64,000 bases of DNA. Origin: Arenicola marina (taxonomy: Eukaryota; Annelida; Polychaeta; Arenicolidae). The number at the start of each line of letters is the position of its first letter. The stretch's first letter is position 1. The notes under the pieces are model-generated. The model did no database searches. It saw nothing but the letters and a program-made list of their open reading frames with translations, and had not been told where the DNA came from. A program made the translations under genes and the position numbers. Location: contig OZ025255.1 of the NCBI GenBank assembly GCA_964019135.1, positions 4,898,001 through 4,962,000 of the forward strand, read 5' to 3'. Positions 1 through 64,000 of the stretch are shown piece after piece.

Positions 1-179
1 TGTGTCACCGCCCTGACGTCAGTACTACATGTACAAGGTGTCACCGCCCTGACGTCAGTACTACATGTACACTGTGTCACCGCCCTGACGTCAGTACTAT
101 ATGTACACTGTGTCACCGCCCTGACGTCAGTGCTACATGTACAATGTGTCACCGCCCTGACGTCAGACTACATGTACAA
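1..179 (+). repeat. Block 0: right end of a block, beta tail (5 units)
   Basis: The window opens inside a block at an exact unit start. The last units read R-L-L-L-M, with a TATATG unit two before the boundary, matching the beta tail of the 75- and 42-unit blocks. It has one difference not seen in the other beta tails: CAGTGCTAC near 129-136. The block then ends in the 35-bp boundary unit. Confidence 0.85.
13..22. promoter_or_regulatory. CRE-like palindrome CTGACGTCAG, one per monomer (first copy)
   Basis: The 10-bp palindrome contains TGACGTCA, the full-site consensus of CREB/ATF-type bZIP proteins. It recurs once per unit across the window. Variant units carry TGGCGTCA, TGATGTCA, TGTCGTCA or TGCCGTCA. 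Boundary units keep TGACGTCA but lose the outer C (ATGACGTCAG). Binding in vivo is not shown by the sequence, and no promoter or gene lies nearby, so a regulatory role is speculative. Confidence 0.35.
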
Positions 180-215
180 TGTGTCACCGCTATGACGTCA
201 GTACTACATGTACAA
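144..215 (+). repeat. Boundary signature (first of 40)
   Basis: The 35-bp unit at 145-179 lacks the T of CAGTACTAC. The unit at 180-215 carries CGCTATGACG. The two changes occur together in all 40 cases. The second unit starts at 180, 539, 3238, 3597, 5828, 6943, 7842, 9173, 10684, 11043, 13274, 14497, 15396, 16763, 18202, 19137, 22808, 25291, 26190, 28673, 30976, 33459, 34358, 37237, 40944, 42455, 45334, 47997, 49508, 49867, 52206, 54905, 56416, 56775, 58754, 59977, 60876, 62027, 63430 and 63861. Eleven have CGTTATG (T-type: 539, 3597, 11043, 18202, 22808, 28673, 30976, 49867, 56775, 63430, 63861); the other 29 have CGCTATG (C-type). Confidence 0.97.
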
Positions 216-538
216 TGTGTCACCGCCCTGACGTCAGTACTACATGTACAACGTGTCACCGCCCTGACGTCAGTACTACATGTACACTGTGTCACCGCCC
301 TGACGTCAGTACTACATGTACAATGTGTCACCGCCCTGACGTCAGTACTACATGTACAATGTGTCACCGCCCTGACGTCAGTACTACATGTACAAAGTGT
401 CACCGCCCTGTCGTCAGTACTACATGTACACTGTGTCACCGCCCTGACGTCAGTACTATATGTACACTGTGTCACCGCCCTGACGTCAGTACTACATGTA
501 CAATGTGTCACCGCCCTGACGTCAGACTACATGTACAA
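180..538 (+). repeat. Block 1: 10-unit block, copy 1 of 5
   Basis: Length is 359 bp, opened by a C-type boundary. Codes are M-M-T-L-M-M-K-L-L-M. The K unit (AAAGTGTCACC with CTGTCG) is diagnostic. By eye all five 10-unit blocks look the same. The next block opens with a T-type boundary, as after every 10-unit block. Confidence 0.93.
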
Positions 539-3237
539 TGTGTCACCGTTATGACGTCAGTACTACATGTACAATGTGTCACCGCCCTGACGTCAGTACT
601 ACATGTACAACGTGTCACCGCCCTGACGTCAGTACTACATGTACACTGTGTGACCGCCCTGACGTCAGTACTACATGTACAATGTGTCACCGCCCTGACG
701 TCAGTACTACATGTACAATGTGTCACCGCCCTGACGTCAGTACTGCATGTACAAGGTGTCACCGCCCTGACGTCAGTACTACATGTACACTGTGTCACCG
801 CCCTGCCGTCAGTACTACATGTACAATGTGTCACCGCCCTGACGTCAGTACTACATGTACAATGTGTCACCGCCCTGACGTCAGTACTGCATGTACAAGG
901 TGTCACCGCCCTGACGTCAGTACTACATGTACAATGTGTCACCGCCCTGACGTCAATACTACATGTACACTGTATCACCACCCTGACGTCAGTACTACAT
1001 GTACACTGTGTCACCGCCCTGACGTCAGTACTACATGTACAATGTGTCACCGCCCTGACGTCAGTACTACATGTACAAGGTGTCACCGCCCTGACGTCAG
1101 TACTACATGTACACTGTGTCACCGCCCTGACGTCAGTACTGCATGTACACTGTGTCACCGCCCTGACGTCAGTACTACATGTACACTGTGTCACCGCCCT
1201 GACGTCAGTACTACATGTACAATGTGTCACCGCCCTGACGTCAGTACTACATGTACACTCTGTCACCGCCCTGACGTCAGTACTACATGTACAATGCGTC
1301 ACCGCCCTGACGTCAGTACTACATTTACACTGTGTCACCGCCTTGACGTCAGTACAATATGTACAATGTGTCACCGCCCTGACGTCAGTACTACATGTAC
1401 ACTGTGTCACCGCCCTGACGTCAGTACTGCATGTACAACGTGTCATCGCCCCAACGTCCATACTACATGTACAAGGTGTCACCGCCCTGTCGTCAGTACT
1501 ACATGTACAAGCTGTCACCGCCCTGACGTCAGTACTACATGTACACTGTGTCACCGCCCTGGCGTCAGTACTACATGTACAAGAAGTCACCGCCCTGACG
1601 TCAGTACTACATGTACACAGTGTCATCGCCCTGACGTCAGTACTACATGTACAATGTGTCGCCGCCCTGACGTCAGTACTACATGTACACTGTGTCACCG
1701 CCCTGACGTCAGTACCACATGTACACTGTGTCACCGCCCTGACGTCAGTACTACATGTACAATGTGTCACCGCCCTGACGTCAGTACTACATGTACAATG
1801 TGTCACCGCCCTGACGTCAGTACTACATGTACACTGTGTCACCGCCCTGACGTCAGTACTACATATACAATGTGCCACCGCCCTGACGTCAGTACTACAT
1901 GTACAATGTGTCACCGCCCTGACGTCAGTACTACATGTACATTGTGTCACCGCCCTGACGTCAGTACTACATGTACACTGTGTCACCGCCCTGACGTCAG
2001 TACCACATGTACAATGTGTCACCGCCCTGACGTCAGTACTACATGTACATTGTGTCACCGCCCTGACGTCAGTACTACATGTACAATGTGTCACCGCCCT
2101 GACGTCAGTACCACATGTACACTGTGTCACCGCCCTGACGTCAGTACTACATGTACAATGTGTCACCGCCCTGACGTCAGTACTACATGTACAAGTTGTC
2201 ACCGACCTGACGTCAGTACTACATGTACACTGTGTCACCGCCCTGACGTCAGTACTACATGTACACTGTGTCACCGCCCTGGCGTCAGTACTACATGTAC
2301 ACTGTGTCACCGCCCTGGCGTCAGTACTACATGTACACTGTGTCACCGCCCTGGCGTCAGTACTACATGTACAAGTTGTCACCGACCTGACGTCAGTACT
2401 ACATGTACACTGTGTCACCGCCCTGGCGTCAGTACTACATGTACACTGTGTCACCGCCCTGGCGTCAGTACTACATGTACACTGTGTCACCGCCCTGACG
2501 TCAGTACTACATGTACACTGTGTCACAGCCCTGACGTCAGTACTACATGTACAATGTGTCACCGCCCTGACGTCAGTACTACATGTACACTGTGTCAAAG
2601 CCCTGGCGTCAGTACTACATGTACACTGTGTCACCGCCCTGACGTCAGTACTACATGTACAAGGTGTCACCGCCCCGACGTCAGTACTACATGTGCAAGA
2701 TGTCACCGCCCTGATGTCAGTACTACATGTACACTGTGTCACCGCCCTGACGTCAGTACTACATGTACAAGTTGTCACCGACCTGACGTCAGTACTACAT
2801 GTACACTGTGTCACCGCCCTGACGTCAGTACTACATGTACACTGTGTCACCGCCCTGACGTCAGTACTACATGTACACTGTGTCACCGCCCTGACGTCAG
2901 TACTACATGTACACTGTGTCACCGCCCTGACGTCAGTACTACATGTACAATGTGTCACCGCCCTGATGTCAGTACTGCATGTACACTGTGTCACCGCCCT
3001 GATGTCAGTACTACATGTACTCTGTGTCACCGCCCTGACGTCAGTACTGTATGTACACTGTGTCACCGCCCTGACGTCAGTACTACATGTACAAGGTGTC
3101 ACCGCCCTGACGTCAGTACTACATGTACACTGTGTCACCGCCCTGACGTCAGTACTATATGTACACTGTGTCACCGCCCTGACGTCAGTACTACATGTAC
3201 AATGTGTCACCGCCCTGACGTCAGACTACATGTACAA
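539..3237 (+). repeat. Block 2: 75-unit hybrid block, H1 (T-type) head, beta tail
   Basis: The head reads M-M-T-L-M-M-R-L, with TGTGTGACCG in the L unit. It follows the 62-unit block almost unit for unit to the alpha signature near 2,660-2,745. In place of the expected boundary it continues with TTGTCACCGACC (about 2,771) and a beta tail of the kind ending H2 blocks. It reads as a 62-unit block fused to 13 extra units by unequal exchange that removed a boundary. Confidence 0.85.
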
Positions 3238-3596
3238 TGTGTCACCGCTATGACGTCAGTACTACATGTACAATGTGTCACCGCCCTGACGTCAGTACTA
3301 CATGTACAACGTGTCACCGCCCTGACGTCAGTACTACATGTACACTGTGTCACCGCCCTGACGTCAGTACTACATGTACAATGTGTCACCGCCCTGACGT
3401 CAGTACTACATGTACAATGTGTCACCGCCCTGACGTCAGTACTACATGTACAAAGTGTCACCGCCCTGTCGTCAGTACTACATGTACACTGTGTCACCGC
3501 CCTGACGTCAGTACTATATGTACACTGTGTCACCGCCCTGACGTCAGTACTACATGTACAATGTGTCACCGCCCTGACGTCAGACTACATGTACAA
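3238..3596 (+). repeat. Block 3: 10-unit block, copy 2 of 5
   Basis: Same ten-unit barcode as 180-538, with the K unit near 3,450. It starts the first copy of the 6-kb third-order repeat (3,238-9,172). Confidence 0.93.
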
Positions 3597-5827
3597 TGTG
3601 TCACCGTTATGACGTCAGTACTACATGTACAATGTGTCACCGCCCTGACGTCAGTACTACATGTACAACGTGTCACCGCCCTGACGTCAGTACTACATGT
3701 ACACTGTGTGACCGCCCTGACGTCAGTACTACATGTACAATGTGTCACCGCCCTGACGTCAGTACTACATGTACAATGTGTCACCGCCCTGACGTCAGTA
3801 CTGCATGTACAAGGTGTCACCGCCCTGACGTCAGTACTACATGTACACTGTGTCACCGCCCTGCCGTCAGTACTACATGTACAATGTGTCACCGCCCTGA
3901 CGTCAGTACTACATGTACAATGTGTCACCGCCCTGACGTCAGTACTGCATGTACAAGGTGTCACCGCCCTGACGTCAGTACTACATGTACAATGTGTCAC
4001 CGCCCTGACGTCAATACTACATGTACACTGTATCACCACCCTGACGTCAGTACTACATGTACACTGTGTCACCGCCCTGACGTCAGTACTACATGTACAA
4101 TGTGTCACCGCCCTGACGTCAGTACTACATGTACAAGGTGTCACCGCCCTGACGTCAGTACTACATGTACACTGTGTCACCGCCCTGACGTCAGTACTGC
4201 ATGTACACTGTGTCACCGCCCTGACGTCAGTACTACATGTACACTGTGTCACCGCCCTGACGTCAGTACTACATGTACAATGTGTCACCGCCCTGACGTC
4301 AGTACTACATGTACACTCTGTCACCGCCCTGACGTCAGTACTACATGTACAATGCGTCACCGCCCTGACGTCAGTACTACATTTACACTGTGTCACCGCC
4401 TTGACGTCAGTACAATATGTACAATGTGTCACCGCCCTGACGTCAGTACTACATGTACACTGTGTCACCGCCCTGACGTCAGTACTGCATGTACAACGTG
4501 TCATCGCCCCAACGTCCATACTACATGTACAAGGTGTCACCGCCCTGTCGTCAGTACTACATGTACAAGCTGTCACCGCCCTGACGTCAGTACTACATGT
4601 ACACTGTGTCACCGCCCTGGCGTCAGTACTACATGTACAAGAAGTCACCGCCCTGACGTCAGTACTACATGTACACAGTGTCATCGCCCTGACGTCAGTA
4701 CTACATGTACAATGTGTCGCCGCCCTGACGTCAGTACTACATGTACACTGTGTCACCGCCCTGACGTCAGTACCACATGTACACTGTGTCACCGCCCTGA
4801 CGTCAGTACTACATGTACAATGTGTCACCGCCCTGACGTCAGTACTACATGTACAATGTGTCACCGCCCTGACGTCAGTACTACATGTACACTGTGTCAC
4901 CGCCCTGACGTCAGTACTACATATACAATGTGCCACCGCCCTGACGTCAGTACTACATGTACAATGTGTCACCGCCCTGACGTCAGTACTACATGTACAT
5001 TGTGTCACCGCCCTGACGTCAGTACTACATGTACACTGTGTCACCGCCCTGACGTCAGTACCACATGTACAATGTGTCACCGCCCTGACGTCAGTACTAC
5101 ATGTACATTGTGTCACCGCCCTGACGTCAGTACTACATGTACAATGTGTCACCGCCCTGACGTCAGTACCACATGTACACTGTGTCACCGCCCTGACGTC
5201 AGTACTACATGTACAATGTGTCACCGCCCTGACGTCAGTACTACATGTACAAGTTGTCACCGACCTGACGTCAGTACTACATGTACACTGTGTCACCGCC
5301 CTGACGTCAGTACTACATGTACACTGTGTCACCGCCCTGGCGTCAGTACTACATGTACACTGTGTCACCGCCCTGGCGTCAGTACTACATGTACACTGTG
5401 TCACCGCCCTGGCGTCAGTACTACATGTACAAGTTGTCACCGACCTGACGTCAGTACTACATGTACACTGTGTCACCGCCCTGGCGTCAGTACTACATGT
5501 ACACTGTGTCACCGCCCTGGCGTCAGTACTACATGTACACTGTGTCACCGCCCTGACGTCAGTACTACATGTACACTGTGTCACAGCCCTGACGTCAGTA
5601 CTACATGTACAATGTGTCACCGCCCTGACGTCAGTACTACATGTACACTGTGTCAAAGCCCTGGCGTCAGTACTACATGTACACTGTGTCACCGCCCTGA
5701 CGTCAGTACTACATGTACAAGGTGTCACCGCCCCGACGTCAGTACTACATGTGCAAGATGTCACCGCCCTGATGTCAGTACTACATGTACACTGTGTCAC
5801 CGCCCTGACGTCAGACTACATGTACAA
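3597..5827 (+). repeat. Block 4: 62-unit block, H1 (T-type) head, alpha tail
   Basis: This 2,231-bp block is the reference for the T-type H1 family. Landmarks in order are TGTGTGACCG, CTGCCGTC, TGTATCACCACC, AATGCGTCACC, CATTTACAC followed by CAGTACAATATG, TCATCGCCCCAACGTCCATAC, AAGAAGTCACC, several TTGTCACCGACC units, and the alpha tail. The distal half is rich in CCTGGCGTC units. An apparently equal copy lies at 11,043-13,273. Confidence 0.9.
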
Positions 5828-6942
5828 TGTGTCACCGCTATGACGTCAGTACTACATGTACAATGTGTCACCGCCCTGACGTCAGTACTACATGTACAAG
5901 GTGTCACCGCCCTGGCGTCAGTACTACATGTACAATGTGTCACCGCCCTGACGTCAGTACTACATGTACACTGTGTCACCGCCCTGACGTCAGTACTATA
6001 TGCACACTGTGTCACCGCCCTGACGTCAGTACTACATGTACAATGTGTCACCGCCCTGACGTCAGTACTGCATGTACAAGGTGTCACCGCCTTGACGTCA
6101 GTACTACATGTACACTGTGTCACCGCCCTGACGTCAGTACTACATGTACACTGTGTCACCGCCCCGACGTCAGTACTACATGTACACTGTGTCACCGCCC
6201 TGACGTCAGTACTACATGTACACTGTGTCACCGCCCTGACGTCAGTACTATATGTACACTGTGTCACCGCCCTGACGTCAGTACTACATGTACACTGTGT
6301 CACCGCCCTGACGTCAGTACTATATGTACACTGTGTCACCGCCCCGACGTCAGTACTACATGTACACTGTGTCACCGCCCTGACGTCAGTACTGCATGTA
6401 CACTGTGTCACCGCCCTGACGTCAGTACTACATGTACACTGTGTCACCGCCCCGACGTCAGTACTACATGTACACTGTGTCACCGCCCTGACGTCAGTAC
6501 TACATGTACACTGTGTCAACGCCCTGACGTCAGTACTACATGTACACTGTGTCACCGCCCTGACGTCAGTACTACATGTACAATGTGTCACCGCCCTGAC
6601 GTCAGTACTATATGCACACTGTGTCACCGCCCTGACGTCAGTACTACATGTACACTGTGTCACCGCCCTGACGTCAGTACTACATGTACACTGTGTCACC
6701 GCCCTGACGTCAGTACTACATGTACACTGTGTCACCGCCCTGACGTCAGTACTACATGTACAATGTGTCACCGCCCTGATGTCAGTACTGCATGTACACT
6801 GTGTCACCGCCCTGATGTCAGTACTACATGTACTCTGTGTCACCGCCCTGACGTCAGTACTGTATGTACACTGTGTCACCGCCCTGACGTCAGTACTACA
6901 TGTACAAGGTGTCACCGCCCTGACGTCAGACTACATGTACAA
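5828..6942 (+). repeat. Block 5: 31-unit block, H2 head, truncated beta tail
   Basis: The head is M-M-R-M-L-L-M-R, with CCTGGCG in the first R unit and GCCTTGACG in the second. A long run of L units with several TATATG units follows. It matches the 34-unit blocks at 13,274 and 58,754, but the boundary falls straight after the final R unit, so the usual L-L-M end is missing. Confidence 0.88.
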
Positions 6943-7841
6943 TGTGTCACCGCTATGACGTCAGTACTACATGTACAATGTGTCACCGCCCTGACGTCAG
7001 TACTACATGTACAACGTGTCACCGCCCTGACGTCAGTACTACATGTACACTGTGTCACCGCCCTGACGTCAGTACTACATGTACAATGTGTCACCGCCCT
7101 GACGTCAGTACTACATGTACACTGTGTCACCGCCCTGACGTCAGTACTGCATGTACACTGTGTCACCGCCCTGACGTCAGTACTGCATGTACACTGTGTC
7201 ACCGCCCTGACGTCAGTACTACATGTACACTGTGTCACCGCCCCGACGTCAGTACTACATGTACACTGTGTCACCGCCCTGACGTCAGTACTACATGTAC
7301 ACTGTGTCAACGCCCTGACGTCAGTACTACATGTACACTGTGTCACCGCCCTGACGTCAGTACTACATGTACAATGTGTCACCGCCCTGACGTCAGTACT
7401 ATATGCACACTGTGTCACCGCCCTGACGTCAGTACTACATGTACACTGTGTCACCACCCTGACGTCAGTACTACATGTACACTGTGTCACCGCCCTGACG
7501 TCAGTACTACATGTACACTGTGTCACCGCCCTGACGTCAGTACTACATGTACAATGTGTCACCGCCCTGATGTCAGTACTGCATGTACACTGTGTCAACG
7601 CCCTGATGTCAGTACTACATGCACTCTGTGTCACCGCCCTGACGTCAGTACTGTATGTACACTGTGTCACCGCCCTGACGTCAGTACTACATGTACAAGG
7701 TGCCACCGCCCTGTCGTCAGTACTACATGTACACTGTGTCACCGCCCTGACGTCAGTACTATATGTACACTGTGTCACCGCCCTGACGTCAGTACTACAT
7801 GTACAATGTGTCACCGCCCTGACGTCAGACTACATGTACAA
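6943..7841 (+). repeat. Block 6: 25-unit block, copy 1 of 5, beta-prime tail
   Basis: The first five units are those of the 10-unit block (M-M-T-L-M). The rest matches the right part of the H2 family and ends with AAGGTGCCACC and CTGTCG. It differs from the other four copies by an L where they have R near 7,150 and by CACCACCCTG near 7,453. GTCAACGCCCTGATG near 7,597 places it with the copies at 14,497 and 59,977. Confidence 0.9.
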
Positions 7842-9172
7842 TGTGTCACCGCTATGACGTCAGTACTACATGTACAATGTGTCACCGCCCTGACGTCAGT
7901 ACTACATGTACAACGTGTCACCGCCCTGACGTCAGTACTACATGTACACTGTGTCACCGCCCTGACGTCAGTACTACATGTACAATGTGTCACCGCCCTG
8001 ACGTCAGTCCTACATGTACAATGTGTCACCGCCCTGACGTCAGTCCTACATGTACAATGTGTCACCGCCCTGACGTCAGTACTGCATGTACAAGGTGTCA
8101 CCGCCCTGACGTCAGTACTACATGTACACTGTGTCACCGCCCTGACGTCAGTACTACATGTACAATGTGTCACCGCCCTGACGTCAGTACTACATGTACA
8201 ATGTGTCACCGCCCTGACGTCAGTACTGCATGTACAAGGTGTCACCGTCCTGACGTCAGTACTACATGTACAATGTGTCACCGCCCTGACGTCAATACTA
8301 CATGTACACTGTATCACCACCCTGACGTCAGTACTACATGTACACTGTGTCACCGCCCTGACGTCAGTACTACATGTACAATGTGTCACCGCCCTGACGT
8401 CAGTACTACATGTACAAGGTGTCACCGCCCTGACGTCAGTACTACATGTACACTGTGTCACCGCCCTGACGTCAGTACTGCATGTACACTGTGTCACCGC
8501 CCTGACGTCAGTACTACATGTACACTGTGTCACCGCCCTGACGTCAGTACTACATGTACAATGTGTCACCGCCCTGACGTCAGTACTACATGTACACACT
8601 GTCACCGCCCTGACGTCAGTACTACATGTACAATGCGTCACCGCCCTGACGTCAGTACTACATTTACACTGTGTCACCGCCTTAACGTCAGTACAATATG
8701 TACAATGTGTCACCGCCCTGACGTCAGTACTACATGTACACTGTGTCACCGCCCTGACGTCAGTACTGCATGTACAACGTGTCATCGCCCCAACGTCAGT
8801 ACTACATGTACAAGGTGTCACCGCCCTGTCGTCAGTACTACATGTACAAGCTGTCACCGCCCTGACGTCAGTACTACATGTACACTGTGTCACCGCCCTG
8901 GCGTCAGTACTACATGTACAAGAAGTCACCGCCCTGACGTCAGTACTACATGCACACAGTGTCATCGCCCTGACGTCAGTACTAAATGTACAATGTGTCG
9001 CCGCCCTGACGTCAGTACTACATGTACACTGTGTCACCGCCCTGACGTCAGTACTACATGTACAAGGTGTCACCGCCCCGACGTCAGTACTACATGTGCA
9101 AGATGTCACCGCCCTGATGTCAGTACTACATGTACACTGTGTCACCGCCCTGACGTCAGACTACATGTACAA
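7842..9172 (+). repeat. Block 7: 37-unit block, H1 (SP) head, alpha tail
   Basis: It carries the SP markers: CAGTCCTAC (two copies in a row near 8,006 and 8,042, where relatives have one), CACACTGTCACC near 8,596, GCCTTAACG near 8,681 and TACTAAATG near 8,980. It stops at the alpha signature, without the long right half seen in the 69-, 80- and 102-unit relatives. Confidence 0.88.
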
Positions 9173-10683
9173 TGTGTCACCGCTATGACGTCAGTACTAC
9201 ATGTACAATGTGTCACCGCCCTGACGTCAGTACTACATGTACAAGGTGTCACCGCCCTGGCGTCAGTACTACATGTACAATGTGTCACCGCCCTGACGTC
9301 AGTACTACATGTACAATGTGTCACCGCCCTGACGTCAGTACTACATGTACAATGTGTCACCGCCCTGACGTCAGTACTGCATGTACAAGGTGTCACCGCC
9401 TTGACGTCAGTACTACATGTACACTGTGTCACCGCCCTGACGTCAGTACTACATGTACACTGTGTCACCGCCCCGACGTCAGTACTACATGTACACTGTG
9501 TCACCGCCCTGACGTCAGTACTACATGTACACTGTGTCACCGCCCTGACGTCAGTACTATATGTACACTGTGTCACCGCCCTGACGTCAGTACTACATGT
9601 ACACTGTGTCACCGCCCTGACGTCAATACTATATGTACACTGTGTCACCGCCCGGACGTCAGTACTACATGTACACTGTGTCACCGCCCTGACGTCAGTA
9701 CTGCATGTACACTGTGTCACCGCCCTGACGTCAGTACTACATGTACACTGTGTCACCGCCCCGACGTCAGTACTACATGTACACTGTGTCACCGCCCTGA
9801 CGTCAGTACTACATGTACACTGTGTCAACGCCCTGACGTCAGTACTACATGTACACTGTGTCACCGCCCTGACGTCAGTACTACATGTACAATGTGTCAC
9901 CGCCCTGACGTCAGTACTATATGCACACTGTGTCACCGCCCCGACGTCAGTACTACATGTACACTGTGTCACCGCCCTGACGTCAGTACTACATGTACAC
10001 TGTGTCACCGCCCCGACGTCGGTACTACATGTACACTGTGTCACCGCCCTGACGTCAGTACTACATGTACACTGTGTCACCGCCCTGACGTCAGTACTAC
10101 ATGTACACTGTGTCACCGCCCTGACGTCAGTACTACATGTACACTGTGTCACCGCCCCGACGTCAGTACTACATGTACACTGTGTCACCGCCCTGACGTC
10201 AGTACTACATGTACACTGTGTCACCGCCCCGACGTCAGTACTACATGTACACTGTGTCACCGCCCTGACGTCAGTACTACATGTACACTGTGTCACCGCC
10301 CTGACGTCAGTACTACATGTACACTGTGTCACCGCCCTGACGTCAGTACTACATGTACACTGTGTCACCGCCCTGACGTCAGTACTACATGTACAATGTG
10401 TCACCGCCCTGATGTCAGTACTGCATGTACACTGTGTCACCGCCCTGATGTCAGTACTACATGTACTCTGTGTCACCGCCCTGACGTCAGTACTGTATGT
10501 ACACTGTGTCACCGCCCTGACGTCAGTACTACATGTACAAGGTGTCACCGCCCTGACGTCAGTACTACATGTACACTGTGTCACCGCCCTGACGTCAGTA
10601 CTATATGTACACTGTGTCACCGCCCTGACGTCAGTACTACATGTACAATGTGTCACCGCCCTGACGTCAGACTACATGTACAA
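9173..10683 (+). repeat. Block 8: 42-unit block, H2 head, beta tail, copy 1 of 4
   Basis: The head is M-M-R-M-M-M-R, differing from the 34-unit form by M-M where that has L-L. Diagnostic units are CAATACTATATG near 9,625, GCCCGGACG near 9,652 and GTCGGTACTAC near 10,019. It has a longer L-unit run than the 34-unit form. Further copies start at 40,944, 47,997 and 54,905. Confidence 0.9.
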
Positions 10684-11042
10684 TGTGTCACCGCTATGAC
10701 GTCAGTACTACATGTACAATGTGTCACCGCCCTGACGTCAGTACTACATGTACAACGTGTCACCGCCCTGACGTCAGTACTACATGTACACTGTGTCACC
10801 GCCCTGACGTCAGTACTACATGTACAATGTGTCACCGCCCTGACGTCAGTACTACATGTACAATGTGTCACCGCCCTGACGTCAGTACTACATGTACAAA
10901 GTGTCACCGCCCTGTCGTCAGTACTACATGTACACTGTGTCACCGCCCTGACGTCAGTACTATATGTACACTGTGTCACCGCCCTGACGTCAGTACTACA
11001 TGTACAATGTGTCACCGCCCTGACGTCAGACTACATGTACAA
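10684..11042 (+). repeat. Block 9: 10-unit block, copy 3 of 5
   Basis: Same ten-unit barcode as 180-538. It opens the second and most complete copy of the third-order repeat (10,684-16,762). Confidence 0.93.
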
Positions 11043-13273
11043 TGTGTCACCGTTATGACGTCAGTACTACATGTACAATGTGTCACCGCCCTGACGTCAG
11101 TACTACATGTACAACGTGTCACCGCCCTGACGTCAGTACTACATGTACACTGTGTGACCGCCCTGACGTCAGTACTACATGTACAATGTGTCACCGCCCT
11201 GACGTCAGTACTACATGTACAATGTGTCACCGCCCTGACGTCAGTACTGCATGTACAAGGTGTCACCGCCCTGACGTCAGTACTACATGTACACTGTGTC
11301 ACCGCCCTGCCGTCAGTACTACATGTACAATGTGTCACCGCCCTGACGTCAGTACTACATGTACAATGTGTCACCGCCCTGACGTCAGTACTGCATGTAC
11401 AAGGTGTCACCGCCCTGACGTCAGTACTACATGTACAATGTGTCACCGCCCTGACGTCAATACTACATGTACACTGTATCACCACCCTGACGTCAGTACT
11501 ACATGTACACTGTGTCACCGCCCTGACGTCAGTACTACATGTACAATGTGTCACCGCCCTGACGTCAGTACTACATGTACAAGGTGTCACCGCCCTGACG
11601 TCAGTACTACATGTACACTGTGTCACCGCCCTGACGTCAGTACTGCATGTACACTGTGTCACCGCCCTGACGTCAGTACTACATGTACACTGTGTCACCG
11701 CCCTGACGTCAGTACTACATGTACAATGTGTCACCGCCCTGACGTCAGTACTACATGTACACTCTGTCACCGCCCTGACGTCAGTACTACATGTACAATG
11801 CGTCACCGCCCTGACGTCAGTACTACATTTACACTGTGTCACCGCCTTGACGTCAGTACAATATGTACAATGTGTCACCGCCCTGACGTCAGTACTACAT
11901 GTACACTGTGTCACCGCCCTGACGTCAGTACTGCATGTACAACGTGTCATCGCCCCAACGTCCATACTACATGTACAAGGTATCACCGCCCTGTCGTCAG
12001 TACTACATGTACAAGCTGTCACCGCCCTGACGTCAGTACTACATGTACACTGTGTCACCGCCCTGGCGTCAGTACTACATGTACAAGAAGTCACCGCCCT
12101 GACGTCAGTACTACATGTACACAGTGTCATCGCCCTGACGTCAGTACTACATGTACAATGTGTCGCCGCCCTGACGTCAGTACTACATGTACACTGTGTC
12201 ACCGCCCTGACGTCAGTACCACATGTACACTGTGTCACCGCCCTGACGTCAGTACTACATGTACAATGTGTCACCGCCCTGACGTCAGTACTACATGTAC
12301 AATGTGTCACCGCCCTGACGTCAGTACTACATGTACACTGTGTCACCGCCCTGACGTCAGTACTACATATACAATGTGCCACCGCCCTGACGTCAGTACT
12401 ACATGTACAATGTGTCACCGCCCTGACGTCAGTACTACATGTACATTGTGTCACCGCCCTGACGTCAGTACTACATGTACACTGTGTCACCGCCCTGACG
12501 TCAGTACCACATGTACAATGTGTCACCGCCCTGACGTCAGTACTACATGTACATTGTGTCACCGCCCTGACGTCAGTACTACATGTACAATGTGTCACCG
12601 CCCTGACGTCAGTACCACATGTACACTGTGTCACCGCCCTGACGTCAGTACTACATGTACAATGTGTCACCGCCCTGACGTCAGTACTACATGTACAAGT
12701 TGTCACCGACCTGACGTCAGTACTACATGTACACTGTGTCACCGCCCTGACGTCAGTACTACATGTACACTGTGTCACCGCCCTGGCGTCAGTACTACAT
12801 GTACACTGTGTCACCGCCCTGGCGTCAGTACTACATGTACACTGTGTCACCGCCCTGGCGTCAGTACTACATGTACAAGTTGTCACCGACCTGACGTCAG
12901 TACTACATGTACACTGTGTCACCGCCCTGGCGTCAGTACTACATGTACACTGTGTCACCGCCCTGGCGTCAGTACTACATGTACACTGTGTCACCGCCCT
13001 GACGTCAGTACTACATGTACACTGTGTCACAGCCCTGACGTCAGTACTACATGTACAATGTGTCACCGCCCTGACGTCAGTACTACATGTACACTGTGTC
13101 AAAGCCCTGGCGTCAGTACTACATGTACACTGTGTCACCGCCCTGACGTCAGTACTACATGTACAAGGTGTCACCGCCCCGACGTCAGTACTACATGTGC
13201 AAGATGTCACCGCCCTGATGTCAGTACTACATGTACACTGTGTCACCGCCCTGACGTCAGACTACATGTACAA
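11043..13273 (+). repeat. Block 10: 62-unit block, H1 (T-type) head, alpha tail
   Basis: It matches 3,597-5,827 unit for unit. The one clear difference I noticed is AAGGTATCACC near 11,978, where the other copy has AAGGTGTCACC. Near-identity over 2.2 kb at 7.4 kb distance implies a recent block-scale copying event. Confidence 0.9.
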
Positions 13274-14496
13274 TGTGTCACCGCTATGACGTCAGTACTA
13301 CATGTACAATGTGTCACCGCCCTGACGTCAGTACTACATGTACAAGGTGTCACCGCCCTGGCGTCAGTACTACATGTACAATGTGTCACCGCCCTGACGT
13401 CAGTACTACATGTACACTGTGTCACCGCCCTGACGTCAGTACTATATGCACACTGTGTCACCGCCCTGACGTCAGTACTACATGTACAATGTGTCACCGC
13501 CCTGACGTCAGTACTGCATGTACAAGGTGTCACCGCCTTGACGTCAGTACTACATGTACACTGTGTCACCGCCCTGACGTCAGTACTACATGTACACTGT
13601 GTCACCGCCCCGACGTCAGTACTACATGTACACTGTGTCACCGCCCTGACGTCAGTACTACATGTACACTGTGTCACCGCCCTGACGTCAGTACTATATG
13701 TACACTGTGTCACCGCCCTGACGTCAGTACTACATGTACACTGTGTCACCGCCCTGACGTCAGTACTATATGTACACTGTGTCACCGCCCCGACGTCAGT
13801 ACTACATGTACACTGTGTCACCGCCCTGACGTCAGTACTGCATGTACACTGTGTCACCGCCCTGACGTCAGTACTACATGTACACTGTGTCACCGCCCCG
13901 ACGTCAGTACTACATGTACACTGTGTCACCGCCCTGACGTCAGTACTACATGTACACTGTGTCAACGCCCTGACGTCAGTACTACATGTACACTGTGTCA
14001 CCGCCCTGACGTCAGTACTACATGTACAATGTGTCACCGCCCTGACGTCAGTACTATATGCACACTGTGTCACCGCCCTGACGTCAGTACTACATGTACA
14101 CTGTGTCACCGCCCTGACGTCAGTACTACATGTACACTGTGTCACCGCCCTGACGTCAGTACTACATGTACACTGTGTCACCGCCCTGACGTCAGTACTA
14201 CATGTACAATGTGTCACCGCCCTGATGTCAGTACTGCATGTACACTGTGTCACCGCCCTGATGTCAGTACTACATGTACTCTGTGTCACCGCCCTGACGT
14301 CAGTACTGTATGTACACTGTGTCACCGCCCTGACGTCAGTACTACATGTACAAGGTGTCACCGCCCTGACGTCAGTACTACATGTACACTGTGTCACCGC
14401 CCTGACGTCAGTACTATATGTACACTGTGTCACCGCCCTGACGTCAGTACTACATGTACAATGTGTCACCGCCCTGACGTCAGACTACATGTACAA
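13274..14496 (+). repeat. Block 11: 34-unit block, H2 head, beta tail
   Basis: It has the same order as the 31-unit block at 5,828 but keeps the complete R-L-L-M end. The head is M-M-R-M-L-L-M-R. A second copy lies at 58,754-59,976. Confidence 0.9.
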
Positions 14497-15395
14497 TGTG
14501 TCACCGCTATGACGTCAGTACTACATGTACAATGTGTCACCGCCCTGACGTCAGTACTACATGTACAACGTGTCACCGCCCTGACGTCAGTACTACATGT
14601 ACACTGTGTCACCGCCCTGACGTCAGTACTACATGTACAATGTGTCACCGCCCTGACGTCAGTACTACATGTACACTGTGTCACCGCCCTGACGTCAGTA
14701 CTGCATGTACAAGGTGTCACCGCCCTGACGTCAGTACTGCATGTACACTGTGTCACCGCCCTGACGTCAGTACTACATGTACACTGTGTCACCGCCCCGA
14801 CGTCAGTACTACATGTACACTGTGTCACCGCCCTGACGTCAGTACTACATGTACACTGTGTCAACGCCCTGACGTCAGTACTACATGTACACTGTGTCAC
14901 CGCCCTGACGTCAGTACTACATGTACAATGTGTCACCGCCCTGACGTCAGTACTATATGCACACTGTGTCACCGCCCTGACGTCAGTACTACATGTACAC
15001 TGTGTCACCGCCCTGACGTCAGTACTACATGTACACTGTGTCACCGCCCTGACGTCAGTACTACATGTACACTGTGTCACCGCCCTGACGTCAGTACTAC
15101 ATGTACAATGTGTCACCGCCCTGATGTCAGTACTGCATGTACACTGTGTCAACGCCCTGATGTCAGTACTACATGCACTCTGTGTCACCGCCCTGACGTC
15201 AGTACTGTATGTACACTGTGTCACCGCCCTGACGTCAGTACTACATGTACAAGGTGCCACCGCCCTGTCGTCAGTACTACATGTACACTGTGTCACCGCC
15301 CTGACGTCAGTACTATATGTACACTGTGTCACCGCCCTGACGTCAGTACTACATGTACAATGTGTCACCGCCCTGACGTCAGACTACATGTACAA
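14497..15395 (+). repeat. Block 12: 25-unit block, copy 2 of 5
   Basis: The barcode begins M-M-T-L-M-L-R and ends R-L-L-M, with AAGGTGCCACC and CTGTCG in the R unit. It carries GTCAACGCCCTGATG near 15,150, shared with 6,943 and 59,977 but not with 25,291 and 33,459. Confidence 0.92.
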
Positions 15396-16762
15396 TGTGT
15401 CACCGCTATGACGTCAGTACTACATGTACAATGTGTCACCGCCCTGACGTCAGTACTACATGTACAACGTGTCACCGCCCTGACGTCAGTACTACATGTA
15501 CACTGTGTCACCGCCCTGACGTCAGTACTACATGTACAATGTGTCACCGCCCTGACGTCAGTCCTACATGTACAATGTGTCACCGCCCTGACGTCAGTAC
15601 TGCATGTACAAGGTGTCACCGCCCTGACGTCAGTACTACATGTACACTGTGTCACCGCCCTGACGTCAGTACTACATGTACAATGTGTCACCGCCCTGAC
15701 GTCAGTACTACATGTACAATGTGTCACCGCCCTGACGTCAGTACTGCATGTACAAGGTGTCACCGTCCTGACGTCAGTACTACATGTACAATGTGTCACC
15801 GCCCTGACGTCAATACTACATGTACACTGTATCACCACCCTGACGTCAGTACTACATGTACACTGTGTCACCGCCCTGACGTCAGTACTACATGTACAAT
15901 GTGTCACCGCCCTGACGTCAGTACTACATGTACAAGGTGTCACCGCCCTGACGTCAGTACTACATGTACACTGTGTCACCGCCCTGACGTCAGTACTGCA
16001 TGTACACTGTGTCACCGCCCTGACGTCAGTACTACATGTACACTGTGTCACCGCCCTGACGTCAGTACTACATGTACAATGTGTCACCGCCCTGACGTCA
16101 GTACTACATGTACACACTGTCACCGCCCTGACGTCAGTACTACATGTACAATGCGTCACCGCCCTGACGTCAGTACTACATTTACACTGTGTCACCGCCT
16201 TAACGTCAGTACAATATGTACAATGTGTCACCGCCCTGACGTCAGTACTACATGTACACTGTGTCACCGCCCTGACGTCAGTACTGCATGTACAACGTGT
16301 CATCGCCCCAACGTCAGTACTACATGTACAAGGTGTCACCGCCCTGTCGTCAGTACTACATGTACAAGCTGTCACCGCCCTGACGTCAGTACTACATGTA
16401 CACTGTGTCACCGCCCTGGCGTCAGTACTACATGTACAAGAAGTCACCGCCCTGACGTCAGTACTACATGTACACAGTGTCATCGCCCTGACGTCAGTAC
16501 TAAATGTACAATGTGTCGCCGCCCTGACGTCAGTACTACATGTACACTGTGTCACCGCCCTGACGTCAGTACCACATGTACACTGTGTCACCGCCCTGAC
16601 GTCAGTACTACATGTACAAGGTGCCACCGCCCTGTCGTCAGTACTACATGTACACTGTGTCACCGCCCTGACGTCAGTACTATATGTACACTGTGTCACC
16701 GCCCTGACGTCAGTACTACATGTACAATGTGTCACCGCCCTGACGTCAGACTACATGTACAA
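15396..16762 (+). repeat. Block 13: 38-unit block, H1 (SP) head, beta-prime tail
   Basis: The SP head has a single CAGTCCTAC near 15,559, CACACTGTC near 16,110, GCCTTAACG near 16,200 and TACTAAATG near 16,500. After a CAGTACCACATG unit near 16,570 it passes into the beta-prime tail. It is the head of the larger SP blocks joined early to a 25-type end. Confidence 0.88.
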
Positions 16763-18201
16763 TGTGTCACCGCTATGACGTCAGTACTACATGTACAATG
16801 TGTCACCGCCCTGACGTCAGTACTACATGTACAACGTGTCACCGCCCTGACGTCAGTACTACATGTACACTGTGTCACCGCCCTGACGTCAGTACTACAT
16901 GTACAATGTGTCACCGCCCTGACGTCAGTCCTACATGTACAATGTGTCACCGCCCTGACGTCAGTACTGCATGTACAAGGTGTCACCGCCCTGACGTCAG
17001 TACTACATGTACACTGTGTCACCGCCCTGACGTCAGTACTACATGTACAATGTGTCACCGCCCTGACGTCAGTACTACATGTACAATGTGTCACCGCCCT
17101 GACGTCAGTACTGCATGTACAAGGTGTCACCGTCCTGACGTCAGTACTACATGTACAATGTGTCACCGCCCTGACGTCAATACTACATGTACACTGTATC
17201 ACCACCCTGACGTCAGTACTACATGTACACTGTGTCACCGCCCTGACGTCAGTACTACATGTACAATGTGTCACCGCCCTGACGTCAGTACTACATGTAC
17301 AAGGTGTCACCGCCCTGACGTCAGTACTACATGTACACTGTGTCACCGCCCTGACGTCAGTACTGCATGTACACTGTGTCACCGCCCTGACGTCAGTACT
17401 ACATGTACACTGTGTCACCGCCCTGACGTCAGTACTACATGTACAATGTGTCACCGCCCTGACGTCAGTACTACATGTACACACTGTCACCGCCCTGACG
17501 TCAGTACTACATGTACAATGCGTCACCGCCCTGACGTCAGTACTACATTTACACTGTGTCACCGCCTTAACGTCAGTACAATATGTACAATGTGTCACCG
17601 CCCTGACGTCAGTACTACATGTACACTGTGTCACCGCCCTGACGTCAGTACTGCATGTACAACGTGTCATCGCCCCAACGTCAGTACTACATGTACAAGG
17701 TGTCACCGCCCTGTCGTCAGTACTACATGTACAAGCTGTCACCGCCCTGACGTCAGTACTACATGTACACTGTGTCACCGCCCTGGCGTCAGTACTACAT
17801 GTACAAGAAGTCACCGCCCTGACGTCAGTACTACATGTACACAGTGTCATCGCCCTGACGTCAGTACTAAATGTACAATGTGTCGCCGCCCTGACGTCAG
17901 TACTACATGTACACTGTGTCACCGCCCTGACGTCAGTACCACATGTACACTGTGTCACCGCCCTGACGTCAGTACTACATGTACAATGTGTCACCGCCCT
18001 GAGGTCAGTACTACATGTACACTGTGTCACCGCCCTGACGTCAGTACCACATGTACACTGTGTCACCGCCCTGACGTCAGTACTACATGTACAATGTGTC
18101 ACCGCCCTGACGTCAGTACTACATGTACAATGTGTCACCGCCCTGACGTCAGTACTACATGTACAATGTGTCACCGCCCTGACGTCAGACTACATGTACA
18201 A
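16763..18201 (+). repeat. Block 14: 40-unit block, H1 (SP) head, gamma tail
   Basis: It repeats the head of the block before it, so two SP heads lie in tandem. It carries a CCTGAGGTC unit near 18,000 that I saw nowhere else. It ends in the M-M-M gamma tail. All three gamma tails in the window are followed by a T-type boundary. Confidence 0.87.
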
Positions 18202-19136
18202 TGTGTCACCGTTATGACGTCAGTACTACATGTACAATGTGTCACCGCCCTGACGTCAGTACCACATGTACACTGTGTCACCGCCCTGACGTCAGTACTA
18301 CATGTACAATGTGTCACCGCCCTGACGTCAGTACTACATGTACAACGTGTCACCGCCCTGACGTCAGTACTACATGTACACTGTGTCACCGCCCCGACGT
18401 CAGTACTACATGTACACTGTGTCACCGCCCTGACGTCAGTACTATATGCACACTGTGTCACCGCCCTGACGTCAGTACTACATGTACACTGTGTCACCGC
18501 CCTGACGTCAGTACTACATGTACACTGTGTCACCGCCCTGACGTCAGTACTACATGTACACTGTGTCACCGCCCTGACGTCAGTACTACATGTACAATGT
18601 GTCACCGCCCTGACGTCAGTACTACATGTACACTGTGTCACCGCCCTGACGTCAGTACTACATGTACAATGTGTCACCGCCCTGACGTCAGTACTATATG
18701 CACACTGTGTCACCGCCCTGACGTCAGTACTACATGTACACTGTGTCACCGCCCTGACGTCAGTACTACATGTACACTGTGTCACCGCCCTGACGTCAGT
18801 ACTACATGTACACTGTGTCACCGCCCTGACGTCAGTACTACATGTACAATGTGTCACCGCCCTGATGTCAGTACTGCATGTACACTGTGTCACCGCCCTG
18901 ATGTCAGTACTACATGCACTCTGTGTCACCGCCCTGACGTCAGTACTACATGTACACACTGTCACCGCCCTGACGTCAGTACTACATGTACAAGGTGCCA
19001 CCGCCCTGTCGTCAGTACTACATGTACACTGTGTCACCGCCCTGACGTCAGTACTATATGTACACTGTGTCACCGCCCTGACGTCAGTACTACATGTACA
19101 ATGTGTCACCGCCCTGACGTCAGACTACATGTACAA
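18202..19136 (+). repeat. Block 15: 26-unit block, altered 25-type, beta-prime tail
   Basis: The opening is M-M-L-M-T-L rather than M-M-T-L-M, as if a CAGTACCACATG/L pair had been inserted after the second unit. The rest follows the 25-unit pattern. Near 18,950 a CACACTGTC unit replaces the CAGTACTGTATG/L step of the other copies. It opens with a T-type boundary, unlike the five true 25-unit blocks. Confidence 0.82.
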
Positions 19137-22100
19137 TGTGTCACCGCTATGACGTCAGTACTACATGTACAATGTGTCACCGCCCTGACGTCAGTACTAC
19201 ATGTACAACGTGTCACCGCCCTGACGTCAGTACTACATGTACACTGTGTCACCGCCCTGACGTCAGTACTACATGTACAATGTGTCACCGCCCTGACGTC
19301 AGTCCTACATGTACAATGTGTCACCGCCCTGACGTCAGTACTGCATGTACAAGGTGTCACCGCCCTGACGTCAGTACTACATGTACACTGTGTCACCGCC
19401 CTGACGTCAGTACTACATGTACAATGTGTCACCGCCCTGACGTCAGTACTACATGTACAATGTGTCACCGCCCTGACGTCAGTACTGCATGTACAAGGTG
19501 TCACCGTCCTGACGTCAGTACTACATGTACAATGTGTCACCGCCCTGACGTCAATACTACATGTACACTGTATCACCACCCTGACGTCAGTACTACATGT
19601 ACACTGTGTCACCGCCCTGACGTCAGTACTACATGTACAATGTGTCACCGCCCTGACGTCAGTACTACATGTACAAGGTGTCACCGCCCTGACGTCAGTA
19701 CTACATGTACACTGTGTCACCGCCCTGACGTCAGTACTGCATGTACACTGTGTCACCGCCCTGACGTCAGTACTACATGTACACTGTGTTACCGCCCTGA
19801 CGTCAGTACTACATGTACAATGTGTCACCGCCCTGACGTCAGTACTACATGTACACACTGTCACCGCCCTGACGTCAGTACTACATGTACAATGCGTCAC
19901 CGCCCTGACGTCAGTACTACATTTACACTGTGTCACCGCCTTAACGTCAGTACAATATGTACAATGTGTCACCGCCCTGACGTCAGTACTACATGTACAC
20001 TGTGTCACCGCCCTGACGTCAGCACTGCATGTACAACGTGTCATCGCCCCAACGTCAGAACTACATGTACAAGGTGTCACCGCCCTGTCGTCAGTACTAC
20101 ATGTACAAGCTGTCACCGCCCTGACGTCAGTACTACATGTACACTGTGTCACCGCCCTGGCGTCAGTACTACATGTACAAGAAGTCACCGCCCTGACGTC
20201 AGTACTACATGTACACAGTGTCATCGCCCTGACGTCAGTACTAAATGTACAATGTGTCGCCGCCCTGACGTCAGTACTACATGTACACTGTGTCACCGCC
20301 CTGACGTCAGTACCACATGTACACTGTGTCACCGCCCTGACGTCAGTACTACATGTACAATGTGTCACCGCCCTGACGTCAGTACTACATGTACACTGTG
20401 TCACCGCCCTGACGTCAGTACCACATGTACACTGTGTCACCGCCCTGACGTCAGTACTACATGTACAATGTGTCACCGCCCTGACGTCAGTACTACATGT
20501 ACAATGTGTCACCGCCCTGACGTCAGTACTACATGTACACTGTGTCACCGCCCTGACGTCAGTACTACATGTACAATGTGCCACCGCCCTGACGTCAGTA
20601 CTACATGTACAATGTGTCACCGCCCTGACGTCAGTACTACATGTACATTGTGTCACCGCCCTGACGTCAGTACTACATGTACACTGTGTCACCGCCCTGA
20701 CGTCAGTACTACATGTACAATGTGTCACCGCCCTGACGTCAGTACTACATGTACACTGTGTCACCGCCCTGACGTCAGTACTACATGTACAATGTGTCAC
20801 CGCCCTGACGTCAGTACCACATGTACACTGTGTCACCGCCCTGACGTCAGTACTACATGTACAATGTGTCACCGCCCTGACGTCAGTACTACATGTACAA
20901 TGTGTCGCCGCCCTGACGTCAGTACTACATGTACACTGTGTCACCGCCCTGACGTCAGTACCACATGTACACTGTGTCACCGCCCTGACGTCAGTACTAC
21001 ATGTACAATGTGTCACCGCCCTGACGTCAGTACTACATGTACAATGTGCCACCGCCCTGACGTCAGTACTACATGTACACTGTGTCACCGCCCTGACGTC
21101 AGTACTACATGTACAATGTGCCACCGCCCTGACGTCAGTACTACATGTACAATGTGTCACCGTCCTGACGTCAGTACTACATGTACATTGTGTCACCGCC
21201 CTGACGTCAGTACTACATGTACACTGTGTCACCGCCCTGACGTCAGTACTACATGTACAATGTGTCACCGCCCTGACGTCAGTACTACATGTACACTGTG
21301 TCACCGCCCTGACGTCAGTACTACATGTACAAGGTGTCACCGCCCTGACGTCAGTACTACATGTACACTGTGTCACCGCCCTGACGTCAGTACTGCATGT
21401 ACACTGTGTCACCGCCCTGACGTCAGTACTACATGTACACTGTGTCACCGCCCTGACGTCAGTACTACATGTACAATGTGTCACCGCCCTGACGTCAGTA
21501 CTACATGTACACTCTGTCACCGCCCTAACGTCAGTACTACATGTACAATGCGTCACCGCCCTGACGTCAGTACTACATTTACACTGTGTCACCGCCTTGA
21601 CGTCAGTACAATATGTACAATGTGTCACCGCCCTGACGTCAGTACTACATGTACACTGTGTCACCGCCCTGGCGTCACTACTACATGTACAAGAAGTCAC
21701 CGCCCTGACGTCAGTACTACATGTACACAGTGTCACCGCCCTGACGTCAGTACTACATGTACAATGTGTCGCCGCCCTGACGTCAGTACTACATGTACAC
21801 TGTGTCACCGCCCTGACGTCAGTACCACATGTACACTGTGTCACCGCCCTGACGTCAGTACTACATGTACAATGTGTCACCGCCCTGACGTCAGTACTAC
21901 ATGTACAATGTGTCACCGCCCTGACGTCAGTACTACATGTACACTGTGTCACCGCCCTGACGTCAGTACTACATGTACAACGTGTCACCGCCCTGACGTC
22001 AGTACTACATGTACACTGTGTCACCGCCCTGACGTCAGTACTACATGTACAATGTGTCACCGCCCTGACGTCAGTACTACATGTACAATGTGTCACCGCC

Positions 22101-22807
22101 CTGACGTCAGTACTGCATGTACAAAGTGTCACCGCCCTGACGTCAGTACTGCATGTAAACTGTGTCACCGCCCTGACGTCAGTACTACATGTACACTGTG
22201 TCACCGCCCCGACGTCAGTACTACATGTACACTGTGTCACCGCCCTGACGTCAGTACTACATGTACACTGTGTCAACGCCCTGACGTCAGTACTACATGT
22301 ACACTGTGTCACCGCCCTGACGTCAGTACTACATGTACAATGTGTCACCGCCCTGACGTCAGTACTATATGCACACTGTGTCACCGCCCTGACGTCAGTA
22401 CTACATGTACACTGTGTCACCGCCCTGACGTCAGTACTACATGTACACTGTGTCACCGCCCTGACGTCAGTACTACATGTACACTGTGTCACCGCCCTCA
22501 CGTCAGTACTACATGTACAATGTGTCACCGCCCTGATGTCAGTACTGCATGTACACTGTGTCACCGCCCTGATGTCAGTACTACATGCACTCTGTGTCAC
22601 CGCCCTGACGTCAGTACTGTATGTACACTGTGTCACCGCCCTGACGTCAGTACTACATGTACAAGGTGCCACCGCCCTGTCGTCAGTACTACATGTACAC
22701 TGTGTCACCGCCCTGACGTCAGTACTATATGTACACTGTGTCACCGCCCTGACGTCAGTACTACATGTACAATGTGTCACCGCCCTGACGTCAGACTACA
22801 TGTACAA
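19137..22807 (+). repeat. Block 16: 102-unit block with internal duplication, H1 (SP) head, beta-prime tail
   Basis: After an SP head (CAGTCCTAC near 19,303, GCCTTAACG near 19,940), a long run of alternating M and L units with CAGTACCACATG and TGTGCCACC markers follows. The CATTTACAC / CAGTACAATATG pair then appears again at about 21,576, exactly 1,656 bp (46 units) after the first at about 19,920. The second copy has GCCTTGACG, the T-type form. The end matches a 25-unit block. CCCTCACG near 22,497 is shared with 28,360. Confidence 0.85.
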
Positions 22808-25290
22808 TGTGTCACCGTTATGACGTCAGTACTACATGTACAATGTGTCACCGCCCTGACGTCAGTACTACATGTACAACGTGTCACCGCCCTGACGTCA
22901 GTACTACATGTACACTGTGTCACCGCCCTGACGTCAGTACTACATGTACAATGTGTCACCGCCCTGACGTCAGTACTACATGTACAATGTGTCACCGCCC
23001 TGACGTCAGTACTGCATGTACAAGGTGTCACCGCCCTGACGTCAGTACTACATGTACACTGTGTCACCGCCCTGCCGTCAGTACTACATGTACAATGTGT
23101 CACCGCCCTGACGTCAGTACTACATGTACAATGTGTCACCGCCCTGACGTCAGTACTGCATGTACAAGGTGTCACCGCCCTGATGTCAGTACTACATGTA
23201 CAATGTGTCACCGCCCTGACGTCAATACTACATGTACACTGTATCACCACCCTGACGTCAGTACTACATGTACACTGTGTCACCGCCCTGACGTCAGTAC
23301 TACATGTACAATGTGTCACCGCCCTGACGTCAGTACTACATGTACAAGGTGTCACCGCCCTGACGTCAGTACTACATGTACACTGTGTCACCGCCCTGAC
23401 GTCAGTACTGCATGTACACTGTGTCACCGCCCTGACGTCAGTACTACATGTACACTGTGTCACCGCCCTGACGTCAGTACTACATGTACAATGTGTCACC
23501 GCCCTGACGTCAGTACTACATGTACACTGTGTCACCGCCCTGACGTCAGTACTACATGTACAATGCGTCACCGCCCTGACGTCAGTACTAAATTTACACT
23601 GTGTCACCGCCTTGACGTCAGTACAATATGTACAATGTGTCACCGCCCTGACGTCAGTACTACATGTACACTGTGTCACCGCCCTGACGTCAGTACTGCA
23701 TGTACAACGTGTCATCGCCCCAACGTCAGTACTACATGTACAAGGTGTCACCGCCCTGTCGTCAGTACTACATGTACAAGCTGTCACCGCCCTGACGTCA
23801 GTACTACATGTACACTGTGTCACCGCCCTGGCGTCAGTACTACATGTACAAGAAGTCACCGCCCTGACGTCAGTACTACATGTACACAGTGTCATCGCCC
23901 TGACGTCAGTACTACATGTACAATGTGTCGCCGCCCTGACGTCAGTACTACATGTACACTGTGTCACCGCCCTGACGTCAGTACCACATGTACACTGTGT
24001 CACCGCCCTGACGTCAGTACTACATGTACAATGTGTCACCGCCCTGACGTCAGTACTACATGTACAAGGTGTCACCGCCCTGGCGTCAGTACTACATGTA
24101 CAATGTGTCACCGCCCTGACGTCAGTACTACATGTACACTGTGTCACCGCCCTGACGTCAGTACTATATGCACACTGTGTCACCGCCCTGACGTCAGTAC
24201 TACATGTACAATGTGTCACCGCCCTGACGTCAGTACTGCATGTACAAGGTGTCACCGCCTTGACGTCAGTACTACATGTACACTGTGTCACCGCCCTGAC
24301 GTCAGTACTACATGTACACTGTGTCACCGCCCCGACGTCAGTACTACATGTACACTGTGTCACCGCCCTGACGTCAGTACTACATGTACACTGTGTCACC
24401 GCCCTGACGTCAGTACTATATGTACACTGTGTCACCGCCCTGACGTCAGTACTACATGTACACTGTGTCACCGCCCTGACGTTAGTACTATATGTACACT
24501 GTGTCACCGCCCTGACGTCAGTACTACATGTACAATGTGTCACCGCCCTGACGTCAGTACTACATGTACACTGTGTCCCCGCCCTGACGTCAGTACTACA
24601 TGTACAATGTGTCACCGCCCTGACGTCAGTACTGCATGTACACTGTGTCACCGCCCTGACGTCAGTACTACATGTACACTGTGTCACCGCCCCGACGTCA
24701 GTACTACATGTACACTGTGTCACCGCCCTGACGTCAGTACTACATGTACACTGTGTCAACGCCCTGACGTCAGTACTACATGTACACTGTGTCACCGCCC
24801 TGACGTCAGTACTACATGTACAATGTGTCACCGCCCTGACGTCAGTACTATATGCACACTGTGTCACCGCCCTGACGTCAGTACTACATGTACACTGTGT
24901 CACCGCCCTGACGTCAGTACTACATGTACACTGTGTCACCGCCCTGACGTCAGTACTACATGTACACTGTGTCACCGCCCTGACGTCAGTACTACATGTA
25001 CAATGTGTCACCGCCCTGATGTCAGTACTGCATGTACACTGTGTCACCGCCCTGATGTCAGTACTACATGTACTCTGTGTCACCGCCCTGACGTCAGTAC
25101 TGTATGTACACTGTGTCACCGCCCTGACGTCAGTACTACATGTACAAGGTGTCACCGCCCTGACGTCAGTACTACATGTACACTGTGTCACCGCCCTGAC
25201 GTCAGTACTATATGTACACTGTGTCACCGCCCTGACGTCAGTACTACATGTACAATGTGTCACCGCCCTGACGTCAGACTACATGTACAA
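22808..25290 (+). repeat. Block 17: 69-unit block, H1 (T-type) fused to H2, beta tail, copy 1
   Basis: The left part is a T-type H1 head, but with TGTGTCACCG where the 62-unit form has TGTGTGACCG and CAACGTCAGTAC where it has CAACGTCCATAC. Near 24,055-24,095 it joins an H2 sequence (M-R-M with CCTGGCG) with no boundary between them. A TACTAAATTTACAC unit near 23,590, CGTTAGTAC near 24,480 and GTGTCCCCG near 24,575 are further landmarks. A copy of the same length starts at 30,976. Confidence 0.88.
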
Positions 25291-26189
25291 TGTGTCACCG
25301 CTATGACGTCAGTACTACATGTACAATGTGTCACCGCCCTGACGTCAGTACTACATGTACAACGTGTCACCGCCCTGACGTCAGTACTACATGTACACTG
25401 TGTCACCGCCCTGACGTCAGTACTACATGTACAATGTGTCACCGCCCTGACGTCAGTACTACATGTACACTGTGTCACCGCCCTGACGTCAGTACTGCAT
25501 GTACAAGGTGTCACCGCCCTGACGTCAGTACTGCATGTACACTGTGTCACCGCCCTGACGTCAGTACTACATGTACACTGTGTCACCGCCCCGACGTCAG
25601 TACTACATGTACACTGTGTCACCGCCCTGACGTCAGTACTACATGTACACTGTGTCAACGCCCTGACGTCAGTACTACATGTACACTGTGTCACCGCCCT
25701 GACGTCAGTACTACATGTACAATGTGTCACCGCCCTGACGTCAGTACTATATGCACACTGTGTCACCGCCCTGACGTCAGTACTACATGTACACTGTGTC
25801 ACCGCCCTGACGTCAGTACTACATGTACACTGTGTCACCGCCCTGACGTCAGTACTACATGTACACTGTGTCACCGCCCTGACGTCAGTACTACATGTAC
25901 AATGTGTCACCGCCCTGATGTCAGTACTGCATGTACACTGTGTCACCGCCCTGATGTCAGTACTACATGCACTCTGTGTCACCGCCCTGACGTCAGTACT
26001 GTATGTACACTGTGTCACCGCCCTGACGTCAGTACTACATGTACAAGGTGCCACCGCCCTGTCGTCAGTACTACATGTACACTGTGTCACCGCCCTGACG
26101 TCAGTACTATATGTACACTGTGTCACCGCCCTGACGTCAGTACTACATGTACAATGTGTCACCGCCCTGACGTCAGACTACATGTACAA
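25291..26189 (+). repeat. Block 18: 25-unit block, copy 3 of 5
   Basis: Same barcode as 14,497, but with GTCACCGCCCTGATG where the first subgroup has GTCAACGCCCTGATG. It pairs with 33,459; both follow a 69-unit block. Confidence 0.92.
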
Positions 26190-28672
26190 TGTGTCACCGC
26201 TATGACGTCAGTACTACATGTACAATGTGTCACCGCCCTGACGTCAGTACTACATGTACAACGTGTCACCGCCCTGACGTCAGTACTACATGTACACTGT
26301 GTCACCGCCCTGACGTCAGTACTACATGTACAATGTGTCACCGCCCTGACGTCAGTCCTACATGTACAATGTGTCACCGCCCTGACGTCAGTACTGCATG
26401 TACAAGGTGTCACCGCCCTGACGTCAGTACTACATGTACACTGTGTCACCGCCCTGACGTCAGTACTACATGTACAATGTGTCACCGCCCTGACGTCAGT
26501 ACTACATGTACAATGTGTCACCGCCCTGACGTCAGTACTGCATGTACAAGGTGTCACCGTCCTGACGTCAGTACTACATGTACAATGTGTCACCGCCCTG
26601 ACGTCAATACTACATGTACACTGTATCACCACCCTGACGTCAGTACTACATGTACACTGTGTCACCGCCCTGACGTCAGTACTACATGTACAATGTGTCA
26701 CCGCCCTGACGTCAGTACTACATGTACAAGGTGTCACCGCCCTGACGTCAGTACTACATGTACACTGTGTCACCGCCCTGACGTCAGTACTGCATGTACA
26801 CTGTGTCACCGCCCTGACGTCAGTACTACATGTACACTGTGTCACCGCCCTGACGTCAGTACTACATGTACAATGTGTCACCGCCCTGACGTCAGTACTA
26901 CATGTACACACTGTCACCGCCCTGACGTCAGTACTACATGTACAATGCGTCACCGCCCTGACGTCAGTACTACATTTACACTGTGTCACCGCCTTAACGT
27001 CAGTACAATATGTACAATGTGTCACCGCCCTGACGTCAGTACTACATGTACACTGTGTCACCGCCCTGACGTCAGTACTGCATGTACAACGTGTCATCGC
27101 CCCAACGTCAGTACTACATGTACAAGGTGTCACCGCCCTGTCGTCAGTACTACATGTACAAGCTGTCACCGCCCTGACGTCAGTACTACATGTACACTGT
27201 GTCACCGCCCTGGCGTCAGTACTACATGTACAAGAAGTCACCGCCCTGACGTCAGTACTACATGTACACAGTGTCATCGCCCTGACGTCAGTACTAAATG
27301 TACAATGTGTCGCCGCCCTGACGTCAGTACTACATGTACACTGTGTCACCGCCCTGACGTCAGTACCACATGTACACTGTGTCACCGCCCTGACGTCAGT
27401 ACTACATGTACAATGTGTCACCGCCCTGACGTCAGTACTACATGTACACTGTGTCACCGCCCTGACGTCAGTACCACATGTACGCTGTGTCACCGCCCTG
27501 ACGTCAGTACTACATGTACAATGTGTCACCGCCCTGACGTCAGTACTACATGTACAATGTGTCACCGCCCGGACGTCAGTACTACATGTACACTGTGTCA
27601 CCGCCCTGACGTCAGTACTACATGTACAATGTGCCACCGCCCTGACGTCAGTACTACATGTACAATGTGTCACCGCCCTGACGTCAGTACTACATGTACA
27701 TTGTGTCACCGCCCTGACGTCAGTACTACATGTACACTGTGTCACCGCCCTGACGTCAGTACTACATGTACAATGTGTCACCGCCCTGACGTCAGTACTA
27801 CATGTACACTGTGTCACCGCCCTGACGTCAGTACTACATGTACAATGTGTCACCGCCCTGACGTCAGTACCACATGTACACTGTGTCACCGCCCTGACGT
27901 CAGTACTACATGTACAATGTGTCACCGCCCTGACGTCAGTACTACATGTACAATGTGTCGCCGCCCTGACGTCAGTACTACATGTACACTGTGTCACCGC
28001 CCTGACGTCAGTACCACATGTACACTGTGTCACCGCCCTGACGTCAGTACTACATGTACAATGTGTCACCGCCCTGACGTCAGTACTACATGTACAATGT
28101 GCCACCGCCCTGACGTCAGTACTACATGTACACTGTGTCACCGCCCTGACGTCAGTACTACATGTACAATGTGCCACCGCCCTGACGTCAGTACTACATG
28201 TACAATGTGTCACCGTCCTGACGTCAGTACGACATGTACATTGTGTCACCGCCCTGACGTCAGTACTACATGTACACTGTGTCACCGCCCTGACGTCAGT
28301 ACTACATGTACACTGTGTCACCGCCCTGACGTCAGTACTACATGTACACTGTGTCACCGCCCTCACGTCAGTACTACATGTACAATGTGTCACCGCCCTG
28401 ATGTCAGTACTGCATGTACACTGTGTCACCGCCCTGATGTCAGTACTACATGCACTCTGTGTCACCGCCCTGACGTCAGTACTGTATGTACACTGTGTCA
28501 CCGCCCTGACGTCAGTACTACATGTACAAGGTGCCACCGCCCTGTCGTCAGTACTACATGTACACTGTGTCACCGCCCTGACGTCAGTACTATATGTACA
28601 CTGTGTCACCGCTCTGACGTCAGTACTACATGTACAATGTGTCACCGCCCTGACGTCAGACTACATGTACAA
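26190..28672 (+). repeat. Block 19: 69-unit block, H1 (SP) head, beta-prime tail
   Basis: It equals blocks 17 and 21 in unit number, but its content differs. It is closest to the first part of the 102-unit block, including the CAGTACCACATG-rich run and the TGTGCCACC units, then cuts to a 25-type end. Private changes include GTACGCTGTG near 27,484 and CAGTACGACATG near 28,228. CACCGCTCTGACG near 28,610 is shared with the next block. Confidence 0.86.
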
Positions 28673-30975
28673 TGTGTCACCGTTATGACGTCAGTACTAC
28701 ATGTACAATGTGTCACCGCCCTGACGTCAGTACTACATGTACAACGTGTCACCGCCCTGACGTCAGTACTACATGTACACTGTGTCACCGCCCTGACGTC
28801 AGTACTACATGTACAATGTGTCACCGCCCTGACGTCAGTACTACATGTACAATGTGTCACCGCCCTGACGTCAGTACTGCATGTACAAGGTGTCACCGCC
28901 CTGACGTCAGTACTACATGTACACTGTGTCACCGCCCTGCCGTCAGTACTACATGTACAATGTGTCACCGCCCTGACGTCAGTACTACATGTACAATGTG
29001 TCACCGCCCTGACGTCAGTACTGCATGTACAAGGTGTCACCGCCCTGACGTCAGTACTACATGTACAATGTGTCACCGCCCTGACGTCAATACTACATGT
29101 ACACTGTATCACCACCCTGACGTCAGTACTACATGTACACTGTGTCACCGCCCTGACGTCAGTACTACATGTACAATGTGTCACCGCCCTGACGTCAGTA
29201 CTACATGTACAAGGTGTCACCGCCCTGACGTCAGTACTACATGTACACTGTGTCACCGCCCTGACGTCAGTACTGCATGTACACTGTGTCACCGCCCTGA
29301 CGTCAGTACTACATGTACACTGTGTCACCGCCCTGACGTCAGTACTACATGTACAATGTGTCACCGCCCTGACGTCAGTACTACATGTACACTGTGTCAC
29401 CGCCCTGACGTCAGTACTACATGTACAATGCGTCACCGCCCTGACGTCAGTACTACATTTACACTGTGTCACCGCCTTGACGTCAGTACAATATGTACAA
29501 TGTGTCACCGCCCTGACGTCAGTACTACATGTACACTGTGTCACCGCCCTGACGTCAGTACTGCATGTACAACGTGTCATCGCCCCAACGTCAGTACTAC
29601 ATGTACAAGGTGTCACCGCCCTGTCGTCAGTACTACATGTACAAGCTGTCACCGCCCTGACGTCAGTACTACATGTACACTGTGTCACCGCCCTGGCGTC
29701 AGTACTACATGTACAAGAAGTCACCGCCCTGACGTCAGTACTACATGTACACAGTGTCATCGCCCTGACGTCAGTACTGCATGTACAATGTGTCGCCGCC
29801 CTGACGTCAGTACTACATGTACACTGTGTCACCGCCCTGACGTCAGTACCACATGTACACTGTGTCACCGCCCTGACGTCAGTACTACATGTACAATGTG
29901 TCACCGCCCTGACGTCAGTACTACATGTACAAGGTGTCACCGCCCTGGCGTCAGTACTACATGTACAATGTGTCACCGCCCTGACGTCAGTACTACATGT
30001 ACACTGTGTCACCGCCCTGACGTCAGTACTATATGCACACTGTGTCACCGCCCTGACGTCAGTACTACATGTACAATGTGTCACCGCCCTGACGTCAGTA
30101 CTGCATGTACAAGGTGTCACCGCCTTGACGTCAGTACTACATGTACACTGTGTCACCGCCCTGACGTCAGTACTACATGTACACTGTGTCACCGCCCCGA
30201 CGTCAGTACTACATGTACACTGTGTCACCGCCCTGACGTCAGTACTACATGTACACTGTGTCACCGCCCTGACGTCAGTACTATATGTACACTGTGTCAC
30301 CGCCCTGACGTCAGTACTACATGTACACTGTGTCACCGCCCTGACGTTAGTACTATATGTACACTGTGTCACCGCCCTGACGTCAGTACTACATGTACAA
30401 TGTGTCACCGCCCTGACGTCAGTACTACATGTACACTGTGTCCCCGCCCTGACGTCAGTACTACATGTACAATGTGTCACCGCCCTGACGTCAGTACTGC
30501 ATGTACACTGTGTCACCGCCCTGACGTCAGTACTACATGTACACTGTGTCACCGCCCCGACGTCAGTACTACATGTACACTGTGTCACCGCCCTGACGTC
30601 AGTACTACATGTACACTGTGTCAACGCCCTGACGTCAGTACTACATGTACACTGTGTCACCGCCCTGACGTCAGTACTACATGTACAATGTGTCACCGCC
30701 CTGATGTCAGTACTGCATGTACACTGTGTCACCGCCCTGATGTCAGTACTACATGCACTCTGTGTCACCGCCCTGACGTCAGTACTGTATGTACACTGTG
30801 TCACCGCCCTGACGTCAGTACTACATGTACAAGGTGCCACCGCCCTGTCGTCAGTACTACATGTACACTGTGTCACCGCCCTGACGTCAGTACTATATGT
30901 ACACTGTGTCACCGCTCTGACGTCAGTACTACATGTACAATGTGTCACCGCCCTGACGTCAGACTACATGTACAA
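28673..30975 (+). repeat. Block 20: 64-unit block, H1 (T-type) fused to H2, beta-prime tail
   Basis: It matches 22,808-25,290 but lacks five units in the right part (after the GTCAACGCC unit near 30,625) and ends in the beta-prime form. The simplest reading is exchange with a 25-unit block end. CACCGCTCTGACG near 30,912 is shared with the end of the preceding block. One unit near 29,777 has CAGTACTGCATG where the other copies have TACTACATG. Confidence 0.86.
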
Positions 30976-33458
30976 TGTGTCACCGTTATGACGTCAGTAC
31001 TACATGTACAATGTGTCACCGCCCTGACGTCAGTACTACATGTACAACGTGTCACCGCCCTGACGTCAGTACTACATGTACACTGTGTCACCGCCCTGAC
31101 GTCAGTACTACATGTACAATGTGTCACCGCCCTGACGTCAGTACTACATGTACAATGTGTCACCGCCCTGACGTCAGTACTGCATGTACAAGGTGTCACC
31201 GCCCTGACGTCAGTACTACATGTACACTGTGTCACCGCCCTGCCGTCAGTACTACATGTACAATGTGTCACCGCCCTGACGTCAGTACTACATGTACAAT
31301 GTGTCACCGCCCTGACGTCAGTACTGCATGTACAAGGTGTCACCGCCCTGACGTCAGTACTACATGTACAATGTGTCACCGCCCTGACGTCAATACTACA
31401 TGTACACTGTATCACCACCCTGACGTCAGTACTACATGTACACTGTGTCACCGCCCTGACGTCAGTACTACATGTACAATGTGTCACCGCCCTGACGTCA
31501 GTACTACATGTACAAGGTGTCACCGCCCTGACGTCAGTACTACATGTACACTGTGTCACCGCCCTGACGTCAGTACTGCATGTACACTGTGTCACCGCCC
31601 TGACGTCAGTACTACATGTACACTGTGTCACCGCCCTGACGTCAGTACTACATGTACAATGTGTCACCGCCCTGACGTCAGTACTACATGTACACTGTGT
31701 CACCGCCCTGACGTCAGTACTACATGTACAATGCGTCACCGCCCTGACGTCAGTACTACATTTACACTGTGTCACCGCCTTGACGTCAGTACAATATGTA
31801 CAATGTGTCACCGCCCTGACGTCAGTACTACATGTACACTGTGTCACCGCCCTGACGTCAGTACTGCATGTACAACGTGTCATCGCCCCAACGTCAGTAC
31901 TACATGTACAAGGTGTCACCGCCCTGTCGTCAGTACTACATGTACAAGCTGTCACCGCCCTGACGTCAGTACTACATGTACACTGTGTCACCGCCCTGGC
32001 GTCAGTACTACATGTACAAGAAGTCACCGCCCTGACGTCAGTACTACATGTACACAGTGTCATCGCCCTGACGTCAGTACTACATGTACAATGTGTCGCC
32101 GCCCTGACGTCAGTACTACATGTACACTGTGTCACCGCCCTGACGTCAGTACCACATGTACACTGTGTCACCGCCCTGACGTCAGTACTACATGTACAAT
32201 GTGTCACCGCCCTGACGTCAGTACTACATGTACAAGGTGTCACCGCCCTGGCGTCAGTACTACATGTACAATGTGTCACCGCCCTGACGTCAGTACTACA
32301 TGTACACTGTGTCACCGCCCTGACGTCAGTACTATATGCACACTGTGTCACCGCCCTGACGTCAGTACTACATGTACAATGTGTCACCGCCCTGACGTCA
32401 GTACTGCATGTACAAGGTGTCACCGCCTTGACGTCAGTACTACATGTACACTGTGTCACCGCCCTGACGTCAGTACTACATGTACACTGTGTCACCGCCC
32501 CGACGTCAGTACTACATGTACACTGTGTCACCGCCCTGACGTCAGTACTACATGTACACTGTGTCACCGCCCTGACGTCAGTACTATATGTACACTGTGT
32601 CACCGCCCTGACGTCAGTACTACATGTACACTGTGTCACCGCCCTGACGTTAGTACTATATGTACACTGTGTCACCGCCCTGACGTCAGTACTACATGTA
32701 CAATGTGTCACCGCCCTGACGTCAGTACTACATGTACACTGTGTCCCCGCCCTGACGTCAGTACTACATGTACAATGTGTCACCGCCCTGACGTCAGTAC
32801 TGCATGTACACTGTGTCACCGCCCTGACGTCAGTACTACATGTACACTGTGTCACCGCCCCGACGTCAGTACTACATGTACACTGTGTCACCGCCCTGAC
32901 GTCAGTACTACATGTACACTGTGTCAACGCCCTGACGTCAGTACTACATGTACACTGTGTCACCGCCCTGACGTCAGTACTACATGTACAATGTGTCACC
33001 GCCCTGACGTCAGTACTATATGCACACTGTGTCACCGCCCTGACGTCAGTACTACATGTACACTGTGTCACCGCCCTGACGTCAGTACTACATGTACACT
33101 GTGTCACCGCCCTGACGTCAGTACTACATGTACACTGTGTCACCGCCCTGACGTCAGTACTACATGTACAATGTGTCACCGCCCTGATGTCAGTACTGCA
33201 TGTACACTGTGTCACCGCCCTGATGTCAGTACTACATGTACTCTGTGTCACCGCCCTGACGTCAGTACTGTATGTACACTGTGTCACCGCCCTGACGTCA
33301 GTACTACATGTACAAGGTGTCACCGCCCTGACGTCAGTACTACATGTACACTGTGTCACCGCCCTGACGTCAGTACTATATGTACACTGTGTCACCGCCC
33401 TGACGTCAGTACTACATGTACAATGTGTCACCGCCCTGACGTCAGACTACATGTACAA
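30976..33458 (+). repeat. Block 21: 69-unit block, H1 (T-type) fused to H2, beta tail, copy 2
   Basis: It is a unit-for-unit counterpart of 22,808-25,290, with the same boundary-free H1/H2 join (near 32,220-32,260). Private differences between the two are few; for example, this copy has CATTTACAC where the first has AATTTACAC. Confidence 0.88.
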
Positions 33459-34357
33459 TGTGTCACCGCTATGACGTCAGTACTACATGTACAATGTGTC
33501 ACCGCCCTGACGTCAGTACTACATGTACAACGTGTCACCGCCCTGACGTCAGTACTACATGTACACTGTGTCACCGCCCTGACGTCAGTACTACATGTAC
33601 AATGTGTCACCGCCCTGACGTCAGTACTACATGTACACTGTGTCACCGCCCTGACGTCAGTACTGCATGTACAAGGTGTCACCGCCCTGACGTCAGTACT
33701 GCATGTACACTGTGTCACCGCCCTGACGTCAGTACTACATGTACACTGTGTCACCGCCCCGACGTCAGTACTACATGTACACTGTGTCACCGCCCTGACG
33801 TCAGTACTACATGTACACTGTGTCAACGCCCTGACGTCAGTACTACATGTACACTGTGTCACCGCCCTGACGTCAGTACTACATGTACAATGTGTCACCG
33901 CCCTGACGTCAGTACTATATGCACACTGTGTCACCGCCCTGACGTCAGTACTACATGTACACTGTGTCACCGCCCTGACGTCAGTACTACATGTACACTG
34001 TGTCACCGCCCTGACGTCAGTACTACATGTACACTGTGTCACCGCCCTGACGTCAGTACTACATGTACAATGTGTCACCGCCCTGATGTCAGTACTGCAT
34101 GTACACTGTGTCACCGCCCTGATGTCAGCACTACATGCACTCTGCGTCACCGCCCTGACGTCAGTACTGTATGTACACTGTGTCACCGCCCTGACGTCAG
34201 TACTACATGTACAAGGTGCCACCGCCCTGTCGTCAGTACTACATGTACACTGTGTCACCGCCCTGACGTCAGTACTATATGTACACTGTGTCACCGCCCT
34301 GACGTCAGTACTACATGTACAATGTGTCACCGCCCTGACGTCAGACTACATGTACAA
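33459..34357 (+). repeat. Block 22: 25-unit block, copy 4 of 5
   Basis: It belongs to the GTCACCGCCCTGATG subgroup with 25,291. Private changes cluster near 34,128-34,146 (CAGCACTAC and CTCTGCGTCACC). Confidence 0.91.
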
Positions 34358-37236
34358 TGTGTCACCGCTATGACGTCAGTACTACATGTACAATGTGTCA
34401 CCGCCCTGACGTCAGTACTACATGTACAACGTGTCACCGCCCTGACGTCAGTACTACATGTACACTGTGTCACCGCCCTGACGTCAGTACTACATGTACA
34501 ATGTGTCACCGCCCTGACGTCAGTCCTACATGTACAATGTGTCACCGCCCTGACGTCAGTACTGCATGTACAAGGTGTCACCGCCCTGACGTCAGTACTA
34601 CATGTACACTGTGTCACCGCCCTGACGTCAGTACTACATGTACAATGTGTCACCGCCCTGACGTCAGTACTACATGTACAATGTGTCACCGCCCTGACGT
34701 CAGTACTGCATGTACAAGGTGTCACCGTCCTGACGTCAGTACTACATGTACAATGTGTCACCGCCCTGACGTCAATACTACATGTACACTGTATCACCAC
34801 CCTGACGTCAGTACTACATGTACACTGTGTCACCGCCCTGACGTCAGTACTACATGTACAATGTGTCACCGCCCTGACGTCAGTACTACATGTACAAGGT
34901 GTCACCGCCCTGACGTCAGTACTACATGTACACTGTGTCACCGCCCTGACGTCAGTACTGCATGTACACTGTGTCACCGCCCTGACGTCAGTACTACATG
35001 TACACTGTGTCACCGCCCTGACGTCAGTACTACATGTACAATGTGTCACCGCCCTGACGTCAGTACTACATGTACACACTGTCACCGCCCTGACGTCAGT
35101 ACTACATGTACAATGCGTCACCGCCCTGACGTCAGTACTACATTTACACTGTGTCACCGCCTTAACGTCAGTACAATATGTACAATGTGTCACCGCCCTG
35201 ACGTCAGTACTACATGTACACTGTGTCACCGCCCTGACGTCAGTACTGCATGTACAACGTGTCATCGCCCCAACGTCAGTACTACATGTACAAGGTGTCA
35301 CCGCCCTGTCGTCAGTACTACATGTACAAGCTGTCACCGCCCTGACGTCAGTACTACATGTACACTGTGTCACCGCCCTGGCGTCAGTACTACATGTACA
35401 AGAAGTCACCGCCCTGACGTCAGTACTACATGTACACAGTGTCATCGCCCTGACGTCAGTACTAAATGTACAATGTGTCGCCGCCCTGACGTCAGTACTA
35501 CATGTACACTGTGTCACCGCCCTGACGTCAGTACCACATGTACACTGTGTCACCGCCCTGACGTCAGTACTACATGTACACTGTGTCACCGCCCTGACGT
35601 CAGTACCACATGTACACTGTGTCACCGCCCTGACGTCAGTACTACATGTACAATGTGTCACCGCCCTGACGTCAGTACTACATGTACAATGTGTCACCGC
35701 CCGGACGTCAGTACTACATGTACACTGTGTCACCGCCCTGACGTCAGTACTACATGTACAATGTGCCACCGCCCTGACGTCAGTACTACATGTACAATGT
35801 GTCACCGCCCTGACGTCAGTACTACATGTACATTGTGTCACCGCCCTGACGTCAGTACTACATGTACACTGTGTCACCGCCCTGACGTCAGTACTACATG
35901 TACAATGTGTCACCACCCTGACGTCAGTACTACATGTACACTGTGTCACCGCCCTGACGTCAGTACTACATGTACAATGTGTCACCGCCCTGACGTCAGT
36001 ACCACATGTACACTGTGTCACCGCCCTGACGTCAGTACCACATGTACACTGTGTCACCGCCCTGACGTCAGTACTACATGTACAATGTGTCACCGCCCTG
36101 ACGTCAGTACTACATGTACAATGTGTCACCGCCCTGACGTCAGTACTACATGTACACTGTGTCACCGCCCTGACGTCAGTACTACATGTACAATGTGCCA
36201 CCGCCCTGACGTCAGTACTACATGTACAATGTGTCACCGCCCTGACGTCAGTACTACATGTGCATTGTGTCACCGCCCTGACGTCAGTACTACATGTACA
36301 CTGTGTCACCGCCCTGACGTCAGTACTACATGTACAATGTGTCACCGCCCTGACGTCAGTACTACATGTACACTGTGTCACCGCCCTGACGTCAGTACTA
36401 CATGTACAATGTGTCACCGCCCTGACGTCAGTACCACATGTACACTGTGTCACCGCCCTGACGTCAGTACTACATGTACAATGTGTCACCGCCCTGACGT
36501 CAGTACTACATGTACACTGTGTCACCGCCCTGACGTCAGTACTACATGTACAATGTGTCACCGCCCTGACGTCAGTACTACATGTACACTGTGTCACCGC
36601 CCTGACGTCAGTACTACATGTACACTGTGTCACCGCCCTGACGTCAGTACTACATGTACACTGTGTCACCGCCCTGACGTCAGTACTACATGTACAAGGT
36701 GTCACCGCCCTGACGTCAGTACTACATGTACACTGTGTCACCGCCTTGACGTCAGTACTACATGTACACTGTGTCACCGCCCTGACGTCAGTACTACATG
36801 TACAAGTTGTCACCGACCTGACGTCAGTACTACATGTACACTGTGTCACCGCCCTGACGTCAGTACTACATGTACAAGGTGTCACCGCCCTGACGTCAGT
36901 ACTACATGTACACTGTGTCACCGCCTTGACGTCAGTACTACATGTACACTGTGTCACCGCCCTGACGTCAGTACTACATGTACAATGTGTCACCGCCCTG
37001 ACGTCAGTACCACATGTACACTGTGTCACCGCCCTGACGTCAGTACTACATGTACACTGTGTCAAAGCCCTGGCGTCAGTACTACATGTACACTGTGTCA
37101 CCGCCCTGACGTCAGTACTACATGTACAAGGTGTCACCGCCCCGACGTCAGTACTACATGTGCAAGATGTCACCGCCCTGATGTCAGTACTACATGTACA
37201 CTGTGTCACCGCCCTGACGTCAGACTACATGTACAA
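34358..37236 (+). repeat. Block 23: 80-unit block, H1 (SP) head, alpha tail
   Basis: It begins like 26,190 and runs through the same M/L alternation, with partial internal duplication shown by repeated CAGTACCACATG and TGTGCCACC markers near 35,530-36,430. It then adopts R/L units with GCCTTGACG (near 36,745 and 36,925), one TTGTCACCGACC unit near 36,806, and the alpha tail. Confidence 0.84.
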
Positions 37237-40200
37237 TGTGTCACCGCTATGACGTCAGTACTACATGTACAATGTGTCACCGCCCTGACGTCAGTACTAC
37301 ATGTACAAGGTGTCACCGCCCTGGCGTCAGTACTACATGTACAATGTGTCACCGCCCTGACGTCAGTACTACATGTACAATGTGTCACCGCCCTGACGTC
37401 AGTACTACATGTACAATGTGTCACCGCCCTGACGTCAGTACTGCATGTACAAGGTGTCACCGCCTTGACGTCAGTACTACATGTACACTGTGTCACCGCC
37501 CTGACGTCAGTACTACATGTACACTGTGTCACCGCCCCGACGTCAGTACTACATGTACACTGTGTCACCGCCCTGACGTCAGTACTACATGTACACTGTG
37601 TCACCGCCCTGACGTCAGTACTATATGTACACTGTGTCACCGCCCTGACGTCAGTACTACATGTACACTGTGTCACCGCCCTGACGTCAGTACTATATGT
37701 ACACTGTGTCACCGCCCTGACGTCAGTACTACATGTACACTGTGTCACCGCCCTGACGTCAGTACTACATGTACACTGTGTCACCGCCCCGACGTCAGTA
37801 CTACATGTACACTGTGTCACCGCCCTGACGTCAGTACTGCATGTACACTGTGTCACCGCCCTGACGTCAGTACTACATGTACACTGTGTGACCGCCCCGA
37901 CGTCAGTACTACATGTACACTGTGTCACCGCCCTGACGTCAGTACTACATGTACACTGTGTCAACGCCCTGACGTCAGTACTACATGTACACTGTGTCAC
38001 CGCCCTGACGTCAGTACTACATGTACACTGTGTCACCGCCCTGACGTCAGTACTATATGCACACTGTGTCACCGCCCTGACGTCAGTACTACATGTACAC
38101 TGTGTCACCGCCCTGACGTCAGTACTACATGTACACTGTGTCAACGCCCTGACGTCAGTACTACATGTACACTGTGTCACCGCCCTGACGTCAGTACTAC
38201 ATGTACAATGTGTCACCGCCCTGACGTCAGTACTACATGTACACTGTGTCAACCCCCTGACGTCAGTACTACATGTACACTGTGTCACCGCCCTGACGTC
38301 AGTACTACATGTACACTGTGTCACCGCCCTGACGTCAGTACTACATGTACAAGTTGTCACCGACCTGACGTCAGTACTACATGTACACTGTGTCACCGCC
38401 CTGACGTCAGTACTACATGTACAATGTGTCACAGCCCTGACGTCAGTACTACATGTACAAGGTGTCACCGCCCTGACGTCAGTACTACATGTACACTGTG
38501 TCACCGCCCTGACGTCAGTACTACATGTACAATGTGTCACAGCCCTGACGTCAGTACTACATGTACAAGGTGTCACCGCCCTGACGTCAGTACTACATGT
38601 ACACTGTGTCACCGCCCTGGCGTCAGTACTACATGTACACTGTGTCACCGCCCTGACGTCAGTACTACATGTACACTGTGTCACCGCCCTGACGTCAGTA
38701 CTACATGTACAAGTTGTCACCGACCTGACGTCAGTACTACATGTACACTGTGTCACCGCCCTGACGTCAGTACTACATGTACAATGTGTCACAGCCCTGA
38801 CGTCAGTACTACATGTACAAGTTGTCACCGACCTGACGTCAGTACTACATGTACACTGTGTCACGGCCCTGACGTCAGTACTACATGTACACTGTGTCAC
38901 CGCCCTGACGTCAGTACTACATGTACACTGTGTCACCGCCCTGACGTCAGTACTACATGTACACTGTGTCACCGCCTGGACGTCAGTACTACATGTACAC
39001 TGTGTCACCGCCCTGGCGTCAGTACTACATGTACAATGTGTCACCGCCCTGGCGTCAGTACTACATGTACACTGTGTCACCGCCCTGACGTCAGTACTAC
39101 ATGTACACTGTGTCACCGCCCTGACGTCAGTACTACATGTACAAGTTGTCACCGACCTGACGTCAGTACTACATGTACACTGTGTCACCGCCCTGACGTC
39201 AGTACTACATGTACAATGTGTCACAGCCCTGACGTCAGTACTACATGTACAAGGTGTCACCGCCCTGACGTCAGTACTACATGTACACTGTGTCACCGCC
39301 CTGACGTCAGTACTACATGTACAATGTGTCACAGCCCTGACGTCAGTACTACATGTACAAGGTGTCACCGCCCTGACGTCAGTACTACATGTACACTGTG
39401 TCACCGCCCTGGCGTCAGTACTACATGTACACTGTGTCACCGCCCTGACGTCAGTACTACATGTACACTGTGTCACCGCCTGGACGTCAGTACTACATGT
39501 ACACTGTGTCACCGCCCTGGCGTCAGTACTACATGTACAATGTGTCACCGCCCTGGCGTCAGTACTACATGTACACTGTGTCACCGCCCTGGCGTCAGTA
39601 CTACATGTACACTGTGTCACCGCCCTGACGTCAGTACTACATGTACACTGTGTCACCGCCCTGACGTCAGTACTACATGTACACTGTGTCACCGCCCTGG
39701 CGTCAGTACTACATGTACACTGTGTCACCGCCCTGGCGTCAGTACTACATGTACAAGTTGTCACCGACCTGACGTCAGTACTACATGTACACTGTGTCAC
39801 CGCCCTGGCGTCAGTACTACATGTACACTGTGTCACCGCCCTGGCGTCAGTACAACATGTACACTGTGTCACCGCCCTGGCGTCAGTACTACATGTACAA
39901 GTTGTCACCGACCTGACGTCAGTACTGCATGTACACTGTGTCACCGCCCTGACGTCAGTACTACATGTACAATGTGTCACCGCCCTGACGTCAGTACTAC
40001 ATGTACACTGTGTCACAGCCCTGACGTCAGTACTACATGTACAAGGTGTCACCGCCCCGACGTCAGTACTACATGTGCAAGATGTCACCGCCCTGACGTC
40101 AGTACTACATGTACACTGTGTCACCGCCCTGGCGTCAGTACTACATGTACACTGTGTCACCGCCCTGACGTCAGTACTACATGTACACTGTGTCACCGCC

Positions 40201-40943
40201 CTGACGTCAGTACTACATGTACACTGTATCACCGCCCTGACGTCAGTACTACATGTACACTGTGTCACCGCCCTGACGTCAGTACTACATGTACACTGAG
40301 TCACCGCCCTGGCGTCAGTACTACATGTACACTGTGTCACCGCCCTGACGTCAGTACTACATATACAAGGTGTCACAGCCCTGGCGTCGGTACTACATGT
40401 ACACTGTGTCACCGCCCTGACGTCAGTACTACATGTACAACGTGTCACCGCCCTGACGTCAGTACTACATGTACAATGTGTCACCGCCCTGACGTCAGTA
40501 CTACATGTACAATGTGTCACCGCCCTGACGTCAGTACTATATGCACACTGTGTCACCGCCCTGACGTCAGTACTACATGTACACTGTGTCACCGCCCTGG
40601 CGTCAGTACTACATGTACACTGTGTCACCGCCCTGGCGTCAGTACTACATGTACACTGTGTCACCGCCCTGACGTCAGTACTACATGTACACTGTGTCAC
40701 CGCCCTGACGTCAGTACTACATGTACAATGTGTCACCGCCCTGACGTCAGTACTACATGTACACTGTGTCAAAGCCCTGGCGTCAGTACTACATGTACAC
40801 TGTGTCACCGCCCTGACGTCAGTACTACATGTACAAGGTGTCACCGCCCCGACGTCAGTACTACATGTGCAAGATGTCACCGCCCTGATGTCAGTACTAC
40901 ATGTACACTGTGTCACCGCCCTGACGTCAGACTACATGTACAA
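37237..40943 (+). repeat. Block 24: 103-unit block, H2 head fused to H3 body, alpha tail
   Basis: This is the longest block, 3,707 bp. It opens exactly as a 42-unit block (M-M-R-M-M-M-R). From about 38,250 (GTCAACCCCCTG) it continues as the H3 body, with TTGTCACCGACC, GTCACAGCCC and GCCTGGACG units, then the alpha tail. It lacks the boundary that separates these modules at 42,455. GTACACTGAGTC near 40,300 and GTCGGTACTAC near 40,387 are private compared with the same positions in the H3 block at 42,455. Confidence 0.86.
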
Positions 40944-42454
40944 TGTGTCACCGCTATGACGTCAGTACTACATGTACAATGTGTCACCGCCCTGACGTCA
41001 GTACTACATGTACAAGGTGTCACCGCCCTGGCGTCAGTACTACATGTACAATGTGTCACCGCCCTGACGTCAGTACTACATGTACAATGTGTCACCGCCC
41101 TGACGTCAGTACTACATGTACAATGTGTCACCGCCCTGACGTCAGTACTGCATGTACAAGGTGTCACCGCCTTGACGTCAGTACTACATGTACACTGTGT
41201 CACCGCCCTGACGTCAGTACTACATGTACACTGTGTCACCGCCCCGACGTCAGTACTACATGTACACTGTGTCACCGCCCTGACGTCAGTACTACATGTA
41301 CACTGTGTCACCGCCCTGACGTCAGTACTATATGTACACTGTGTCACCGCCCTGACGTCAGTACTACATGTACACTGTGTCACCGCCCTGACGTCAATAC
41401 TATATGTACACTGTGTCACCGCCCGGACGTCAGTACTACATGTACACTGTGTCACCGCCCTGACGTCAGTACTGCATGTACACTGTGTCACCGCCCTGAC
41501 GTCAGTACTACATGTACACTGTGTCACCGCCCCGACGTCAGTACTACATGTACACTGTGTCACCGCCCTGACGTCAGTACTACATGTACACTGTGTCAAC
41601 GCCCTGACGTCAGTACTACATGTACACTGTGTCACCGCCCTGACGTCAGTACTACATGTACAATGTGTCACCGCCCTGACGTCAGTACTATATGCACACT
41701 GTGTCACCGCCCCGACGTCAGTACTACATGTACACTGTGTCACCGCCCTGACGTCAGTACTACATGTACACTGTGTCACCGCCCCGACGTCGGTACTACA
41801 TGTACACTGTGTCACCGCCCTGACGTCAGTACTACATGTACACTGTGTCACCGCCCTGACGTCAGTACTACATGTACACTGTGTCACCGCCCTGACGTCA
41901 GTACTACATGTACACTGTGTCACCGCCCCGACGTCAGTACTACATGTACACTGTGTCACCGCCCTGACGTCAGTACTACATGTACACTGTGTCACCGCCC
42001 CGACGTCAGTACTACATGTACACTGTGTCACCGCCCTGACGTCAGTACTACATGTACACTGTGTCACCGCCCTGACGTCAGTACTACATGTACACTGTGT
42101 CACCGCCCTGACGTCAGTACTACATGTACACTGTGTCACCGCCCTGACGTCAGTACTACATGTACAATGTGTCACCGCCCTGATGTCAGTACTGCATGTA
42201 CACTGTGTCACCGCCCTGATGTCAGTACTACATGTACTCTGTGTCACCGCCCTGACGTCAGTACTGTATGTACACTGTGTCACCGCCCTGACGTCAGTAC
42301 TACATGTACAAGGTGTCACCGCCCTGACGTCAGTACTACATGTACACTGTGTCACCGCCCTGACGTCAGTACTATATGTACACTGTGTCACCGCCCTGAC
42401 GTCAGTACTACATGTACAATGTGTCACCGCCCTGACGTCAGACTACATGTACAA
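40944..42454 (+). repeat. Block 25: 42-unit block, copy 2 of 4
   Basis: It follows 9,173-10,683 unit for unit, including GTCAATACTATATG, GCCCGGACG and GTCGGTACTAC. It is the only 42-unit block followed by an H3 block; the other three precede a 10-unit block. Confidence 0.91.
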
Positions 42455-45333
42455 TGTGTCACCGCTATGACGTCAGTACTACATGTACAATGTGTCACCG
42501 CCCTGACGTCAGTACTACATGTACACTGTGTCACCGCCCTGACGTCAGTACTACATGTACACTGTGTCACCGCCCTGACGTCAGTACTACATGTACAAGT
42601 TGTCACCGACCTGACGTCAGTACTACATGTACACTGTGTCACCGCCCTGACGTCAGTACTACATGTACAATGTGTCACAGCCCTGACGTCAGTACTACAT
42701 GTACAAGGTGTCACCGCCCTGACGTCAGTACTACATGTACACTGTGTCACCGCCCTGACGTCAGTACTACATGTACAATGTGTCACAGCCCTGACGTCAG
42801 TACTACATGTACAAGGTGTCACCGCCCTGACGTCAGTACTACATGTACACTGTGTCACCGCCCTGGCGTCAGTACTACATGTACACTGTGTCACCGCCCT
42901 GACGTCAGTACTACATGTACACTGTGTCACCGCCCTGACGTCAGTACTACATGTACAAGTTGTCACCGACCTGACGTCAGTACTACATGTACACTGTGTC
43001 ACCGCCCTGACGTCAGTACTACATGTACAATGTGTCACAGCCCTGACGTCAGTACTACATGTACAAGTTGTCACCGACCTGACGTCAGTACTACATGTAC
43101 ACTGTGTCACGGCCCTGACGTCAGTACTACATGTACACTGTGTCACCGCCCTGACGTCAGTACTACATGTACACTGTGTCACCGCCCTGACGTCAGTACT
43201 ACATGTACACTGTGTCACCGCCTGGACGTCAGTACTACATGTACACTGTGTCACCGCCCTGGCGTCAGTACTACATGTACAATGTGTCACCGCCCTGGCG
43301 TCAGTACTACATGTACACTGTGTCACCGCCCTGACGTCAGTACTACATGTACACTGTGTCACCGCCCTGACGTCAGTACTACATGTACAAGTTGTCACCG
43401 ACCTGACGTCAGTACTACATGTACACTGTGTCACCGCCCTGACGTCAGTACTACATGTACAATGTGTCACAGCCCTGACGTCAGTACTACATGTACAAGG
43501 TGTCACCGCCCTGACGTCAGTACTACATGTACACTGTGTCACCGCCCTGACGTCAGTACTACATGTACAATGTGTCACAGCCCTGACGTCAGTACTACAT
43601 GTACAAGGTGTCACCGCCCTGACGTCAGTACTACATGTACACTGTGTCACCGCCCTGGCGTCAGTACTACATGTACACTGTGTCACCGCCCTGACGTCAG
43701 TACTACATGTACACTGTGTCACCGCCTGGACGTCAGTACTACATGTACACTGTGTCACCGCCCTGGCGTCAGTACTACATGTACAATGTGTCACCGCCCT
43801 GGCGTCAGTACTACATGTACACTGTGTCACCGCCCTGGCGTCAGTACTACATGTACACTGTGTCACCGCCCTGACGTCAGTACTACATGTACACTGTGTC
43901 ACCGCCCTGACGTCAGTACTACATGTACACTGTGTCACCGCCCTGGCGTCAGTACTACATGTACACTGTGTCACCGCCCTGGCGTCAGTACTACATGTAC
44001 AAGTTGTCACCGACCTGACGTCAGTACTACATGTACACTGTGTCACCGCCCTGGCGTCAGTACTACATGTACACTGTGTCACCGCCCTGGCGTCAGTACA
44101 ACATGTACACTGTGTCACCGCCCTGGCGTCAGTACTACATGTACAAGTTGTCACCGACCTGACGTCAGTACTGCATGTACACTGTGTCACCGCCCTGACG
44201 TCAGTACTACATGTACAATGTGTCACCGCCCTGACGTCAGTACTACATGTACACTGTGTCACAGCCCTGACGTCAGTACTACATGTACAAGGTGTCACCG
44301 CCCCGACGTCAGTACTACATGTGCAAGATGTCACCGCCCTGACGTCAGTACTACATGTACACTGTGTCACCGCCCTGGCGTCAGTACTACATGTACACTG
44401 TGTCACCGCCCTGACGTCAGTACTACATGTACACTGTGTCACCGCCCTGACGTCAGTACTACATGTACACTGTATCACCGCCCTGACGTCAGTACTACAT
44501 GTACACTGTGTCACCGCCCTGACGTCAGTACTACATGTACACTGTGTCACCGCCCTGGCGTCAGTACTACATGTACACTGTGTCACCGCCCTGACGTCAG
44601 TACTACATATACAAGGTGTCACAGCCCTGGCGTCAGTACTACATGTACACTGTGTCACCGCCCTGACGTCAGTACTACATGTACAACGTGTCACCGCCCT
44701 GACGTCAGTACTACATGTACACTGTGTCACCGCCCTGGCGTCAGTACTACATGTACACTGTGTCACCGCCCTGACGTCAGTACTACATGTACACTGTGTC
44801 ACCGCCTGGACGTCAGTACTACATGTACACTGTGTCACCGCCCTGGCGTCAGTACTACATGTACAATGTGTCACCGCCCTGGCGTCAGTACTACATGTAC
44901 ACTGTGTCAACGCCCTGACGTCAGTACTACATGTACACTGTGTCACCGCCCTGACGTCAGTACTACATGTACAATGTGTCACCGCCCTGACGTCAGTACT
45001 ATATGCACACTGTGTCACCGCCCCGACGTCAGTACTACATGTACACTGTGTCACCGCCCTGACGTCAGTACTACATGTACACTGTGTCACCGCCCCGACG
45101 TCGGTACTACATGTACACTGTGTCACCGCCCTGACGTCAGTACTACATGTACACTGTGTCACCGCCCTGACGTCAGTACTACATGTACACTGTGTCACCG
45201 CCCTGACGTCAGTACTACATGTACACTGTGTCACCGCCCCGACGTCAGTACTACATGTACACTGTGTCACCGCCCTGACGTCAGTACTACATGTACAATG
45301 TGTCACCGCCCTGACGTCAGACTACATGTACAA
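42455..45333 (+). repeat. Block 26: 80-unit block, H3 head, delta tail
   Basis: The head is M-M-L-L-S with TTGTCACCGACC, then L-M-R-L-M-R with GTCACAGCCC units. The body holds repeated cassettes marked by GCCTGGACG and CCTGGCGTC. It has two near-equal stretches around TTGTCACCGACC/GTCACAGCCC units, near 42,600-42,900 and 43,390-43,690. The last 12 or so units come from the middle of a 42-unit block, giving the delta tail. Confidence 0.85.
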
Positions 45334-47996
45334 TGTGTCACCGCTATGACGTCAGTACTACATGTACAATGTGTCACCGCCCTGACGTCAGTACTACATG
45401 TACACTGTGTCACCGCCCTGACGTCAGTACTACATGTACACTGTGTCACCGCCCTGACGTCAGTACTACATGTACAAGTTGTCACCGACCTGACGTCAGT
45501 ACTACATGTACACTGTGTCACCGCCCTGACGTCAGTACTACATGTACAATGTGTCACAGCCCTGACGTCAGTACTACATGTACAAGGTGTCACCGCCCTG
45601 ACGTCAGTACTACATGTACACTGTGTCACCGCCCTGACGTCAGTACTACATGTACAATGTGTCACAGCCCTGACGTCAGTACTACATGTACAAGGTGTCA
45701 CCGCCCTGACGTCAGTACTACATGTACACTGTGTCACCGCCCTGGCGTCAGTACTACATGTACACTGTGTCACCGCCCTGACGTCAGTACTACATGTACA
45801 CTGTGTCACCGCCCTGACGTCAGTACTACATGTACAAGTTGTCACCGACCTGACGTCAGTACTACATGTACACTGTGTCACCGCCCTGACGTCAGTACTA
45901 CATGTACAATGTGTCACAGCCCTGACGTCAGTACTACATGTACAAGTTGTCACCGACCTGACGTCAGTACTACATGTACACTGTGTCACGGCCCTGACGT
46001 CAGTACTACATGTACACTGTGTCACCGCCCTGACGTCAGTACTACATGTACACTGTGTCACCGCCCTGACGTCAGTACTACATGTACACTGTGTCACCGC
46101 CTGGACGTCAGTACTACATGTACACTGTGTCACCGCCCTGGCGTCAGTACTACATGTACAATGTGTCACCGCCCTGGCGTCAGTACTACATGTACACTGT
46201 GTCACCGCCCTGACGTCAGTACTACATGTACACTGTGTCACCGCCCTGACGTCAGTACTACATGTACAAGTTGTCACCGACCTGACGTCAGTACTACATG
46301 TACACTGTGTCACCGCCCTGACGTCAGTACTACATGTACAATGTGTCACAGCCCTGACGTCAGTACTACATGTACAAGGTGTCACCGCCCTGACGTCAGT
46401 ACTACATGTACACTGTGTCACCGCCCTGACGTCAGTACTACATGTACAATGTGTCACAGCCCTGACGTCAGTACTACATGTACAAGGTGTCACCGCCCTG
46501 ACGTCAGTACTACATGTACACTGTGTCACCGCCCTGGCGTCAGTACTACATGTACACTGTGTCACCGCCCTGACGTCAGTACTACATGTACACTGTGTCA
46601 CCGCCTGGACGTCAGTACTACATGTACACTGTGTCACCGCCCTGGCGTCAGTACTACATGTACAATGTGTCACCGCCCTGGCGTCAGTACTACATGTACA
46701 CTGTGTCACCGCCCTGGCGTCAGTACTACATGTACACTGTGTCACCGCCCTGACGTCAGTACTACATGTACACTGTGTCACCGCCCTGACGTCAGTACTA
46801 CATGTACACTGTGTCACCGCCCTGGCGTCAGTACTACATGTACACTGTGTCACCGCCCTGGCGTCAGTACTACATGTACAAGTTGTCACCGACCTGACGT
46901 CAGTACTACATGTACACTGTGTCACCGCCCTGGCGTCAGTACTACATGTACACTGTGTCACCGCCCTGGCGTCAGTACAACATGTACACTGTGTCACCGC
47001 CCTGGCGTCAGTACTACATGTACAAGTTGTCACCGACCTGACGTCAGTACTGCATGTACACTGTGTCACCGCCCTGACGTCAGTACTACATGTACAATGT
47101 GTCACCGCCCTGACGTCAGTACTACATGTACACTGTGTCACAGCCCTGACGTCAGTACTACATGTACAAGGTGTCACCGCCCCGACGTCAGTACTACATG
47201 TGCAAGATGTCACCGCCCTGACGTCAGTACTACATGTACACTGTGTCACCGCCCTGGCGTCAGTACTACATGTACACTGTGTCACCGCCCTGACGTCAGT
47301 ACTACATGTACACTGTGTCACCGCCCTGACGTCAGTACTACATGTACACTGTATCACCGCCCTGACGTCAGTACTACATGTACACTGTGTCACCGCCCTG
47401 ACGTCAGTACTACATGTACACTGTGTCACCGCCCTGGCGTCAGTACTACATGTACACTGTGTCACCGCCCTGACGTCAGTACTACATATACAAGGTGTCA
47501 CAGCCCTGGCGTCAGTACTACATGTACACTGTGTCACCGCCCTGACGTCAGTACTACATGTACAACGTGTCACCGCCCTGACGTCAGTACTATATGCACA
47601 CTGTGTCACCGCCCTGACGTCAGTACTACATGTACACTGTGTCACCGCCCTGGCGTCAGTACTACATGTACACTGTGTCACCGCCCTGGCGTCAGTACTA
47701 CATGTACACTGTGTCACCGCCCTGACGTCAGTACTACATGTACACTGTGTCACAGCCCTGACGTCAGTACTACATGTACAATGTGTCACCGCCCTGACGT
47801 CAGTACTACATGTACACTGTGTCAAAGCCCTGGCGTCAGTACTACATGTACACTGTGTCACCGCCCTGACGTCAGTACTACATGTACAAGGTGTCACCGC
47901 CCCGACGTCAGTACTACATGTGCAAGATGTCACCGCCCTGATGTCAGTACTACATGTACACTGTGTCACCGCCCTGACGTCAGACTACATGTACAA
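45334..47996 (+). repeat. Block 27: 74-unit block, H3 head, alpha tail
   Basis: It repeats the H3 block before it for most of its length, then ends through GTCACAGCCC, GTCAAAGCCCTGGCG and the alpha signature. The copy at 52,206 is one unit longer. Confidence 0.88.
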
Positions 47997-49507
47997 TGTG
48001 TCACCGCTATGACGTCAGTACTACATGTACAATGTGTCACCGCCCTGACGTCAGTACTACATGTACAAGGTGTCACCGCCCTGGCGTCAGTACTACATGT
48101 ACAATGTGTCACCGCCCTGACGTCAGTACTACATGTACAATGTGTCACCGCCCTGACGTCAGTACTACATGTACAATGTGTCACCGCCCTGACGTCAGTA
48201 CTGCATGTACAAGGTGTCACCGCCTTGACGTCAGTACTACATGTACACTGTGTCACCGCCCTGACGTCAGTACTACATGTACACTGTGTCACCGCCCCGA
48301 CGTCAGTACTACATGTACACTGTGTCACCGCCCTGACGTCAGTACTACATGTACACTGTGTCACCGCCCTGACGTCAGTACTATATGTACACTGTGTCAC
48401 CGCCCTGACGTCAGTACTACATGTACACTGTGTCACCGCCCTGACGTCAATACTATATGTACACTGTGTCACCGCCCGGACGTCAGTACTACATGTACAC
48501 TGTGTCACCGCCCTGACGTCAGTACTGCATGTACACTGTGTCACCGCCCTGACGTCAGTACTACATGTACACTGTGTCACCGCCCCGACGTCAGTACTAC
48601 ATGTACACTGTGTCACCGCCCTGACGTCAGTACTACATGTACACTGTGTCAACGCCCTGACGTCAGTACTACATGTACACTGTGTCACCGCCCTGACGTC
48701 AGTACTACATGTACAATGTGTCACCGCCCTGACGTCAGTACTATATGCACACTGTGTCACCGCCCCGACGTCAGTCCTACATGTACACTGTGTCACCGCC
48801 CGGACGTCGGTACTACATGTACACTGTGTCACCGCCCCGACGTCGGTACTACATGTACACTGTGTCACCGCCCTGACGTCAGTACTACATGTACACTGTG
48901 TCACCGCCCTGACGTCAGTACTACATGTACACTGTGTCACCGCCCTGACGTCAGTACTACATGTACACTGTGTCACCGCCCCGACGTCAGTACTACATGT
49001 ACACTGTGTCACCGCCCTGACGTCAGTACTACATGTACACTGTGTCACCGCCCCGACGTCAGTACTACATGTACACTGTGTCACCGCCCTGACGTCAGTA
49101 CTACATGTACACTGTGTCACCGCCCTGACGTCAGTACTACATGTACACTGTGTCACCGCCCTGACGTCAGTACTACATGTACACTGTGTCACCGCCCTGA
49201 CGTCAGTACTACATGTACAATGTGTCACCGCCCTGATGTCAGTACTGCATGTACACTGTGTCACCGCCCTGATGTCAGTACTACATGTACTCTGTGTCAC
49301 CGCCCTGACGTCAGTACTGTATGTACACTGTGTCACCGCCCTGACGTCAGTACTACATGTACAAGGTGTCACCGCCCTGACGTCAGTACTACATGTACAC
49401 TGTGTCACCGCCCTGACGTCAGTACTATATGTACACTGTGTCACCGCCCTGACGTCAGTACTACATGTACAATGTGTCACCGCCCTGACGTCAGACTACA
49501 TGTACAA
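47997..49507 (+). repeat. Block 28: 42-unit block, copy 3 of 4
   Basis: Same layout as 9,173. Local private changes near 48,773-48,845 include CAGTCCTAC and two consecutive GTCGGTACTAC units, where the other copies have one. Confidence 0.91.
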
Positions 49508-49866
49508 TGTGTCACCGCTATGACGTCAGTACTACATGTACAATGTGTCACCGCCCTGACGTCAGTACTACATGTACAACGTGTCACCGCCCTGACGTCA
49601 GTACTACATGTACACTGTGTCACCGCCCTGACGTCAGTACTACATGTACAATGTGTCACCGCCCTGACGTCAGTACTACATGTACAATGTGTCACCGCCC
49701 TGACGTCAGTACTACATGTACAAAGTGTCACCGCCCTGTCGTCAGTACTACATGTACACTGTGTCACCGCCCTGACGTCAGTACTATATGTACACTGTGT
49801 CACCGCCCTGACGTCAGTACTACATGTACAATGTGTCACCGCCCTGACGTCAGACTACATGTACAA
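49508..49866 (+). repeat. Block 29: 10-unit block, copy 4 of 5
   Basis: Same ten-unit barcode as the other copies, more than 38 kb from copy 3. It lies between a 42-unit block and a T-type boundary. Confidence 0.93.
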
Positions 49867-52205
49867 TGTGTCACCGTTATGACGTCAGTACTACATGTAC
49901 AATGTGTCACCGCCCTGACGTCAGTACTACATGTACAACGTGTCACCGCCCTGACGTCAGTACTACATGTACACTGTGTGACCGCCCTGACGTCAGTACT
50001 ACATGTACAATGTGTCACCGCCCTGACGTCAGTACTACATGTACAATGTGTCACCGCCCTGACGTCAGTACTGCATGTACAAGGTGTCACCGCCCTGACG
50101 TCAGTACTACATGTACACTGTGTCACCGCCCTGCCGTCAGTACTACATGTACAATGTGTCACCGCCCTGACGTCAGTACTACATGTACAATGTGTCACCG
50201 CCCTGACGTCAGTACTGCATGTACAAGGTGTCACCGCCCTGACGTCAGTACTACATGTACAATGTGTCACCGCCGTGACGTCAATACTACATGTACACTG
50301 TATCACCACCCTGACGTCAGTACTACATGTACACTGTGTCACCGCCCTGACGTCAGTACTACATGTACAATGTGTCACCGCCCTGACGTCAGTACTACAT
50401 GTACAAGGTGTCACCGCCCTGACGTCAGTACTACATGTACACTGTGTCACCGCCCTGACGTCAGTACTGCATGTACAAGTTGTCACCGCCCTGACGTCAG
50501 TACTACATGTACACTGTGTCACCGCCCTGGCGTCAGTACTACATGTACACTGTGTCACCGCCCTGACGTCAGTACTACATGTACACTGTGTCACCGCCTG
50601 GACGTCAGTACTACATGTACACTGTGTCACCGCCCTGGCGTCAGTACTACATGTACAATGTGTCACCGCCCTGGCGTCAGTACTACATGTACACTGTGTC
50701 ACCGCCCTGGCGTCAGTACTACATGTACACTGTGTCACCGCCCTGACGTCAGTACTACATGTACACTGTGTCACCGCCCTGACGTCAGTACTACATGTAC
50801 ACTGTGTCACCGCCCTGGCGTCAGTACTACATGTACACTGTGTCACCGCCCTGGCGTCAGTACTACATGTACAAGTTGTCACCGACCTGACGTCAGTACT
50901 ACATGTACACTGTGTCACCGCCCTGGCGTCAGTACTACATGTACACTGTGTCACCGCCCTGGCGTCAGTACAACATGTACACTGTGTCACCGCCCTGGCG
51001 TCAGTACTACATGTACAAGTTGTCACCGACCTGACGTCAGTACTGCATGTACACTGTGTCACCGCCCTGACGTCAGTACTACATGTACAATGTGTCACCG
51101 CCCTGACGTCAGTACTACATGTACACTGTGTCACAGCCCTGACGTCAGTACTACATGTACAAGGTGTCACCGCCCCGACGTCAGTACTACATGTGCAAGA
51201 TGTCACCGCCCTGACGTCAGTACTACATGTACACTGTGTCACCGCCCTGGCGTCAGTACTACATGTACACTGTGTCACCGCCCTGACGTCAGTACTACAT
51301 GTACACTGTGTCACCGCCCTGACGTCAGTACTACATGTACACTGTATCACCGCCCTGACGTCAGTACTACATGTACACTGTGTCACCGCCCTGACGTCAG
51401 TACTACATGTACACTGTGTCACCGCCCTGGCGTCAGTACTACATGTACACTGTGTCACCGCCCTGACGTCAGTACTACATATACAAGGTGTCACAGCCCT
51501 GGCGTCAGTACTACATGTACACTGTGTCACCGCCCTGACGTCAGTACTACATGTACAACGTGTCACCGCCCTGACGTCAGTACTACATGTACACTGTGTC
51601 ACCGCCCTGGCGTCAGTACTACATGTACACTGTGTCACCGCCCTGACGTCAGTACTACATGTACACTGTGTCACCGCCTGGACGTCAGTACTACATGTAC
51701 ACTGTGTCACCGCCCTGGCGTCAGTACTACATGTACAATGTGTCACCGCCCTGGCGTCAGTACTACATGTACACTGTGTCAACGCCCTGACGTCAGTACT
51801 ACATGTACACTGTGTCACCGCCCTGACGTCAGTACTACATGTACAATGTGTCACCGCCCTGACGTCAGTACTATATGCACACTGTGTCACCGCCCCGACG
51901 TCAGTACTACATGTACACTGTGTCACCGCCCTGACGTCAGTACTACATGTACACTGTGTCACCGCCCCGACGTCGGTACTACATGTACACTGTGTCACCG
52001 CCCTGACGTCAGTACTACATGTACACTGTGTCACCGCCCTGACGTCAGTACTACATGTACACTGTGTCACCGCCCTGACGTCAGTACTACATGTACACTG
52101 TGTCACCGCCCCGACGTCAGTACTACATGTACACTGTGTCACCGCCCTGACGTCAGTACTACATGTACAATGTGTCACCGCCCTGACGTCAGACTACATG
52201 TACAA
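49867..52205 (+). repeat. Block 30: 65-unit hybrid, H1 (T-type) head joined to H3 body, delta tail
   Basis: About the first 17 units are the T-type head of the 62-unit block, including TGTGTGACCG and TGTATCACCACC. Near 50,468-50,500 the sequence switches to the H3 body. The switch unit is mosaic: GCATGTACA (H1), then AGTTGTCACCG (H3), then CCCTGACG rather than the ACCTGACG usual in H3. It ends with the delta tail. CCGTGACG near 50,275 is private. Confidence 0.87.
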
Positions 52206-54904
52206 TGTGTCACCGCTATGACGTCAGTACTACATGTACAATGTGTCACCGCCCTGACGTCAGTACTACATGTACACTGTGTCACCGCCCTGACGTCAGT
52301 ACTACATGTACACTGTGTCACCGCCCTGACGTCAGTACTACATGTACAAGTTGTCACCGACCTGACGTCAGTACTACATGTACACTGTGTCACCGCCCTG
52401 ACGTCAGTACTACATGTACAATGTGTCACAGCCCTGACGTCAGTACTACATGTACAAGGTGTCACCGCCCTGACGTCAGTACTACATGTACACTGTGTCA
52501 CCGCCCTGACGTCAGTACTACATGTACAATGTGTCACAGCCCTGACGTCAGTACTACATGTACAAGGTGTCACCGCCCTGACGTCAGTACTACATGTACA
52601 CTGTGTCACCGCCCTGGCGTCAGTACTACATGTACACTGTGTCACCGCCCTGACGTCAGTACTACATGTACACTGTGTCACCGCCCTGACGTCAGTACTA
52701 CATGTACAAGTTGTCACCGACCTGACGTCAGTACTACATGTACACTGTGTCACCGCCCTGACGTCAGTACTACATGTACAATGTGTCACAGCCCTGACGT
52801 CAGTACTACATGTACAAGTTGTCACCGACCTGACGTCAGTACTACATGTACACTGTGTCACGGCCCTGACGTCAGTACTACATGTACACTGTGTCACCGC
52901 CCTGACGTCAGTACTACATGTACACTGTGTCACCGCCCTGACGTCAGTACTACATGTACACTGTGTCACCGCCTGGACGTCAGTACTACATGTACACTGT
53001 GTCACCGCCCTGGCGTCAGTACTACATGTACAATGTGTCACCGCCCTGGCGTCAGTACTACATGTACACTGTGTCACCGCCCTGACGTCAGTACTACATG
53101 TACACTGTGTCACCGCCCTGACGTCAGTACTACATGTACAAGTTGTCACCGACCTGACGTCAGTACTACATGTACACTGTGTCACCGCCCTGACGTCAGT
53201 ACTACATGTACAATGTGTCACAGCCCTGACGTCAGTACCACATGTACAAGGTGTCACCGCCCTGACGTCAGTACTACATGTACACTGTGTCACCGCCCTG
53301 ACGTCAGTACTACATGTACAATGTGTCACAGCCCTGACGTCAGTACTACATGTACAAGGTGTCACCGCCCTGACGTCAGTACTACATGTACACTGTGTCA
53401 CCGCCCTGGCGTCAGTACTACATGTACACTGTGTCACCGCCCTGACGTCAGTACTACATGTACACTGTGTCACCGCCTGGACGTCAGTACTACATGTACA
53501 CTGTGTCACCGCCCTGGCGTCAGTACTACATGTACAATGTGTCACCGCCCTGGCGTCAGTACTACATGTACACTGTGTCACCGCCCTGGCGTCAGTACTA
53601 CATGTACACTGTGTCACCGCCCTGACGTCAGTACTACATGTACACTGTGTCACCGCCCTGACGTCAGTACTACATGTACACTGTGTCACCGCCCTGGCGT
53701 CAGTACTACATGTACACTGTGTCACCGCCCTGGCGTCAGTACTACATGTACAAGTTGTCACCGACCTGACGTCAGTACTACATGTACACTGTGTCACCGC
53801 CCTGGCGTCAGTACTACATGTACACTGTGTCACCGCCCTGGCGTCAGTACAACATGTACACTGTGTCACCGCCCTGGCGTCAGTACTACATGTACAAGTT
53901 GTCACCGACCTGACGTCAGTACTGCATGTACACTGTGTCACCGCCCTGACGTCAGTACTACATGTACAATGTGTCACCGCCCTGACGTCAGTACTACATG
54001 TACACTGTGTCACAGCCCTGACGTCAGTACTACATGTACAAGGTGTCACCGCCCCGACGTCAGTACTACATGTGCAAGATGTCACCGCCCTGACGTCAGT
54101 ACTACATGTACACTGTGTCACCGCCCTGGCGTCAGTACTACATGTACACTGTGTCACCGCCCTGACGTCAGTACTACATGTACACTGTGTCACCGCCCTG
54201 ACGTCAGTACTACATGTACACTGTGTCACCGCCCTGACGTCAGTACTACATGTACACTGTATCACCGCCCTGACGTCAGTACTACATGTACACTGTGTCA
54301 CCGCCCTGACGTCAGTACTACATGTACACTGTGTCACCGCCCTGGCGTCAGTACTACATGTACACTGTGTCACCGCCCTGACGTCAGTACTACATATACA
54401 AGGTGTCACAGCCCTGGCGTCAGTACTACATGTACACTGTGTCACCGCCCTGACGTCAGTACTACATGTACAACGTGTCACCGCCCTGACGTCAGTACTA
54501 TATGCACACTGTGTCACCGCCCTGACGTCAGTACTACATGTACACTGTGTCACCGCCCTGGCGTCAGTACTACATGTACACTGTGTCACCGCCCTGGCGT
54601 CAGTACTACATGTACACTGTGTCACCGCCCTGACGTCAGTACTACATGTACACTGTGTCACAGCCCTGACGTCAGTACTACATGTACAATGTGTCACCGC
54701 CCTGACGTCAGTACTACATGTACACTGTGTCAAAGCCCTGGCGTCAGTACTACATGTACACTGTGTCACCGCCCTGACGTCAGTACTACATGTACAAGGT
54801 GTCACCGCCCCGACGTCAGTACTACATGTGCAAGATGTCACCGCCCTGATGTCAGTACTACATGTACACTGTGTCACCGCCCTGACGTCAGACTACATGT
54901 ACAA
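52206..54904 (+). repeat. Block 31: 75-unit block, H3 head, alpha tail
   Basis: It is the counterpart of 45,334-47,996 with one extra plain L unit near 54,200, just before the GTATCACCG unit. CAGTACCACATGTACAAGG near 53,235 is private. Unit number equals block 2 but the content is unrelated. Confidence 0.88.
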
Positions 54905-56415
54905 TGTGTCACCGCTATGACGTCAGTACTACATGTACAATGTGTCAACGCCCTGACGTCAGTACTACATGTACAAGGTGTCACCGCCCTGGCGTCAGTA
55001 CTACATGTACAATGTGTCACCGCCCTGACGTCAGTACTACATGTACAATGTGTCACCGCCCTGACGTCAGTACTACATGTACAATGTGTCACCGCCCTGA
55101 CGTCAGTACTGCATGTACAAGGTGTCACCGCCTTGACGTCAGTACTACATGTACACTGTGTCACCGCCCTGACGTCAGTACTACATGTACACTGTGTCAC
55201 CGCCCCGACGTCAGTACTACATGTACACTGTGTCACCGCCCTGACGTCAGTACTACATGTACACTGTGTCACCGCCCTGACGTCAGTACTATATGTACAC
55301 TGTGTCACCGCCCTGACGTCAGTACTACATGTACACTGTGTCACCGCCCTGACGTCAATATTATATGTACACTGTGTCACCGCCCGGACGTCAGTACTAC
55401 ATGTACACTGTGTCACCGCCCTGACGTCAGTACTGCATGTACACTGTGTCACCGCCCTGACGTCAGTACTACATGTACACTGTGTCACCGCCCCGACGTC
55501 AGTACTACATGTACACTGTGTCACCGCCCTGACGTCAGTACTACATGTACACTGTGTCAACGCCCTGACGTCAGTACTACATGTACACTGTGTCACCGCC
55601 CTGACGTCAGTACTACATGTACAATGTGTCACCGCCCTGACGTCAGTACTATATGCACACTGTGTCACCGCCCCGACGTCAGTACTACATGTACACTGTG
55701 TCACCGCCCTGACGTCAGTACTACATGTACACTGTGTCACCGCCCCGACGTCGGTACTACATGTACACTGTGTCACCGCCCTGACGTCAGTACTACATGT
55801 ACACTGTGTCACCGCCCTGACGTCAGTACTACATGTACACTGTGTCACCGCCCTGACGTCAGTACTACATGTACACTGTGTCACCGCCCCGACGTCAGTA
55901 CTACATGTACACTGTGTCACCGCCCTGACGTCAGTACTACATGTACACTGTGTCACCGCCCCGACGTCAGTACTACATGTACACTGTGTCACCGCCCTGA
56001 CGTCAGTACTACATGTACACTGTGTCACCGCCCTGACGTCAGTACTACATGTACACTGTGTCACCGCCCTGACGTCAGTACTACATGTACACTGTGTCAC
56101 CGCCCTGACGTCAGTACTACATGTACAATGTGTCACCGCCCTGATGTCAGTACTGCATGTACACTGTGTCACCGCCCTGATGTCAGTACTACATGTACTC
56201 TGTGTCACCGCCCTGACGTCAGTACTGTATGTACACTGTGTCACCGCCCTGACGTCAGTACTACATGTACAAGGTGTCACCGCCCTGACGTCAGTACTAC
56301 ATGTACACTGTGTCACCGCCCTGACGTCAGTACTATATGTACACTGTGTCACCGCCCTGACGTCAGTACTACATGTACAATGTGTCACCGCCCTGACGTC
56401 AGACTACATGTACAA
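54905..56415 (+). repeat. Block 32: 42-unit block, copy 4 of 4
   Basis: It has the 42-unit layout with private GTCAACGCC in its second unit (near 54,945) and CAATATTATATG near 55,358, where the other copies have CAATACTATATG. Confidence 0.91.
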
Positions 56416-56774
56416 TGTGTCACCGCTATGACGTCAGTACTACATGTACAATGTGTCACCGCCCTGACGTCAGTACTACATGTACAACGTGTCACCGCCC
56501 TGACGTCAGTACTACATGTACACTGTGTCACCGCCCTGACGTCAGTACTACATGTACAATGTGTCACCGCCCTGACGTCAGTACTACATGTACAATGTGT
56601 CACCGCCCTGACGTCAGTACTACATGTACAAAGTGTCACCGCCCTGTCGTCAGTACTACATGTACACTGTGTCACCGCCCTGACGTCAGTACTATATGTA
56701 CACTGTGTCACCGCCCTGACGTCAGTACTACATGTACAATGTGTCACCGCCCTGACGTCAGACTACATGTACAA
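56416..56774 (+). repeat. Block 33: 10-unit block, copy 5 of 5
   Basis: Same barcode as the other four. It opens the third, shortened copy of the third-order repeat (56,416-62,026). Confidence 0.93.
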
Positions 56775-58753
56775 TGTGTCACCGTTATGACGTCAGTACT
56801 ACATGTACAATGTGTCACCGCCCTGACGTCAGTACTACATGTACAACGTGTCACCGCCCTGACGTCAGTACTACATGTACACTGTGTGACCGCCCTGACG
56901 TCAGTACTACATGTACAATGTGTCACCGCCCTGACGTCAGTACTACATGTACAATGTGTCACCGCCCTGACGTCAGTACTGCATGTACAAGGTGTCACCG
57001 CCCTGACGTCAGTACTACATGTACACTGTGTCACCGCCCTGCCGTCAGTACTACATGTACAATGTGTCACCGCCCTGACGTCAGTACTACATGTACAATG
57101 TGTCACCGCCCTGACGTCAGTACTGCATGTACAAGGTGTCACCGCCCTGACGTCAGTACTACATGTACAATGTGTCACCGCCCTGACGTCAATACTACAT
57201 GTACACTGTATCACCACCCTGACGTCAGTACTACATGTACACTGTGTCACCGCCCTGACGTCAGTACTACATGTACAATGTGTCACCGCCCTGACGTCAG
57301 TACTACATGTACAAGGTGTCACCGCCCTGACGTCAGTACTACATGTACACTGTGTCACCGCCCTGACGTCAGTACTGCATGTACACTGTGTCACCGCCCT
57401 GACGTCAGTACTACATGTACACTGTGTCACCGCCCTGACGTCAGTACTACATGTACAATGTGTCACCGCCCTGACGTCAGTACTACATGTACACTCTGTC
57501 ACCGCCCTGACGTCAGTACTACATGTACAATGCGTCACCGCCCTGACGTCAGTACTACATTTACACTGTGTCACCGCCTTGACGTCAGTACAATATGTAC
57601 AATGTGTCACCGCCCTGACGTCAGTACTACATGTACACTGTGTCACCGCCCTGACGTCAGTACTGCATGTACAACGTGTCATCGCCCCAACGTCCATACT
57701 ACATGTACAAGGTGTCACCGCCCTGTCGTCAGTACTACATGTACAAGCTGTCACCGCCCTGACGTCAGTACTACATGTACACTGTGTCACCGCCCTGGCG
57801 TCAGTACTACATGTACAAGAAGTCACCGCCCTGACGTCAGTACTACATGTACACAGTGTCATCGCCCTGACGTCAGTACTACATGTACAATGTGTCGCCG
57901 CCCTGACGTCAGTACTACATGTACACTGTGTCACCGCCCTGACGTCAGTACCACATGTACACTGTGTCACCGCCCTGACGTCAGTACTACATGTACAATG
58001 TGTCACCGCCCTGACGTCAGTACTACATGTACAATGTGTCACCGCCCTGACGTCAGTACTACATGTACACTGTGTCACCGCCCTGACGTCAGTACTACAT
58101 ATACAATGTGCCACCGCCCTGACGTCAGTACTACATGTACAATGTGTCACCGCCCTGACGTCAGTACTACATGTACATTGTGTCACCGCCCTGACGTCAG
58201 TACTACATGTACACTGTGTCACCGCCCTGACGTCAGTACCACATGTACAATGTGTCACCGCCCTGACGTCAGTACTACATGTACATTGTGTCACCGCCCT
58301 GACGTCAGTACTACATGTACAATGTGTCACCGCCCTGACGTCAGTACCACATGTACACTGTGTCACCGCCCTGACGTCAGTACTACATGTACAATGTGTC
58401 ACCGCCCTGACGTCAGTACTACATGTACAAGTTGTCACCGACCTGACGTCAGTACTACATGTACACTGTGTCACCGCCCTGACGTCAGTACTACATGTAC
58501 ACTGTGTCACCGCCCTGGCGTCAGTACTACATGTACACTGTGTCACCGCCCTGGCGTCAGTACTACATGTACACTGTGTCACCGCCCTGGCGTCAGTACT
58601 ACATGTACACTGTGTCACCGCCCTGACGTCAGTACTACATGTACAAGGTGTCACCGCCCCGACGTCAGTACTACATGTGCAAGATGTCACCGCCCTGATG
58701 TCAGTACTACATGTACACTGTGTCACCGCCCTGACGTCAGACTACATGTACAA
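56775..58753 (+). repeat. Block 34: 55-unit block, H1 (T-type) head, alpha tail
   Basis: It follows the 62-unit block closely up to the CCTGGCG units near 58,500-58,590, then passes directly to a plain L unit and the alpha tail. Seven units are missing, including one TTGTCACCGACC unit, GTCACAGCC and GTCAAAGCC. An in-register deletion between similar CCTGGCG units explains it. Confidence 0.89.
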
Positions 58754-59976
58754 TGTGTCACCGCTATGACGTCAGTACTACATGTACAATGTGTCACCGC
58801 CCTGACGTCAGTACTACATGTACAAGGTGTCACCGCCCTGGCGTCAGTACTACATGTACAATGTGTCACCGCCCTGACGTCAGTACTACATGTACACTGT
58901 GTCACCGCCCTGACGTCAGTACTATATGCACACTGTGTCACCGCCCTGACGTCAGTACTACATGTACAATGTGTCACCGCCCTGACGTCAGTACTGCATG
59001 TACAAGGTGTCACCGCCTTGACGTCAGTACTACATGTACACTGTGTCACCGCCCTGACGTCAGTACTACATGTACACTGTGTCACCGCCCCGACGTCAGT
59101 ACTACATGTACACTGTGTCACCGCCCTGACGTCAGTACTACATGTACACTGTGTCACCGCCCTGACGTCAGTACTATATGTACACTGTGTCACCGCCCTG
59201 ACGTCAGTACTACATGTACACTGTGTCACCGCCCTGACGTCAGTACTATATGTACACTGTGTCACCGCCCCGACGTCAGTACTACATGTACACTGTGTCA
59301 CCGCCCTGACGTCAGTACTGCATGTACACTGTGTCACCGCCCTGACGTCAGTACTACATGTACACTGTGTCACCGCCCCGACGTCAGTACTACATGTACA
59401 CTGTGTCACCGCCCTGACGTCAGTACTACATGTACACTGTGTCAACGCCCTGACGTCAGTACTACATGTACACTGTGTCACCGCCCTGACGTCAGTACTA
59501 CATGTACAATGTGTCACCGCCCTGACGTCAGTACTATATGCACACTGTGTCACCGCCCTGACGTCAGTACTACATGTACACTGTGTCACCGCCCTGACGT
59601 CAGTACTACATGTACACTGTGTCACCGCCCTGACGTCAGTACTACATGTACACTGTGTCACCGCCCTGACGTCAGTACTACATGTACAATGTGTCACCGC
59701 CCTGATGTCAGTACTGCATGTACACTGTGTCACCGCCCTGATGTCAGTACTACATGTACTCTGTGTCACCGCCCTGACGTCAGTACTGTATGTACACTGT
59801 GTCACCGCCCTGACGTCAGTACTACATGTACAAGGTGTCACCGCCCTGACGTCAGTACTACATGTACACTGTGTCACCGCCCTGACGTCAGTACTATATG
59901 TACACTGTGTCACCGCCCTGACGTCAGTACTACATGTACAATGTGTCACCGCCCTGACGTCAGACTACATGTACAA
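58754..59976 (+). repeat. Block 35: 34-unit block, H2 head, beta tail, copy 2
   Basis: Same unit order as 13,274-14,496, about 45 kb away, and it again lies between an alpha tail and a 25-unit block. Confidence 0.91.
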
Positions 59977-60875
59977 TGTGTCACCGCTATGACGTCAGTA
60001 CTACATGTACAATGTGTCACCGCCCTGACGTCAGTACTACATGTACAACGTGTCACCGCCCTGACGTCAGTACTACATGTACACTGTGTCACCGCCCTGA
60101 CGTCAGTACTACATGTACAATGTGTCACCGCCCTGACGTCAGTACTACATGTACACTGTGTCACCGCCCTGACGTCAGTACTGCATGTACAAGGTGTCAC
60201 CGCCCTGACGTCAGTACTGCATGTACACTGTGTCACCGCCCTGACGTCAGTACTACATGTACACTGTGTCACCGCCCCGACGTCAGTACTACATGTACAC
60301 TGTGTCACCGCCCTGACGTCAGTACTACATGTACACTGTGTCAACGCCCTGACGTCAGTACTACATGTACACTGTGTCACCGCCCTGACGTCAGTACTAC
60401 ATGTACAATGTGTCACCGCCCTGACGTCAGTACTATATGCACACTGTGTCACCGCCCTGACGTCAGTACTACATGTACACTGTGTCACCGCCCTGACGTC
60501 AGTACTACATGTACACTGTGTCACCGCCCTGACGTCAGTACTACATGTACACTGTGTCACCGCCCTGACGTCAGTACTACATGTACAATGTGTCACCGCC
60601 CTGATGTCAGTACTGCATGTACACTGTGTCAACGCCCTGATGTCAGTACTACATGCACTCTGTGTCACCGCCCTGACGTCAGTACTGTATGTACACTGTG
60701 TCACCGCCCTGACGTCAGTACTACATGTACAAGGTGCCACCGCCCTGTCGTCAGTACTACATGTACACTGTGTCACCGCCCTGACGTCAGTACTATATGT
60801 ACACTGTGTCACCGCCCTGACGTCAGTACTACATGTACAATGTGTCACCGCCCTGACGTCAGACTACATGTACAA
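59977..60875 (+). repeat. Block 36: 25-unit block, copy 5 of 5
   Basis: It matches 14,497, including GTCAACGCCCTGATG near 60,630, so it groups with the copies in the other third-order repeats rather than with those in the 69-unit region. Confidence 0.92.
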
Positions 60876-62026
60876 TGTGTCACCGCTATGACGTCAGTAC
60901 TACATGTACAATGTGTCACCGCCCTGACGTCAGTACTACATGTACAACGTGTCACCGCCCTGACGTCAGTACTACATGTACACTGTGTCACCGCCCTGAC
61001 GTCAGTACTACATGTACAATGTGTCACCGCCCTGACGTCAGTCCTACATGTACAATGTGTCACCGCCCTGACGTCAGTACTGCATGTACAAGGTGTCACC
61101 GCCCTGACGTCAGTACTACATGTACACTGTGTCACCGCCCTGACGTCAGTACTACATGTACAATGTGTCACCGCCCTGACGTCAGTACTACATGTACAAT
61201 GTGTCACCGCCCTGACGTCAGTACTGCATGTACAAGGTGTCACCGTCCTGACGTCAGTACTACATGTACAATGTGTCACCGCCCTGACGTCAATACTACA
61301 TGTACACTGTATCACCACCCTGACGTCAGTACTACATGTACACTGTGTCACCGCCCTGACGTCAGTACTACATGTACAATGTGTCACCGCCCTGACGTCA
61401 GTACTACATGTACAAGGTGTCACCGCCCTGACGTCAGTACTACATGTACACTGTGTCACCGCCCTGACGTCAGTACTGCATGTACACTGTGTCACCGCCC
61501 TGACGTCAGTACTACATGTACACTGTGTCACCGCCCTGACGTCAGTACTACATGTACAATGTGTCACCGCCCTGACGTCAGTACTACATGTACACACTGT
61601 CACCGCCCTGACGTCAGTACTACATGTACAATGCGTCACCGCCCTGACGTCAGTACTACATTTACACTGTGTCACCGCCTTAACGTCAGTACAATATGTA
61701 CAATGTGTCACCGCCCTGACGTCAGTACTACATGTACACTGTGTCACCGCCCTGACGTCAGTACTGCATGTACAACGTGTCATCGCCCCAACGTCAGTAC
61801 TACATGTACAAGGTGTCACCGCCCTGTCGTCAGTACTACATGTACAAGCTGTCACCGCCCTGACGTCAGTACTACATGTACACTGTGTCACCGCCCTGGC
61901 GTCAGTACTACATGTACAAGAAGTCACCGCCCTGACGTCAGTACTACATGTACACAGTGTCACCGCCCTGACGTCAGTACTACATGTACAATGTGTCACC
62001 GCCCTGACGTCAGACTACATGTACAA
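60876..62026 (+). repeat. Block 37: 32-unit block, H1 (SP) head, short end
   Basis: It has the SP head with CAGTCCTAC near 61,041, CACACTGTC near 61,594 and GCCTTAACG near 61,680. It stops two units after the AAGAAGTCACC marker (near 61,920) with a plain M unit before the boundary. It is the shortest of the SP-headed blocks. Confidence 0.88.
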
Positions 62027-63429
62027 TGTGTCACCGCTATGACGTCAGTACTACATGTACAATGTGTCACCGCCCTGACGTCAGTACCACATGTACAACG
62101 TGTCACCGCCCTGACGTCAGTACTACATGTACACTGTGTCACCGCCCTGACGTCAGTACTACATGTACAATGTGTCACCGCCCTGACGTCAGTCCTACAT
62201 GTACAATGTGTCACCGCCCTGACGTCAGTACTGCATGTACAAGGTGTCACCGCCCTGACGTCAGTACTACATGTACACTGTGTCACCGCCCTGACGTCAG
62301 TACTACATGTACAATGTGTCACCGCCCTGACGTCAGTACTACATGTACAATGTGTCACCGCCCTGACGTCAGTACTGCATGTACAAGGTGTCACCGTCCT
62401 GACGTCAGTACTACATGTACAATGTGTCACCGCCCTGACGTCAATACTACATGTACACTGTATCACCACCCTGACGTCAGTACTACATGTACACTGTGTC
62501 ACCGCCCTGACGTCAGTACTACATGTACAATGTGTCACCGCCCTGACGTCAGTACTACATGTACAAGGTGTCACCGCCCTGACGTCAGTACTACATGTAC
62601 ACTGTGTCACCGCCCTGACGTCAGTACTGCATGTACACTGTGTCACCGCCCTGACGTCAGTACTACATGTACACTGTGTCACCGCCCTGACGTCAGTACT
62701 ACATGTACAATGTGTCACCGCCCTGACGTCAGTACTACATGTACACACTGTCACCGCCCTGACGTCAGTACTACATGTACAATGCGTCACCGCCCTGACG
62801 TCAGTACTACATTTACACTGTGTCACCGCCTTAACGTCAGTACAATATGTACAATGTGTCACCGCCCTGACGTCAGTACTACATGTACACTGTGTCACCG
62901 CCCTGACGTCAGTACTGCATGTACAACGTGTCATCGCCCCAACGTCAGTACTACATGTACAAGGTGTCACCGCCCTGTCGTCAGTACTACATGTACAAGC
63001 TGTCACCGCCCTGACGTCAGTACTACATGTACACTGTGTCACCGCCCTGGCGTCAGTACTACATGTACAAGAAGTCACCGCCCTGACGTCAGTACTACAT
63101 GTACACAGTGTCATCGCCCTGACGTCAGTACTAAATGTACAATGTGTCGCCGCCCTGACGTCAGTACTACATGTACACTGTGTCACCGCCCTGACGTCAG
63201 TACCACATGTACACTGTGTCACCGCCCTGACGTCAGTACTACATGTACAATGTGTCACCGCCCTGACGTCAGTACTACATGTACACTGTGTCACCGCCCT
63301 GACGTCAGTACTACATGTACAATGTGTCACCGCCCTGACGTCAGTACTACATGTACAATGTGTCACCGCCCTGACGTCAGTACTACATGTACAATGTGTC
63401 ACTGCCCTGACGTCAGACTACATGTACAA
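62027..63429 (+). repeat. Block 38: 39-unit block, H1 (SP) head, gamma tail
   Basis: It is close to 16,763-18,201, with the same M-M-M end. It has CAGTACCACATG in its second unit (near 62,085) and GTCACTGCCC just before the boundary (near 63,401), both private here. Confidence 0.88.
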
Positions 63430-63860
63430 TGTGTCACCGTTATGACGTCAGTACTACATGTACAATGTGTCACCGCCCTGACGTCAGTACTACATGTACA
63501 ACGTGTCACCGCCCTGACGTCAGTACTACATGTACACTGTGTCACCGCCCTGACGTCAGTACTACATGTACAATGTGTCACCGCCCTGACGTCAGTACTA
63601 TATGCACACTGTGTCACCGCCCCGACGTCAGTACTACATGTACACTGTGTCACCGCCCTGACGTCAGTACTACATGTACAATGTGTCACCGCCCTGACGT
63701 CAGTACTACATGTACACTGTGTCACCGCCCTGACGTCAGTACTACATGTACAATGTGTCACCGCCCTGACGTCAGTACTACATGTACAATGTGTCACCGC
63801 CCTGACGTCAGTACTACATGTACAATGTGTCACCGCCCTGACGTCAGACTACATGTACAA
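63430..63860 (+). repeat. Block 39: 12-unit block, H1 head, gamma tail
   Basis: Codes are M-M-T-L-M-L-L-M-L-M-M-M, with a TATATGCACAC unit and a CCCCGACG unit. It looks like a 10/25-type head joined to the gamma tail of the block before it. No other 12-unit block occurs. Confidence 0.88.
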
Positions 63861-64000
63861 TGTGTCACCGTTATGACGTCAGTACTACATGTACAATGTG
63901 TCACCGCCCTGACGTCAGTACTACATGTACAACGTGTCACCGCCCTGACGTCAGTACTACATGTACACTGTGTCACCGCCCTGACGTCAGTACTACATGT
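63861..64000 (+). repeat. Block 40: start of an H1 (T-type) block, cut by window edge
   Basis: Three full units and 32 bases of a fourth, read M-M-T-L, after a T-type boundary. The array clearly continues past the window. Confidence 0.9.

Follow-up and report, generated by a model that had tools for sequence, protein, structure and literature searches.

Spacing of 35-bp units in a 36-bp tandem array of Arenicola marina: most likely the trace of one inherited deletion

Introduction

How can a tandem array accumulate many substitutions, and hardly change the length of its unit? The question is raised by a 64,000-nucleotide stretch of the Arenicola marina genome (hereafter, the window), filled by repeats of 36 bp. 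The initial annotation of the window noted that boundaries between blocks of repeats are separated by 36n-1 bp, and suggested that either exchange is strictly in-register and purges indels, or the length of the unit is under constraint. The observation is exact, and its meaning is most likely for the greater part ordinary. In the reading favored here, which may be given a probability of roughly 0.78, the window belongs to a non-coding satellite in which blocks are exchanged homologously, a single deletion has been inherited and the input of indels is low, with no need for a special device keeping the length of the unit.

Results

Unit lengths and the marker unit

According to TRF the window is a single array (1-64000; period 36, 1778.9 copies, 93% matches, 0% indels), with the consensus TGTGTCACCGCCCTGACGTCAGTACTACATGTACAC; no strand is assigned to the array, nor to the repeat features described below. 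Its complete units number 1,778 and fall into 107 types, 33 of which were seen once. Units were called by a cyclic Viterbi alignment, which permits the insertion or deletion of every base and allows any unit length. The complete units measure 36 bp (1,738 units) or 35 bp (40 units), the cut last one aside, and no other length was found. All of the 40 gaps correspond to the loss of a T at consensus column 23. The 35-bp units span positions 145..63860, and start at 145, 504, 3203, 3562, 5793, 6908, 7807, 9138, 10649, 11008, 13239, 14462, 15361, 16728, 18167, 19102, 22773, 25256, 26155, 28638, 30941, 33424, 34323, 37202, 40909, 42420, 45299, 47962, 49473, 49832, 52171, 54870, 56381, 56740, 58719, 59942, 60841, 61992, 63395 and 63826. 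The 39 distances between them all equal 36n-1 (359 to 3,707 bp; n totals 1,770), as had been stated in the initial annotation, and its further statement that the deleted T is the only net length change in the 64 kb is likewise reproduced. The 39 distances are no set of independent coincidences: the rule holds because all remaining units are 36 bp long, and the same base is absent from every boundary unit.

Sensitivity to gap costs was assessed at four settings, in two of which gaps are cheaper than mismatches. At these two, 147 net-zero pairs of insertions and deletions replace clustered substitutions, and 131 of the pairs fall at columns 35-36-1-2-3; at the cheapest one even single substitutions are turned into gap pairs, and the resulting 4,610 gaps are uninformative. 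Clustered substitutions at the variable ends of the units are the simpler reading, since the pairs are unneeded at ordinary gap costs. Units of other lengths and compensating pairs had both been named beforehand as observations contrary to a locked register: the former do not occur, the latter emerge when gaps are made cheap. Columns 36, 1 and 2 form the variable joint of the units, where several adjacent bases are altered together. Columns 18, 19, 29 and 30 are invariant in 1,778 of 1,778 units; 2.9 such columns are expected by chance from the allele counts.

The 35-bp units are strikingly uniform. Thirty-eight of 40 are identical, and the other two carry one extra substitution each. Every 35-bp unit is followed by a derived unit carrying A at column 13 (C12T C13A in 29 instances, C11T C12T C13A in 11; the first is at 180..215), and this derived unit is found directly after a 35-bp unit in all 40 instances and nowhere else in the window. 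As the unique derived neighbor recurs each time, and the copy parse described below leads to one event at five of six settings, the 40 short units should not be counted as so many separate observations. Most likely, the T23 deletion arose once and reached 40 places by ordinary block duplication, the boundaries being one inherited marker. The main form of the deletion ranks ninth among the 107 unit types by copy number, and thus the deletion amplifies like a substitution.

Block duplication and junctions

The history of the array was approached with a parse that derives every unit from a preceding one by copying, with costs for mismatches and for jumps, run in both directions and at three jump costs. 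The six settings yielded 60 to 101 junctions and 240 to 375 substitutions, and assigned 1,304 to 1,416 of 1,777 units to copied segments 20 or more units long. The T23 deletion was gained once at five settings, and twice at the sixth. At 1 to 5 places the T was regained relative to the chosen template, which counts against a single inherited deletion, and is read here as denoting missed junctions or conversion. As examples of block duplication, the 106 units at 10253..14065 are an in-phase copy, with 1 mismatch, of a block 207 units upstream, and the 93 units at 58611..61955 are identical (0 mismatches) to a block located 1,264 units upstream. The array is built as a patchwork of blocks copied in phase. 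There is therefore one indel allele to weigh against 61 substitution alleles (31 transitions, 30 transversions). The contrast initially drawn between dozens of substitutions and one indel in 64 kb was overstated, because most of the window has been copied from itself and its 1,778 units amount to 107 types.

All junctions keep the 36-bp phase, because the marker is the only unit whose length departs from 36 bp. Homologous exchange of near-identical repeats keeps phase, as random end-joining would not. The possibility that the 35-bp unit is a hotspot of exchange, or a barrier to it, found no support. Junctions lying no more than 3 units from a 35-bp unit were 14/101, 13/81 and 10/60 in left-to-right parses and 17/93, 13/78 and 13/61 in right-to-left parses, about the background rate, since such positions make up 15.7% of the total.

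Scarcity of indels

Whether one indel allele is surprisingly few depends on the expected ratio of substitutions to indels. Eukaryotic ratios have been reported to range from 3.1 to 18.1 (PMC8691059). Ratios quoted in PMC5389722 are 9.89 for primates and 19.61 for bacteria, and the same source describes indels in Plasmodium falciparum as about ten times commoner than substitutions. A neutral simulation was run on an array of 1,778 units undergoing in-phase block duplication and deletion, with column weights derived from the copy parse. Of the 1,920 samples for each ratio (20 time points in each of 96 runs, not independent of each other), those whose count of substitution alleles lay between 55 and 67 were kept. 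At most one indel allele was seen in 0 of 940 samples at 3.1:1, 0 of 960 at 6.6:1 and 0 of 929 at 10:1; the probability was 0.012 at 18.1:1 (n=938), 0.115 at 33:1 (n=928), 0.395 at 67:1 (n=908) and 0.866 at 200:1 (n=917). When samples were also limited to 90-125 unit types, the figures were 0 of 232 at 18.1:1, 0.061 (n=213) at 33:1 and 0.276 (n=174) at 67:1. Uniform columns gave 0 of 69 at 18.1:1, 0.108 (n=37) at 33:1 and 0.385 (n=39) at 67:1, in agreement with the weighted run. The fit is imperfect, because divergence is higher in the samples kept than in the real array (about 0.09 vs 0.039).

A second estimate, which is not independent of the allele count, was obtained from long copies, defined as segments of at least 20 units at an offset above 20 in the left-to-right parse at the middle jump cost. 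Their 1,313 units harbor 70 substitutions and 0 indels, and the probability of finding no indel is 0.0009 at 10:1, 0.021 at 18:1, 0.12 at 33:1 and 0.35 at 67:1. The deficit of indels with respect to average ratios is thus real and moderate, and vanishes if no more than about 1 indel arises for every 30 substitutions. The earlier claim that indels are scarce survives in that 1 allele against 61 is below what average ratios predict, but the count is not unusual for ratios between 33:1 and 67:1 (P=0.12 to 0.40). The favored reading requires an input of indels about two-fold or more under the lowest average among the reported ratios.

Average indel rates include many events at homopolymers and short repeats, and the window is poor in both. 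It contains 1 homopolymer run of 5, 88 of 4 and 1,603 of 3, and 16 starts (overlaps counted) of dinucleotide tracts with at least 3 repeats. The rate of indels in such a homopolymer-poor unit is plausibly low enough.

Discussion

By several features the array qualifies as a satellite. Monomers are arranged head-to-tail over many kilobases, throughout the 64 kb; blocks of 93 to 106 units, irregular in length, are more alike (0 to 1 mismatch) than adjacent monomers; and, on sequence grounds, the array is non-coding, as the frame shifts at each boundary and synonymous changes are not significantly enriched in the open frames. In satellite higher-order arrays under concerted evolution, as described in PMC8122249, multi-monomer blocks are amplified together, and turnover occurs by unequal exchange or conversion. 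The window resembles the arrays described there in the co-amplification of monomer blocks, and in that adjacent monomers differ more than repeated blocks. It differs from them because its unit is short (36 bp), its blocks are irregular, with 10 to 103 units between markers and no fixed higher-order unit, and a single indel allele is present. Likeness to another class of repeats should also be mentioned. Human minisatellites such as MS32 have a constant unit length and substitution variants, and are mapped as variant-repeat codes, though their arrays are much shorter. By description, the array may be likened to these minisatellites in the constancy of unit length combined with substitution variants.

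How the array was formed may be envisaged as follows. The window would be part of a large non-coding satellite array, which would grow, shrink and be rearranged via homologous exchange, either unequal crossing-over or copying repair, involving blocks of few to more than 100 units. Exchange of this kind would maintain the 36-bp phase automatically. A one-base deletion would have occurred once, in an ancestral unit beside a C12T/C13A unit, and block duplication would have carried the pair to 40 places. All boundaries would then be one inherited marker, from which the 36n-1 spacing would follow. Other indels would be few because the 64 kb share a shallow ancestry, and hence few independent mutation events, and because the unit is almost devoid of homopolymers and short-repeat tracts, the usual sites of indels. 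If this ordinary scenario is correct, the array is a natural record of satellite turnover, in which block duplications over 64 kb can be traced by a one-base deletion acting as a barcode. Should the deficit of indels survive the analysis of raw reads and a locus-specific indel rate, the array could help to find out whether indels are filtered from satellites by homologous exchange.

An active process is the first alternative to be weighed, and an unlikely one. The machinery of exchange or mismatch repair might reject out-of-register heteroduplexes, or a bound protein, or the spacing of chromatin, might select units of 36 bp. The deficit of indels relative to average ratios is in line with this hypothesis, as is the uneven distribution of changes among columns within long copies (P=0.0036). 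Moreover, the consensus unit holds four palindromes in columns 13-35, CTGACGTCAG (perfect), AGTACT, TACATGTA and TGTACA, which could be protein sites, and exceed expectation in summed length (P=0.0004, 20,000 shuffles) and in number (P=0.0018). Perfect TGACGTCA octamers, which correspond to the CRE-type bZIP site, occur 1,439 times in the window. T23, the base lost from the 35-bp units, lies at the center of the AGTACT palindrome, as one of its two middle bases. Both purging and constraint, however, predict a poor fate for an indel-bearing unit, and are disfavored because the deletion type is the ninth commonest. In addition, junctions are not depleted beside the 35-bp unit, and the number of invariant columns is close to that expected by chance. 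Of the two proposals made in the initial annotation, in-register exchange is thus supported by the phase of all junctions, but neither purging nor a constraint on the unit length is supported, given the spread of the sole indel to 40 copies, the rank of its main form, and the near-background frequency of junctions beside it. That the 36 bp are actively kept, by heteroduplex rejection or spaced protein sites, and that the T23 deletion escaped this control as a rare exception and was amplified later, appears a shade less probable still. A constraint driven by hairpins was rejected, since single-stranded DNA folds no better than shuffles (z 0.41 for one unit, -0.28 and -0.16 for two units on both strands).

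Alternatively, the regularity could be produced by assembly or polishing, with small indels smoothed from the consensus, or copies collapsed or misjoined. The window is an assembled sequence, and blocks of 3 kb or longer that are almost identical are indeed hard to assemble. Yet, the consensus still shows the T deletion in 40 copies and includes 33 unit types present once, and was therefore plausibly obtained without flattening rare variants; this speaks for rare substitutions at least. An artefact is accordingly improbable.

Far less credible is the hypothesis that the array is a protein-coding repeat of 12 residues per unit, from which frame-breaking indels have been removed. In its favor, the unit length of 36 is divisible by 3, the + strand contains ORFs that begin with ATG and reach 2,056 codons, and the Pfam profile DUF7486 (PF24307) matches one + frame, above its cut-off, in the translated blocks 42455-45262, 3597-5756 and 19137-20936 (E-values 3.8e-18 to 2e-31). 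The 40 deletions, however, change the reading frame at intervals of 10 to 103 units. A long + ORF as a rule opens at one boundary and closes shortly beyond the second boundary after it, and each - ORF covers a single block. No significant enrichment of synonymous alleles was found in the three open frames (Fisher P 1.0, 0.12 and 0.25), and DUF7486 also matches an antisense frame (3599-5755, - strand; 3.7e-24). Protein coding was rejected on these grounds. A nominal synonymous excess (P=0.014), found in one closed antisense frame out of six frames tested, is taken as noise.

The match to DUF7486 deserves some comment, as the profile recognizes the translated array in either orientation. Tandem copies of the bare consensus score 15.6 and 26.6 bits, below the cut-off of 27; none of five shuffled and repeated 12-mers is matched, and 0/14 control genomes had a match, which is no proof of absence. 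DUF6192 matches the other + frame below its cut-off, two NCBIfam models score far below theirs, and no PDB sequence matched the translated array. E-values of shuffled repeats go as low as 8.3e-9, without passing the cut-off, and a frame of the consensus exceeds the DUF6011 cut-off (27.9 vs 26.6 bits). Because these score too, E-values of such periodic proteins are inflated, and the DUF7486 lead is therefore weakened. DUF7486 may itself rest on translated satellite sequence, or on translations of a similar repeat.

Neither strings of the unit nor DUF7486 were found mentioned in the literature searched, and the 64-kb window contains no known RNA or tRNA. Exact pieces of the unit of 19-31 bases had no match in the viral and prokaryote collections viral_contigs and genome_contigs, nor did blastn match one 2,401-base sample of the window to phages or plasmids, or one 2,808-base sample to E. 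coli genomes. These negative results, together with the size of the array, favor a eukaryotic satellite as the likeliest source. Translated searches were made with one 360-residue sample of one frame. They found nothing in phages, five stretches fitting the peptide pattern in viral_contigs, none of which was confirmed, and 20 plasmid records, none of which reached 60% identity and which are attributed to chance similarity between repetitive proteins. Among the 20 is a Streptomyces plasmid hosting two 36-bp repeat arrays of its own (L001:1498-2068 and 2991-3597). Their consensus differs from that of the window; the arrays show 91-95% matches and 0-1% indels, and overlap annotated hypothetical proteins.
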